From Lenzites betulinus (lineage: Eukaryota; Basidiomycota; Agaricomycetes; Polyporales; Polyporaceae): a stretch of DNA of 64,000 nt. Both the position numbers and the translations under genes were made by a program. Shown one piece after another: positions 1-64,000 of the stretch. Location of the stretch: assembly GCA_022264855.1 (NCBI GenBank), contig JABYQU010000029.1, positions 248,001 through 312,000 of the forward strand, given 5' to 3'. The notes under the pieces were generated by a model. The model did not search any database, was not told where the DNA came from, and saw nothing but the letters and a program-made list of their open reading frames with translations. Positions within the stretch are counted from its first letter, which is position 1. Each line of letters starts with the position of its first letter.

Positions 1-292
1 TTAGCTGGAGCTGAGGCGAAGGTGCGTGCTCCGGGAGAATCCGCACGTTTACGAAGGAGTCCTGCTTACTGTTTAGATAAATATGACAGGTCAAAGTGTA
101 CGAAAAGCTCGGCTTCGTGGAGCGTGGACGAAGGAAAATGGAATCCCCGTGGGCGGAGTGGACGTTTTACTGCATGGCCCGTGAGGCAGAGAGAGACAGA
201 GTAGGGGTTCACTCGTGATACTGGATATGGGTGAGGTGTAGGAGTACGAAGCCGAATGCAGACAGGGCTTCACGTACTTATTTAGTGCGAAT

Positions 293-1627
293 TCAAGGCT
301 CGTTCTGTTGACAGTTGCTGTCGGTCTCCTTCGCTACCCTTCGTTTCTCAGCCCACTCGCGAGCACGCGCTCGTCTAGCGGCCTGCAGCGCATCGTCGGA
401 AGTTTCTGCAGGAGCATATGTCTCCTTCGAGGGAACAGGTGCGTCCTGAGCAAGAGCGTCATCAATAACCAGTTCCGACACTTCTTCGTCCTCCTCAGCC
501 TCGTGGACATCATCATTGGAGTCCTCGTCGCTGTCCCCGTATCCCGCGAGTCCGCCAATCCCTGCCGATTCCTTGCCTTCGCTGATGCGCTGTTTCTCCG
601 CTGCAGCGTCGAGCCGTATCTTGGTCTTCATCAGCCGCCATGCGCGTGCCCAGCGCCCCCGCAAGAATGCGAAGCGCGGGTCCGCCCCGTGGTTTGCGAG
701 GATGCGCATCTCGAGCTGCGCGGAGTTCGGGGACGCGAGGACGTGCGTGGCCGTACGTTGCATCAGCCCACGCTGGGCCTCGTCCGGCTGTTGGTGAGAG
801 AGTGGCATCAGCGTCTTTGGACAAGCACTCGAGGTGGGATATAATACTCTACCTCCTCGTCGCTCCCGCCCCAGTCTTCGCGCGGGTCGGCAGGAGGCTG
901 ACCGTCGTTTGGGGCCTCCACATGGAGGGCGCGGAGACGCGCTTGGCGGTCTTCGTGTATCACACGTCGTCGTTTGTCTCGTCGGTAGTCCTCAATTTCG
1001 TCGGGGGAGAAGAAGAAGGTATCTTCCGCATCAGAGGGTAGGTCTGACCAGCCACCTGGAGAACTCGGCTCCGTGGGGGACGAAGTAGCCGCGGCAGAGA
1101 ACTCGGGGAGAGCATCCAGGAGCAAGCGGGCATCGTACCTGCACATGCACATTAGCTATCAATTCTACAACAGCTTGCTTGGAATATATGAGGTATCGTA
1201 CGGATGTTTAGGCTGTACGCGCCATGCCTTCGCACTCCCAGCGCTCAGCCACATGCCCATTTTCACTCTCAAACGACACTTACTTGTCGACCCAGACTGC
1301 ATCTCCCCTTGCATATTTGACTGCAGCCGGCGCATGTCCCAGCTGCATATGATCCTCAGGGAAATCGGCATCTTCGTGTGCACCACTACTCCCACCGACC
1401 CACTCGATCAGGCCGTCGCCGTGCGACACCACGCTTGTCCGGTCTCGTTTCTCCAGTACTACCTCCAGCGAGCGAGCAGCCTTAGTCGCTTGAGGTCCGC
1501 GGACTAAGTCTGCCTCATGTGCGCGGATAAAGAGCGAGGCGTCCGGTTCGGTAAGGGATTGATGCGACTCCTCGTAGGGATCATTCTCGTATGGTCGGTG
1601 TTTCCGTTTCCTGTAGTTTGACGACAT
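293..1627 (-). CDS. Conserved hypothetical acidic protein, 3 exons
   Basis: I do not recognise a named family. Likely exons on the minus strand are 1627-1284, 1138-829 and 787-293, giving about 382 aa. The first intron has clear GTAAGT..CAG borders. The second could instead begin at 852, and both choices stay in frame. The N-terminus (MSSNYRKRKHRPYENDPYEE) is basic then acidic. The middle has Ser/Pro/Asp/Glu-rich disorder. The C-terminal third has a conserved-looking segment with ILANHGADPRFAFLRGRW, an Arg/Lys-rich helix, a run of Asp/Glu and a final Ala/Arg-rich helix. There is no signal peptide or membrane segment. A nuclear or RNA-related role would fit the composition, but that is a guess. 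It is divergent from the FunK1 copy, with about 200 bp between the start codons. Confidence 0.7.
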
Positions 1628-1829
1628 TGCAGATCGCAAGAGCAGTGATCTGACGGAATGAGACTTGAAACTCAACCGCGGTGGTGTAATAGAGACGAGT
1701 TTCCAAGAAAGCTCCGTGCGAATCGGGATAGCCATTCTCAGACTCAGCACTCAACGCTCAGCGCCTATCAACGCGTTGTTCGAATTCACTCACAACGGCT
1801 CGGAACTCACTAGCGATTCGAAGACCGTG

Positions 1830-4410
1830 ATGTCCGACATACTGGAGGGCCCAAAAGACAGCTGGCTGCAATGCTACACATCAAATCGCGTTGGCGAGGA
1901 AGAAGTTGAACGGATCATATTGGCTCTCGAGCACAAGGGCCTCGTCACCTTGCATGGAAACGGCACCACTCTTTCGTGGAGAGATTTTCCGGAGAAGCCT
2001 TCCGTTCTGCACGAGCAGCGCACGGCGCAGAATGCATGTGCACAAGCCAGGACTGGGCGCGAGATCTTCCGACCTCTTGGCGACATCATCAACTCCATCT
2101 CCGAGGTCCCTCTTCCCGGCCTCTCACCTTCGTGCACATACGCGGAAGAGCCGTATTGCACGGAATCGAATGCTTTGGGGTCCACGCACCACGTTGACGG
2201 TTATCTGCGGCTCCGAGAGGCGACTTCGCCTGATGCTTCCGGAGGATTGTCAAGGGCGGCCACGTCAGACATTGTCGTCAACTTTGAATTCAAGTGGAAT
2301 GACGAGCCCGGGAACATCATCTATGTGAGTCCCACTGCAACGGATCTCCTTGAAGCACTGACAAGATAATTCGCCCTGTTCAGAACCGTTGGAAGGCACT
2401 TTACTCTGTTTGTCACACCTTGCACTCCGACTGTCGGCGCAAGCATACGTACAGCGTGCGTAGCGTCAGTTTGTGTGACTTGTAGCGTGCTGACCCGTGA
2501 GTGGAGTAGATCACCATCGAGGACACCCGCGTATGCTTATGGTATTTCTCGCGCTCGCATGTGGCCAAGTCGCAGGAGTTCGATCTACTGGTAAGTACGC
2601 CAATTTCGACTCCAGATATTGCTCTATTAATCAGATATCACAGGACGTCCGTGCCGTTGTGGGGGTATTTGCCTCGTTGGTCTTCTCTACTCCCGAGGAT
2701 CTAGGCTACGACCCTGACATCGAGCGAATCGTCGAGCGGGACGAGCACACCCAAGATGACGAAACCCGTTATGTATACCGGCTTGAAAACCGCTTCTTCA
2801 AGACGATGAAGTGCCGCGACGAATACTACTACCTGAATATCGTTGGACGGGCGACCCGAGTCTGGGAGGTCATCGAGGTTGGGAGCTTCAACGACACCGC
2901 CGCCCTTCCCGACGCACGCCCGATGGTGCTGAGGGATGTGTGGCTCGAACACGCGAGTCGGACAGAGCGCGAGATCCAGGAGGAAATCTTCCAGCGCTGC
3001 GACGACCTCGGGAGGAACTTTCCAGCAGACGACGACCACCGGCTCCGCGGTGTCGATGAGGCGACGCGGCAGCTGCTGCGCCAGCGCGTGGTGGACGGGA
3101 CGTACAAGGCGCTCTTCCTGACGATCGAGGAGGACTGCCGAGGCGCGTCGTCGAAGCCATGTGCCATTGGATACACGCCCGCGCCCCACATCTTCGCCGA
3201 GCGTGTTTACGTTGCCAATGGTGCAGAGCGCGATGACTCGGACAGCTCACAGCAATCGTCTGTGAGCGACAGTTGCATACGCATCTTTCCCGACACCTCA
3301 GTCGACGGCGTGCCGCAGTCCAGTCGACCTCGTGAATACAACCCAAAGCGGCGGAACTTTGTCGTGTATCGGGAAGTCTGTTCTTCCCTGCACGAGCTAG
3401 ATGACTTGCACGATGCGGTCCAAGCCCTGCTCGATGCGCTGTTAGGTGAGACACCTTATCACGGCCTCAGGTTGTCCGTGCTGACGCACTGCACACTTCA
3501 GCCCTCCAAATATTGTTCCTGATCTCATGGATCCATCGCGACGTGAGTGCAGGCAACATTCTGTTCTACGAGGGTCGGGGAAAGTTGTGCGACCTCGAAT
3601 ACGCGAAAGAATTCAACCTGGCGGTGGGACGACGCTCGTCTGACCCGAAAACGGTATGTTCGTCATCGCACTAGGATAATCAAGGATAATATTCACACTA
3701 CGCCGGGAACAAAGATATTCATGGCCGTCGAACTTGAGAGTGGTATGGCCATCTACAAGAAGAGGTGGCCAAAAACCCATGCAGCTTACATGCAGCCCAT
3801 GGCCTTAGGTCTGCGCCATGTCGTCCGCCACAACTTCCAACACGATGTGGAACCCATCTTCTGGATTCTGGCCTGGCTCGCCTGCACGCACATCCCGGGG
3901 CAAAGTGGACAGAAGACCATGGCCACCATGTTTCACAGCAACGATCCTGAATTCTATCGTCACCGTCTACAGTTCCTCATCGATGGCGGGTTTTGTGCTG
4001 AGCAGCTCGACACCCTCCGGCCTCCCTTGCCACCTATATTGCGGGCCAATTTGCTTGGCGATGAGCTCCTTACTTTACGACGGCTATCTCGAGCGTGCGG
4101 ACTCAATCGACGATCGGTCCTCTTACTCGCCCATCTACGGGGAGGTTCGAGAAGCACTGACAGCTATTGGCAATGAGATACCGCCTGGCACGGTCGCCCT
4201 TGCGTAGCCTCCCCAACCAATCGTGGGCCCGAGATCTGGCTACTTTCCGCGCACAAATGACTTGGCACAAAAAAGAGGCGCATCCTGAGGCCTGAGGACG
4301 TGGTGATGGCTCCTCACAGGATTGCCACATCGAAGGGCACACGAGCGCTATCGGACGCCGACGACGAATCACGGCTGGACAAGCGTCCTGCGCGAGACTC
4401 CGAATAAACT
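1830..4410 (+). pseudogene. FunK1 fungal-type protein kinase, broken copy
   Basis: This is a close paralogue of the gene at 15262-17830. Exons matching the intact copy are 1830-2324, 2384-2455, 2510-2590, 2644-3445, 3502-3653 and about 3685 onward. The catalytic region is visible: HRDVSAGNILFYEG (catalytic loop) and CDLEYAKEF (in the place of DFG), the pattern of the Pkinase_fungal (FunK1) family. Two lesions break the C-terminus. One extra G near 4057 shifts the frame relative to the paralogue, and the shifted reading ends near 4176. In the ancestral frame a C-to-T change makes a TAG at 4205-4207. Homology to the other copy runs on to about 4410 beyond both lesions. Homology begins almost exactly at the start codon, so this copy has a different promoter from its sister. 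It could still yield a truncated protein, but decay is the simpler reading. Confidence 0.8.
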
Positions 4411-4413
4411 TGT

Positions 4414-4889
4414 GAGTGGACAGTGCAACATTCACGTACTGGTTCGCGATTTGTGTCGGCATAATGTACGTTACCTTATTACTTATATTGGTAGCTACAT
4501 TACATAGCCGCGTGGAAGCAAATCGAACGCTCCTCCTCCTTCTCCCTCTTGTGCGATAAGACGCTTACGCTGCATCTCGCAGAACACGAGCGTGTAATTG
4601 CAAGGGGCCTCCTTAGGCGTTGTCCCATTCCTGTCCTCGGACTATCTGTGACACACCCATGCCGACCCCATGCCCCCTCGTGGAGGAGGAGCAGTGGCGC
4701 GGCAGAGTCGCGGTAGCTTAATTCGTACGAAACGCTCGGCGGCCCGGCACGTTCGCACCAGTGCAAGCGCTGCTGCAATTGGCGTGCGTATGTATCATGT
4801 ACTATACCGTCACCGACCCTTCTGCCACTGAGTACTGGGTAGTAGCCCGACAGCCTTTTCGAGCTTCGAGCTTCACCACTTCGACGACG
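4414..4889. other. Intergenic, no supported gene
   Basis: The only long frame here is a minus-strand ORF over 4500-5060, rich in Arg, Ser and Cys, without a recognisable domain and overlapping a duplicated non-coding block. I see no gene. Confidence 0.5.
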
Positions 4890-5290
4890 TCGTGGCGGGT
4901 GGTCCGTCTTCGCGGCACTCCCCACCGGCCGCTCGCATGTTCCAAGTTCTTTCTCTTCGATGGTAGAACAACGCAACGCCCAGTGCCACATGGCCGCACA
5001 ACGCATCTGCGCTCCCCTAAGCACGTACCATCGAGCTCGAGGCGGCAATCTCACCGTCACGAACGCCCAAGCGTCATGGTTCCATGGTTCTTGCGAGGGC
5101 CGAGGTGGTCATGCTCCGCAAGGTTCGCGCGCACTGGCGCCGCGGTGGCCGTCGAGGCGTCTGCAGTGGTAAGTGTTGCGCATGCGCAGTGGACGCCTGC
5201 CGTCGTGCGAGCGTCCTTCGGGGGCGTCGGCCTGCGCTTACGTGGGCACGAAGAGATATCCCGCGGTGTTGTTCGAGGTGGAACGCTCGG
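4890..5290 (+). repeat. About 400-bp dispersed repeat, copy A
   Basis: This stretch matches 13688-14090 in the same orientation, with shared blocks such as GAGCTCGAGGCGGCAATCTC and a shared CTGCAGTGGTAAGTGTTGCG. Short plus-strand frames starting near a shared ATGGTTC are not conserved between copies, because small indels shift them. It therefore looks like a repeat or decayed gene rather than a live CDS. The two copies lie between the duplicated FunK1 kinases. Confidence 0.65.
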
Positions 5291-5880
5291 AGAGTCTCTG
5301 ATATTGATGTTAACATATAGTCATAGTCATCGTCGTCAGCGAAGGCCTCAGATCACCCATCCTCGGAGCATGTGTGAGACAGCTGAGGTAAAGCGTGAAG
5401 CGTAAGAAATGCAAGGGACGGGCCTCAGTCTACGTAGGTAGGTACACCAGCACGGCGGTGGTATTACATTACAAAAAATGTCCGGTATGTACTATGGTAT
5501 CAAGGTATGCATCCTGCTCGTACACACGCGCCGGCCGCGGTGCCAACCAGCCACCCGACCGGCCGTCCGCCTGACCGACTTCCATGATCAGTCGTACAAC
5601 AACAGCAACGGTCCCCGCTGCGTTCTCGTCGGAGCCTCATCGCTCCCAGGCCCGAGGGTGGGCAGATGGGCGGTCTGAAACCGGATCGGTATTCGTGGGG
5701 CGTGGGCGTGGGCGTGGGTAGCGTAGCCGCGCCGGGGCGCGACGCTGCACTCAGGCCGGCATACACACGCCGCCGCTCCATCGTGGCCGTCGTCCTCATC
5801 TTGATCTTCATCACATTCGTCTCCTCGTGCGCGCATCCCCCAGCGTGAGCGCATCGCACGCCCGTCGACCTTTCGGACGG
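5291..5880. other. Intergenic, 3' side of the 7-TM gene
   Basis: I see no gene. A GGGCGTGGGCGTGGGCGTGG-type run near 5698 is the only notable local composition. Confidence 0.5.
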
Positions 5881-7136
5881 TCAGACCTTGTCCACGTCCG
5901 AGAAGTCCCGCTGCGACGACCCCGCGTAACTCGGGAACGTCCGCAAGTGCACGTTCACCGCGTCGGTCCCTAGCCCCTCCCCGTCGCCGTCCCCCGAGCG
6001 CGCGGTCGTGCCCGTGTACGCAGAGTCGCCGCCAAGCGTGTTCGGCGTCGTGAAATGCATCGCCGTGCGCGTGCGCGTCGCGGCCTCGCGCGACCACGCA
6101 CGCCCCATGAGAACGCGTAGCACGATCATCTGCGGCGACACGCACTGCGGGCGAGCGCGAGTGTCAGCACGCGCCGGGACCCGAAACAGGGAGGGGGGAC
6201 GTACCGTGAACATGACATAAATCGAGAGGAAGAGGATGGACGTGGGGCTGTTCAGCCCGAGCGAGACGACGTATGCGATCCCGAAGAGCGTGTAGGGCAG
6301 CGCGCTCTCGACGATGAGCGCGACCGCGCCGGTGTACGTGCGCACGACGTCCTCGCCCAGCACGCCGCGCATCTGGCGTGCGCGCCAGAGGATGCGCGCG
6401 CAGATGAGGGCGGAGACGATTGCGTTCAGCCCGATGACGACAGTCGAGTATGCGAGCGCGATCTGCGCCGACTTGCCGACGAAGAAGTCCGCGCTCGGCC
6501 GGCCGGAGACGTAGCAGGTCAGGATGCCCAGTGCGAGCGTGCCGAGGTAGAGTATGCAAGGGGCTGCGATGATGCGCACGTCGCCCCATACGACGTAGCA
6601 CCTGTATAGCTGCGGGGCACGGGTTTGTCGCTGGTGCTGGCGCGAGGAGGTGGGGACATACCAGTAACCCGTCGCTCATCAGGTTGAGCACCACGGACGC
6701 GGCGCTGCCGAGTGTCTGGTACCACACGGCCGCGTTGTCAGCGAGGTACTGCGCGGAGCCGCCCTGGTAGTCGGCGTGCACTATCCACATCTCCTCCCCG
6801 AATACAGCCTGCACGGCGACGTAGATGGTGATCATGAGCAGGAGACCGGTGCTGAAGTAGAGGAAGAAGCGGCGGTCCACATTGCTCTTGTCCTTGGCGG
6901 AGAGGATGAGGGTCACGCTCGCGAAGTAGAGCACAAGTTCGACGCCTGCGACGGGGTGGAGGCGTTAGCATGTCCCGAATAGCGAGCCTCGAGCTGAGGG
7001 GAAGCCAAACAATGCTGACGAAACGGGGGGGGATTCTGCGGGACGTGCCAGGGCAGAAGGACGCACCATAGAGTATGGCGTTGAAGTTGTTGCCGACATA
7101 GTAGCAATTTTGGAAGACGGCATTTGGATCAGCCAT
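5881..7136 (-). CDS. Seven-transmembrane protein, basidiomycete family, copy 1
   Basis: Predicted exons are 7136-7067, 6945-6662, 6609-6205 and 6144-5881, in frame throughout and giving 340 aa. The N-terminus MADPNAVFQNCYYVGNNFNA precedes seven hydrophobic helices. The loop between helices 2 and 3 carries the conserved EEMWIVHADYQGG. A hydrophilic Ser/Thr/Asp-rich tail of about 80 residues follows helix 7 (YVMFTCVSPQMIVLRVLMGR). Topology resembles receptor-like or sensor membrane proteins, but I know of no assigned function. It is one of three paralogues here (also 28872-30114 and 38565-39824) with shared intron positions. One intron present in the others, before the ALGILTC helix, is absent in this copy. 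Confidence 0.85.
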
Positions 7137-9483
7137 CGAGGGGCGTCCAGCACAGCAGCAGAGAGCAAGCGACGACGAGCAGGAGGGAGGGGGAGGGGGA
7201 GGAGCGGGTCGCCGCAGCGGTCGTTGGGAAGACTAGAGTCGCTGAGAAGAGTCGGGCCTTGGAATCGCGGAGTGGTGCGCTTATCAATGATCCGCACCTG
7301 GATAAGTCGCCGGCTACGGTGGGCTCCCTTCTCCTTCTGCACTCACTCTCGTGCCCGCGCGTCCGGCCGCGCTCGCCCCGACCGTGTTCTCACAGCTGTT
7401 CAGCGCGCCACGTTCCTTCGCGCAGTACCTTCCCCCGTCGACTTCTGCGTGGCCATTGGGTCCGGGACCCACGACGAGACAGCGGCTGCCGACGGTGGCA
7501 CTCACGACACCCCCAGCAGACACGGGGAAGGCGGCTGGTTCGCTCGAGACTAGACTGCATGCGGCAGCGTGCGCGCAAATTTAGCGGCGGCGGGGCCTTC
7601 TGGAACGGATCCCCGCATCCCCATGCACATGCGCCGTCGGAAAGAGGTGCCTCGTGCTGGTTCAGAGTTTCATTCGGGGCTCGAGAAGGCCGACATGGAC
7701 GGATGTTAGCTTTCGAGGATACGCAGGTTCCAGAGGCGCATGGCACGTTGCTGTGGATAGAAGAACTATTTGATCTGCAGGTACGTAGGTCTTTGTATAC
7801 GTTGCTCTGTATCTGCGAATAATCGAAGCGTTTTTAGAATCTTCAGCGCTTTATGAAGGCATCTGCACCTGTCCTGGCACAAGTTGCGTACCTATGAGGC
7901 GCTCTCCTGTCATACGGTATGGACAAACGTTCACGCGCGCGGACGCGATTTTGGGTGAGCGTCGGTTCGCACCAATCGTAAGAATGGCGCGCGACGTTTC
8001 CATCTAGTGCGTATATGCGTATATGCGCCAATTTATCCACCGATAGAGTGCACTAGCAATATTCCGGGCATCTGATATAGCACCAGCATGGATATGGGGG
8101 ACTGTGTCGCCGTAGTGCGATCCCGGCTGAATGTAGGTCACGGTAGGGTCGTCGACATGGGGGAAGGAAGGAAAGAGAGAGCAAGAAGTCCAGGTCTTTA
8201 TATATGCGCCACTGCGATCGACACCCGATCACCCACATCCAAGCTTCGCGGAGGCATTTCCCGGCGGGGCGACATCACTAGCCCAGTCAGTACATATCAT
8301 CGAGATGATCACGAAGTTGCTTATGGTTCTAGTATATGTAGCAACAACACTAGATCTACAAGGGCGACAAGAAACAAGAATCAGCAACATTGGCAGAGAG
8401 CTATAGTTATGCGCTAGCTACTGCTAGTGGACCCACAAATCTCACTCGACCGATTCCGACGCACTTTCACTGTTCGTAGCACGATCCACTCATTGCGCCC
8501 TATCTTTTCTGACCCAGCGGTAACATGATGGATTTGGTGGCGAGTCCAACCACAGGTTTAGTATCTTCGTTGCTTCCGCCGCCTGGCCTGACGCGGACGC
8601 GTCGCCGCACGTTGAGGTGGATATATTACGGGCGCTTACACGATAAGCGTGATCGCGTCTTGGCACATGCACGCGTCGCGGATCGCGTGGCGGGTCCTTT
8701 TGCCTGGGCTGAATTGACATAGGTCACATCAGATCTACTGAGGAGAGTGAATCGACGGGGGAGACCACACGAAATATCCCCAGTACCTCTAGGTTCTGGG
8801 TCTTCATGGTGCATAATGGTATAGAGCTCCCCGCCAGGATTTTCATGTCACTTGCAAAGCCAGGATCTGAGCCTTTATCTGTCTCTCCGTTTCTACAACT
8901 CCACTTGCATCTCGCCCTCCGTGATATGGAAAACGCAGTAAACAAACACAGGACTTGCAGGGCGTGTTGTACTCCAGGGTTCTTGCGGGGGAATCCCAGC
9001 CTCATTCGCTGTGGATGCGAGTATGCGCGATCCTGCGCATCTACTATCTACATCCTTTATTCAGCTCGTGCACAACCTACCACGAAATGTCAAGCTCTCG
9101 AGCTTTCAAAATTATAAGTGCGAGGCACGATAACGATGCCACTGAAGCCACCACTCAGAGCACTCCGACGCCACCAACCCCAAGAGGATGGTACGCGTCC
9201 ACCCTCCCCCTTCACATAATACTAGGCTATGCTTGCGTCAACGACGTCGACGTGGTTTTGCTGGGATATAACATGAGACCCATCGACTATGTTATAGACG
9301 ATATTGTGTTAGTAGAGTTCTTCTGCTCCCGATTCCGGTGACCTATGATGCGGATGTGCGTGGACTCGATATCATACATATCCGACAAACTATCTTACAG
9401 GCACTGCCACACAGTGCCTCCATCTCCAGATGTAGACACATGCCCAAGCTATAGTGCTAGCCCAGAACAACAACAACCCATCC
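7137..9483. other. 2.3-kb intergenic region
   Basis: No gene with a recognisable product or consistent coding signal. The part next to 7136 is the presumed promoter of the 7-TM gene and contains GAGGGAGGGGGAGGGGG-type purine tracts near 7180-7205. Frames around 7110-7820 and 8088-8417 are low-complexity or Arg/Ser-rich and look like chance. Confidence 0.4.
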
Positions 9484-10584
9484 TCAACGGGCCGCCGTCT
9501 CCTTCGCGAGGCACCAGAACTCCCACTCGCCCCACGGCGCGCGGATCGTCGTGTGCCCCTTAGTCGCGAACCCCTGCTTCTCCGCAAGCGCTGCCTGTGC
9601 CCAGACAGAAGATCAGTGTTCATTCCTTCACCGTGATCAGGAGAAGCGATAGCGAGGGGACTCACGTTCTCGGCAGTGGACGCCAGGAAACCGAGCACGG
9701 CCCCGCCCTGCGCGCGCGCCTCCTGCGTGACGATCTCGAGCATCCGCCGCGCGATGCCCTGGCGGCGATATTCGGGCCGCACCGCGGCGAACCAGCACCA
9801 GTAGCTCGCCTTCTCCGCCTGGCAAGTCGTGTGTTAGCAAACGTCTCTGAGGGACGGAGCGGAGGGCACAAGGATAAAAAAGGGACGCACGGAGGGGACG
9901 CCCATGGCGTTGTCGATGAACCGCGGCATATCTTCATTGACCTGTTCAGTGTTATCGCGCACATCCGTGCGTGAGCACACCGCCGCACGGCCGCGCAAGC
10001 CGAGGAACCAGCACGGACCGTCTTCAAGTACGGCTCGCGCGCCCCATCGTGGAGCTCCGACGTGAAGCCTTGCAGCCCCATCTGCTTCTGCTCTTCCCTA
10101 TACACGCGTCGTCGTATACGCCATGCGTCAGTCTTGTCGTTCACTCTGGTAGTGGAGGTAGGGGAGACAAGACGGACGTATCGAACGTGGACCGCCCGGG
10201 CGGGACCCACGCGCTGAACCCGACGAGCGCGCCGCCCGCCGCTGCGTCCGTCGCGACGTACAGCTCGCCGCACTCGCGTGCGATCGGAGTGAGCACCGCG
10301 AGGATGATCTCGTGTGCGCGGTCGAGCTGACCAGCCGTCGCGCCGACGAGCGTCGGGTCTGTCGATGCGGCGTCAGCGCGGGCCTCCGACGAGATGGAGA
10401 GAGGGGGGAGGTGAGGGGCGGCGCACCCTTATACATCGCTTCGACGTAGATGTCCACGGCGGCGCGCAGGATATCATCTACATGACGGGTGGTTGTGTTG
10501 GCTGAGCATGCGGGGGTAAGTGATCAAGGGCGACGTACCGCTGGGGGAGGTGACGCGCTCGATCGAGATGTTAGACGGCGGCAT
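9484..10584 (-). CDS. GNAT-family N-acetyltransferase
   Basis: Seven exons (10584-10539, 10501-10427, 10358-10178, 10097-10019, 9941-9891, 9818-9666, 9594-9484) join in frame to 231 aa. The acetyl-CoA binding motif A is clear: VRPEYRRQGIARRMLE (R-x-x-G-x-A). The end of the domain has AEKQGFATKGHTTIRAPWGE. This is the fungal N-acetyltransferase layout with a long N-terminal helical part. The substrate is unknown. Exon 1 is 46 nt, the same length as in the second GNAT gene at 42721-43858, so the two are paralogues. Several introns are under 60 bp, typical of basidiomycetes. Confidence 0.88.
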
Positions 10585-13126
10585 GTTCACAGAGTATCAG
10601 AGAGACACCGTCCGCAAGTAATTCCTTCCCAGCATGTATGCATGAGCTATCTATACCCTCTGCGTTCACGCGCAGTACAATGCCGTTTAGCATGGAAGCA
10701 GAACACTAGGACCTGCAGTCGGAATCAGTAGACCCCCGTAAGACCTGTATTGAACATGAGACCAGAACATAGTGCCCACGAGCCCGGGGAGAGAAGGTGC
10801 CGGTGGCATCTTCTAAGCCTCGCAGGACAGATGGGTGTGTCCTGCGCGAGTTCCGAACACATACTTATCGTGTATCCTGAAGCTCGTGTTCGATTATAAT
10901 CCGACTGAGAGGCACTCAGGGACGAACTCTGAACCACAAAGAGTTTGTGTAGTGCTGCCGGAGTTCCGAGATCGGCAAGGCTCGTGATACAACTTGAATT
11001 TAAATAAGTTGTGTTTGCTGCGCATTTGCTGGTCCACGGCGAAACTCTGGTATTTTCATGCATATACTGTGCGGGTATCCTTGGGAGCCTGACGGCGAAG
11101 CGGGGAAGAGAAGGGAAGAGGACTAGCCTCAAGGCCCGGGTGCGCCCGGAGTATACTAGGTGTGCCTGTCAATGTCATGCCAGCCAGTGTATGTTCAGAG
11201 ACAGATAAACGAGAGTCCCTCGCGTTACTGACATTCCCAGATCGTGGTGGATCGTCCACGTCTCGAGGTGCTAGAGCGACACACAGATACGAGGATGCAG
11301 CCCGAGGATCGGGGAGGGCGGCAAGCAAAGAGACGGAAGAGCGGACCGTTCCCGGATACCAACCAGAAGCTTGAGATAGTCAATGTGTCTGCGCAGTGGT
11401 ATCGTGGATACCTGGGAAAGGGATGTGGAGGCTCTTTCGGATGCAATAACCTGCCTTCCAAGTTTCAGATTTCCCGTTCCTGCGCGCAAGGCAATTTCTC
11501 CAGCAAGAACGCACCAGGCTCGTCCGGCTTGAAGCTCCCTGGCCGAACCTGAGCAAAAACAGTCAGATCCGTCCAACGTGCGAAAACATTATTGTATACA
11601 TACTATCCAGACTCGGGCTTCCGCCGCTTCGACGAAGTCATAGCTGCGGGCTGTCATGTCGAGAGCTACCGTAACTCTATCGCGCCACCGCACCTCCCAA
11701 CGCGGGAAGGAAGTCCTCGTGGAGCAGAAGCATGCGGTCGCCGTGGGTGAACGGTATTCTGTATAGGAAGGGAAGGAATAGAGGTGAAAGAGATGGACCG
11801 GGAATGTGACGCGTGTACGTACTTGCTCCGACCGGGCGCGTTCTACGCTCGAGCGCTCGAGACATCTTTTTAGATTAGGAGAGGATGTTGCGTAGCCGTT
11901 TGAGCAGCGGAAAATAGATCACATGGGCATATGGGAGGCGGTGACCAAGGTGGCGCTGTGAAGTTCGAAAGTATTCCCTAGGTGTTAAAACCGCTGCGGC
12001 GGCGAATCGCGTGTCAAATCCGTATAGGCAAGGGGGATCGTTGGTTTACTACATAGTATGGTAGTAGCGTTCGGCGCAGGCGTTAGCCATATTCGACGTT
12101 GACAGTTGTCTCATTGCGGCCTTCTCGTGATGCGACACGCGCACTACCTTCCCTGAGCTCGGGCGAACGTTGTGATCCCCCGGTACATGAAATAAACAAG
12201 AGACGAATCGTACCTGGCCGTATCCTTTACTCGGCAGTCACCTACAGAGTGCCAAGTGGATTGCGCGGCAGTGCGGCATTTGGCCATCATCTCTCGTGAG
12301 CAGTTTCTGTGCCCGAGTCTTCCGCCGGCACGGCTAAACAAGGCGATTTGAATTGTGCTGTAGCTGCATGGTCAGAAGCACGCTCGAGTACCAGTAGGAT
12401 CTCTCCATCAACGTACCCGGTGTGGTCTACGTGCCACAAGACCAAGCGGATTTAGCACCTTCTGCCTCCGTATGCGGTTCGTGACGGTGCCCCGATACTC
12501 GCCCACTGACTTGAAGGGGTGCAACCCTCCATCTTTCTGACGCAGCCCTCCCTACTGCGCACTGTGATAGCTCGTCACGGCCCAGATGTTCTGACTTCGG
12601 AGTTCTGACTTCGGAGTTCTGACTTCGGAGGGTTCTTGCGCCCATCGGGCTTCTTCGGAATGTCGCGTTAAGATGCAGTGATGTCCGAGGTGTATTAGAA
12701 CTCCCCGTTTCCTGAGATGTAATAAGCGGGCGCGCGGCGCACGCGCGGGGACTGTGTTCCTGGACATCTGCAAAGTGGTGATGTACACACGCTATGCATG
12801 GGGATGATTCCAAGGTCCCTAAGCGAAGGACCTCGGCGAACGCGCGGCCCCCGCCCGAGCGTAGCGTAAGGGCGAGAAGTTGGCAGTGGAAAGGAAGTGA
12901 TCCAGGCTGCAATCGGGCGCGCCGTATCCCATTATCCATGCGCGCTTCAGCTGCGGGCAGTTCCCTTTCTATGGCGGACAAACGCTAACTGCGAAATTGG
13001 TCGGCGGATAGTAATAAGAAGGGAAGGAGAGAGAGAGCGCGAAGCGGAAGCCCACCTCGAGTCGAGCTCTATCCTGTTCGCCGCAGCCGCAGACCACGCC
13101 TACGTAGACACACTCCCGCAGACGCA
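10585..13126. other. 2.5-kb intergenic region
   Basis: No supported gene. Short frames on both strands lack domains and codon consistency. A 14-bp triplicate lies inside (12588-12629). The last 150 bp are the likely promoter of the peptide gene at 13127. Confidence 0.4.
12588..12629. repeat. Perfect 14-bp tandem triplicate
   Basis: Three exact copies of GTTCTGACTTCGGA stand head to tail. The unit length is not a multiple of three and no gene overlaps. It is probably a simple minisatellite. Confidence 0.9.
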
Positions 13127-13321
13127 ATGCGCCTCAACGTCGTCATTTCTTGGAAGGTCCTCTTTGCCGTCGTCGCTAGCCTCGCGGCTGTTGGCGCGCG
13201 GGCGATTCCTGATGATGTGGGTGAGTAGTTCTCCACTTTCGGTGGATGCAGGCGTATGTTGAGCTGATGGTCTGCAGTCGGGGATCCTTCGAACGTGCAC
13301 GCTGACAACACCTGGCTCTAG
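13127..13321 (+). CDS. Small secreted peptide precursor ending in NTWL (WL peptide 1)
   Basis: Exons 13127-13220 and 13278-13321 are separated by a 57-bp intron (GTGAGT..CAG) and give 45 aa. Residues 1-26 form a signal peptide (MRLNVVISWKVLFAVVASLA, then a predicted cut after ARA). The second exon adds the C-terminus ending SNVHADNTWL-stop. It shares the two-exon design, phase-1 intron and Trp-Leu end with the other peptide genes in this window, but has no obvious dibasic site and a distinct leader. Function is unknown. I infer a processed secreted peptide. The nearest neighbours are the 400-bp repeat and the intact FunK1 gene. Confidence 0.7.
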
Positions 13322-13687
13322 GCCGAGAGAGTGCCTCGAAGGTGCTTGGTTAGCTTGGTTAGTACATCAGTGTACCCTGGGAAGTAGACGGATATATGCT
13401 AACCTTCTTACAGCCTACAGTCATAGTACCCACAATAGCATGTCCCGCGATTCCACAGCCAACAGCACATTGTTAAGCACATCTCTGTTTCTGAGAGTCG
13501 GCGTCAGTGTCAGTCAGATCTGTATGTAGATCATGCTGTGAAGACGAGATCAAATGAGTAACCTCACCTATCATAATCCAGAAGCCTCCTCTCAGCTAGT
13601 AGTAGTAGCCCACATGGCCATGTACGTGCATGTGCCCCATAAACTCGTTCTGTCTCCTGCAACTATTCGTAGCGACGTGTCCAGTGG

Positions 13688-14090
13688 TCCGTCTGCGCGG
13701 CACTCCCCGCCGGCCGCTCGCATGTTCCAAGTGCTGCCTCTTTGTGCCTGTTTAGATAACGCAGAGCCCACACAGCCGTACGGCCGTACGGCGCATCCGA
13801 TGAAGCTCTGCTACCCCCTATATAGAGCTCGAGGCGGCAATCTCACCGTCACGAAGCTCCAAGTTCCGTGGTTCCATGGTTCTTGCGAAACCCGGGGTGG
13901 TCATGCTCCGCAAGGTTCGTGCGCACTTATGCCGCGGTCGCTGTCGAGCCCGGCGTCTGCAGTGGTAAGTGTTGCGCATGCGCAGTGGACGCTTGCCGTC
14001 ATGCGAGCGTCGTTCGGGGGCATTGGCCTGCGCTTACGTGGACCCGGGGAGATATCCACGTCGGAGAGCCTACTGTCATGGGTGGCTGCC
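13688..14090 (+). repeat. About 400-bp dispersed repeat, copy B
   Basis: This is the partner of 4890-5290, in direct orientation with scattered substitutions and indels. Together with the two FunK1 copies it suggests that both ends of the first 18 kb share ancestry, although the order of repeat and kinase differs between the two places. Confidence 0.65.
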
Positions 14091-15261
14091 AGTGCCCGGG
14101 GATGACCTAAGTTTGAATAAATACTAGTTACGATGAAGACGAATAAACTCACCTAAATCCTGACCCGTGTAAGCGTGCCACGCTGCACCAGGTTCTTAGT
14201 TAACACAAGAAGCCGGTGCGAGTATTCCCGCTACCGGTAACGGTAGTGGGTCTTTGTGAACATTCGACTACCCCCGTGGGAATTGGCCGATGTCACATGA
14301 CGTCTCACGTTACCTGACAAGATAATAGGTTCAAAAAAGTTCAAGTTAGTAACTGGGCTCAAGCTACTCCCTCATGTATACAGCAAAATTCTCCTGCCAC
14401 AACGCCTGTTCCTGCAACGAGTGCGGTAGCGGGCACTGCCGCTCAGCGGCGCTACAGGGTTATGCGTTTTGGTGGTAGGACGTCGACCGTGATGCCAGCG
14501 CTTGAGCGCTGGACACGCCCCACGTGACCCCGCTCGACGCGTCTTCCCGACGCGCGCGCCTCGCCTCCTCAGAAAGTCAGAGCCACGGGGCCGCCGTCCG
14601 CGGACATGTCCGCGGGAACATGTCCACGTCGCAGAAGCGCCGGCCTGCCTTATATGGATGAGCGCTCCTTGTCACTCCCTGTCACTCTCTACTTGCCGCC
14701 TCGCTTGTTGTTGCCTCCTTGGTCCCTGCGCTCACCGCGCTTGAGCCGTTGCCTGCTGAATGAGGTCGTTTAATTGCATCACGGTAGTAGACGTTGGGGA
14801 GTACGCAGCACGGTGTGGTCTGTGGGGGAAAGATGTGAAAGCCACTCAGTGGCTCGCGCTGCTGCATAAGAGCATTCAGAACAAAGGTAAACGCATGCAT
14901 AACTTGGCCACAGCGGCTACGTCATCTGGTGAGAACAAAGCATATGTACGGTATGGCCTGCTACAACAAGGCGAGGCGGAACAAGGCGTGTATACAATGC
15001 GGACTACAAAAGTCACGGCCCATGCAATATAGTCACAGTGACTCCGATGTGACCCTTCGGCATTGACCACTGCCTTTATCCGCAGGACAATCCACCGGAC
15101 GTGTCCGCGGACAAACTCCCCGTCGCTCGGACGTTCTCCGCCTCCTAGTCTGCTACGTCGTCGACGGAGGTGAGTGTTGGTTTTGCTCTTGTTTGCTGTC
15201 CCGTACCTGACATTTTCAATGAGGGCTTTTACTACAGGTAGATTAGTACCGCAATATCAAG
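14091..15261. other. Intergenic, possible decayed LTR-like sequence
   Basis: No gene. The perfect palindrome GTCCGCGGAC occurs near 14595 and again near 15100, a TTATATGG box lies near 14650, and CT-rich stretches follow. This is reminiscent of a retrotransposon LTR or a TATA promoter region, but I could not find paired terminal TG..CA ends or a target duplication. The 3' end serves as the leader of the kinase gene at 15262. Confidence 0.3.
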
Positions 15262-17830
15262 ATGTCTGACATTCTGGAGGGCCCAAAAGACAGCTGGCTG
15301 CAGTGCTACACATCGAACCGCATTGGCGAGCAAGAAGTCGACCGCATCATCACGGCTCTCAAGCACAAGGGCCTCATCGCCCTGCATGCGAATGGTACTA
15401 CTCTTTCGTGGAGGGACTTTTCAGACAAGCCTTCCGTCCTGCACGAGCAGCGCACGGCGCAGAACTCATCTACACGAGCTAGGACTGGGCGCGAGATCTT
15501 CCGACCTCTCGGCGACATCATCAACGCCATCTCCGAGGTCCCTCTTCTCGGCCTCTCCCCTTCGTGCACATATGCGGAAGAGCCGTACTGCACGGAATCG
15601 AATGCTTTGGGGTCTACGCACCACATGGACGGTTATCTGCGGCTCCGAGAGGCGACTTCGCCTGATGCTTCAAGAGGATTGTCAAGGGCGGCCACGTCAG
15701 ACATTGTCGTCAACTTTGAATTCAAGTGGAATGACGAGCCCGGGAACATCATCTATGTGAGTCCCACTGCAAAGGATCTCCTTGAAGCACTGACAAAATA
15801 ATTCGCCCTGTTCAGAACCGTTGGAAGGCACTTTACTCTGTTTGTCACACCCTGCGCTCGGATTGTCGGCGCAAGCATACATACAGCGTGCGTAGCGTCA
15901 GTTTGTGTGACTTGTCGCGTGCTGACCCGTGAGTGGAGTAGATCACCATCGAGGACACCCGCGTATGCTTGTGGTATTTCTCGCGCTCGCATGTGGCCAA
16001 GTCGCAGGAGTTCGATCTACTGGTAAGTACGTCAATTTTGACTCCAGACATTGCTCCGTTAAACATATCTCATAGGACGTCCGTGCCGTTGTGGGGGCAT
16101 TCGCCTCCCTGGTCTTCTCTACTCCCGAAGATCTAGGCTATGACCCCAACATCAGGCGAATCCTCGAACACGACGAGCACACCCAAGATGATGAAATCCG
16201 CTATGTATACCGACTTGAAAACCGCTTCTTCAAGACCATCAAGTGCCGCGACGAATACTACTATCTGAATATCGTCGGACGGGCGACCCGAGTCTGGGAG
16301 GTCATCGAAGTTGCGAGCTTCGACGACACCGCCGCCCTTCCTGACGTACGCCCGATGGTGCTGAGGGACGTGTGGCTCGAACACGGGGGCAGGACAGAGC
16401 GCGAGATCCAGCAGGAAATATTCCAGCGCTGCGACGACCTCGGGAGGAGCTTTCCAGCAGACGACGACCACCGGCTCCGCGGTGTCGATGAGGCGACGCG
16501 GCAACTGCTCCGCCAGCGCCTGGCGGACGCGACATACAAGGAGCTCTTCTTGACCATCGAGGAGGACTACAGAGGGGCATCGTCGAATCCATGTGCCGTG
16601 GGATACACGCCTGCACCCCACATCTTCGCCGAGCGCATTTACGTCGATCACGGTGCAGAGCGCGATGACTCGGACAGTACAGAGCAATCGTCCGTGTCTG
16701 ACAGGTGCATTCGCATCTTTTCCGACGTCCCATTTGCCGATGTGCCACGGTCCAGTCAACCTCGTGAATACAACCCAAGGCGGCGAAACTTTGTGTACCG
16801 GGAAGTCTGCTCTGCGATGCACGAGCTGGACGACTTGCACAAAGCGGTGCAAGCCCTGCTCGATGCACTGTTAGGTGAGACGCCTTATCACGGCCTCAGG
16901 TTGTCCGTGCTGACACGCTGCACACTTCAGCCCTCCAAATATTGTTCCTGATCTCATGGATCCATCGCGACGTGAGTGCAGGCAACATTCTGTTCTACGA
17001 GGGTCGGGGAAAGTTGTGCGACCTCGAATACGCGAAAGAATTCAACCTGGCGGTGGGACGACGCTCGTCTGACCCGAAAACGGTATGTTCGTCATCGCAC
17101 TAGGATAATCAAGGATAATATTCACACTACGCCGGGAACAAAGATATTCATGGCCGTCGAACTTGAGAGTGGTATGGCCATCTACAAGAAGAGGTGGCCA
17201 AAAACCCATGCAGCTTACATGCAGCCCATGGCCTTAGGTCTGCGCCATGTCGTCCGCCACAACTTCCAACACGATGTGGAACCCATCTTCTGGATTCTGG
17301 CCTGGCTTGCCTGCACGCACATCCCGGGGCAAAGTGGACAGAACACCATGGCCCCCATGTTCCACAGCAACGCCCATGATTTCTTTTTTTGCCGTCTACA
17401 GTTCCTCATCGATGGCGAGTTTTGTGCTGAGCAGCTCGACACCCTCCGGCCTCCCTTGCCACCTATATTGCGGGCCGGCTTGCTTGCGATGAGCTCCTTA
17501 CTTAACGACGGCTATCTCGAGCGTGCGGACTCAATCGACGATCGGTCCTCTTACTCGCCCATCTACGGGGAGGTTCGTGAAGCGCTGACAGATATCGTAA
17601 ATGCGATACCGCCTGGGACGGTCGCCCTTGCGCGGCCTCCCCAACCAATCGTGGGCCCGAGATCTGGCCACCGTCAGCGCACGGATGACTTGGCGGAAAA
17701 ACCTGAAGAGGCGCATCCTGAGGACGTGGTGATGGCTCCTCAGGGGATTGCCACCACAGCGAAGCGCGCACGAGGACTTTCGGATGCAGACGACGAATCA
17801 CGGCTACAAAAGCGTCTTGCACGAGAGTAA
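15262..17830 (+). CDS. FunK1 fungal-type protein kinase, intact copy
   Basis: Exons are 15262-15756, 15816-15887, 15942-16022, 16076-16874, 16931-17082 and 17114 or 17144 to 17830, giving about 760-770 aa. The N-terminal half has the family's region ending HTYSITIEDTRVCLWYFSRS. The catalytic loop is WIHRDVSAGNILFYEG and the metal site CDLEYAKEF, with DLE in place of DFG as is usual for FunK1. It is followed by FMAVELESG and RHNFQHDVEPIFWILAW (late lobe helix). The last intron is uncertain: a 31-bp intron keeps GTKIFMAVE, whereas a 61-bp one removes GTK. The C-terminal tail is Arg/Ala/Asp-rich with a possible nuclear signal (AKRARG). Substrates are unknown. It is the sister of the broken copy at 1830-4410. 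Confidence 0.88.
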
Positions 17831-17839
17831 ACTTGTGAG

Positions 17840-18158
17840 TCAATTTTGATGATACATCCCTTCTTGTGGGCTATGGGATGCTCACGCGACGTATCGCAGG
17901 ACAAGACGTGCATGTGCGAGGCTGAAGGGTAGTGTATGGCGGGACCACGACGTATTCAATGAGGTACCAATCTAAGCACAGCACTTGCGCCATACGTGCA
18001 GTATGTCCATAGCTAGAAAGCCCTCGCCTCCAACGCCAGTGGAACACGCATAGCTCCCTCGACCAGTCAATATCTCGCATCTACTCCAGTCTATATGTAT
18101 ATGTACTTAATGCTTCGGGGGCACACCGCAGCACCCCAGCGCGTATCTCCATCCATGC
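17840..18158. other. Intergenic between convergent genes
   Basis: This is the shared 3' region of the kinase and the MFS gene. I see no further feature. Confidence 0.5.
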
Positions 18159-20521
18159 TCATCCCCCGAGCGGCTTCTCCCTGATGTAAAACGCGACGAG
18201 GACGGTCGCGGCGGCGAGCGCGAACGTGAACCAGAACGCGGCCTGCAGCCCGTCCTGGTACGCGAGGACGACCTGCGCGCGCACCGCGGGCGCGAGCTGC
18301 TCGAGGTACTCGAGCGACTCGCGGACCTTGCGCACGATCTGCGTTGCGCGTTATAAGGTGTCAGCGCATGGACAACGGGGGCGCCAAACGAGAGGTAGGA
18401 GCGGAGGAGTATGGATACACGGGAGAGATGCATGGCGACACAGCAGAAGAGAGATGCTTACCTCGTCGACGTCCCCGCCCGTGAGGCGCGCGCGGAGGCT
18501 CTTCCGGAGGAAGTCCTGTGTGAGCGTCGTGCCGACCGAGAGGCCGATGACGGAGCCGAGCGAGCGGAAGAGGTACGAGACGGCTGTCGCGATCGCTTGG
18601 TCCTCCGGGCCTGCGTTCGCGATGAGCGAGACGATCGTGCTCGTCAAGCCGGAACCTAAGTGTCGAAGCAGCGCAGGTCAGCGTCCCAGGAGCCGGAAGT
18701 AGACGCGAGAGTGCATACCGTAGCCCAGGTTATTCATCGCAGACCCTGTACGGCCGCTCTCAGCATATAGTCGAGCGTGAACGCCGCATGTGTGTTGTAC
18801 ATACCGATGATCAGCCCCGCCAGCGAGAAGCGCACCACGCCCGTCACGAGCGCAACCCCCAGGTTCCCCGCCATCATCACCACGAACATCACCACAGTGA
18901 GCACATAATACCGCCCCGTGCTCTGCATCACGAGCCCCGTCGCGAGACTGCCCGACACACCGCCCACGATCGTCGGGAGCAGGATGAGCCCGACGTCCGC
19001 CGCGCGCGCACCGCGCACCGCCTGCACGTACAGCGCGAGGTGGTACACGAGCGTGACGGACGCCGCGCTCGAGAGGAAGTTGCACGCGTACGCGGCCGCG
19101 AGCCCGCGGTCCGCGACGATGCGCGCGGGCGCGCACGGCTCGCGCGCCCAGCGCAGCTCGACCGCCGCGAACACGCTCAGAAAGAACACAGACGCCGCGA
19201 GGGAGGAGACGGTGAGCGGCGCGCGCCAGGAGACGTTCCCGCCGTGGTCAAGCCCGAGGAGGAGGGTGAAGACGGCGAGGACGAGCGTGGCGGCGCCGGC
19301 GAAGTCGATGCGCGCGAGTTTCGCGCGGAGGGCGCCGGGCGGGTGAGAGCGCGGGAGGGTGAGGCCGAAGGCGACGGAGAGGATGGCGAGCGCGGTGAGG
19401 GGCACTTGGATGAGGAATGCCCTGGTGGAGGGTAAGTGGAGAAGGAGGATGAGAGAGTGAGCGTAGTGCTTTACCATCGCCACCCGATGCTGTCTGCTAG
19501 GAACCCCCCGAGGGGCGCGCCTGTGGCTTGTCCAGCGGCGAATGCGATATTTCCAAAACCTGGTGCATGATATAATGTCAGTCTACGAGTAAGCTCGGCG
19601 GATACTGCAGACCAAGCCAACCTTGAAGGGTCCCGCGTTGCCTCAATGGCGCGACGTCAGACATTATAATAGATGCGAGGCTGAGAGTTGGTGCTTATCA
19701 GTATCAAGCAAATGAATCATGGCGGACTTGACTTGCGTGGTCATGCCTCCTCCTCCGATACCGGCAAGGGCACGAGCGGCGATGAGTTCAGTCATGTTCC
19801 TCGCAAGGCCGCAGAAAAGACACCCGAGTGCGAAGATCGTGTACGCGAAGATGAGACACGATTTCCGTCCGAAGATATCGCTCAGCTAAGGCAGCATCAG
19901 CCAGATGCATACACCACGAGCTAGATGCGCACAAACCTTTCCGTACAGCGGCCTAGATATACGCTTCCACGTCAGCATGCCAGACAGATGTATGAAGACT
20001 ATCACTGCGCGACGCACTGGAAGCTCGTCATGGACAGCATGTAGCCTGTCGCGATCCAGCTTGTGTTTTGCAGCTGCTCAAACTGGCTCCCGATAGACGC
20101 ATACGTTGCAGTGACGATCGTCACGTCCATCGCCACCAGGAATATGCCTAGTATCATCGGTGCCATCTGCAGAGGATAGTTTAGTATACGCATGCTGAGA
20201 GCAATACCAGAGATTCCCGGAGAACGGCCTTGTTTCCATCTGATCACAGAGGAAATAAGGTCGTCCTCCGAATCATTATACATGCAGACTCACTACCGCG
20301 ACCAAGGATACACGAGCCTTCTGCGGAGCCCCATTTTCGCTGTCCGGTGCTGTTGGCTGTACTGACCCGGCAAGTTCGTCTGTAGATTGTGCATGGGGAT
20401 CGTCTAACGTTGGTACGCCAGGAACGGGCCTGACTTGCACTTCCACAGACGACTTGGATGAGTCCGAGTCGAGTAGTAGAGGCGTCCGCTCGGTCGCCGG
20501 CGTTGGCGAACCTCCAGCCAT
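18159..20521 (-). CDS. MFS transporter, DHA2-like (14-TM) family
   Basis: This is a multi-exon gene from ATG at 20521 to TGA at 18161-18159. Exon 1 is 20521-20294 and exon 2 starts at 20166. The N-terminus is a hydrophilic Ser/Pro/Asp-rich tail with a TPLLL acidic-dileucine motif, as found in vacuolar sorting signals. Family motifs follow: the first helix around FLVAMDVTIVTATY, the helix 2-3 loop PLYGKLSDIFGRKSCLIF (motif A, D-x-x-GRK), the GIGGGGMTT stretch, the SDVAPLRQRGTLQG loop and motif C near GQATGAPLGGFLADSIGWRW. The C-terminal half has further helices and ends FYIREKPLGG. It probably exports or stores amino acids or small toxic compounds at a vacuolar or plasma membrane. Similarity is to the VBA-type drug/basic amino acid group. 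Some internal exon limits were not resolved. Confidence 0.88.
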
Positions 20522-20916
20522 TCAGAGTAAGCTAGAAATGCAAAGGATTGAAAAATGTCAGAACATGAGGTATAGCAAGAATGTTAGCACCTGTAGACAA
20601 GTGCACGCTTACGAAGTATTATAATGCGCGATACGTGTAGCGGAACTTGTGGCACGGGCGACAAGTTCAAGGAGCAGACCTTACCGCTCACTCGGTATCA
20701 GGACGGTCGTTAAGACCACACTTGTCCTTGGACTTGCTGTCCGCTTGCGTGTAAATGAAGCTCTCAACACGCAACGTTGCCGCGGTGCATGGGAGTTCGA
20801 AAGATACCGAGTCAGAGCAACTTCGCAAGCGAGTGACACAGTGAGAACACTAATGACGCAACTTTAGGTGTTGCGCGTTTAACTTGATAATGCTCATATT
20901 GACCTTCGTACTGCAT
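20522..20916. other. Intergenic, upstream of MFS gene and tRNA
   Basis: No gene seen. It holds the presumed promoter of the minus-strand MFS gene. Confidence 0.5.
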
Positions 20917-20988
20917 TCCGATATGGTGTAACGGCTAACATTACCGCCTTTCACGCGGTAGCTCGGGGTTCGATTCCCCGTATCGGAG
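20917..20988 (+). tRNA. tRNA-Glu (anticodon TTC)
   Basis: A 72-nt cloverleaf without an intron. The acceptor stem TCCGATA pairs with TATCGGA. The anticodon stem ACCGC/GCGGT encloses the loop CTTTCAC with TTC at 20950-20952. The T arm CGGGG-TTCGATT-CCCCG carries the B box and the D arm the A box (TGGTGTAACGGCTAACA). The CCA end is not encoded, as expected for a nuclear gene. Confidence 0.96.
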
Positions 20989-21325
20989 CTTACTTTTCTT
21001 CCTCAAGATGACTTTGCGGCCGTCAATTTGAACTCACCGTCCTTGTTTTTAAGTGATCGCACGTCGTACTGAACTCTGGAAATCTGATTGCTCAAGAGCC
21101 CGGAACCATCATACAGTTAAAGTGTTCACCATCATCTGAGACCCTCCTATGGAGCACTTGGCGACTCCGCAATATCTATACCAATACACTCCTCTGTCCC
21201 GTTCAAGTCTTTAAATAACCTGAACGGCATGTAAGTAGCTGTATAACGCTCTGGAACAGTACCGTTCCACGTACAAAAACGAAATACACAGAAGGCCAAC
21301 AGAGCGTCCTCGATGGCTCGGACGT

Positions 21326-21574
21326 TCACAGCCAACAACTCTCGATGTGGCCAACTGCATACATCAGACGAAAGCGTCAGCTGAGTGGCCGTCCAACGCA
21401 TTGTACATGCGGAGAGATCATCTCACCAGAACGGCGGGCGGCGCCCGGGTCACAGTCCGCGAGTGGGGCGACCGCGGCGTCCTCGGGAGTGGGCGCCGCC
21501 AAAGTCGCGGAGGACATGCCGATGACCGCGACAGCCGCGGCGAGGACGAAGAACTTGAGCTTCAGGCTGAACAT
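21326..21574 (-). CDS. Small secreted peptide precursor ending in ESCWL (WL peptide 2)
   Basis: Exons 21574-21427 and 21354-21326 join across a 72-bp intron to 58 aa. The signal peptide is MFSLKLKFFVLAAAVAVIG, cleaved near ATLA-APTP. A short acidic pro-region (EDAAVAPLADCD) leads to a dibasic ARR just before the intron. The second exon then supplies the C-terminus, so the predicted Kex2 product is SVGHIESCWL. The leader resembles the type I copies at 24803-25109 and 53855-54178 but is more diverged. A TATAAAT box lies about 110 bp upstream. Function is unknown. It is likely secreted and processed like a RiPP or signalling peptide. Confidence 0.8.
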
Positions 21575-21680
21575 GTCGGCGCGTGCGAGTGCGAGTACGA
21601 GTGCGGGCGTAGTAGGATTGAGGACGCGGACGACGGGTGACCAACTCGACGCTCGAACGACTTCCGTGCGCCCGCGCAGG

Positions 21681-21690
21681 ATTTATACAA
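21681..21690 (-). promoter_or_regulatory. TATA box of WL peptide 2
   Basis: TTGTATAAAT on the minus strand, about 107-116 bp before the start codon at 21574. Position and sequence match the TATA boxes before the other peptide genes. Confidence 0.6.
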
Positions 21691-23488
21691 TTCATGGAAT
21701 TGGCACTGTTCGCGGCAATCCGAGCAGTCCGCAGTTTCCTGTGTCGCTCGGCGCCTCATGGCAGCGTTGTGGCTTACGGACCACGGTGCAGCACTGGCCT
21801 CGTCCGGGCAGAAGGCCATGTGTGTTACCGCCGTGCCCTCCCCGCGGCGATTCGTGGGCAGTACGCATTGGGAATGGCTGCGGAGCTCGCCGCGGCGGCC
21901 GCCCATAAGCGGATGATGCTCACGACCCGGAACAGCTTCTGCTTCGACGAACTTGATCAGTGCGTGGTGTACGCATGTACTGAGCACACTGCACCAGTGC
22001 TATGTACTATCATGGAATTGAGATCCGCCCCCTGTCGGGATGGGTCCTGGGACGGTGGATGGGTCATCATGATCTCTAGTATTTGACAACCATGAGCTGG
22101 GTTGACTTGGAGTTCTGTGAAATTTCATGAGCATGGGCGCTGCATCGAGCACGAGGAGATCGGGAGAATTGGGCGGTGCGAGAGATACGTACAGAACAAG
22201 GACGAAGAAAACATCGATGAATTTGAAAATAAACGAGTTACTCACCTTGCGCGCAAGGTGGCCCGGAATACGATATTGAAGCAACCGCAGCCCGTCTCTA
22301 GACTTGGTTGGAGCTTAGAACTCCGGATGTCCAGACAGAGCGCGTCCGGCCGTGAGGCTCCGAATATACGCAAGGTCTACGCCGTCGCCAGTAGGCGGCA
22401 CATCCCTTCCCTAGTAGGTATACCAGTGGGACGGTCTATCCTCGGATGGCTGGGATATTGTCGGGTGCCAGAGACAAACGCATGTTGGTCAGATTGAGTG
22501 AGTACTCAGTGTGTGAGTGCGTGCCTCGTATCTGAGTGACTGAGTGAGTACTAGTTGAAACTTCCGCTGGTACAGAACGTAGACAAGCGCTGGCAGGTAC
22601 TACGAAACTCGTCCGGGAAGTTGGAACTGCCGTGTCGAGATTCGTTATGTAATCCAGGTTACCTCAACAGGTACGCATTTGGCAGTGGAGGCGTGTACAT
22701 CCTCGTCCTCCTCGCGCTACCGCCTGAAACCACCGCTGTGCATGTCACACGGCGGGCCTTGCACCATTACGGATAGGCTAAAACGGGTGTGAAAGTCTCG
22801 ACAAGAGGCCAACTTTCTGCCGACTTATCGTATCTTGAGTGAGTTCAAACGACTTCCAAGTTTGTCCAGGGTTTACCGTGACCTTTTGTTTCGGTTTTGA
22901 AATAGTTCAAGTTTTGCTCAGTTGGCAACGACCCACTGCCTGACGTGTCGCGGGCACAGCTGGAATTCAGCGCCTTGGTAGCGATGCTTGTGCGGCGTGC
23001 CTGAGACCCAGGGTGCACATGAGCGAAACAAGACGCTCGGCAATGCTTTAAGGGTCCTTCGGGTAGCTGAAGGAATAAGCTCCGTGCACGACCCTGCAAG
23101 CTTCCGTCAATACCTCCGTCACGCAAGGGGAAATCCGATTCATGTCAGGCAGCAATATCAGCGGAATGCTAGGCAGGCCTGAGATCACCTTCACCGCTCA
23201 GTTCGCAGAATGACTGGAAGATACACCCGGAGTTTCTACGTGCGATGACATCCACCGTGAGTGTCATATATGGTCAAATGTTCTCTGAATTTAACACTTT
23301 TCCGGGCTCGTATGGGTACAGAAACTTTGGAGGGAGACTCCGCGACGACGCTAGGTGTGTAGTACGTCTTCGGGATACTGCAAGATTACATAAACGTGAG
23401 CCAGCGGTGGTGTGGAAGAACTCAGATAACCTACCAGACAGATCTCGAACTTGAACACGGAGATATCCTCCAAGACACAACGCCGTCT
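21691..23488. other. Intergenic, includes a dispersed repeat
   Basis: No supported gene. About 22865-23120 is an inverted copy of 38080-38245 (see that repeat). Frames over 21637-22086 are shadows of GC-rich sequence upstream of the peptide gene. Around 22490-22560 there is a GAGTGAGTACT-type imperfect repeat. The stretch 23240-23470 is the 3' flank shared by the type II peptide genes. Confidence 0.4.
22865..23120 (-). repeat. Dispersed repeat, copy A (partner 38080-38245)
   Basis: Read on the minus strand, blocks such as CTACCCGAAG-ACCCTTAAAGCA and CACCCTGGGTCTCAGGCACGC match 38133-38202 on the plus strand. No coding frame is conserved between the copies. It looks like an old transposon remnant. 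Confidence 0.6.
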
Positions 23489-23776
23489 CTAGTACCAGGC
23501 CCTGGCGCTGTGGGTGTGGCCGACTGCACGTTTGTCGAGTATCACAAAAAGAGAAAAAGCGTGGGTTAGCGGGCATTCTATCCTACCGCATCCCACCCCG
23601 GCCGCGGGCAGAGCGCAAAACTCACTGCTATCAGAAGCAACGTCGCGTTTGTAAGTATACTCTGCGTCCCGGCGGAGCACCGCGCCCGTTGGCATGGGCG
23701 TGGGCGCGGGCGTGGCAGAAGAGGTGCCGATGAGTGCGGCGGCGAGCGAGAGGACGATGAGCTTGAGGTTGAACAT
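23489..23776 (-). CDS. Small secreted peptide precursor ending in ARAWY (WL peptide 3, type II)
   Basis: Exons 23776-23626 and 23523-23489 are joined over a 102-bp intron to 61 aa. The signal peptide MFNLKLIVLSLAAALIG is followed by TSSATPAPTP. Two dibasic sites are visible (LRR, then YKR), so cleavage could release a DAEYTY-containing piece and a C-terminal piece ending GHTHSARAWY. This is the only member ending in Trp-Tyr rather than Trp-Leu. It belongs to the type II subfamily (also 55157, 56681 and 60285) and pairs with the type I gene at 24803-25109. A TATATA box sits at 23890-23896. Confidence 0.75.
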   Translation of the reverse strand: MFNLKLIVLSLAAALIGTSSATPAPTPMPTGAVLRRDAEYTYKRDVASDSSEFCALPAAGVGCGRIECPLTHAFSLFVILDKRAVGHTHSARAWY

Positions 23777-23889
23777 GTCGGCGAGAATGTGGGGGAGCTG
23801 AGGACTACTGTGTGTTGTGTGTTGTGGGTAGGAATGCGACAGGCGAAGCTCGAGCTCGATGTCTTCTCCAGCATCCAACGCGGCCGAGC

Positions 23890-23896
23890 ATATATA
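23890..23896 (-). promoter_or_regulatory. TATA box of WL peptide 3
   Basis: GTATATATGC on the minus strand, about 115 bp before the ATG. It is in the same place and context (followed by CTCGG) as in the other type II genes. Confidence 0.6.
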
Positions 23897-23954
23897 CTCG
23901 TAACCTACGTCGACGCGTCCCCATTACACGGCGAACTTGACGATTTTTGGCTCG

Positions 23955-24430
23955 CTGTACGCTTGCGGCGCCATCCGCCCGCATGCTCTTGGGGAACCAG
24001 ACGTCCCGGGTACACTGTGTGCAAAAATGTGCTAGTAACTCGGAGTAAAAACCGGATCATTACAGAGGTGACACACTCACGGCGTACTCGCTCTTGCCAA
24101 TGGCTAACAAAGGGTCGCGAGCACCTATGTTCAAAAAAGGCACGGGCGAGTGGAAAACACCGAGAAGCAATACGCGAGCATGGACGTGCTAATGGGCTGG
24201 GTCTCAGCTCGAACGTACATACCCGATCACTACAAAGGAGACTCACGACGTGCCTGCCTCTGGGTAACCAGGGGGCCTGCGCACACTAGTGGTACTAGTG
24301 AGTGAAACCGCCGATAGTTGTAAGCAATATTATGCCAGCGCGGAACGTGCTCATGGTCTAAACCTGAGCTCGAACATACAACCCTGATTATTACCAGGCC
24401 CGAGACTCACGGGGCTCGATTCCCGGTCCA
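23955..24430 (-). repeat. Tandem 95/170-bp repeat block
   Basis: About two and a half units lie between the paired type II and type I peptide genes. Each unit contains a (G)TAACNAAG-GG-C-CGCGCACACT-like core, a TGGTGAGTG-like box and GGATCATTACAG-GGAGACTCACG. A longer form adds about 75 nt with GTGCTCATGGTCTGGGCCTCAGCTCG-like sequence. The same units occur at 54490-54960, 56880-57400 and 59940-60110. Confidence 0.7.
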
Positions 24431-24802
24431 ATCCGTCTCTGAGGATGGAACATATCAATCAGGATACTGCTGCGTCCGAACGAGGGCGCGCGACTTAGCC
24501 TGTCTAGTCAAGTCCGGGTCCGAGCCTGAGGCGAGGGCGAGACTATGGCGAAATAGCGAATACACCGTTTTGTTACATAACGAGTCATCCCAAGAGTAGA
24601 TATGTACAGGCACAGACACGCCCTTCCTGTGCTTATGGGCGCTGCATCAACCCTGCTCGCTTGACCGTGACCCCGGAGGGGGCGCCTATGGACAGTTCCC
24701 GGTCTTAGGAACACCTCTATTCCGTATGAATGTCGGTTAGAATGAAAAATATCTAACTATTCACTAGCACTTACTATGCGGCAAGACAAGCTGCCCTAGC
24801 GT

Positions 24803-25109
24803 CTACAACCAACAGTTCTCGATGTGGCTTTCGCGCTTGTCGACTAGACCAGACAGTGAGTGAGTGAGTAAGTGACAATTCGACAGCATTGAGCTCCGTG
24901 GCAGACGGACGAAACGTCCGTTCCACGTTACACAGCCACTGCACTCCGACTTGGGGTGCAGTGCACGAGAGAGACCTGAACTTACCAGCATTGACCTCGC
25001 CACAGTCCGCAATGGGTGCGACTACCGCGTCGGCAGGGGCTGGTGCGGCGGAAGCAGTGCCGAGGAGTGCGACGGCGAGCGCGAGGACGATAAGCTTGAA
25101 GTTGAACAT
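24803..25109 (-). CDS. Small secreted peptide precursor ending in ENCWL (WL peptide 4, type I)
   Basis: Exons 25109-24986 and 24843-24803 are separated by a 142-bp intron (GTAAGT..TAG) and give 54 aa. The signal peptide is MFNFKLIVLALAVALLG-TASA with APAPAD after the likely cut. The second exon encodes VDKR then ESHIENCWL-stop, so a Kex2-type cut after KR would release a nine-residue C-terminal peptide. A TATAAAT box lies at 25231-25238. It is nearly identical in the leader to WL peptide 7 (53855-54178), which sits in the inverted duplicate block. Related remnants are at 57741 and 59223. Confidence 0.85.
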
Positions 25110-25230
25110 GTTGGCGAGTGTATGTGTGGAGGGGTGCGGCGGGAGTGGGGCTCGGTGCTTGGAGCTAGAAGCTTGGACTTGAACGATGGACGAGTCCTTG
25201 TTCTATCCCTCCGGCCTTGCACTGCCAGCG

Positions 25231-25238
25231 ATTTATAC
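25231..25238 (-). promoter_or_regulatory. TATA box of WL peptide 4
   Basis: GGTATAAAT on the minus strand, about 125 bp before the start codon. It is aligned with TATAAA at 53704-53709 before WL peptide 7, with conserved sequence (GTGCAAGG, CAAGGACTCGTCCATCG) between it and the gene. Confidence 0.65.
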
Positions 25239-25259
25239 CTTCAGTCTCCTGCGCGTCCG

Positions 25260-26006
25260 CAGCCAGCGGCAGCATCCGACATCTTCTGCCCACTAACGCC
25301 TGACTCTGTGTGCGGTGCCTTCTCTCCACGAAGCACATCGGCGTTCGAGCTTCCGAAAATCATCGGTGTTGGCGCGCGTCCCACGCAGCCACCGCTCAAG
25401 GTGATAGACCGCCGATGGCTGCGGGCAGTGCGTGTGACAGCGGAACGTCCTGAGAGTCTGGTGATCAGCTGGAACGAATAATAAACACGACCACTTGACA
25501 TACCTGATCAATGCCCTGGCATAGGTGGGTGCGCGGACGATAGACCGTGGTGCGATGCCCACGCGCATTCATCGCGGTGGAGTATCAGCATTCGCATCAC
25601 GACGAATGTGTGGTACGTGTATGGCGGCCCGATTCGAGCCTCCGACGTATCACTGCCGGAACGGCAGTGTGCACTGCGGCCGGGGACACCGCGCACGGAA
25701 CTCCGGAGTGACGCGCCCGGACGGGGATATGATAGTTTGAATACTGATTCCGATCCTGTGTACGCGTTTAGGACAAAGTATGTATCTGCATTTTTTCCGT
25801 TTAGCCTGTGCATCAGCGTCATAGGTGGATCCCGAGAAGGTGTGCTAATGTAGCCCATGCGGGGGTACTGAGCACGCTCTTCGCGCAATAATCATACAGT
25901 ACGTATCTGCAAGGCCGCGTTTATCAGTAGTAAGTATATGCAGAACTGCTTTACGGCAAACAGCGCGTGACGTACACAATATGCTCTCTCGAACGGAGAT
26001 GATCAT
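25260..26006. other. Shared upstream region of WL peptide 4
   Basis: No gene. Blocks here match 53160-53720 in inverted orientation (for example TCAGGACG..TGTACTC and the CACGCATTCATCGCG region). The similarity is non-coding, because frames are not kept between copies. Confidence 0.5.
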
Positions 26007-26239
26007 CTAGAGCCAACTCGTTTCAATATGCGCATGGGGAGCGTCTGGAGATCTACGAGTGCCAACTCCGACCCCGTCCACATGCTCGTATGAGAAAGAG
26101 AGGCCATGATGCGCACCTATCACAACATCGGACAACTCACCCGCGACGGGGACGCGCGGATCCCGCGCACGCCGGCCAGCGCGAAGATGAGCAAAGCGGT
26201 GAGCTGTGAGAACACCCTTGGCGCCGAGCACAAGTGCAT
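26007..26239 (-). CDS. Small secreted peptide precursor ending in ETSWL (WL peptide 5)
   Basis: Exons 26239-26141 and 26084-26007, with a 56-bp phase-0 intron, give 58 aa. The start was chosen at MHLCSAP because the paralogue at 52702 has no upstream ATG. An ATG at 26248 would add three residues. The hydrophobic leader FSQLTALLIFALAGVRGIRA acts as a signal peptide. The second exon contains GTRR, then a C-terminus ending APHAHIETSWL. A dibasic cut would free a 14-residue peptide. A CATATATTC box lies about 100 bp upstream. It is the sister of the frame-altered gene at 52702-52935. Confidence 0.75.
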
Positions 26240-26820
26240 TGTCGCCATCAAGGAGACAAGAAGCTCAGAACGCGGCAAGTTAGGTACCAGAAGGACGAGG
26301 GCTGCTTCTTCGCCTGATCCCTGCCCGAGCGGCGAATATATGGGAGCCGGGAATGGCCGCGGCATCCTTACAATCCCCGCCGCCCGCCTCGAACAGATGT
26401 GGCGTGTCTCGACGGCGGCGGCGGCAATGTTCGCAGCGAAGTGGGAGTCGTATGTTCCCAGCGCTTCGCAATGCTGCCTGCAGGAGGGGCAGTCAACTGT
26501 TATCAGTGCGCCCTTCTGTTGATGATGAGCACTGCATTAATGCAAATGCGGAACCTGCGCACCGAATACCCTCCACGATGTAGCTAGAAGGTCCAGAGTG
26601 TGACCAGCTCCTCACACCGCTCGATCATGATAGCAGGACCGCCACGATGGTAAACGCTTCGCACGCTCCTTAGTTGGGTGATTGTAGTCGTGTGCCTCCG
26701 TGCAGAGGTAGCGGCTCAGTTCTGAACACGAGTCGATGCGATGGTCCTCCAGCGGCGGCCCGTACCCGTGCGACCCCGGTTGTACGCAGCAACATTGACT
26801 GCGCCCGCCGGGCGTGGCGA
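26240..26820. other. Intergenic part of duplication arm A
   Basis: No gene. This stretch is homologous to about 52240-52690 in inverted orientation and includes the promoter of WL peptide 5. Confidence 0.5.
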
Positions 26821-26960
26821 AACGACATGATGCACTGGTTCTATCATTGCGGTGTTGAAAACTTGCGACTTATGTGGCAGATATGACGTCCTTTGTTGTT
26901 CCGCAAACTATCCTAGTGAGCGTCGCGGCCTTGTTCATGATCTTTTCGGGAGGTGAAAGT
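26821..26960 (+). pseudogene. Fragment of an unnamed membrane-protein exon
   Basis: ATATGACGTCCTTTGTTGTT and the following bases encode MTSFVVPQTILVSVAALFMI in one frame. This corresponds to MTSSVVPQTILVSVAAPFMI on the minus strand at 50930-51000. The upstream part is out of frame here. A GGTGGT run follows at 26958-26980. I do not recognise the family. Confidence 0.5.
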
Positions 26961-27261
26961 GGTGGTGGTGGTGGTGGTGACAGACCACATTAATATTGAG
27001 CGCCCGTTGAGTCGCGTTCAACGCTCGCGTGAAGTTTTGTATTACGTAACACTTATACGCGATCAGTATTGCCGTTACTTACGGCGTACAAAGTACCTTC
27101 CTTTCTACAACGCTCACTGCATACTCCGTCGTACCACTCAAATCATCGACCATCATTGGTGTATTTCTCATTTACTTAAACGCGGCGACAAGTTTGCTAT
27201 TTCTGAGCTCGGCCGCCAGGAATCAGATATCCACCGTCCAGGTCTAATGGCACATATGATC

Positions 27262-27490
27262 ATATCTGCTATACCTCTACCCAGAGATTTTACTCCCACC
27301 CACCTCTATGCTGCGGCCCTAACTCTGATCCTCTGTCTCGCTAGATTGTCTGTCAACGTGATCATGGCAAGACATGTAAAGGACGTAGCTCCTCAAAAAA
27401 CTGACGTCCTAGTTATTGTTCAACTTTGTTTTACATTCACCGTTTGACAGGCTTTCTCGAAAACAACTACCCGCTCAGAGGTGGAGTGAG
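27262..27490 (+). pseudogene. UstYa-like (DUF3328) gene fragment, N-terminal part only
   Basis: The frame reads TPTHLYAAALTLILCLARLS, then ARHVKDVA, closely matching the membrane-anchor exon of the UstYa-like gene at 49644-50385 (TPTYLYAAALILILCLANLA, ARHVKDVA). An intron-like end (TTTGACAG) is followed by GFLENNYP, matching FIEDDYP there. The frame then stops, and the catalytic region with the HxxHC motifs is absent. This is a truncated relic in duplication arm A. Confidence 0.75.
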
Positions 27491-28871
27491 AACTTGAGTT
27501 AAAGCAATAGCCGACTGACAGTGACCCTGATATCCACAGCTCATAGATCAACACCTAACTGGACGATATGGAAAGTACATGCGTGTGGTCAATCATGCGG
27601 TCAGTACCTATGCTGTCCAATGCATGGATTTCCCTCCTCTCCTGGTGTTGAACAACTGTACTTCTGATGCCACAGGAACTTGATGGTACGTGCCCACAGC
27701 CGACACACCCTGGCACGGATAATATCTCTGTGTGGGCAATTTTGATCTGCGGTCAGAAATCGTTCGCTCTCATCTTTCTACGCCGTGTGGTGACCGAGGT
27801 GCACGGCCGTCGACATTGTATCCGAAAATGCTGATGGCCCCCAGCGGGCGGAGTTTTGGGGCGTGTATCGTAATGTGCTAGTGCTCAAAAGTTCGTTCTT
27901 CTGGATCCTCACTGCATCATGCAATCATGATAGATGTATATCCGCTCTCTGGTGGGCTATAGATCTAGTCTCGTTCATCGCAAGCGACTCATGGGCTTAC
28001 GCCTCTTTTCGGTTCGAAATTTTGATGCATACACCGTATGATTCACACTCAGCCCATAGGCGTACGTCAACAGAAGTCTACCATCCATTTCTCATGGACC
28101 CCCCCTCTGGGGATTCCATTTCGCAGCGGAGATGAGGTGAGGCACATGGTCAAACTATTGTCATAGCAGTATCTGCCCCTTACACGCTGAACAGGACAGG
28201 CCCTTGCATACGCAGCGGCCCTACGTCCTCAATCAAACTTCTTCCTTGTTGTCCCCTGAAGTCCCATCTGCGATAGTAGCTCCGTCGCGCCGCAATCCTC
28301 AGCTCCATGGTTTGAATCATTTCCCCCGGGTTTACTTATCGGACTGCCTCGACATAATTTCAAGCCTCCAGAAATTGACTACGTTGTCATCCTCGCGGTG
28401 TTCAAATCGGGCTCCTTGTCCGCCACGATGCCGCCACTCCAGCCACAAAGCTCCCCCAAATCATCCTGATCTCAACTCTCATGTTTGTGGCTCGATCGTG
28501 ACCGATCGACACCCCGAGCCAGCCGCAAAGAGTCGCGGGCTGCGGCAGGCTGTGGTCCATCAGCATCTAGTATCAGCATTTCCCCAACGAGCACCCGGCG
28601 CTCACGCGGGCTCATTTCTCGCGATGACGCATCCGATTGTCTCAGAGGTAAACGAGTGACGCTTGTATAAGCACGTAGGTAGTACACAACAACGGGCGGA
28701 GTACTACAACAGGATACGATGCACCGCGAACGATGAAGGAAGGAGCGAGGCAAGCGGGAGCAATTCTACTAGCACAACAACAATCTGCAGCCTTAACTTA
28801 ACCCAATAAATGCTAAATGACACTGCGGGCGGGCCACCCGTGGCCGCCGTCCCCCGAGCTCGCGCGACGCC
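27491..28871. other. 1.4-kb intergenic region
   Basis: No gene supported. 28015-28160 is a dispersed repeat (partner 55860-56010). The rest shows only short chance frames. Confidence 0.4.
28015..28160 (+). repeat. Dispersed repeat shared with 55860-56010
   Basis: Direct-orientation similarity, with shared stretches such as CCCATAGGCGTACG/CCATAGGCGTTCG, GTCTACC and GATGAGGTGAGGCACA/AACGAGGTGAGGCACA. On the minus strand of the partner it forms the end of a 136-codon frame, but that frame is broken here, so coding status is doubtful. Confidence 0.55.
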
Positions 28872-30114
28872 TCAAACCTTGCTGTCCGCACCAAAGTCGG
28901 GCGAGGACATGTCGGACTTGGCCAAGCTCTTGAGCGCAATGCCCGTACCATCGCTGCGATACGTGAAGCGCGTCGTGGACCCGCCCGCGGACGTCGTCGG
29001 GTTCGTGACGAACCGCGCACTGCCCGTCGACGTCGCCGCGTCGCGCGTCCATCCGCGGCCCATGAGCACACGCAGGATAATCATCTGCGGCGACAAGCAC
29101 TATACACAGCCCCTACGTCAGTGGCATGCTTCCGCCGAAGAGAAAAAGGGGGGACGCACGGTGAACATGACGTAGACCGAGAGGAAGAAGATCTCGTAGG
29201 GGCTGTTGAGCCCGAGTGTGACGACGTACGCGATACCGAAGAGCGTGTACGGGAGCATGGACTCGACGATGAGCGACGCCGCGCCGGTGTACGTGCGCGA
29301 GACGTCGCGGCCGAGCGTCGCCTCCATGCGGCGTGCGACCCACAGGATGCGGCCGCAGATGAACGCGGTGCACGTCACGTTCAGGCCGATGACAACCGTC
29401 GAGTACGACAGGGCGATGTCTGCCGCCTTCCCGAGGAAGAAGTCGGAGTTGGGCGTCCCGGAGACGTAGCATGTGAGGATGCCGAGGGCTACGGGGGAAA
29501 GCGGCGTGAGGATGGGAAACGCGTTGACGGGGAAGCGTGCCCGACGTACCTGCGGAAGCGAGGTACAGGATGCTGGGGAAGACGACGACCTTCCAGTCAC
29601 TCCAGACGACGTAGGTGCGGTAGATCTGCGAAGGGGAAGTGCAGCGTGAGTGTCGCCCGATTGAAGAAGGCAAGAAGGGGGACATACGAGAAGGCCGTCG
29701 CTCATCAAGTTGAGAACGATGGACGCGGCGCTGCCAAAGGTCTGGTACCAAACGGCGGCGTTGTCCGCGAGGTACTGCCCGTTGCCTCCGGGGTAGTCGG
29801 CATTCACAATCCACATCTCCTCGCCGAACACTGACTGCACGGCGACGTAGATGGTGATCATGAGCAGCAGGCCCGTGCTGAAGAACAGGAAGAGGTTGTT
29901 GCTCCGCTTCCTTCCCTCCGTGCGGTTGTGCCAAATGAGCCATACAGTCGCGAAGTACAGCACAAGTTCAACACCTGGGTGGTTGGAGGAGGGCATGCAT
30001 CAGCATCGCGAAGGATTGACAAGTGGAAGCATGGGAGGGCGTACCATAGAGAATGGTGTTGAAGTTGTTACCAATGTAGTACGCGTTTTGGAAGATGGCG
30101 TTTGGGTCGGACAT
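28872..30114 (-). CDS. Seven-transmembrane protein, basidiomycete family, copy 2
   Basis: Exons 30114-30045, 29974-29688, 29625-29550, 29488-29160 and 29099-28872 join in frame to 329 aa. The start MSDPNAIFQNAYYIGNNFNT and the loop EEMWIVNADYPGG are shared with copy 1. Seven hydrophobic helices precede a hydrophilic tail ending FGADSKV. Intron phases and positions match copy 3 exactly, including the short 76-nt third exon. Role unknown. A membrane sensor or receptor is possible from topology only. Confidence 0.87.
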
Positions 30115-31549
30115 GTTGGCGGCACGGGAATGCAGATCTTCGAAGCACTGGAAGGCTGTGGGGACTTCCGTGCTTTATCTATAGTCTGAGGACGCCCAGG
30201 CGGAGAGCAGCTCTTGACCTGTGCGAGCGTGGAGCGGACACCGGATGCCATCCAAGGTATGCCGGCTACCCCGAATCGACATCGGGGAAGTTGGGATCTG
30301 CTGCCGTAGGCTAGTCGCGGGCAGCCTTTGGCGCTCGGTAATCGCTCTAGTCACTGTGCAGCAGACCAAGCCCTGGGCTCGGGAACACCCGGGTGGGAAA
30401 TTCCGCTGATGCAGCGTGACCTATATGGATCTATCACAGGACGTTGATAGCGGACGTATGGCGTGCAGAACATGAGAAGTGTTGCCGGAGACTCGAATGA
30501 TGAGGCAGCACCGACATCGCAAGGGTCTCACGACGGTGCTGCGCTGTTCTAAGCCCGCGCAACATGTATCTTCCGATAAGCCGCCCCCTGTTCTTTGGCG
30601 GGAGGAACACATGCTAGAGCTAGCAAGGTCCGCAGAATCGCCAAAGCGGAGTTGGATGATCATAGGCACCGAAAGAATCTCAAGGCTCGGGGAATGGCCG
30701 ACGTTCACGCTACGATGTTGTAATCCATATGAATGCATAAGCTCTGGATCCCCGAGCTCCCGCATAACTCCATGACGAGTAGTCATAGTGAATCGCGGGT
30801 GTTGACCTTTCAGAACCGGCTCTTCCACTTTCGTTATAAAAGCCCTACGACGAGATTCTAAATGTACACACCTCAGGTCTGTCGTGTGGAGACTTTCGGT
30901 CAGGGGAGCGTTCCCATGTCGATGCCCGTATTCCAGCCAACAGGTGTTCAATCAGATGTGCGCTTCGCAGGGCTGCAGTGATGCGTGAGCAAACGTAAGG
31001 GGAAATGGTGACCACTGCTGACCATGAGCAGAGAGTACCTGAGCAAGTGAAGTGATGGCATGGTCGTCCATGCAAACTTTGATGGGATAACGACACTTGT
31101 CGTAAGACAACTTGGCAGGCCCTTGCTGGACACCAGGGACGTTGGCGCTGCGCGTTGATATTCGCATAGCTGAAGATAGAAAGCGCTCTCAGGGAGGGGG
31201 TACTTGTACAGTGGACGTGGATGGACGTCTGTCGCTCAAAGGCCAGTGTTGCTGATGGAAGTTCTGCGTTCAGGGGGAGCACTGCTTGTACCTATCAGCA
31301 AGCTTGAATAAGGAAATGTATAGCAGACCGGCGGGAAGCGGCTCGGACGAACTTGAGGATCCTGATGGACGAGTTGAAGTAGGTCGGCGAGGTTTGAACT
31401 TTGAACAGGTACCCACATCGGCAAGTTCTGTATTTGAGTGACCGATTGATTGACTTGACACTGCGGTGCATGGGGAATCCCCTAAACGCGATGTCCATCC
31501 CGCTTAGTTGCCGTGGTGCGCGATGAGAACATTGATGTATATACGCGAG
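30115..31549. other. 1.4-kb intergenic region
   Basis: No supported gene. Frames over 30421-31424 lack domains. The first part is the promoter side of the 7-TM gene. Confidence 0.4.
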
Positions 31550-32286
31550 TTAAGGAACACAAGCAACACGGTTCAATGCATTATCTTCCCAAAAAATCTT
31601 CTCAGCCCAGGTCATAGAGCAGTAACGGTTAGATGCGTACCTTACAATCTCAGGCGAGGTCTCGGTCGCGTTCAGCTGCCGTTCCGCCCACGCCGCGTAC
31701 TCCTTCTGGTTCTCCTCCACCTTAGCGTACACCGCCCTCCAATCCTTGCACTTTCTGATCGCGTGCGGATGCACGGCGTGGACCTTGTGCGGGTACTGGT
31801 ACGGGTCGAGTTGCAGGTCTTCGCGGCAGAGCAGCTGCTGGCGGAGATAGTTCATGCAGTGCCGCGCCGGCTGCTCAGAACGCTCGCTCTTGGGACGGTT
31901 GAGCTGGTCGCGTACGACATCGAGGCACCGGAGCTGGTGCATCATCGAGACGGTGTACGGGGTGCGGTCGGGGCCGAGGTGGATGATGCCGCCTTCAGGG
32001 AAGAGCGGGGCCCATTGCTGCGCAGAGTCAAGGTGGTAGCGGGTCCAGCTGTCGACTTCGAGTACAACGTCTCCCCTCTCAACATTCCACAGAGCTGTAG
32101 TCATGTTAGCCGGATAAATGGACACTAGTCGTCCCATGAACGCTGCTTACGATGGTTACTTCGACTCTGCTCTCGTTCGGCTCGATCGACTGCGACCTTC
32201 GCAATGATCTTGAAGGTCGCGTTAGCAGCCAGCAAAGCGATTGCCACAGCTATGAACGCATTCTCCAGCGCGCGCTTAGAAAACAT
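31550..32286 (-). CDS. UstYa-like (DUF3328) protein 1
   Basis: Exons 32286-32151 and 32094-31550 give 226 aa if the start is MFSKRALEN. An upstream in-frame ATG at 32334 would add 16 Pro-rich residues. A membrane anchor (FIAVAIALLAANATF) near the N-terminus is followed by a luminal domain with GIIHLGPDRTPYTVSMMHQL. The two metal-motif regions are changed: HQLRC in place of HxxHC, and PARHC in place of the second HxxHC, followed by MNYLRQQLLC. Family members are membrane-anchored oxidases that cyclise or modify peptides in dikaritin RiPP pathways. The altered motifs may mean a different activity. The last part of exon 2 may hold another small intron. Confidence 0.82.
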
Positions 32287-34152
32287 GGGGGGCGAAGGGG
32301 GGAATGGCAGGGAGGGCGGATGCGAATCCCACAAGGGGGCTCTGTTAGCGGTCCTGCGGTATTCATCGCCCCAGTCCTAAGCCCCAGCGCTGGACAGACG
32401 CCAATGAAGCAAAGATGCATTCCGGAGCTCTAGTCTTCACGCATAATGCTGCGATCCGGGGAAGCGGCGGGAACACGCTTCTCAGGAGCGCCCCTGCCGA
32501 TACGACGCGGCAGAACTGACGAGGGCGCTGACAGGACCTGTGCATATGGTCAGCTGAGTGAGACTGAGGAGAAGATGAAGTTGTTGAGAAAGCGTGGTGG
32601 GAACAGGCCGGGAGGGACGGCCACATCCTCGGGCCTCTGGGCATCCCGGCGTTTCGAGGCCATGCTATTGGTGCCGAGATTTGCTCCAGATTCTGCAGAC
32701 TGCGTATACTATTGTTGATAATTTATCGGCGTCCCGACCTTTCCGGCGGTAGTGAATATCTGCTGTTGCCTGCCCGGGGGTTCCTTCTGGATCGGACTGT
32801 ATCAGTTGTTGTGATGGTAGACTACAGGAGCCACTATGGGCGCGAAAGGTGGTGGGCGCTACGACTTTATCGGGTGATTAGTTCCGATCACCAGGCAAAG
32901 TGTGAACTAAGTAGTGGGTAGTGAAATTAGTAGTGAACAGACCTTTTCGGAGTTTCACTAGTTAAGGTAGTGACTATTACCTTGGACCATTCAACACTTG
33001 GCGCTCGAAAGATATCGAGGTAGGAACAAATATGAGCAAATATTACTTGCGAGCGTCTGCAGCCTGATCTGCACTTGACGACCGTTGTCTCTCTTGTCCT
33101 CCATCCCTCTCTAAGTCTCTCCGGGTCGGCTCAGATCTGTGTCTTCATGCTCTAATGTCTCTTGGTAATCGTCCACTTGTCGCGCGTTCCGCTGCGCGTT
33201 CTGTCTCGTGTTCTTTGACCTAGGCCGGGCTCTTGTCGCTACCTCCCTGTCTCCCGGCCTGCGCTGCGATTCTGAATCTCATGGCTGGTATAGCAGAAGC
33301 GATGAGCTGGGACTACTCGCTAGGTGATCTTGATGCTCTGGGTAGTGCTGGCGCCGACATCGATATCATGTCTGTCTCTCTGACGACATCTGCTACCCTT
33401 GTCGCTAATGTGCTGAACTTTGCTCTCGTTCAACTGCTTTACGGTGCTCTAGCCTCCCTGAGTCGACCGACGTCCAGGCTTTCAACCTATGTGCATTGTT
33501 CTACATACTCGCTTGTCGCTCTACACTCTCGACTATGCTCCCCGGTCAGCTGTCTGCGTGATCACACCCGCGCTCCAGCACCCCACCTGCCTCTCCCTCA
33601 GGCTCTTCCATGCACGCTTGCAATCCCGTTTTTCGCGTGTACGTCCTGTGTGAGTCTTACCTATGTAGGCTCTTCTGCCCGTCTGCATTCCCCATCCCCC
33701 ATCCGTACGCCCGCCACCCATCCGTGCGTGATCCCCACACCACGGCGCCTTCATCCATCCCCCTGCGCTACACGCCACCCCTCCATGAACCCTCCCATCC
33801 CGCCGTCCACACATCGCTCCCTCTCCCCTCTACGTCTTCCCCATTTGAACCGCTATACCCAGCATGCGCCTAAGTTGTTTGAAGTCTTGTCCGCGCCCAC
33901 TGCATGTCAATAGTAGTAGATTTGGTGTATACATCGCCGGTTCAAATAAGAAATTCATTGGATATTTGTATCTAGTAACCTGTGTGATACATAGTGAAAA
34001 GTGACATTGGCGATGTAGCAAATCACCTAGTACCGAGGTCGAAAATTCAACCAGAAGACGGTGTGCAGTCACTACTTCCCGCATCCATCAACATAGTGAA
34101 GTACGGCAAAATCTGGTTGAAAATCCCGGCTTATTACACCAACAAAAGTGGT
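32287..34152. other. 1.9-kb intergenic region
   Basis: No supported gene. A 226-codon frame at 33233-33913 is extremely Pro/Ser/His-rich because of CCCATCC/CT-rich sequence and has no domain. I take it as a pyrimidine-rich non-coding tract. Confidence 0.4.
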
Positions 34153-34161
34153 GATTCTACC
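34153..34161. repeat. 9-bp target site duplication, left
   Basis: GATTCTACC lies directly outside the left end of the foldback element. The same nine bases follow the right end at 35627-35635. Confidence 0.88.
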
Positions 34162-35626
34162 CAGGCTCCTAAACCAGCCGTCCACAGCGTTCTCGTTCCC
34201 AGAGTGTTAGTAGCGTAGGTCGAATTTTATCCGAGACGGGCGTTTTGTATGATACCAAAAAAGGATATGTCATAAACCGAGGTTAGGTAATATGTTGCAG
34301 ACGGAGACTTTCCTGATTAGGCCTGAGTAAGGGAAGAGAACGCTGTAGGACGGCTGGCACAACTTGTCAGACGCCCGTGAAGCGCTCACTTCGGGTAACC
34401 TAGATTTATTGATATGCTGTGCCAATAAACGACTCTCTCGTTCGAATAAGTCTGAACGAATACTGATTCCCTCGCGCGGGGCGTCTCATCGCGCGCACTC
34501 CTGGACGACCGCGTCCCGTCTCGCCGTCGGTCCTCGGCGGGGATTTATGTATTGTATTGATATCCCGCGATAACTAGTTGGTTTTGAGCACGCGCGGCAA
34601 ACACGCGGGATCCTCGACGGCTCGCGCGGGGGACACGCGCGCGGCGCGCGGATGCAGGCGACAGTATCGCGCCGTCGGCGCTGACAAGGGCGGGGCTGCA
34701 GCGCGCGAGCCTCGACGGCTTGGCATCCTCGACGGGATGGCGAACGCGGAGCGGCGCACCTGCGGGTGCGTGTTCGGTGCTCGCGCGCGCCGCAAGCCTT
34801 GAGCCGCGCGAGGCAGTCTAGCTACTGTTTTTGCGCGTGCGGGAGACCAGCTGCGCGAGGTAGGTACTCGGCCTGTTGGACTCTGCAAGCTCATTGTCAT
34901 TCGCACTAAACGTCCATGACACCCCCTGCGTGCCTGACAGAGCGAGCATTCAAAGTGTAACTGTTTGGCTTGTGCCTCGCGCGGCTCAAGGCTTGCGGCG
35001 CGCGCGAGCACCGAACACGCACCCGCAGGTGCGCCGCTCCGCGTTCGCCATCCCGTCGAGGATGCCAAGCCGTCGAGGCTCGCGCGCTGCAGCCCCGCCC
35101 TTGTCAGCGCCGACGGCGCGATACTGTCGCCTGCATCCGCGCGCCGCGCGCGTGTCCCCCGCGCGAGCCGTCGAGGATCCCGCGTGTTTGCCGCGCGTGC
35201 TCAAAACCAACTAGTTATCGCGGGATATCAATACAATACATAAATCCCCGCCGAGGACCGACGGCGAGACGGGACGCGGTCGTCCAGGAGTGCGCGCGAT
35301 GAGACGCCCCGCGCGAGGGAATCAGTATTCGTTCAGACTTATTCGAACGAGAGAGTCGTTTATTGGCACAGCATATCAATAAATCTAGGTTACCCGAAGT
35401 GAGCGCTTCACGGGCGTCTGACAAGTTGTGCCAGCCGTCCTACAGCGTTCTCTTCCCTTACTCAGGCCTAATCAGGAAAGTCTCCGTCTGCAACATATTA
35501 CCTAACCTCGGTTTATGACATATCCTTTTTTGGTATCATACAAAACGCCCGTCTCGGATAAAATTCGACCTACGCTACTAACACTCTGGGAACGAGAACG
35601 CTGTGGACGGCTGGTTTAGGAGCCTG
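34162..35626. mobile_element. Non-autonomous Mutator-like foldback transposon with 654-bp inverted repeats
   Basis: The arms 34162-34815 and 34973-35626 are exact reverse complements as far as I can read, around a 157-bp spacer. The ends start CAGGCTCCTAAACCAGCCGT. A 9-bp direct duplication flanks the element, the length typical of Mutator/MULE elements. There is no transposase: the mirrored frames inside the arms are symmetrical by-products. Each arm holds a nested inverted pair (CAGCCGTCCACAGCGTTCTC near 34176 and GAGAACGCTGTAGGACGGCTG near 34337). Identical arms point to a recent insertion or strong homogenisation. It lies between two UstYa-like genes. Confidence 0.88.
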
Positions 35627-35635
35627 GATTCTACC
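35627..35635. repeat. 9-bp target site duplication, right
   Basis: GATTCTACC, identical to 34153-34161, lies directly outside the right end. Confidence 0.88.
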
Positions 35636-36449
35636 CCGGCGTCAGATCGCGGAAGTATGGATAACCCCCACCTTTTGTAGATGTTTGTCCGACTTTGGGC
35701 ATGGTGATAAACAGTTGAATTTCACAACGTATCAGTCGCTCAGTGAGCAGTGAGCGAGAGCGATATTTGAGACGCTCGTACATATTTTTCCCACGGCTCT
35801 ATCCTCTTCACCACCTTGAGCGTCGCCCCTCGCACTCATCACGACATTAGTAGGCATATCAAGGGGTGCTGGGCGGTGGTGTCCAAGCGGGAGCATGGCG
35901 GTACTATAATTCATTGGTAGCCTCTCGACACATTTTGTGTTCTAGCCGTCGGCCGCCGCAACGCGCTCGCCTGCTCCCGAACCCTTGCGCTCAGGCTCAC
36001 CCAAGCGGTCCCGGGCGGTCCCCTTCCCCTTGGCCCCGATGTTTGTCCGGACCAGGCTCAGGAATAATGCATTCCGTCCTGGACGGCAGCAACTTGAAGG
36101 GTCCCGACACCGTAACTGTTAAGTCAGTAGCGGAAAGATGGGGGCTGATGCGTCGCACAGCTCAGCGGTAGTTGCTTGCTCCGCGCATTCGGATCGATAG
36201 CCCCGTAGAATGATAATTAGGCATAGCGGTTTCTGGAGGTGACGCGGTCCAGGGGAGGACGCGGATGTACACACCTGGGTCCGCGTACCTCTTCGTGGTA
36301 CGTACTCACTACTTGCCAGCCGTCTCACGCGAAGCCAGACTCGAAGGGAAATGGAAATAACGATATTCCTGAGACGTGCAGCTGTGATCGCCTTGCCCGC
36401 AGATAGTATACACCAAGAACACTCAAAGAAAGTGAGCGACAGCACATGT
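35636..36449. other. Intergenic region
   Basis: No gene seen. It contains the 3' side of the UstYa-like gene. Confidence 0.45.
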
Positions 36450-37118
36450 TTACGCGGGCATCTGCGACTTGAAGCTCAACCAATCGTTCCACTGTCCCCA
36501 CATCGTCCCATAGAACGCCTCCGCGTCCATACACTGCCTCTCCACCCCGACGCGCTCCGCCGTGTAGTTGCGCGCGAAGGAATCTCCAGGCTCCAGCGAG
36601 AAGTCGGCCGCGCAAAGCGTGTGCTCGCGCATGAAGCTCAGGCAGTGCTCCGCGTGGTGCAGCGCGGCGCCCTCGGGAACCTCGTCGGCGTCGAGCGACT
36701 TGCGCAGGTTGCGCATGCAATGCTGCTGGTGGGTGAGCGAGACGACGAAGAAGCGCTGGTTCGGGCCCATGTGCACGTTCCCGCCGTCGTCGGCCGTTGA
36801 TGTCCAGAGCCACTCGGTGTACGCCTCGGGCTCGTGGATCCCGAAGTGGTCACTCTCCTCGATGGACATGAGGACGTGGGGGCGCGCGTTCACGAGGGGC
36901 ATGCGCTCCGGTACGTCATCCTCGATCCATGCTATGTGGTTTGTTGTGAGCACATGTACATCCTTCATAACGCCTCATTCTCACTCACTATAATGCGAGG
37001 GCGGCGGTGGTCTCCGCGCGAAGATCTTGCGCGCGTCCTCGACGAATGAGAAGTCGATGGCGATGTTGAGGACGGCGAGGAAGATGAGCGAGCACAGGGC
37101 AAGTGGGCGGGAAATCAT
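36450..37118 (-). CDS. UstYa-like (DUF3328) protein 2, both HxxHC motifs intact
   Basis: Exons 37118-36989 and 36931-36450 give 203 aa. The first exon encodes a short N-terminal anchor (MISRPLALCSLIFLAVLNIA). The second begins TWIEDDVPERMPLV and carries GGNVHMGPNQRFFVVSLTHQ. The two signature motifs are complete: HQQHC, then HHAEHCLSFMREHTLC. In characterised members these His/Cys residues are needed for activity, probably as metal ligands. Of the three copies here it is the best candidate for a working oxidase. A likely substrate is the secreted WL peptides (inference from co-location). Confidence 0.88.
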
Positions 37119-38564
37119 CACGATCGAAGTCGTGCACGGGGGTTCCGCATGCACGACCGTTTGTTTGATATGTCCTGCTGTGAGCAGGGCGCTGAGCTGT
37201 GGGAAGACGAGGAGCCCGGCGCTGTCTGCGGTGCCAACACCGCCGGTACTTGGTACTCAGAGAACCGACCGTTTTCGGACCGTCCCCGGGCCAGAATTTT
37301 CGGATCATGTACGTAAACTCTGACTCGGGAACATGAAGAAAATACCGCAGGCGTGCTGACCGACCTACCTTGACGCTGCGCTGGCAAATAGTCAACATTC
37401 AGAGTTACAGTAAGTAGAATTGCAGCACTAGGGACGAGTCCGAACATCGCACCCCGATTGCACCGATTATCATATTATTTGCTTCCGCGGCTTGTGCCCG
37501 AAACGTGACATAGGTCACATCAGTACTTTTGTACGTCCTTGTGACGATCTCAGATTTGAACCATCAGCGGCGCCGCAGGGTGCCGCAAGCCGTTCGACGC
37601 CGTTTCATCTCCTTTCCTTGACCCACAGCGATAGGAGGGAAACCACAAAACTCTCAAAAGCTGCAAGTTGAGCCAACACCTCTACCTTGACTGCGAGGAA
37701 GAAGGGATTTTGCTATCATATGTAAGTTGGTCATCTGACTATCAAACCGAAGCCTGCATCGGACTCGAAGCTTGAAGTGCGGCGCAATCTCTGATTCTTT
37801 GAAGAGTTCCCTCATCGCTCTCACAAAGGCGTGCCCCATCGGGCGCAATATTGACGTCTTTAGATCTCCTGATGGTCCGGAGCAGCCAGCGATCACCGAT
37901 GATGAAGGGTGCTAATGCACTCTGTAGTATCTACGTCGGTCACCGGCATATCTTCTCAGGGGGCATGCAGTTCTACTGAGTGGGCACCGTCCGCATGTTC
38001 TCTGCAGTATCAGTTTGATGCACGCGATAGGAGCGCAGTGGTCGTTATTCAGGACCAGCTGTCTCCACCGACATGCCTGATGCCACCAGGGGGTGTCGAC
38101 GGAAGTTTGCGGGGCGGAGCTCATTCCCAGAACTACCCGAAGCACCCTTAAAGCAATCCTGAGCGCCTGTCTCGTGAACCTCCACCCTGGGTCTCAGGCA
38201 CGCAGAAGCGTCGCGACCACGGCGCTCACTTCAAGGCTATGGAGTATGTCGCACTTCTCCTGTCTACGTCTCACTCGTCGCCCGCAACGTGCTGCCAGAA
38301 ACGACCTACGACATCGCCAAAGTAACACCCATAGCGCAGGGACGTGCTCCGGACAGACAAGACACGGGAGATCACTCTTTTTGCTTGTGGCGACTTTCTG
38401 AGGCTGAGCATTCAGGCACGTAATGACATGTCGGGCCGTCAGCACTAGCCGTTATTGATCGACGCACCCCCTTGGTATATAGAGGCTCGTTGCGCAACTG
38501 ATCCTTTGTGCTTCTCTGTCGCGCACCGCCGTACCTTTCGTCTTCACTTGACCCGGATTTCACC
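37119..38564. other. 1.4-kb intergenic region with dispersed repeat
   Basis: No supported gene. It contains the repeat at 38080-38245 and, at the end, the promoter of the third 7-TM gene (TATATAG near 38476). Confidence 0.45.
38080..38245 (+). repeat. Dispersed repeat, copy B (partner 22865-23120)
   Basis: Inverted relative to copy A, with shared blocks ACTACCCGAAG, ACCCTTAAAGCA and CACCCTGGGTCTCAGGCACGC. No coding frame is conserved. Confidence 0.6.
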
Positions 38565-39824
38565 ATGTCGTCCCTCTTCCAGAACTCGTACTACCTCGCC
38601 ATCAACTTCAATGCCATCCTGTATGGTCCGTACATGATCTCGCAGGAGAGCGTTCCACCACGCACGACCGTATGCTGATCATGTCTGTTTGACAGGCGTG
38701 GAACTGGTCCTCTACGGAATGACCATGAACGCGTTGTTCAACAACCGCAAGAAATGGACACGATCCGACAAGTTCTACATGGCGTTCAGCACGGCGCTCT
38801 TGTTCCTCATCACGATCTACATGTCAACAGAGGCCGTGTTCGGGCAGGAAATGTGGATAGTGCACGCCAACGAGCCCGGGGGATCGCTCGAGTATCTCAT
38901 CGAGAACGCCGACATCTGGTATCAGACGATGGGCACGACAGCCTCAGTCATCCTCAATATCCTCAGCGATGCGCTCCTGGTGAGTGTAATTCCGCGTACG
39001 CCGCCCGACGCCACTCAATCTCCGTTGGGCGTTGCTGCCACTGTGCCCGGTGCTGACTGCGAAACCTTGACTGGCAGATTTACCGGATGTACGTCGTCTG
39101 GACCAGCTACGCAGTTATCGCGTTCCCCTGCGTGGTCTATGTTGCGACCATCGGTATGTCCTTCCCCCGCCCGTCCACATGACATCGTCATGTGCTCACG
39201 CGCGCCTCTCTCTCCCTTCTTTTCAGCGCTGGGCATCATCGAGCTGTACGCCTCCGGCAAGCCCAACGCAGACTTCTTCGTCGGGACGGCCGCGCACTTC
39301 GGTGTGGCGTACTACACGCTCACCATCTCGCTCAATGTCATCGCGACGGGCGTGATCTGTGCACGTCTCATGTATTTCGGGCGCGCAGTTGAGGCGGCGA
39401 GCAAGACGCAGGGTCGCGGTGTAGGCGCGCGCCGGTACACTGGCACGCTGCCTATTGTCATCGAGTCGGCGTTGCCGTACAGTATGGCGGGCTTCGCCTT
39501 CCTCGTCGCGTACGGCATCCAGAGCGACATTTCGATCCTGTTTGGCGCGTTCTACGGCATGTTCACGGTGAGCGGTAGTCCATGCGCTTGTAGGAGCGTT
39601 TGCTGACTTGGTCGTCTTGCGAACAGTGCATCTCGCCCCAGCTCATCGTGCTTCGCGTGGTGACCGGGCAGGCGTGGACCAAGGACCAGACGGCACAATC
39701 TGTGTCTGCGCTCGAGTTCGAGAACCTGGGCACCACCCGCGTCGCCGACACCACGGCCGTGGCGGAAGAGGGCAACTCCACCGTGGACCACAAGTCGCTG
39801 AGCTCCGTGCAGGAGATGGCTTGA
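38565..39824 (+). CDS. Seven-transmembrane protein, basidiomycete family, copy 3
   Basis: Exons 38565-38625, 38696-38979, 39078-39153, 39227-39567 and 39627-39824 join in frame to 319 aa. The start MSSLFQNSYYLAINFNAILY is shorter than in the two other copies. The loop QEMWIVHANEPGG and seven helices are conserved. The tail ends VDHKSLSSVQEMA. It is more diverged than copies 1 and 2 are from each other, but has the same intron plan as copy 2. Confidence 0.87.
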
Positions 39825-40529
39825 GCGTACCCCCTCTCGTTGGAGTATCGCGCTGTAACCTGTATGATGATGATTGCGACGACGATAATCACGACGAAAA
39901 GGCTTCCCCGGGTTCGCGATGTCTCCGGTTTCCACGTTTACAGTATGTTTACGACTCGCCTGCTGCTTTCGAATGGGTTGGCGGGAGGCGCTTCGGGCCT
40001 CTTTGTACTTCGATATCATACCGTATGTGCTATTGTAATAGATGGTGTTCGTTCTTCCGTCTCTCCTAGGTAGACGTACCTATGTACTACCAATGTGCAA
40101 GCACAGGGACGTCTGCTGCGAATTAGTCCCTCCAGAGTCCATACTCGACCGTCCGAGGTTCGCATCATCGGAGCTTGTGATGGCAGAGATGCCGAGTGGC
40201 TGAAGTTCTCACCACGGCGCAGAGTTTGTTTCTGCTACTTGACTCACCGCCTCTCTGGCTTTGACCACACTATCCACTCGGACAGGCTGCTTCGTTGCGT
40301 GCATGTATCTCACCCGTCGCAACCGCACATGAACCTCCAATCATGCGCGACACCGCGTTCATTCACTAACCGTGGGGCTTACCTGCTCATGTACCCGCCG
40401 TTCTCCACCGGTACCATGTTATCACTTTCTAGCACCTTAACCTCACTACATGAGATGAAACTCGTCAAATTGCCGCCGAAGTTCACAAATCATACCATAC
40501 ATAGGGAAACATCGAAGGAGTACACGCCC
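39825..40529. other. Intergenic between convergent genes
   Basis: No gene supported. A plus-strand frame at 40095-40811 runs into the opposite-strand gene and lacks a domain. A GGCAGAGATGCCGAGTGGCTGA string near 40185 resembles a tRNA D arm only. Confidence 0.45.
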
Positions 40530-41607
40530 TCAAATGGTCTGATGTTGTATCATGTTCACGCCTGTGCAAGGATCACATTAATAGCTGTGCTGCGCATGTC
40601 GCAGAAGACCGCTCACCATATGTCGTGTTGTGGCTCGACCACGCGTCCAAGAAGCACTCCGTACCCTGCGCACACACTACCTCGAACACATGCAACGAGC
40701 TCCACGGGCACGGGAAGCGATACATCTCCGTCTCGCCCCCCTTGCCGTCGACCTCCACCGTCGCGACCTTGTACTGCACTGGCGGCTTCGTGCGGTGCGA
40801 CAGCGTCTTGACGTCGATCGGGCCCTGCGCATTGAGCCGATAGACGGCAAGGTGCGAGCCGGGGGTCATCTCGAGCGACGCACCGCGCTCGAGGGGCTCG
40901 CCGAGCGCGGGGAGCGTGAGCACCAGCCTGCAGTCCTCCATCCCGAAGTCGATCGCGCGGAACTGCACAACCGTGTGCACCTGCACCACATCCCGCGTGA
41001 GCATCCCTTCTCTCAGCTCGCGCAAGGCAGGGGAGACGTACGTCGTTCGTAACACGCAGACGGCGCTCGTTCGGGGACATCTGCCCGAACACCTCGTGCC
41101 AATAGTCGTGCTCGCCGCGAGGTGCGAGCCTGTCTGGCTCGTTCGGGAACACCTGCGCGGACACGCGCGGGCGGATCGTGATCGGCTCGAGCGCGGACGC
41201 ATTCACCTGTCCGGACTCGTAGAGCTCTGGGAGGCCGATGTACGGGCTCGCGTACTCGAGGCGCGCTGCGAAGTCCTTCGGCGCGAAGACGGTGCTCGCG
41301 AGGCGCGCGGTGTACGCGAGCGCGGCGATGTCGGTGAGCCCGACGAGGAGCACGAGCGCGCCGAGCCAACGAGTGAGCGAAGTGCTCGTGGTGGGCGTGC
41401 TCGACGGGCCCGCTGAGGTGGGGCTATGGAGCCATGCCTTTTCATCGTCTATACGGGGATGTCGATGAGGCTCCGCTAGACTGGATGATTGGCGACAAGA
41501 GGGCTTCACTCACCTCTTGGTGGAGAGGACTGAGACTGCTCCGAGTCGTTGTCGAGCGAGTCGCCCCTCGACAGGAGCACCTCGTATTCCGCCTCGCGGG
41601 AGGGCAT
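40530..41607 (-). CDS. Single-pass membrane protein of an uncharacterised basidiomycete family
   Basis: Exons 41607-41514, 41448-41042, 40980-40617 and 40561-40530 join in frame to 298 aa. A cytosolic N-tail (MPSREAEYEVLLSRGD, acidic) leads to one membrane helix (WLGALVLLVGLTDIAALAY), then an extracellular or luminal beta-rich domain with VQFRAIDFGMEDCRL, LSHRTKP and FPCPWSSLHVFEVVC. It ends SHNTTYGVNMIQHQTI. I recall similar proteins in many agaricomycetes, sometimes labelled as having a But2-like C-terminal domain. Function is unknown. The tiny last exon (32 nt) restores the family's typical QxQT-I end, which supports the splice choice. Confidence 0.8.
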
Positions 41608-42720
41608 CGCTGAGCTAAAGCTACAGAGGGTGTGTGAGAAGAGTTGGGGGTATGACGCCCGCTGGATCCCTACTACTAGGTCGGCAGCACGACTGCTGGT
41701 AGCTCGCGAGTTTCCGCGCCCCAAGTACCCATATATCTCCCGCAGTGAGGTGGGAGAAGACACTGCGGGCAGCAGTGCCCCGGTGATTCCGGGCCCCTTC
41801 GAGGCAGGACCGCCGCCGGCGCACTGCCCGGGGGTATACGTACTGTACCCGTCACATCTACACGGGTCCGTTGGGCGGAATATTCGCCCTACTCTCGCCT
41901 CCCACGTCGGGAAAAGGGAGGGTGGGGAAGATCACAAATGTCGCGCACCGCGCTCGCCGGACGACGCTTCCCTGCGCCAGAAGCCGGAGAGTATGTTCCG
42001 ACAGAGAATGATTGTTCGCGCTGCATCTGTTTCCCTGCGCAGAGCCGCGTGACACCGGGCGTGGGCGTGGGCGCGTGGGCGCGCAACCCGGGTTCGAACG
42101 TTCGGGCTGCAAGTGTGTACCTGCCCAGATGGGGCAAAGGAAACTGGTAAACTGAATCCCAGGATCCTCGTCCTCCTCGGAATGGTGTGTTGTACCTGGG
42201 TTCTGCATGCGAGCGGTGGAACAAGCTGATGTCGGAACAAAGACGAACTTCGTGCACCCACGCTTCAGGCGGAGCTTCGTGGCGCGGCCGTGAGGCCAAA
42301 TCTGTGTGCGATCTGACATCTTCTCTGATTGATGTCGGGGTCGTGTACTATTTCTCGAGTTTTGCAAAGTAAGTATTGGGAATTTCCGAGTGCGAGATAT
42401 GCATAAGCCGAGATACGAAAGGGCGGTTCAGGGCAGCGACACGGGGAGGACGCGTACCTCTTCGCGGTATCCGCTAGCCGTCTCACGCGAAGCGTTGCTG
42501 TCACGTCTGAGCATGAACACCTCTGGTGCATTGTTCCACGCGGGCCTATCGATCTGAGAACAGCTGTGAGAGCTGTTAGAGGTCACAATATCAGAATCAG
42601 GGATGGTTTGCGGAAGACGCTATGCGTTTGTAAACTCTGTTGAAACGCAAGCGGGAAACTGCCGTTCTTACATACTACAGTACACCCAAGTTTGACGACC
42701 TCCCCCTGCCCGAGGCCTTC
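41608..42720. other. 1.1-kb intergenic region
   Basis: No supported gene. A minus-strand frame at 41858-42367 has no domain. The region near 41608 is the promoter of the membrane-protein gene. Confidence 0.45.
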
Positions 42721-43858
42721 CTAGGCTTCTGCCGCCGGGGTCTCCGGCACCGTCGTTTCCTTCTTGAAGAACCACAGTGGCCAGTCGACCCAGGGCGACG
42801 GCATGACTGTGTGCCCGCAGAGCTTAAACCCAAGCTTTTCGTATATGGGTACCTGAGGACGTAAGCCCGAGAGAAGTCAGCATGAGCGTTCCAGGAACAA
42901 GAAACCGGGAGCATTGGCGGACCGCCCGTCGACGACGCATGGAGAGTGGAGAGGAGGACGGAAGCTTACATTGCGGGCGTTCGTTGTGGTCAGCGCCATC
43001 GGCATCCCTGTCTTCACTGCCTGGAAGCGCAAGGGTAAGGTTCATATTAGCATGCGTCTATTCGGCGGGCGGGGCGGGGCCATCCAGGGCCGAGGGTCAG
43101 GGTGCGGCGCGTACCTCTTTGGTGGCGAGCTCGAAAAGCTTGCGCGCAACGCCTTTGCCCTGGTAGTCCGCACGGACCATGGCGAAGTTGCACCAGTACG
43201 TGTTGCGCTCGGCGGCCTCGATGCCGAGCGCCGCGTCATTCGCCTTGGGCACCTCCGTGGCCATCTGCGGAGGCCGTTATTGTTAGCCTCTTGAAATGGA
43301 GACAGGGTCTCCGGCGTAGGGGCGGGGGGACTAACGACATCGGGGTAGTATTTCTGGCCTTCCGGCGAGAGCCTGCCCATGAACTCGAAGAGGCCATGTT
43401 TCTGCTGCTCAGGGCTGACGGCACGATCCGTTGGCGGTTTGTCAAGTGGCGACTGTGAGGAACACCACGGCTTACGTAGAGAGGATAAGTTGTCCTGGCA
43501 GCGAGAACAATGTGTACCCCACGAGCGCGCCGGATTCATCCCTGGCAGTGAACAAGTGCGATGTGCCAGGGGTCAGAGCGAGCGCGCGGATCATGATACC
43601 TCCCAACGAGGGCAGGAGGGTCATGTCGCCTCCGACAAGCGCGATGGCAGCAGGGTCTGTAGGGGCAATCTTAGGTATGTATCGGCTGTGGAGGTGATGT
43701 ATGACTACCTTCTACCATGAGTCCTGAGAAGACTTGGGTGGCTTCTTCCGCCAGGCTCTCTGGGGGCCCACGTTGACGGAAAGCAGATCGTAACTCCAAG
43801 GTGTTCACTTACCTGTGGGCGTCTCGACGAACTCATAGGTGATGTTGGACGAAGACAT
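42721..43858 (-). CDS. GNAT-family N-acetyltransferase, second copy
   Basis: Start MSSSNITYEFVETPT at 43858 and stop at 42723-42721. The exon plan parallels the gene at 9484-10584: a 46-nt first exon, a helical second exon (ESLAEEATQVFSGLMVE), then DPAAIALVGGD and a middle exon with EQQKHGLFEFMG. Motif A is VRADYQGKGVARKLFE (Q-x-K-G-x-A) and the domain ends VPIYEKLGFKLCGHTVMPS. The C-terminus is ETPAAEA. The product is about 230 aa, soluble, with unknown substrate. The two GNATs are clearly paralogues but strongly diverged. Confidence 0.85.
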
Positions 43859-44372
43859 GGCGAATGCGAGGCGGTGGATGCACAGATGTAGAGGGGATTC
43901 AGAGGACGCGAAGGAAATTCACTAGGGGGTCAAGAGGAAAGTGCACGGCTTATCAAGCCCATCCAGATGCCATCAACCAGAAGAGAACGAGACAGGATCG
44001 AAGTGTCGTCCACAGGAGCCAGATCAACCGCCGCAGGAAGCCCGTCAGCTTGATTATTTGCATACGAAGGTTTTACCGCCCGTCGGTCTCACCACCCATA
44101 GACGGTAGACTTGCTTATGCATCTTCCAAAATTCGGTGAAGGACGTACCTTGAAACATGTCCCGACGACCAAGCACAAGATCATGAAGACCTGCCTTCTA
44201 GCATTAGGGGCGAAGGCGCCCCAGATATAACATAAGTGATCAATAGGTGACGGACGCCTCATCAACGCCGACGCGTTACGCTTGAGCACCTCCGTTTTTC
44301 ATGAACTGGTGGCGACACATACCTTAACTACTCTGCAAGCCTCTGAGAGGCCGCAAGCATGCAAGTGGCGAT
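43859..44372. other. Intergenic, nothing recognised
   Basis: Promoter side of the GNAT gene and 3' side of LIP2. No gene seen. Confidence 0.5.
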
Positions 44373-45176
44373 TCAACTTTGGCCTAAAGGTTCACTAAGC
44401 CATGACTCTCTGCTAGTGCTCTCCTTGATTACTGCACGGATAGCATCCTCGGCGTCCCCCTCCATTGAAATATCCAATGGCACCATTTCCCGTCCATACG
44501 ATCGTCCAAAGCGTGTAATGAGACCGGGAAGCTCGTCGTGTATGGATGTTGGAGGGATTCCCTTTCGAGAGCGGACGACGTCGGAAATGCAGCCTGCCTT
44601 GACGTCCGTGAGTCCACACGCCACCACGCGGTTGAACCAGGCGAGAGGTTCCGCGGTTACGTTGAGGGCGAAGCCATGGCTCGTTAGGCGATGCCTCACT
44701 TGCACGCCGATGCTCGCGACTTTGGTGTGCGCGTCGAGGAATACGCCCGTGTGCTCACTTGGGGCGTGTTTGATTCCGTGTTCCTCGGCTAGGTGCGTCT
44801 CGAGCAGCTTTTGCATCCGGCAGATATAGTCACGGATGCCCATGGGTGGCGACGTCCGTCCGAGGTCGATGAGTGGGTAACCGGTGATTTGACCTGGGCC
44901 ATGGTATGTAGTCTGACCTCCTCGCGGGGTGAAAACGCAGTCCGCGCCAGTTCCTTCGAGCTTCAGAGCTTCGCCCCGTGAGTCATCGTCTTCTCCTTGT
45001 CGTCGGCCGAAAGTGTAGACGGGTCGATGTTCCAAGAGAATGAGAAAGTCCCTGTGGTTGCCTGACGCCTTGCGAGCGAGCAGCTGTAGCCTGTGTATGC
45101 GTTCCTGAAGCTCCAGAGCCGCTTTGTATGGAACAGGATGCTTGAAGCAGTGGTAGAAAATTGGAGGAAGACGCAT
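44373..45176 (-). CDS. LIP2: Octanoyltransferase (lipoyl protein ligase B type), mitochondrial
   Basis: A single exon of 267 aa. It transfers octanoyl groups from acyl carrier protein to the lipoyl domains of 2-oxoacid dehydrogenases and glycine cleavage H protein, the first step of lipoate synthesis in mitochondria. LipB signatures are present: LLEHRPVYTFGRR, RGGQTTYHGPGQITGYPLID, the lysine in TKVASIGVQVR followed by HGFALNV, and the catalytic cysteine in VVACGLTD. The length fits the family. The N-terminus is short, so an upstream targeting exon cannot be excluded. It is divergent from STE24. Confidence 0.93.
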   Translation of the reverse strand: MRLPPIFYHCFKHPVPYKAALELQERIHRLQLLARKASGNHRDFLILLEHRPVYTFGRRQGEDDDSRGEALKLEGTGADCVFTPRGGQTTYHGPGQITGYPLIDLGRTSPPMGIRDYICRMQKLLETHLAEEHGIKHAPSEHTGVFLDAHTKVASIGVQVRHRLTSHGFALNVTAEPLAWFNRVVACGLTDVKAGCISDVVRSRKGIPPTSIHDELPGLITRFGRSYGREMVPLDISMEGDAEDAIRAVIKESTSRESWLSEPLGQS

Positions 45177-45570
45177 TATCAGTGTTGTAAGCGTAATACC
45201 AACGGCGACCGTGAAAGCGAGGAGAGCGAGGACGTCGAGGAGGATATCAATTGTACTACGTCACGTGATCAGGTAGCATACCTGAAATCCGAAATACGAG
45301 CAATATTCATATGTCACTTCTCCGACATTGTGCACCTGCCTGCAGTCTTTTATATGAGGTTATCCGCATAGGCACGTATTTGAAACTCGTTTTGCTTTCA
45401 TCCGCAAGTACTCTACGCGGATGGCAAGCACAACTGCGATCTTAGAGGAAGCGCTCGTTAGTGGGCGCCAAACTTGTGGCTTGCCACGACGCGTCCTGTA
45501 TAAACGCCTTGGCCAGAGTCCACGTCGTGCTCCCCTGCCCGTCCTCCGTCATCTGCTCGTCGTGCTTGCG
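45177..45570 (+). promoter_or_regulatory. Shared upstream region of LIP2 and STE24
   Basis: About 390 bp between divergent start codons. An in-frame ATG at 45421 could extend STE24 by 50 residues, so part of this may be coding. Confidence 0.4.
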
Positions 45571-47428
45571 ATGCTCGACAACGTCTTAGGTTTGCTCAAT
45601 GTCGGTCTGGACGCGGTGCAGGCGCGTTTGGCATGGGTAGCAACGGATGCGGTGAACTGGAAGCTTTACCTCCAAGTCTGCTCGTGGAGTGTATGTCTCT
45701 TCGAGTCCTACCTCTTGTAAGTTCATCAACCGTGGACATGATATATGACATTGAATGCTTTACAGGCTCCGCCAGTTCCCACTTTACAACAAAACTAAAC
45801 CACCACCCGTTCTGGCCGATTATTTCAAGCAGGAGACGTTCGAAAAGTCCCAGGCATATGGAAAGGACAAGGCCAAGTTCTCGCTGGTCTCTGGCATCTA
45901 CAAGCAGCTTGTGGACTCGTTATTCTTGCAATATGGTCTTATGGCATGGTGCTGGAAGGTTGGTGGAAACATCGTCGCGCTACTTGGCTACGGCCCAGAA
46001 TACGAAGTGAGTTGGATACTGGCGCATATGCTGCGTATACTAAATGCATACGTCGTGACTTTAGATTCTGCAGTCCATCGCATTTGCGCTTACCCTTTTC
46101 TTCGTGTCGAGCCTGCCGTCTCTCCCGTTGTCCTGGTACCAGACATTCGTCCTCGAGGAAAAACACGGATTCAATAAGATGACCCCGAGGCTCTTCTTTA
46201 CTGACTTGATCAAGAGCTTTGCGATTGGCTTCGTCATCGGGGCACCTTTCCTCGCCGGCTTCCTCTCGGTCTTCAAGTGGGCGGGCAAGCGCTTCGTACC
46301 GTGGCTCATGGCGTTCCTGTAAATATCTTCACTATTTTCTTGCTTGGTCATTCACTCAGAGCATACACACAGCCTGATCTTCCAGCTCTCCATGGTCGTT
46401 CTGTACCCGACCGTCATCCAGCCGCTATTCAACAAACTGTCGCCGCTTCCGGCAGGCGAGCTGCGCAGCCGCATCGAGGAACTTGCGGTGAAACTCAAGT
46501 TCCCGCTGAAGCACCTGTATGAGATCGACGGCTCGAAACGTAGCTCTCACAGCAACGCGTACTTCTTCGGTCTCCCTGGGGTATGTGGCTATCAGTATAT
46601 TTAAGCTTTTGACCATGCCTAATGCGTGTATGCGTCTTAGAACAAACACATCGTCATTTTTGACACCCTCATCAAGCAGAGCAAGCCCGAGGAAGTCGAG
46701 GCCGTTCTCGGTGCGTCTGCATTCATGCAATACACCGAGACTGTCGTATCTGATCTACGCCGTTTACCGCAGCCCATGAGCTCGGTCACTGGTACTATAT
46801 GCACCCCTCCCAGCTGCTCATCCTCTCGCAAATGCATATTTTCACTATCCTCGCGCTGTTCCCCGCTTTCATTCATGCTCCGCCTCTCCTACGCGCATTT
46901 GACTTCCCCCCGTCGGCGGCGGTCAAGCCTCCCACTATCATCGCGTTCTTGTTGTACCAGGTTTGTTTACTCATCGCTCCTTGCTTGTGAACATAGAAGC
47001 AACCCGTACTAATGCACTGTGTAGATGCTCCTCGCCCCGCTCGAAGCCGTTGTCAGTATCGGAATTAACGCCGTGAGCCGCAAGTTCGAGTATGAAGCGG
47101 ACCGCTTCGCGTGCGAGCTCCAGACGAAGCTCGAGGACAAGAACATGGCAGACATGGGCTCCCGCCTCGGGCGCGCGCTCGTCACACTGCACGTGGAGAA
47201 TCTGTCGACGGTCTGGGTGGACTGGCTGTAAGTACAATCCTTCGCAGAATCCCTTTTCTGACTTCTCTTCTGCTCTTTGGTTGATGGATTACTAATGCGG
47301 GCTATGCGAATAGATACTCGGCGTACCACCACTCGCACCCGACCCTCACGGAGCGACTGCGCGCGCTGGAGGGCTACAAGAGCGCCGCTGTCGCCGCCCA
47401 AAGCGCAGGCGAGAAAAAGGAACTCTGA
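45571..47428 (+). CDS. STE24: CAAX prenyl protease 1 (zinc metalloprotease of the ER membrane)
   Basis: Eight exons (45571-45716, 45766-46006, 46065-46318, 46373-46580, 46641-46710, 46773-46960, 47025-47227, 47314-47428) join in frame to 474 aa, near the usual 450-480. It removes the last three residues of farnesylated CAAX proteins and also cuts the a-factor precursor in yeast. The zinc motif HELGHW is formed across the intron at 46711. The third ligand lies in EYEADRFACEL. The N-terminal NWKLYLQVCSWSVCLFESYL and QTFVLEEKHGFNKMTPRLFF are family hallmarks, and several membrane helices are visible. The start is placed at MLDNVLGLL; 45421 is the alternative. A housekeeping gene. Confidence 0.95.
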
Positions 47429-49081
47429 GGTGGTGTATTGGTCGGACCCTATTAGCCCCCGTAATTTGTGCAAGTACGTATTTCGGCGATATTTATTCGT
47501 TTTGTGCACCTAGCTTGCGGTTGTCGTGCAAGGCCGAATCGCGATGTGATTCTTGGGTGAACTCCGGCGGCGCCGTGGGATGAGCTGTGTCCCACTTGAG
47601 CAGACTCGAAGACGTGTGTCGATTGATAGGAATGCATCTACTGTCTGCAGCTTCTCAGGATGCACGATGGCCTGGCGCGAAGACAGCGGCTAATGTAACA
47701 GACCGTCCTGCTGTGAGTCTTCCTGCGACGATCTCGCAAGAACCAGGCGTTGACCATCACAGGTCACTCCGTCGGCGACTCTCAGGGACACGGTCAGGAC
47801 AGGCGTGTGCCCCGGACTAGGACGCGGCGGGCTCCTCGAATGATGCATCCCACGTCGGTAGTGGAGTCTGAGCACCCCTCCTCGTGCTTGATATCCGCAG
47901 CCTTCAGCTGAGGACACTCGGAACATTGGATCGCGGCTGACCGTAGACGGACAATGACATACATCATGGTATCTGTGTCCGTGCGGACTCCCGCACGGCT
48001 TCCTGCGTCAAGAAGTCTGTCAGCAGGGGTTGATGCATTGATGCCTGGCCGCCATCTCTCAACAGCGCAGAGTTCTACGCTCGGTGTAAGTACGCACGTA
48101 GGACATTGCAATTTTCTGTGCAGGCTAGAAGAGACTAGGGTTCTCGGGGCACATGTTCAATACACGCCCGCGCTAGTTCCGTTGGGGTATGCGAGTCTGT
48201 ACAGGCTCCGGGTGCATGCGGCGATTGGGAGGTATCTGCTATTCGGAGTCGGTTCGCCCGCGATCGATATCTGCATTGTCGCAAACCCTAGTACAACAGA
48301 TTTCTGACTGACTTTCGGCGACGCATTGCCATCTATGCGGTCCGGTCAAAGTTTGCTTCTCGCCCATGATACATTACCCGCGGTCAGTCATCATGCATCA
48401 AGTCTATCTCCCCCTCGGCGTGCGGGTCCGAACGGGCCCCTCCGAGGTTTGTCATGCCACTACACTTTGAGGAAAGGCAGATGGGAATGGAAGCGTGTTG
48501 TGAACAATGATACTGCGGCTCCGCACCGCGTATACATAGCACAACCGCGAGAAAGACTGGTTTTGCGGTAGCTTTCAGAGCGCTAGCGCTGCGCCGGACG
48601 TGCGTCCACGCCGGGTGGATACGTTTATACGGCATTCGCGTCAAGGAGAGCACCGCACACGCACATATTTCACAGTCTGATCGACTCATTTGCACACGTA
48701 AGAACGCTGCATATCCCGCAATCTGGCACACGCAGGACCGTCTTCTGGTAGGGCTATGCGAGATCGCAGCTCGCTGTGGTCATCCGACGCTTCTTGAGAC
48801 CTTGCCGCCCTTTGGCGACCGAATTTGGCTGGCAGTAGAAGGGCATGTTGGCGCGAAAGATCGATATCCTCCAGGCGGCCGGGCAGTACCTCAGCACGGG
48901 GCGGATGACTCTAATGTCCGCACGCCCTATCGACCACTGGGTGGGCACTGCGTGAGCGTATAAAAGAACACAGGAAGACCCGAGAGTCTCTTCCTTGTCG
49001 CTGAGTCCGAGAACCGCGCCTCAGAACTGCAGAACGCACCCCGACGAGCTTCAAACCCTCCTTCGATCAACCTCTGACACA
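47429..49081. other. 1.65-kb intergenic region
   Basis: No gene supported on either strand. The last 130 bp are the promoter and leader of the peptide gene at 49082. Confidence 0.45.
48959..48965 (+). promoter_or_regulatory. TATA box of WL peptide 12
   Basis: GTATAAAAGA, about 120 bp before the start codon, followed by a pyrimidine-rich leader. Confidence 0.65.
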
Positions 49082-49293
49082 ATGCGCTTCTTCCCCGCCA
49101 ACACCGTCGTCCTCTCCGTCGTCTTCGCCGTCCTGTTTGGCTCCGCAGTGATGGGAGCGCCGCTCGCGCGCCCGGCCGAAGCTGAGGGTGAGTAGCTGTG
49201 TTACCTTAGCGGGTTAGTCGACGTCAACGATTCTTACTTGTTGTCCTTATAGCCGATGTTGCCGACCCTCATGAAGAATTGGTCTGGCTGTAA
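49082..49293 (+). CDS. Small secreted peptide precursor ending in ELVWL (WL peptide 12)
   Basis: Exons 49082-49187 and 49253-49293, with a 65-bp phase-1 intron, give 48 aa. The signal peptide MRFFPANTVVLSVVFAVLFG is followed by SAVMGAPLARPAEAE. The second exon encodes the end DVADPHEELVWL. There is no dibasic site. A single Arg (LAR-P) could be used instead. It is closest to WL peptide 14 (51213-51410), with which it shares exon-1 length (106 nt) and the pattern DV-x-x-PHE-[ED]-L-x-WL. It lies next to UstYa-like gene 3. Confidence 0.78.
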
Positions 49294-49643
49294 ATACCGA
49301 TGCGGACATGTTGTAGGTGAGCGCGTCGCGGCGTTGTGTCAATGTCGCGCAGGCTCCTGATGAGTCCGCGTCTTCCACCAGCGTCCCGCGCACTTCTGGA
49401 GATCATGTTGTACTTGGACAATGACTTGTATATCGCCATGTTTGTATGATTCGAGGTATATATAAAACACCTGCTTGGAGATGCTTCTGAAGGCTACACG
49501 TACACTGTGAACAACCTGAGGCTGTTCAAAACGTACGAGTCAGAAAGGATGCCGCGAAACTCTCTGTGACAACTCACCTTAGGTTTCGATACCAGCCTGC
49601 TCTTAGCGTCCGAGACAAAGTTGTACGGCTCCTGCGTAGTATC
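49294..49643. other. Intergenic between convergent genes
   Basis: 3' regions of WL peptide 12 and UstYa-like gene 3. No feature seen apart from TATATATAAA near 49460. Confidence 0.5.
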
Positions 49644-50385
49644 TCAGTCGTTCATCGACTCTTGGAACTGCTTCCAAGTCGCCCAATTCTCCTCGATCGC
49701 TCCATAAAGTGTCGGCCAGTCCGCACAGCTCCGCTCACCACCAGAGCGGTCCACCGCGAAGTCCCTCTGCAAGCTGTCCGGGCGCTCAAGGGTCGTATCC
49801 GCGCTACACAGAGCGAACTGGCGGAGGACGTTCAGACAGCGCTCGACGTGCGCACGCTCGCGGCCGTGCGGCAGCGGAGGGCCGTCCCGCTGCACCATCG
49901 TGACAATGACGCGCAGGCAGTGCTGCTGGTAGGAGAACCCTGTGTTGAAGAAGCGGTGCGTGGGCCCGATGCGGACGTTCGCGTCTCCGAAGGGGCCCGC
50001 GTACGACCATTCGAGTTTGGATTGGGGGTAAGAGGAGTTGTAGTGAGCAGTTTCTTCGAGGGTGAGCCCCAAGGCTGGGTGTGAGCCAGGTATGGGGAGA
50101 TGGGGCGGGTAGTCGTCTTCGATGAAGCCTGTCAAACGATGAGCGCAGAACAGTGTGACAATGACATATGTTGCACATACTGTAGGTCTCAAGAGGTGGG
50201 TCTCGTGACGCAGCTACGTCCTTCACATGTCTTGCCAAAGTGACGTCGGCAGCCAAGTTAGCGAGACAGAGTATGAGAATTAGGGCTGCAGCATAGAGGT
50301 AGGTGGGAGTGATTTCTCTGCGGCTTCGAGGAAAGTCTGTGAGTCTACCAAACGGCTTTGGAAGAGCGTGCGGAGGATACAACAT
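49644..50385 (-). CDS. UstYa-like (DUF3328) protein 3
   Basis: Exons 50385-50181 and 50128-49644 join to 229 aa. The anchor helix is YLYAAALILILCLANLAAD, followed by ARHVKDVA and, in exon 2, FIEDDYPPHLPIPGSHPALG. The luminal domain has VRIGPTHRFFNTGFSYQQHC and HVERCLNVLRQFALC. Each HxxHC motif has lost one His (YQQHC, HVERC), so activity may be altered. A truncated relative is at 27262-27490. It is flanked by WL peptides 12 and 14, the closest physical link between peptide and UstYa-like genes here. Confidence 0.87.
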
Positions 50386-50896
50386 GGGAGTTGGTGAGTA
50401 GATGGAGGTATATCCTATACCTTCAAGACTGTCGCTGGGTTCGCTGCTCCGAGTCGAAGCATCATCAACATCGTGAGGATATCATGTATTCGGGAGGCAG
50501 TGTGACGGAATCACCAGTTGAACTCAGTCGACTACACAGATCCAGCTGCACCTATTATCAAGGTAATCGGGGTCAGAAGACAATACTTGAGTTACAAACA
50601 GGGAAGCTTGGCAAATTGCAGGTTCAGCAGATGTTTGAACCTAGATCTCGAACATTTGATTCTTAGAGGCACGAGCTTATAAAATAGCAGGCTTGTCGTC
50701 GCGTTCAGATATTTGTAAACTTGTGTCGAAGCCAGCGGTTACCAGTGAGTACGACAGAGGGTGCAGTGAGCGGCGTAGTAGAAAGAAAGGTACTGTACTT
50801 ACTTCTTGCGCGGCGGTAACGGCAAATACTGATCGCTGATAAATGTTACGTAATACAGTACTTTACCCGTGGCGTTGAACACGACTCGGCGGGCGT

Positions 50897-51121
50897 TCAA
50901 CATGCTTTCTGGTCACCATCGCTAGTACTCTCACCTCCAGCAATGATCATGAACGGCGCCGCAACGCTCACTAGGATGGTCTGCGGAACAACAGAAGACG
51001 TCATATCCGCTACATAAATTGCAAGTTTACAGCACAGCAATAATAAAACCCATGCGGCTAGTCGTGAGCCCTCGAATACCCCAAACATCCATTCAAACGG
51101 CCCTCTAGTAAGCCTGGGCAT
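50897..51121 (-). other. Unnamed hydrophobic open frame, fragment of a membrane protein
   Basis: A 74-codon frame with WVLLLLCCKLAIYVADM and VVPQTILVSVAAPFMIIAGG, followed by a GTGAGAG donor-like site. The same sequence recurs, partly out of frame, at 26821-26960. I recognise no family. It could be a first exon of a small membrane protein or a relic. Confidence 0.4.
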
Positions 51122-51212
51122 CCAGTACTACATGGGCATAATCTCGCGGAGGTTTCACTGCTTGAAAGAGGTGAGCAATATGATGGAGAAGGCACACATT
51201 GGTGGCCGTACG

Positions 51213-51410
51213 TCACAGCCATTTCAAGTCCTCATGAGGCTTGGGGACATCTGCAAGCAAACCATCAGCCTCTCTGCAAGAAGAGTACAAATTCAAAGAC
51301 CCACCTCTAGCCTCTACTGGAAGGGCATGCGCGCCGAGCACAGGTGAGCTGATCAAGGTGGCCAGCATCGCGTATAGGACCACATCGACGACGGCTTGGA
51401 AGAGACGCAT
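51213..51410 (-). CDS. Small secreted peptide precursor ending in DLKWL (WL peptide 14)
   Basis: Exons 51410-51305 and 51250-51213 with a 54-bp intron give 47 aa. Unspliced, the frame is also open (65 aa). The signal peptide MRLFQAVVDVVLYAMLATLI is followed by SSPVLGAHALPVEAR. The second exon gives DVPKPHEDLKWL-stop. The arrangement equals WL peptide 12. It is present only in arm B of the inverted duplication. Confidence 0.75.
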   Translation of the reverse strand: MRLFQAVVDVVLYAMLATLISSPVLGAHALPVEARGGSLNLYSSCREADGLLADVPKPHEDLKWL

Positions 51411-52701
51411 GATTCGGACGGTTGAACTTTCCAGCTTCCGTTGCGTGGGTGCAGGTCCTTCTGACGCGAAGAGGGATCGACTGGCACTGGTAGGCGCAGG
51501 CTCTTGCCAGTGATTTTGTAGGACCCGGCGGCGCTTCGCTCGCTGACTAGTGGCACTGCCGGGACGACATGGACCAGGCTCTCCTTGATTCTCGGACTGC
51601 GGCTGGATGTCGAGTACGCGGGGTTCTTCGCCCTAATCGCTTTACAGGTTCCTGATGCCGACGAAGGCCGCGCAAAGGATAGCACCCTCGCTGTGACACC
51701 GCTGTATGGTTCAGTCAGCCACCCAGAGTCTGTTTTCCTTTCCGCTGGAGATAGGCTCGAACTACCGTTGTTGAAACCTTTGCATGAAAGGGGCTCTCAT
51801 TGCTATCATGTCTGGTATCAAGTTACTGCACTCGGGAGACGCATCGTCCGCTTCGCACTCACACCCTTGCTCGTCGGAGGCTTCGCGGAGGTCGCATGGC
51901 ATACGTGTTTCGACACGATTGCTTCCGGATGTCGAAGGAGAGCTTGGCAAGTCCCATGATGTTGCGATCGACACCGTGAGTATTATACCTCAATGTCTGA
52001 CTCAAACTTCTGTCTTGTGAGTGTAATGTGTACTCGCAATCTCCCCATCCGCGACCGTCTGACTTAACTTACATATCCATCAGGGAAGTTGCCATTGTAC
52101 ATGTCATCATGTCGTTTCGCCATGACGCGCAGTCGATACTGCGTACAACCGGGGTCGCACGGGTACGGGCCGTTGCTGGAAGCATCGACACGCGTTCAGG
52201 ACCGAGCCGCTACCTCTACACGGAGCACACGACTATCAATCTGTTACAGAGCGTGCGAAGCGTTCGCCATCGTGGCGGTCCTGCTATCAGGATCAAGCGG
52301 CGTGAGGAGCTGGTCACACCCTCCCAGCTGGATCACGGAGAGTATTCGGTGCGCAGTTTCCGCATTTGAAATGCAGTGTTCATCATCAATAGAGGGGGAG
52401 ACTGATAAGAGTTGACTGTTCTTCCTCCAGACACTGCGAAGCGCTGAGAATATACGACTCCCACTGCGCTGCCACCAGTGCAAGGGAGCATTGGTGGCTG
52501 CCCACAGTGACTGCGAACGCCGCCTCCGCCGCCGTCGAGGTACGCCACATCTGTTCGAGGCGCACGGCGGGGATTGTAAGGGCGCCGCCGCCATTCCAGG
52601 TTCCCATATATTCGCCGCTCGGGTAGAAGAAGAAGCAGCCCCTCGTCCTTCTGGTACCTAACTCGCGGCCTTCTGAACTTCCTGTCCCCTTGATCGCAAC
52701 A
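51411..52701. other. 1.3-kb intergenic region
   Basis: A 124-codon frame at 51585-51959 has no domain and no counterpart in arm A. I do not call it. The last 450 bp are the promoter region of WL peptide 6, shared with arm A. Confidence 0.4.
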
Positions 52702-52935
52702 ATGCACTTGCGCTCCACGCCAGGGGGGTTCTCACAGTTCGTTGCTTTGCTTATCCTCGCGCTGGTCGGCGTGCGCGGGATTCGCGCGTCCGCCGTCGCG
52801 GGTGAATTGTCCGATGCTGTGGCAGGTGCGTGTCACGATCTTTCTTTCTCATGCGAGCATGCGGACGAGGTCGGAGTTGGCACTCATGGATCTCGAGACA
52901 CTCCAGATGAACATTTCGATTCGTCGTGGCTCTAG
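52702..52935 (+). CDS. Small secreted peptide precursor ending in DSSWL, intron now readable (WL peptide 6)
   Basis: This is the paralogue of WL peptide 5. The hydrophobic leader is MHLRSTPGGFSQFVALLILA. Compared with the paralogue, one extra G lies just before the donor, and the donor is weakened from GTGAGT to GTGAAT. Removing the 56-bp intron (52802-52857) would put the WL end out of frame. Leaving it in gives one open frame of 77 aa ending EHFDSSWL. So either the intron has become exonic or the gene is decaying. The dibasic RR of the paralogue is not kept (GTHGSRD). Confidence 0.6.
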   Translation: MHLRSTPGGFSQFVALLILALVGVRGIRASAVAGELSDAVAGACHDLSFSCEHADEVGVGTHGSRDTPDEHFDSSWL

Positions 52936-53854
52936 ATCATCATCGGCGTCCGAGATACTACATGCCATGGAAATATTGATAGTGCGTGCCGCGCTTTTTG
53001 CCGCAAAGCGGTCCCGCATACTCACTGATAAGAACATATTTCCAGATACGTACTGTATGATTGTTGTACGAAGAGTTGTGCTCGTTACCGCCGCACGGAC
53101 TACATTAGGACACTTCCTCGGGATGCTCGTATTACGCTGACACAGACTAAACGGGAAAATGCAGTTAATTTATACTCAACGCGCACAGGAACCGACTTCG
53201 TATTCCAAGTATTATATCCCCCGTGTAGGTGCGTCGCTTCGGATCACCGTACGCGGTGACGTTGGCCTCAGTGCACACCGTCGTTACGGCAGCGATACGT
53301 GCTCGAAACGGAGTGCGACACTCGACGCACACGGTGAGTTCGCGATGATGAGAACGCATGCGGATGGGCATCGCGTTAGGGTTTATTATCCATCCGCCCA
53401 CCCATGTCAGGGCACTGATCAGGTATGTCAAAGAAGAAGCTCGTCGTCATGTTTATTCGTTCCAGCTGATCACCAGACTCTCAGGACGCTGTACTCTCAC
53501 ACGTACTGCCCACAGCTATCGGCGGTTCATCACCTTGGACGGCGGTTGCGTGGGACCCGGGCACACCAGGGCCAACACCGATGATGTTCGAATCTCCAAC
53601 GCCCATGTGCTTCCTGGAGAGAGGCCCGCACACAGATGGAGGTGCTAGTGTGCTGAAGTCCGAAGCTGCCGCCGCGGGCTGCGGACCCGCAGGATACTGC
53701 GATTATAAACCCTGGCCGTGCAAGGTCGGATGGATAAAGCAAGGACTCGTCCATCGTTCAAGTCCAAGCTTCCAGCTCCAAGCTCCAAGCCCCACTCCCG
53801 TCGCGCACCTGCACACCCGCAAACCCGCACACCCGCACCTATACACTCGCCGAC
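52936..53854. other. Upstream region of WL peptide 7
   Basis: Matches 25130-25900 inverted in several blocks. TATAAA is at 53704-53709. No gene. Confidence 0.5.
53704..53709 (+). promoter_or_regulatory. TATA box of WL peptide 7
   Basis: ATTATAAACC, 146-151 bp before the ATG. It aligns with the TATA box of WL peptide 4. Confidence 0.6.
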
Positions 53855-54178
53855 ATGTTCAACTTCAAGCTCATTGTCCTCGCACTCGCCGTCACACTCC
53901 TCAGCACTGCATCCGCTGCACCAGCTCCTGCCGACGCCGTCGCCACACCCGTTGAAGACTGCGGCGTCGCCGCCGTTGTCAATTCTGGTAAGTTCAAGGT
54001 TTGCTCCTGCACCCCAGGTTGGAGTGTGGTGGCTGTGTAACGTGGAACGATCGCTGGCGGAGGTCACCTCCGTCCGTTCTCGTGCATACGGTCCGATCAT
54101 ACCCACTCACTTACCCAACTCTCTCTCTCTGATCTAGTCGACAAGCGCGGAATCCACGTGGAGAGCTGTTGGTTGTAG
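53855..54178 (+). CDS. Small secreted peptide precursor ending in ESCWL (WL peptide 7, type I)
   Basis: Exons 53855-53987 and 54138-54178, intron 150 bp, 57 aa. The signal peptide is MFNFKLIVLALAVTLLS-TASA. A pro-region with APAPADAVATPVEDCG precedes the intron. The second exon encodes VDKR followed by GIHVESCWL-stop, a clean Kex2 site and a nine-residue C-terminal peptide. The leader and the 3' flank are closely similar to WL peptide 4. The intron holds a CTCTCTCTCT tract before its acceptor. This is the best-preserved type I copy. Confidence 0.85.
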
Positions 54179-54489
54179 ACGCCGGAGCGTCTTGTCTGCG
54201 ACGTTTTGTCTTCCCGCATGGTAAGTGCTAGTGATTGGTTGTGTGTTTTCCATTGCAGCCGACGCTCATGCGGAATAGAGGTGTTCCTAGGGCTCGGAAC
54301 TGTCCATTGGCGCCCCCTCCCGGGTCCCGGTCAAGCGAGCAGGGGTGATGCAGCGCCCATGAAGCACAGGAAGGGATGTGTCTGTGCCTGTACATATTTA
54401 CTACTGGAATGATTTGTTATGTAAACGGTGTGTTCGCTAGTCCGCTATGGTCGCGCCCTCGCTCGGGCGCAGAAGTAACCTGATTAATA

Positions 54490-54960
54490 TGCTCAACCCT
54501 AGATGAACGGAGACTCGAGTCGCCGCGAGTGTCGGGCCATGCAATAATCAGGGTCGTATGTTCGAGCTCAGGTTCAGACCATAAGCATGTTCCGCGCTGG
54601 CATATTACTGCTCACAGCCTCCGTGTTTCATTCACTAGTACCATTTTGAACAGAGTGAACGGGACCCCTGGTCACTCGAGAGCAGGCACGTCGTGAGTTT
54701 CCCCTGTAATTATCAGGCTTTTACGTTCGAGCTGAGGCCCAGACCATTAGCGTGTCGTCCGTGCGCGTATTGCTGCTCGCAGCCATCGGTGTTTTCACTC
54801 GCCCGTACATTTTTGAACGCAGGGTGCGCGCGACCCTTTGTTTCCCACTCGCAAGAGCGAGTACGCCGTGAGTCAGTTTCCCCTGTGTTGATCCGGCTTT
54901 CACTCACCAGTAATCGTCGAATACAGTGTGTGCAGGACCCCTGGTTACCCAAGAGCAGGC
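54490..54960 (+). repeat. Tandem 95/170-bp repeat block
   Basis: About two and a half long units between the type I and type II peptide genes. Each contains TTCGAGCTNAGG-CCAGACCAT, a TTTTCACTC box and CCCCTGTAAT-ATC. This is the same family as at 23955-24430. Confidence 0.7.
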
Positions 54961-55042
54961 AGGCAGCGGTCGCGCAAGCGAGCTGAAAATTGACAAGTTC
55001 GCCGTGCCAGTGGAATGCATACGCGCCGACGTTGGCTGCGGG

Positions 55043-55049
55043 TATATAT
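55043..55049 (+). promoter_or_regulatory. TATA box of WL peptide 8
   Basis: GGGTATATATGC, about 110 bp before the ATG and conserved in the type II copies. Confidence 0.65.
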
Positions 55050-55156
55050 GCACGGTCGTGTTGGCTGCTGGAGAAGTCATCGAGTTCGAGCTTCGCCTTT
55101 CGCATTCCTACATTCAGCCCACAGCAGTACTCATACTCCCCCACATCCTCACCGAC

Positions 55157-55413
55157 ATGTTCAACTTCAAGCTCATCGTTCTCGCGCTCACCCTCGCCCT
55201 CATCGGCACCTCTTCTGCCGCGCCCGCGCCAGCTCCGCACGACGAGGGCGCGGTGCTTCGCCGGGACACAGACTGTCCGACGACCAACGTTGAGGACGGT
55301 AAGTCGTAGTTCTGCCTGGGTCGTGGTGTGATAGTATAGAATTCCGGCTGACCGACGCGCTTTCTTTCCGAAACAAACGAACAGGAGGTCACGGCGACAC
55401 ATGCTGGCTGTAG
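55157..55413 (+). CDS. Small secreted peptide precursor ending in DTCWL (WL peptide 8, type II)
   Basis: Exons 55157-55298 and 55385-55413, intron 86 bp, 56 aa. The signal peptide is MFNFKLIVLALTLALIG-TSSA. A pro-region APAPAPHDEGAVLRRDTDC contains a dibasic RR. The second exon completes GGHGDTCWL-stop. There is no dibasic pair directly before the final nine residues, so the mature product may be longer than in type I genes. TATATAT is at 55043-55049. Confidence 0.83.
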
Positions 55414-56402
55414 ATGCTGCACTATGCCATGGAGAATCTGTCAGTGTTCGTGATTTGCATAGTAAGTCATCCGGGTTATTCCACACGACCGCCAGCTGAT
55501 GTTTATGTGACCTTGTAGTATTCTTAAGACGTACACGATTTGGGCCACCGCGGAGTCTCCCATAAAACGTTCTGTATTAATGCGATCCCAGAAATATAGT
55601 AAACCCAGAGGAAATTTAACCATACTATCATGCGGCCCGCACCATGAGCGGCGAACTGAGCCGAGCTTTACCAGTATCGTGACAATAGAAAGGATGTTAT
55701 TTAAGTCGTTGTTCATGTGGAACTTTCCCGTCGAACAATAAACCTCTCAGATATCTCAATGGCCAGCATAGCCAAGGGTGGAGGAAGTCAGTCATTCAGT
55801 ATGTACCACTAGTTCTGTTCACCGCTGTCGACTCCAGAGTTTACGCTACATTCCGCTTCGAGTTGGTTACGCATGCACCGTGTAGCTCACACCCAGTCCA
55901 TAGGCGTTCGCCAAGAGAGGTCTACCGTCTGTTTCACTTGTAAATACCACATCTAGGAACTCCGCTTCGCAATGAAAACGAGGTGAGGCACAGGAATAGC
56001 TACTGGACGCGTTAAAAGGAACAGGAAAACGCACGACGGAGAGCGACTTGGAAGAACACCTGTCCATTGTCACGATGGCGGGTTGGCACAAATACGCCGC
56101 TCGCGGTGCGGGCGACGTGTCGGATTTCGACATCGTGTACAAAGTATCGCCCGAAGTTTCGACGTTTGAGGGTGGTGGGTTGGACAGTGGGTGCCATGAA
56201 TGGCTGATATCTTTGAATTCATTACTCTGCGCTCGATTAATACATATGGGTTTGTGGGAGACTCCGCGAAGGCGCAAAACGGGTACATATCATAAATACT
56301 GCAAGACCACATGAAATCAGCCGCCGGTGGTGTGGAAGAACACGGATGACTTACTATGCAAGGCAAGAATACGGATAGATCCGCCGAGACATGGTGCAGT
56401 AT
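55414..56402. other. Intergenic between type II genes in convergent orientation
   Basis: The two sides carry the 3' flanks shared by all type II genes. 55860-56010 is a dispersed repeat (partner 28015-28160). A minus-strand frame at 55867-56277 is open for 136 codons but not conserved in the repeat partner, so I do not call it. Confidence 0.45.
55860..56010 (+). repeat. Dispersed repeat shared with 28015-28160
   Basis: See the partner. Direct orientation, with similarity interrupted by substitutions. Confidence 0.55.
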
Positions 56403-56681
56403 TTACAGCCAGCACGTGTCGTCGTGACTCGGACCTTCTGCACATTTGTCGAAAGAGAAAGAGTGTCAGTCAGCCGGCATTCTATATACTACCACATCGC
56501 ACTAGCACTCATGCAGAGCGCAAGACGTACCGGTGCCAACGTCGGCAGTCACGCCGCCACAGCCTTCTGTGCTGCGGCTGAGGATCGCGCCCTCGTCGTG
56601 TGAGGCTGGGGTGGGCGCGGCAGAAGAGGTGCCGATGAGGGCGAGAGTGAGCGCGAGGACGATGAGCTTGAAGTTGAACAT
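56403..56681 (-). CDS. Small secreted peptide precursor ending in DTCWL (WL peptide 9, type II)
   Basis: Exons 56681-56531 and 56437-56403, intron 93 bp, 61 aa. The leader is identical to WL peptide 8 over the first 22 residues, followed by a pro-region APTPASHDEGAILSRSTE in which the RR of the sister gene reads SR. The second exon gives EGPSHDDTCWL-stop. A TATATA box lies at about 56789-56796. Its type I partner on the same strand is only a relic (57741-57778). Confidence 0.83.
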
Positions 56682-56788
56682 GTCGGTGAGAATGTGAAGG
56701 AGTATGAGTGTTGCTGTGGGCTGAGTGTAGGAATGCGAGAGGCGAAGATCGAGCTCGATGTCTCCTCCAGCATCCAATACGACCGAGC

Positions 56789-56796
56789 ATATATAC
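56789..56796 (-). promoter_or_regulatory. TATA box of WL peptide 9
   Basis: GGGTATATATGC on the minus strand about 110 bp before the ATG, as in the sister genes. Confidence 0.65.
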
Positions 56797-56879
56797 CCGC
56801 AGCCATCGTCGGCGCGTCTGCATTTCACGGTGGACTTGTCATTTTCCGGCTCGTTTGCGCGGCCGCCTGAATGCTCTTG

Positions 56880-57400
56880 AGGAACAAAGTATCGCGCGCA
56901 CATTGTGTTCAAGAATGTACTGGTGAGTGAAAACACCGGCGATGGCGGTGAGCAATTCTACGCGAGGACGGAGCTTGCGATGACTTTGTGCTTTAGCTCG
57001 AGCACACACACCGGATCATTACAGTGGAGACCCACGGCCTGCCCGCTCTTGAGTAACAAAGTGTCCCGCGCACACTATGTTTAAAAATGTAGTGGTGAGT
57101 GAAATCGGATTATTATAGGGGAGGCTTACGGCGTGCCCGCTCTTGGGTAACAAAATGTCCCGCGCACACTATTTTCAACGACGTGCTGGTGAGTGCAAGC
57201 CGGATCATTACAGGGGAGGCTCACTTACGGTGTGCTCGCCCTTGAGTAACAAGGTGTCCCGCGCACACCATATTCAAAATGATCCTGGTGAGTGCAAACG
57301 CCAGCGAGGGCTGTGAACAGTACTACGCGGCGAGAACGGAGCGTACTCATGGTCTGGGCGTCAGCGAGAACGCACAAGGCGGATCATTATAGGAGACACT
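56880..57400 (-). repeat. Tandem 95/170-bp repeat block, about four units
   Basis: The most regular block. Units starting CTCTTGNGTAACAAAGTGTC recur near 56880, 57047, 57140 and 57240. Each has CCCGCGCACACT, a TGGTGAGTG box and GGATCATTACAGG. The first and last units contain the extra 75-nt segment and the middle two lack it. Confidence 0.8.
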
Positions 57401-57740
57401 CACGGCGACTCGGATATCCATACTCATCAGGATACTTCTGCGCCCGAAAGACGGCGCGCGACTTAACCTTTCTCGTCCGGCTCGGAGGCTTAGGCGACGG
57501 CGCGACAATCCCGACAGCCTGAGCAGTGAGCAGACTCGGATATGTACAGGCACAGACGCGCCTCCTTCCTGTGCTTCATGGGCGCTACATTAGCTCAGCC
57601 CTACTCGCTGGACCGGATGAGGGGGCGCCCAAAGAATGTTCCGGGTCCCAGCGGAACACCTCCATCCCGCATTAATATCAGCTGCGATGGAAAATACCCA
57701 ACCAATAACCAGCACTAACTACGCGGAGACGCCCAATCGT

Positions 57741-57778
57741 CCACAACCAACAGTTGTCGACGTGAATTCCGCGCTTGA
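57741..57778 (-). pseudogene. Relic of a type I WL peptide gene, core exon only
   Basis: The minus strand reads KRGIHVDNCWL, but the stop codon is changed (TAG to TGG), the acceptor side is altered and no leader exon is found upstream. The 3' flank of type I genes is kept at 57400-57720. This completes a fourth type I/type II couplet with WL peptide 9. Confidence 0.7.
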
Positions 57779-59222
57779 CGAGTACTACACCAGAGAGACT
57801 CGGAGTGCGTGAGTGAGTGAGTGATGATCCGACCGGCGCATGCACGGGTGCAGCGAGCGTTCAACTACATTGCACAGCCACTGCACTCCGACTTGGCCCG
57901 GCGGGTACATGAGCACGACTTGAACTTATCAGCTTTAACGGGCAACGAAGGAGGTGAGGGTATCTACAAGCTTCCTCGTGTTTTATATTGATTCGACAGA
58001 GATTCGAAGCATGTATTATCATGATCATTACAGTGTACTTATACATGGTACTTATTATATGTTGAATGCCTTACAGTTATGTAAGAAGATACACGGCGAA
58101 AGAGATTGAGGGATTTAATGCATGAAGGCCTTGGGATGGAAGGTAAATGTCTATCAAGATTGGGGCTGTATTAAGTATCGAATGTCTTCAATAGGCGCAG
58201 ACAAGCCGTCTTCAATGTTCTCTCGAGAGACTGCATGCCAACATGCTGTATGTTGACGCAGCTCTTTCCAATGAGGCGTCAAGGCTTCGAAATCTGTAGG
58301 CAGAGGGCCTGAATGAATGATATACTATTACATGCAACGGCAGTATGTATGGCCCCGGGTCACGGAGATGTATCGGCTTTGAACGCGTGGACAAAGATGC
58401 AGAAGTTGCTTGCTGTCTGACGACTGCGACGCCTTGCCGGAATGGCGGCAATTGAAACAGCCCTCACTCACCTTTGAGCTCGGACAGTACGAGGAGGTAA
58501 TCTTCCAGAGGTAATGGGAAGAACTGGGATATTGTAGTGCTTCAACGAGGTGTACGTGAGACGTTATAGCTACTTACCGGAGTCCCGTGGGGATTGGAGA
58601 GCGTGGCCTGCACTCCTCGTAAGAGATAGTGAGCGAAGCTGAGCGTCTCGATGTACTCTGTAAACCGCGAGATACGTTTCTCTTGTGGTACCAGGAGCGG
58701 TCACCGTCAACTCGGAGCGCATGGCGGCGAGGAAGAATCGGATCTCTTCCTATGTTTCTTTGACACGGGTGGCAGCCTAAAAGCAGAGTACGTCACTGTG
58801 AGGTGCATTAGGATGATTAACTCGTTTAAAAGATTGTTCATACCGAACTAATGGAGACGGACGCCTGCAACTGGATTTGACGCGCTAGCGTAGAGTACGA
58901 ACGCGTACTAAAACAACATTTATGGGGCGCTTACTTCTGCCATTGAAGTCATCGAGTTGGTCCTGGAACTTTTAAACGCGTGTAGAGAAGAGTATCTGGA
59001 GGTAAGCGTGCTTGGTGCGGTCATGGTGGCCATTGGAGGACACGCGATGAAGACGCTTGCGGCTTGCGGTTCCGAGTTAGTAAGATATGTGAGATCTGGC
59101 GACGGACATGCAGAAGGATGTGTGCATCCTGTGTGATGGTTGGCGGTGTCTGTGCATGTAACAGACAAACCCAACTCTGGCGACTTCCTCGCATACGAGT
59201 AGTGACACTCACCGGCATTATG
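57779..59222. other. 1.4-kb intergenic region
   Basis: 57779-57950 still resembles the type I intron and exon-1 border. Beyond it I see no gene up to the decayed copy at 59223. Confidence 0.45.
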
Positions 59223-59514
59223 ATGTCCAACTCCAAGCTCATCGTCCTCGCGCTCATCATCACACTCCTCGAAACCTCCTCGTGGACATCTCCGACGTTG
59301 GCCATGCTAGTAACTGGCAAGTTCAAGTCGTGTTCACGGTACGTATACCCGGGCCCGCCGGGCCAAGTCGGAGTGTAGTGGCGGTGCAACGTGGTTGGAC
59401 GATCGCTGCTCTCGTGCCCTGATCGGATCATCACTCACTCACTCACTCACCACTCACTTTCGCTTTGGTCTACTCGACAAGCGCAGAGTCCTCGCCGAGG
59501 ACCATCGGCGGTAA
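59223..59514 (+). pseudogene. Decayed type I WL peptide gene (copy 11)
   Basis: The leader MSNSKLIVLALIITLLETSS is recognisable, but the pro-region is shortened and substituted. The intron donor is GCAAGT instead of GTAAGT, the acceptor AG before the DKR codons is AC, and the final exon no longer encodes the CWL end (it ends RR-stop). The TCACTCACTCACTCACTCACC tract lies in the former intron. It sits upstream of WL peptide 10, as in the other couplets. Confidence 0.75.
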
Positions 59515-59861
59515 ACGCTGGGGCGTCTCCGCGTAGTTAGTGCTAGTGATTCGATGGGTTGTTTTCATCGCAGCTGATGCTTATGCAGGATACTAGTAGA
59601 GGTCACAGTGTTCCGCACTCATTCGGAACATTCTTTGGGCGCCCCCTCCCGGATCCCGGTCCAGCGAGCAGGGCGGAGCAGATGTAGCACCAGTCCAGCA
59701 CAGGAGGGGGAGTACATATCCGAGTCACGTTATCTTAACGGTATGTTCGCTACTACTACTAGGCTTACGATTACGATTGTCGTGCCGTCGCTAGCGCTCG
59801 AGCTTTCGAGTCGGACTAGGTCACGTCCCGCGCCGTCTATCGGGCGCAGATGTATACTGAC

Positions 59862-59918
59862 GAATATGAATATGAATACGAATATGAATACGAATATGAA
59901 TACGAATATGAATATGAG
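59862..59918 (+). repeat. Hexanucleotide array (GAATAY)n
   Basis: About nine GAATAT/GAATAC units in a row. A microsatellite without a gene. Confidence 0.9.
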
Positions 59919-59939
59919 AGTACTCGTGAGTGTCATCTA

Positions 59940-60110
59940 TAATGATCCGGTCAGTATGTTCGAGCTGATGCGGCCCAATCCACTAGCACGCTCCGCTCTC
60001 GCGTAGAACTGCCCACAGCCATCGTCGGTGTTTTCACTCACCAGTAAAATTTTCAACACAATGTGCGCGGGACGCTTTGTGACCCAAGAGTGCGCAAGCA
60101 GCGGTCGCGC
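59940..60110 (+). repeat. Single long unit of the 170-bp repeat
   Basis: Contains GTATGTTCGAGCTGATGCGG, the TTTTCACTCACCAGTA box and CGCGGGACGCTTTGTGACCCA. It is located between the decayed type I gene and the type II gene, as in the other couplets. Confidence 0.65.
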
Positions 60111-60170
60111 AAGCGAGCCGGAAATCGAGTTTTCGCCGTGGAATGCGGACCCGCCGACGTTGGCTACGGG

Positions 60171-60178
60171 TATATATG
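60171..60178 (+). promoter_or_regulatory. TATA box of WL peptide 10
   Basis: GGGTATATATGC, about 110 bp before the ATG, conserved with the other type II genes. Confidence 0.65.
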
Positions 60179-60284
60179 CTCGGTCGTGTTGTACACCGGA
60201 GGAGACATCGACCTCGAGCTTCGCCTTCCGCATTCCTACACGCAGCCCACAGCAGTACTCATACTCCCCCACATCCTCACCGAC

Positions 60285-60577
60285 ATGTTCAACGTCAAGC
60301 TCATCGTTCTCGCCCTCGCCCTCGCCCTCATCGGCATCTCTTCTGCCGCGCCTATGCCAGCTTCGCACGACGATTCAGGCGCGATTCTCAGCCGCTGCAC
60401 AGCAGGCGGCGTGACTGCCGACGATGATGGTAATACTAGTGAGTGTTGCGTTCTGTCAAGATGGGATGTGGTGGTATAGAATCCCCGCTGACCCACGCTC
60501 TTTCTCCTTCTCTTACTATGATATTCCACAAACATCCAGTCGGGCACACTCACCGCAGGGACGACGCCACGTGCTGA
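60285..60577 (+). CDS. Type II peptide precursor with lost WL end (WL peptide 10)
   Basis: Exons 60285-60438 and 60540-60577, intron 101 bp, 63 aa. The signal peptide is MFNVKLIVLALALALIG-ISSA, with a pro-region APMPASHDDSGAILSRCTAG. The second exon contains HRRDDATC-stop. Aligned with its sisters, the Trp codon of the CWL end is now TGA, so the precursor stops at the Cys. The rest of the gene and its promoter are intact, so it is either a recent loss or a variant ending in Cys. Confidence 0.7.
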
Positions 60578-60915
60578 GTGTAGACACTGCGCTGTGTCTT
60601 GGAGGATCTGTCTATATTCGCCCTTTGCGCAGTACGTCATCCGCGTTCTTCCCCTCTGACGGCGGCTGATGGTCATGTGTTCTTGCAGTATTTATTATAT
60701 GTACTCGTTTTGCGCCTTCGCGGAGTCTCTGGCTAAGCCTTATGTATTAATGCGAGCCCAGAACAATAAAATCAGGGAGATATCAGTCATACACGGTACA
60801 CTGCTGAGCGGTGTATCTGCACCGCATCCGCCATCACGACGGTAGAGATGATGTCTTCCAAGTCTCTCTCCTTACGCTTTCCCGTTCCTGGGCAGGGTGA
60901 TTATGCGGGATTGCG
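60578..60915. other. Intergenic, type II 3' flank
   Basis: Matches the 3' flanks at 55430-55560 and 56260-56400 in part. No gene. Confidence 0.5.
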
Positions 60916-61438
60916 TTAGGAAAATCTCCATCTACGAGTGTGTACCCGTCAGCATGTCTGCCATACTCGGCGCGCGGAGATACGGACCTATTATTGCATA
61001 CCATGCAGCTAGATGGGACTAGGATGTTAGTATATGAATGTGGCGCGGAAGCAACTTGCGGACACTTTGCGTACGTTACATAGGTCTGAATAGGTAAGGA
61101 TGGTCATCAGTCTGTTCGGCAAATGAGAGCAGGAATGTGCGCGCACAGTCATCGGTTCATCGGCACTGCGGGTTTGCACTTGGCGGTAGCGGCATTTTCG
61201 CTGAGAAACAGCTCAGTATTGAAAGCAGGATTGATTTAGCAATGTCCATACCTGCTTGCAGCGCGAGCATTGGAACGCATCAGTCTCCGCCTCTCCTTCC
61301 TCTGCCTCAAGTATTTTATCCTGAGCAATGGTGAGATCGTCTGCCTTGTGCTCTTCTGAAGCCATGTCTTCGTATAACGTATTCAGCTTTCCTACTAGTG
61401 TGCTATACATCATGCGTAGAATTGACGCACCTGTCTCG
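60916..61438 (-). pseudogene. Partial tandem copy of TFIIS, C-terminal zinc ribbon only
   Basis: This is a duplicate of the last five exons of the neighbouring TFIIS gene (61980-62500), about 1.05 kb away. The linker (MASEEHKADDLTIAQDKI), the first zinc pair FQCSRCKQ, QTRSADEPMT with the catalytic acidic Asp-Glu pair, the CMVCNNR pair and the end WRFS-stop are all present, and the splice borders are kept. The break is near 61440, where similarity stops. No N-terminal or middle domain exists. An in-frame ATG (MASEEH) could start a protein of about 70 aa, so it may be expressed as a lone zinc ribbon. Confidence 0.75.
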
Positions 61439-61440
61439 AA

Positions 61441-61979
61441 CGACTAGCCCCTAAATGGTATAAAACAACAGGGACGTGGAGGATGGGCAATCAAAGCTGA
61501 GCCGGCCACCAGCAGTGATCAAGTAGGAAGAGAGCAAGGACCTGTGCGCTCAATCGCCGGTCCGCGGGCTTATATAGTAAGCACTAGCGTTTGGCCTTGT
61601 GTGAGTCGTGTCTCGCCCGCGACCAACCTACAGCATGCTCCCTCATAGCGGGCTACGAGAACAAACTGTAAGTGACAGACACGCAGAACCATAACACAAC
61701 ACATGGTGCCGCGCGTCAGATGGAAGTATACGCCATGGGGCCATCCTGCCATGTGCCACTATCCAAGCCTAGAGTCCCCACACCACGAACGGATACTACT
61801 GTGAAAGCGGTACAGCATGAGATGCATAGACGAGCAAAGAAGTCAATAAGTACACGGCAAGCGAATATAATGAATAAGGCGACACTGCTCTGACTCGTAC
61901 AGAGTACGTCAGGATGGGAAAGCGGTATGGAAGCAACGGGGCGGCCGATGCGGGGTGGGCGTGATTATGCGGGTTTACT
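61441..61979. other. Intergenic between TFIIS and its partial copy
   Basis: No gene supported. Contains TTATATAG near 61570. Confidence 0.5.
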
Positions 61980-63416
61980 TTACGAGAACTTCCATCTACA
62001 AAGGGATATTTGTCAGCCTGTCTGGTATATCGTGAGCGCGAAGATACGGACCTATTATTACATACGGTACAGCTAGATGGAAACGGGATGTTAGTATATG
62101 GACATGGCGCAGAAGCTGCGTGGAGGTTGCATACGTTACAAAGGTCTATATCGGTAACAGTGGTCAGCAGTCTGTTCGGCAAAAGAGAGCAGGAATGTGC
62201 GCGTACAGTCATCGGTTCATCAGCACTGCGGGTTTGCGCTTGGCGGTAGCGGCATTTCCGCTGCAGGAAGACTCAGCGTCAAGGGTGGGGCTGCATTATC
62301 AATGTGCGTACCTGCTTGCAGCGCGAGCATTGGAATGCATCAGTCTCCGCCTGCGATTCCTCTGCACCCAGCGTCTTGAACAAGTTTTCTTGAGCAATCT
62401 TGAGATCTGCTGCCTTCCGCTCTTCCGAAGCCATATCCTATTACACGACGGTTTAGATGTTTGTGCGTGCGTTATATACCGAGCGTAGATTCGACGCACC
62501 TGGCTCGACATTCTGCAGAATTTGGCGACAGAGAGGTCGCCGGAGACGACGCTCTCACGAAGACCCGGGTTGTTCTTGTCTTTGAGGTTGACGAATAGGG
62601 ACCGGATCTTCGCCTTGTACGCAGGGGTGGTACCGCCGTTGTCATTCAGCACCGTCTTCTCGATCTCCTTCGCACGCGTCAAGATTTGCTCGCTCGCTAC
62701 ACAACAGGGCGTCAACTCTGGCCCTTCAACGGAACCCGACAACTGGGACGTACGCGCTCCAGAGTCGAAGACAAGCGCATCATATATGAGCTCTGCACAC
62801 TTGTCACGGGTCTTGTCGCCTGTGTACTCGACCTTCACACCGTCACTCTTCGCGGAACGAGTCTCATTGAGCTTAGAGCCAGAAGTGCCTGCGGTGGGTG
62901 TTACAGGTGTGGACGAAGTGGCGACGCTCGAGCTTGCAGCACTAGCGGATTTCTTGGCAGCTACAAGGGATGTCAGGAGGCTACCGAGGAACGCGATCAT
63001 ACTGGAAACGCACCTGAAGGTTTACTCGATGCTGACTTCGCGCTACCACCCGCCGCGTGCTTTTCACGCTCAACCTCCGTCTTCCATTTCCTGACTATCT
63101 CTTTCGCGAGGTCGGCCACCGGCTTGGATGCATGCTGTCTGAGCTTTCCGACCGCTAGACCCGCTTTGCTCTCCTACGGACCAGCGCGCCGTGAGTACGC
63201 CATCCTGCGCTGTCTGCCAGGCAAGCATACCCTGAGAATGGACTCGGTGATCTTGGGCTGTCCCTTGAGCGTCCTGAGGATAGCTACGATCTCCTGCGCG
63301 TCAAAACGTCAGAAAACACAACTGAACGGGGAGGCCATAGGGAAATCGCTACGTACCTCGTCGGTCGACGCGGTATTCAAAGACTTCACGAGCGGCTTCA
63401 ACTCCGCGGCAGACAT
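61980..63416 (-). CDS. DST1: Transcription elongation factor TFIIS
   Basis: Nine exons (63416-63357, 63293-63231, 63173-63014, 62960-62500, 62437-62312, 62260-62207, 62145-62135, 62072-62052, 61995-61980) join in frame to 323 aa. It stimulates RNA cleavage by backtracked RNA polymerase II. Domain I (MSAAELKPLVKSLNTASTDE, ILRTLKGQPKITES) is the LW/TFIIS N-domain. A Ser/Thr/Ala linker follows. The middle domain has DKTRDKCAELIYDALVFDSG and KYR-like KAKIRSLFVNLKDKNNPGLR. The C-terminal zinc ribbon has FQCSRCKQRKC, QTRSADEPMTTFVTC with the Asp-Glu pair, and CNNRWKFS. The zinc ribbon is split over five exons, two of them only 11 and 21 nt. Confidence 0.95.
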
Positions 63417-63795
63417 GTTCGCTGCTCTCTTTTTCGTCCGCTTACGCTACTTCTCACAGCAAACTGGAGTTCAACGAAGGGAACTTGAAGGGAACAGTAG
63501 CGAACGCAGCGTCGCTAACATGCAAGTTCAGCGCAAAGGAGCCTGAGGGCCTCGCGACACTGTGAGCGTCAAGTAGGCGCCCGCGTGCACACGACACAAA
63601 GGCTGCTGACAAAGCAAATTTGGGCAAACAGCGCGCTCGAGCGCGCAGAGCTCGCTGCCGCCACCGCCGTCTCGCTCAACGTCAACGCTCACGGGCTTCT
63701 GCTTCGACACTCTGCTTCAGTCTACAAGCGCGGGAGATAGACTTGCATCTTGCCCTGTAGTTGTGATCTAACTTGGAGGCTACTTGGACCCGAAA
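63417..63795. promoter_or_regulatory. Shared upstream region of TFIIS and the Prp46-like gene
   Basis: About 380 bp between divergent start codons. No clear element was identified. Confidence 0.4.
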
Positions 63796-64000
63796 ATGAC
63801 TTCGTCACTACCACCTCTCAACCCCTTGCTTCAACAATGCGGGAAGCGTACCCGGGACATCTTCGCGTATGGTTTGGATGAGAGTCTGAAGGATGATGAA
63901 AAGAGGTGCGCGTCATGCCTCATGCTCGTGATGCGACTGTGCTGACTTTGAACAGCGCAAGGATACGTTTGTCGGTGAAAATGAACGACGAGTACAAGGA
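63796..64000 (+). CDS. Probable pre-mRNA-splicing factor Prp46/PLRG1, 5' part
   Basis: Exons 63796-63905 and 63956 to the window end. The protein begins MTSSLPPLNPLLQQCGKRTR and continues DIFAYGLDESLKDDEKSARI, then RLSVKMNDEYKE. The KRTRDIF, IRLSVK and NDEYKE pieces resemble the N-terminal region of Prp46/PLRG1, a WD40 protein of the Prp19 complex in the spliceosome. The WD40 part would lie beyond the window, so the assignment rests on a short conserved stretch. Confidence 0.55.

Follow-up and report, generated by a model that had tools for sequence, protein, structure and literature searches.

A stretch of 64 kb from the genome of the wood-rotting polypore Lenzites betulinus (Polyporales; 37.4 Mb in 108 contigs; C31:248001-312000, referred to as the window and used for all positions given without a contig) had been read from its letters as encoding at least twelve tiny secreted precursors, each composed of a signal peptide, a short pro-region and a C-terminus mostly ending in Trp-Leu. 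The locus raises the question of whether these frames represent genuine genes and, if so, what kind of product such small precursors with a shared end may give rise to.

The precursor gene family

All twelve proposed start positions proved to be real, each opening a signal-peptide exon that is followed by a short second exon with the end described (Table 1). A blind scan of 104 kb (C31:238001-342000) for an ATG, a hydrophobic signal, no more than one GT-AG intron and a Trp-[Leu/Tyr]-stop end returned 10 loci, all of them already among the twelve. When the Trp was exchanged for Cys, Arg or Gly, the same scan yielded 1, 0 and 1 loci, respectively. The figure of at least twelve genes has to be lowered, as only ten are intact and were recovered blind, while 26239(-) is frameshifted and 60285(+) has a stop at its Trp codon. 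No canonical GT-AG model reaching HAHIETSWL was found for the former, and a near-identical twin of the latter is present at C31:323275(-). The single AWY variant (23776) and the truncation of one copy at the Cys (60285) were both borne out. Two of the twelve genes, 56681 and 21574, are represented by NCBI entries (C2E23DRAFT_886988 and C2E23DRAFT_886975, respectively) with identical splicing, and 52702, 51410 and 23776 are open also without splicing, with the same end either way. Note that the signal peptides were scored by an in-house hydropathy rule rather than by SignalP.

The pattern CAYNNNGANNNNNNNTGGYTNTRR (His-x-[acidic]-x-x-Trp-Leu-stop) occurs 24 times genome-wide, compared to 21 times in the reversed control, but 11 of the 24 matches lie inside the window, which makes up 0.17% of the genome and would be expected to contain about 0.04. 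The pattern was drawn up after the family had been seen; the density contrast is independent of that. One of the 11 matches is the relic at 57741-57764(-), whose stop is lost. Among the 13 matches outside the window, a signal-like model was obtained for L004 only, and this is a weak one; no signal-peptide model was found by the scan for the HIEHCWL match at C2:666343. Further family copies beyond the original twelve are located at 59220(+) in the window and at C31:323275(-) and C31:325275(+) outside of it, and all three have lost the Trp end. In genome searches with the leader sequences, the MFN type gave 8 matches, all on C31, the MHL type matched 52702 and 26239 only, and the MRF type matched nothing but the query itself; the latter indicates limited sensitivity, since the sister gene 51410 was missed. 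Copies have thus been gained and lost, and the cluster shows birth and death of genes. It also contains an inverted duplication (about 24-27 kb vs 51-55 kb), and as much of the region has undergone direct and inverted duplication, the copies are not independent of each other.

Table 1. Location of precursor genes, their relics, UstYa-type oxidase genes and the genes of further UstYa loci. Positions refer to the window unless a contig is given.
Feature	Position	Strand	Exons and remarks
Precursor	13127..13321	+	Exon 1 13127-13220, exon 2 13278-13321; end SNVHADNTWL; own leader type MRLN
Precursor (C2E23DRAFT_886975)	21326..21574	-	Exons 21574-21427, 21354-21326; end GHIESCWL; MFN-type leader
Precursor, Tyr for Leu	23489..23776	-	Exons 23776-23626, 23523-23489; HTHSARAWY, His-x4-Trp kept
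Precursor	24803..25109	-	Exons 25109-24986, 24843-24803; Kex2-type VDKR, then ESHIENCWL
Probable pseudogene, MHL leader	26007..26239	-	HAHIETSWL present; 1-nt frame difference to 52702(+)
UstYa oxidase 1	31550..32286	-	226 aa one-intron model; hydrophobic N-terminal stretch; HQLRC...PARHC
UstYa oxidase 2	36450..37118	-	203 aa one-intron model; hydrophobic N-terminal stretch; HQQHC...HAEHC
Precursor	49082..49293	+	Exons 49082-49187, 49253-49293; end ADVADPHEELVWL; MRF leader; convergent with UstYa oxidase 3
UstYa oxidase 3	49644..50385	-	229 aa one-intron model (1 of 8 possible splices); hydrophobic N-terminal stretch; YQQHC...HVERC
Precursor	51213..51410	-	Exons 51410-51305, 51250-51213; end DVPKPHEDLKWL; MRL leader
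Precursor	52702..52935	+	Exons 52702-52825, 52907-52935; unspliced ORF is P0003; end DEHFDSSWL; MHL leader
Precursor	53855..54178	+	Exons 53855-53987, 54138-54178; VDKR, then GIHVESCWL
Precursor	55157..55413	+	Exons 55157-55298, 55385-55413; end GGHGDTCWL
Precursor (C2E23DRAFT_886988)	56403..56681	-	Exons 56681-56531, 56437-56403; end EGPSHDDTCWL
Exon-2 relic	57741..57764	-	VKR-GIHVDNCWL, stop lost; no leader exon in the ~430 nt inspected upstream
Relic	59220..59514	+	MFN-type leader; exon 2 LDKR-RVLAEDHRR, Trp-Leu end missing
Truncated copy	60285..60577	+	Exons 60285-60438, 60540-60577; HTHRRDDATC-stop, TGA at Trp codon
Tiny two-exon gene beside second UstYa pair of C31	C31:373693	-	Second exon ELETNVRTGLQWLARRQHLLVIIDDH; Trp-x5-His
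Second family of C23, four tandem genes	C23: 102546, 103627, 104794, 105666		
Second family of C23, fifth gene	C23: 93233		9 kb away; seen by inspection, not by family search

The conserved C-terminus and potential processing sites

A His and a Trp with four residues between them are the only end residues kept in all ten intact copies, and this His-x4-Trp arrangement is found at the C-terminus under four leader types (MFN/MFS, MHL, MRF/MRL and MRLN), in agreement with the earlier observation that the end is kept while the leaders differ. The pattern originally proposed for the end, H-x-[E/D]-x-[C/S/V/K]-W-L, holds for the invariant His and Trp but not for the acidic and Cys positions, which vary; the residue before the Trp is Cys, Ser, Thr, Val, Lys or Ala in the intact copies. 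The view of a family of tiny secreted precursors with a conserved and probably active C-terminus is supported by these data.

Every precursor carries one C-terminal core instead of repeated cores separated by Kex2 sites. A KR motif directly precedes the core in 25109 and 53855 only, and 21574 has an RR two residues before GHIESCWL, whereas most copies are devoid of a basic site just upstream of the core. Some members of the MFN group have Ala-Pro repeats after the signal peptide.

Coding evidence

Constraint on the spliced frame, acting across the splice junction, was observed in five of six overlapping gene pairs, as indicated by the respective dS/dN values of 0.34/0.11, 0.47/0.22, 1.14/0.36, 1.36/0.31 and 1.51/0.33; the remaining pair, 23776 and 55157, shows none (dS 0.36, dN 0.35). 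At the DNA level, the old pair 49082 and 51410 is 60% and 73% identical in the two exons, compared to 37% in the intron and 45-47% in the flanks, and the corresponding values for 55157 and 53855 are 61% and 66% in the exons, 57% in the intron and 42-49% in the flanks. The DNA alignment of 21574 and 25109 yields 69% for exon 1, 48% for exon 2 and 48-51% for the flanks. Flank and exon similarity are roughly equal in the younger pairs, and the two comparisons involving 23776 even show a lower identity in the exons (51-73%) than in the upstream flank (77-80%); these pairs are therefore either silent on constraint or speak against it.

UstYa-type oxidases within the cluster

Of the 173 ORFs in the window with a length of 110 aa or more, 111 were compared with Pfam, which revealed three matches to UstYa (PF11807/DUF3328), a family of copper oxidases known from other fungi to cross-link RiPP peptides, with scores of 56.8, 38.4 and 38.0 bits at a curated cut-off of 25; a GNAT domain was also among the matches. 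Genome-wide (37.4 Mb, E <= 0.001), at least 10 matches to PF11807 were obtained, five on C31, three on C23 and two on C61, and three of these at least 10 matches sit among the precursor genes. The chance that one of the four merged UstYa clusters would be linked to a given 64-kb window is estimated at roughly 1%. The stops of oxidase 3 and precursor 49082 are 350 bp apart, and the distance from precursor 13127 to the closest UstYa gene is about 18 kb. The stretches between the precursors also contain a lipoyl ligase and a CAAX-protease-type domain (the latter at 45755-46174).

The HxxHC(x)nHxxHC copper motif is complete in oxidase 2, and oxidases 1 and 3 each carry one substitution per half. 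The precursor ends (HVESCWL) resemble the second copper motif of UstYa proteins (HVERCLN in oxidase 3), which is treated as a coincidence. The hydrophobic character of the three N-termini was judged by eye; a hydrophobic N-terminal exon and one intron are also described for CctR, and the DUF3328 proteins are presented as copper enzymes of the binuclear type that possess a membrane helix and a lumenal domain (available text of PMC12435403). The AlphaFold model of oxidase 2 is weak (mean pLDDT 55.9) and usable only for the two motif stretches, which appear as helices. Searches against solved structures gave one chance-level match with oxidase 2 (E 0.86) and none with the UstYa alignment, and NCBIfam gave no matches for eight ORFs including the three UstYa domains. 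According to the accessible parts of the literature, DUF3328 proteins are required to cyclise the cores of RiPPs (PMC7329392; similarly PMC9233826) and are counted among the side-chain cross-linking families (PMC12186524). The sequence-only reading of the genes as coding for secreted peptides is supported with respect to secretion but had not seen the three oxidases, whose presence shifts the likely meaning from plain secreted peptides to RiPP precursors.

Small precursors at other UstYa loci

Within the 104-kb region, a more stringent scan for tiny genes with a signal peptide and a single intron yielded 17 loci, of which 14 belong to the family ending in Trp-Leu (9 of the 10 intact genes, with 51410 being missed, and 5 damaged ones). 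It gave 8 loci in the 60 kb surrounding the other UstYa loci (three assigned to a second family, located on C23, and five unclassified), 1 locus in 39.3 kb from 13 other loci, which were not random picks, and 2 in the 104 kb of reversed sequence.

The UstYa locus of C23 contains five tiny precursors with a Trp-x4-His arrangement near the end of exon 1. Their ends are FWKGYAHETIEE, IWEGHLHAKINQ, LWRGFAHVKIKE, LWKGDTHMKIEE and LWSDKGHVEIPSE under a homologous splice in phase 1, with an intron of 46-66 nt and the last residue completed by exon 2; these models were picked by homology from several alternatives possible per gene. A genome search with one member retrieved itself and three others on C23 (E < 0.05), followed by a match on C35 with an E value of 0.48. 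Two unrelated precursor families are therefore each present at a UstYa locus, with Trp and His equally spaced but in opposite order; as the second family came from looking, no p-value is attached to the shared spacing. The spacing rule is not general, as judged from two further loci: the gene beside the second UstYa pair of C31 (located beyond the window, at 369.7 and 372.8 kb) exhibits Trp-x5-His, and the candidate tiny precursors at the UstYa locus of C61 end in SACLF, EAVY and CSCSDA.

Proposed function and alternative explanations

On balance, the genes are likely to encode single-core, non-repetitive precursors of UstYa/DUF3328-type RiPPs, and their products probably constitute a hitherto undescribed family of cross-linked peptides. 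The linkage to UstYa genes, the selection on the spliced frames and the His/Trp motif are observed, whereas the pairing of enzyme and substrate, the bond, the product and its role are inferred. The signal peptide would take each precursor into the secretory pathway, where a membrane-anchored UstYa copper oxidase of the cluster may modify the last 9-13 residues in the Golgi lumen. Since His and Trp are invariant and four residues apart, the bond formed most likely involves the Trp, which is probably joined to the His. The pro-region may be removed by Kex2 at the KR or RR sites of some copies and by Ste13-type trimming of Ala-Pro dipeptides, upon which the C-terminal peptide would be released with its presumed mature end. 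The product may perhaps be employed in combat with other wood fungi. Several observations count against this reading: the copper motifs of oxidases 1 and 3 are incomplete, a KR directly adjoins the core in just two precursors, precursor 13127 is distant from the UstYa genes, a lipoyl ligase and a CAAX-protease-type domain are interspersed among the precursors, the spacing differs at C61 and C31:373693, the C23 splice models are a choice among alternatives, and the protein searches gave no homologues beyond this genome. A further-reaching proposal, which is conceivable but more doubtful than not, would define a new class of fungal RiPPs, in which UstYa enzymes close the C-terminus, by a bond between the Trp and His side chains, into a six-residue ring in both orders (His-x4-Trp on C31 and Trp-x4-His on C23).

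The genes may alternatively code for unmodified secreted signalling peptides, similar to alpha-factor or to the KEPs, whose linear ends bind to a receptor, with the UstYa genes being incidental or serving another product. This seems unlikely to us, because 3 of the at least 10 genomic UstYa matches lie inside the cluster, a second family of tiny precursors occurs at another UstYa locus, and the precursors possess neither a repeated core nor, in most copies, a basic site before it, even if the KR at the core of 25109 and 53855, the RR near that of 21574 and the Ala-Pro repeats of some MFN-group members would fit, as would the basidiomycete KEPs with Ste13 signatures and those with a C-terminal Trp recorded in the available text of PMC6339444 and PMC9769878. 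The many copies gained and lost, together with the description of L. betulina as a combative mycoparasite of Trametes versicolor (PMC12455916, as far as available), would suit small secreted effectors or antimicrobials against fungi or animals, in which free Cys, His and Trp residues act as such. The Cys position is variable in the ten intact copies, leaving no conserved disulfide and making this option improbable as a rival, and an effector role is compatible with the RiPP reading.

Chance open frames in non-coding, duplicated DNA were rejected on the basis of the control scans and the observed selection: the region is indeed heavily duplicated, its copies are not independent and one pair is without constraint, but the constraint across the splice junction in five of six pairs, the exon-only conservation of 49082 and 51410, the exact agreement with two NCBI gene models and the nearly empty control scans make an artefact highly improbable. 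An even smaller, practically negligible probability is assigned to lipopeptide mating pheromones of the B mating-type locus, which also derive from small multi-copy precursors and for which the CAAX-protease-type domain at 45755-46174 might have spoken. The precursors have a signal peptide and lack a CaaX box (the Cys, often missing, occupies the third-last position), which led to rejection of this candidate, and the location likewise speaks against it, with all 18 STE3 (PF02076) matches being on C65; matches to the pheromone family PF08015 are weak (best E 0.02), with four on C65, one on C16 and none on C31.

Comparison with known systems

The sequence-only reading knew of no described peptide family with this signature, and none was found among the matches listed from the open-licence literature or in the protein searches. 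A search of 5.8 billion proteins returned three proteins, all from the same contig, and no homologues beyond the L. betulinus genome; this absence is weak evidence, as the search depends on shared 5-residue words and on predicted proteins, and one query had only 15 candidates.

The KEPs of Agaricomycetes share secretion and Kex2/Ste13-type features with the Lenzites precursors, and some of them have a C-terminal Trp (available text of PMC9769878). They are defined by repeats flanked by KR or RR, whereas the Lenzites precursors contain no repeats and an occasional dibasic site at most. The KEP pipeline cleaves proteins in silico and demands that four or more fragments result (available text of PMC6339444), so that it would not select precursors of this kind; such single-core precursors without repeats escape repeat-based KEP mining. 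Their small size also makes them easily overlooked by gene callers, with named proteins turning up in the protein searches for only 2 of the 10 intact genes. At the same time, they supply exact sequences and masses for testing: the calculated [M+H]+ is 1043.498 for linear GIHVESCWL and 1130.494 for linear ESHIENCWL, and would be 1041.482 and 1128.478, respectively, with one bond formed by loss of 2 H (2.016 Da).

The dikaritins (ustiloxin, phomopsin and asperipin-2a) and other UstYa RiPPs have in common with the Lenzites system a signal-peptide precursor, which is present here by the hydropathy rule as in dikaritin/ust-RiPS clusters, and a UstYa gene in the cluster, often more than one; Kex2 sites occur in some precursors of both. 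Dikaritins typically contain repeated cores and are defined as a class by Tyr ethers, whereas the precursors of this basidiomycete have one C-terminal core, in which no Tyr is conserved for an ether bond but a Trp and a His are. As assignment to the dikaritins fails on the repeats and the Tyr, the system should be regarded as a UstYa RiPP variant and not as a dikaritin as defined.

A Trp and a His in close proximity are also present in the core QLLVWRGH of the plant burpitide moroidin, in which a binuclear copper enzyme of the BURP type forms a link from Trp-C2 to His-N1 (available text of PMC11253845). The BURP enzyme is unrelated, the host is a plant, and moroidin derives from repeated cores with a Trp-x2-His spacing in a fused precursor, so the comparison is an analogy only. 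If the class with a Trp-His ring should be real, fungi would have their own equivalent of the moroidin bond, which in the plant is formed by copper enzymes of an unrelated family, and the substrates of many basidiomycete UstYa genes would be accounted for. The UstY clusters of Lecanoromycete lichen fungi likewise contain UstY-type genes without a repeat precursor: the available text of PMC12048977 mentions no precursor with conserved repeats and suggests a single-core precursor as a possibility. Whereas no precursor is recognisable in those clusters, a candidate set is present in Lenzites.

Candidate Precursors at Other UstYa Loci

Tiny secreted precursors of a second family occur on another contig of the same genome (C23), in a stretch that also holds three UstYa matches; the members of this family conserve a Trp-x4-His end and are modelled with a homologous splice placed just upstream of the stop. 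Three more tiny two-exon secreted genes, on a further contig (C61), adjoin two UstYa genes and end in CSCSDA, EAVY, and SACLF; these possibly represent other core types. Within the window, the peptide end HVESCWL is similar to the motif HVERCLN of a UstYa-family oxidase, a likeness which may be coincidental.

Duplications and Repeats in the Window

A fungal protein kinase gene (PF17667) and a further gene-length stretch are each present twice, and the minus-strand ORFs of the latter that were tested gave no match in either Pfam or NCBIfam. The perfect inverted repeat represents either an assembly artefact or a fold-back element, and a tandem of three units adjoins precursor copies, with scattered relatives of the unit elsewhere. 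Several precursor genes lie within a large inverted duplication, which thus offers natural pairs for selection tests.

Coordinates of the features (bare numbers, window positions)
Feature	Position	Details
Second precursor family (loci L059, L060)	C23:93233-105830	
Tiny secreted genes (locus L056)	C61:94172, 98769, 103463	
HVESCWL/HVERCLN	54138-54178/49850-49827	
PF17667 kinase genes	1829-4397/15261-17826	~13.4 kb separation; blockwise identity 82-95%
Gene-length duplicate	6037-6867/28992-29893	blockwise identity 73-85%
Inverted repeat	34161-34815/34973-35627	655 nt per arm; spacer 157 nt
Inverted duplication	24043-26973/50914-54905	
Tandem repeat	57012-57297	~94-nt unit; identity to first unit 82% (second), 66% (third)
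Relatives of tandem unit	24223, 56840
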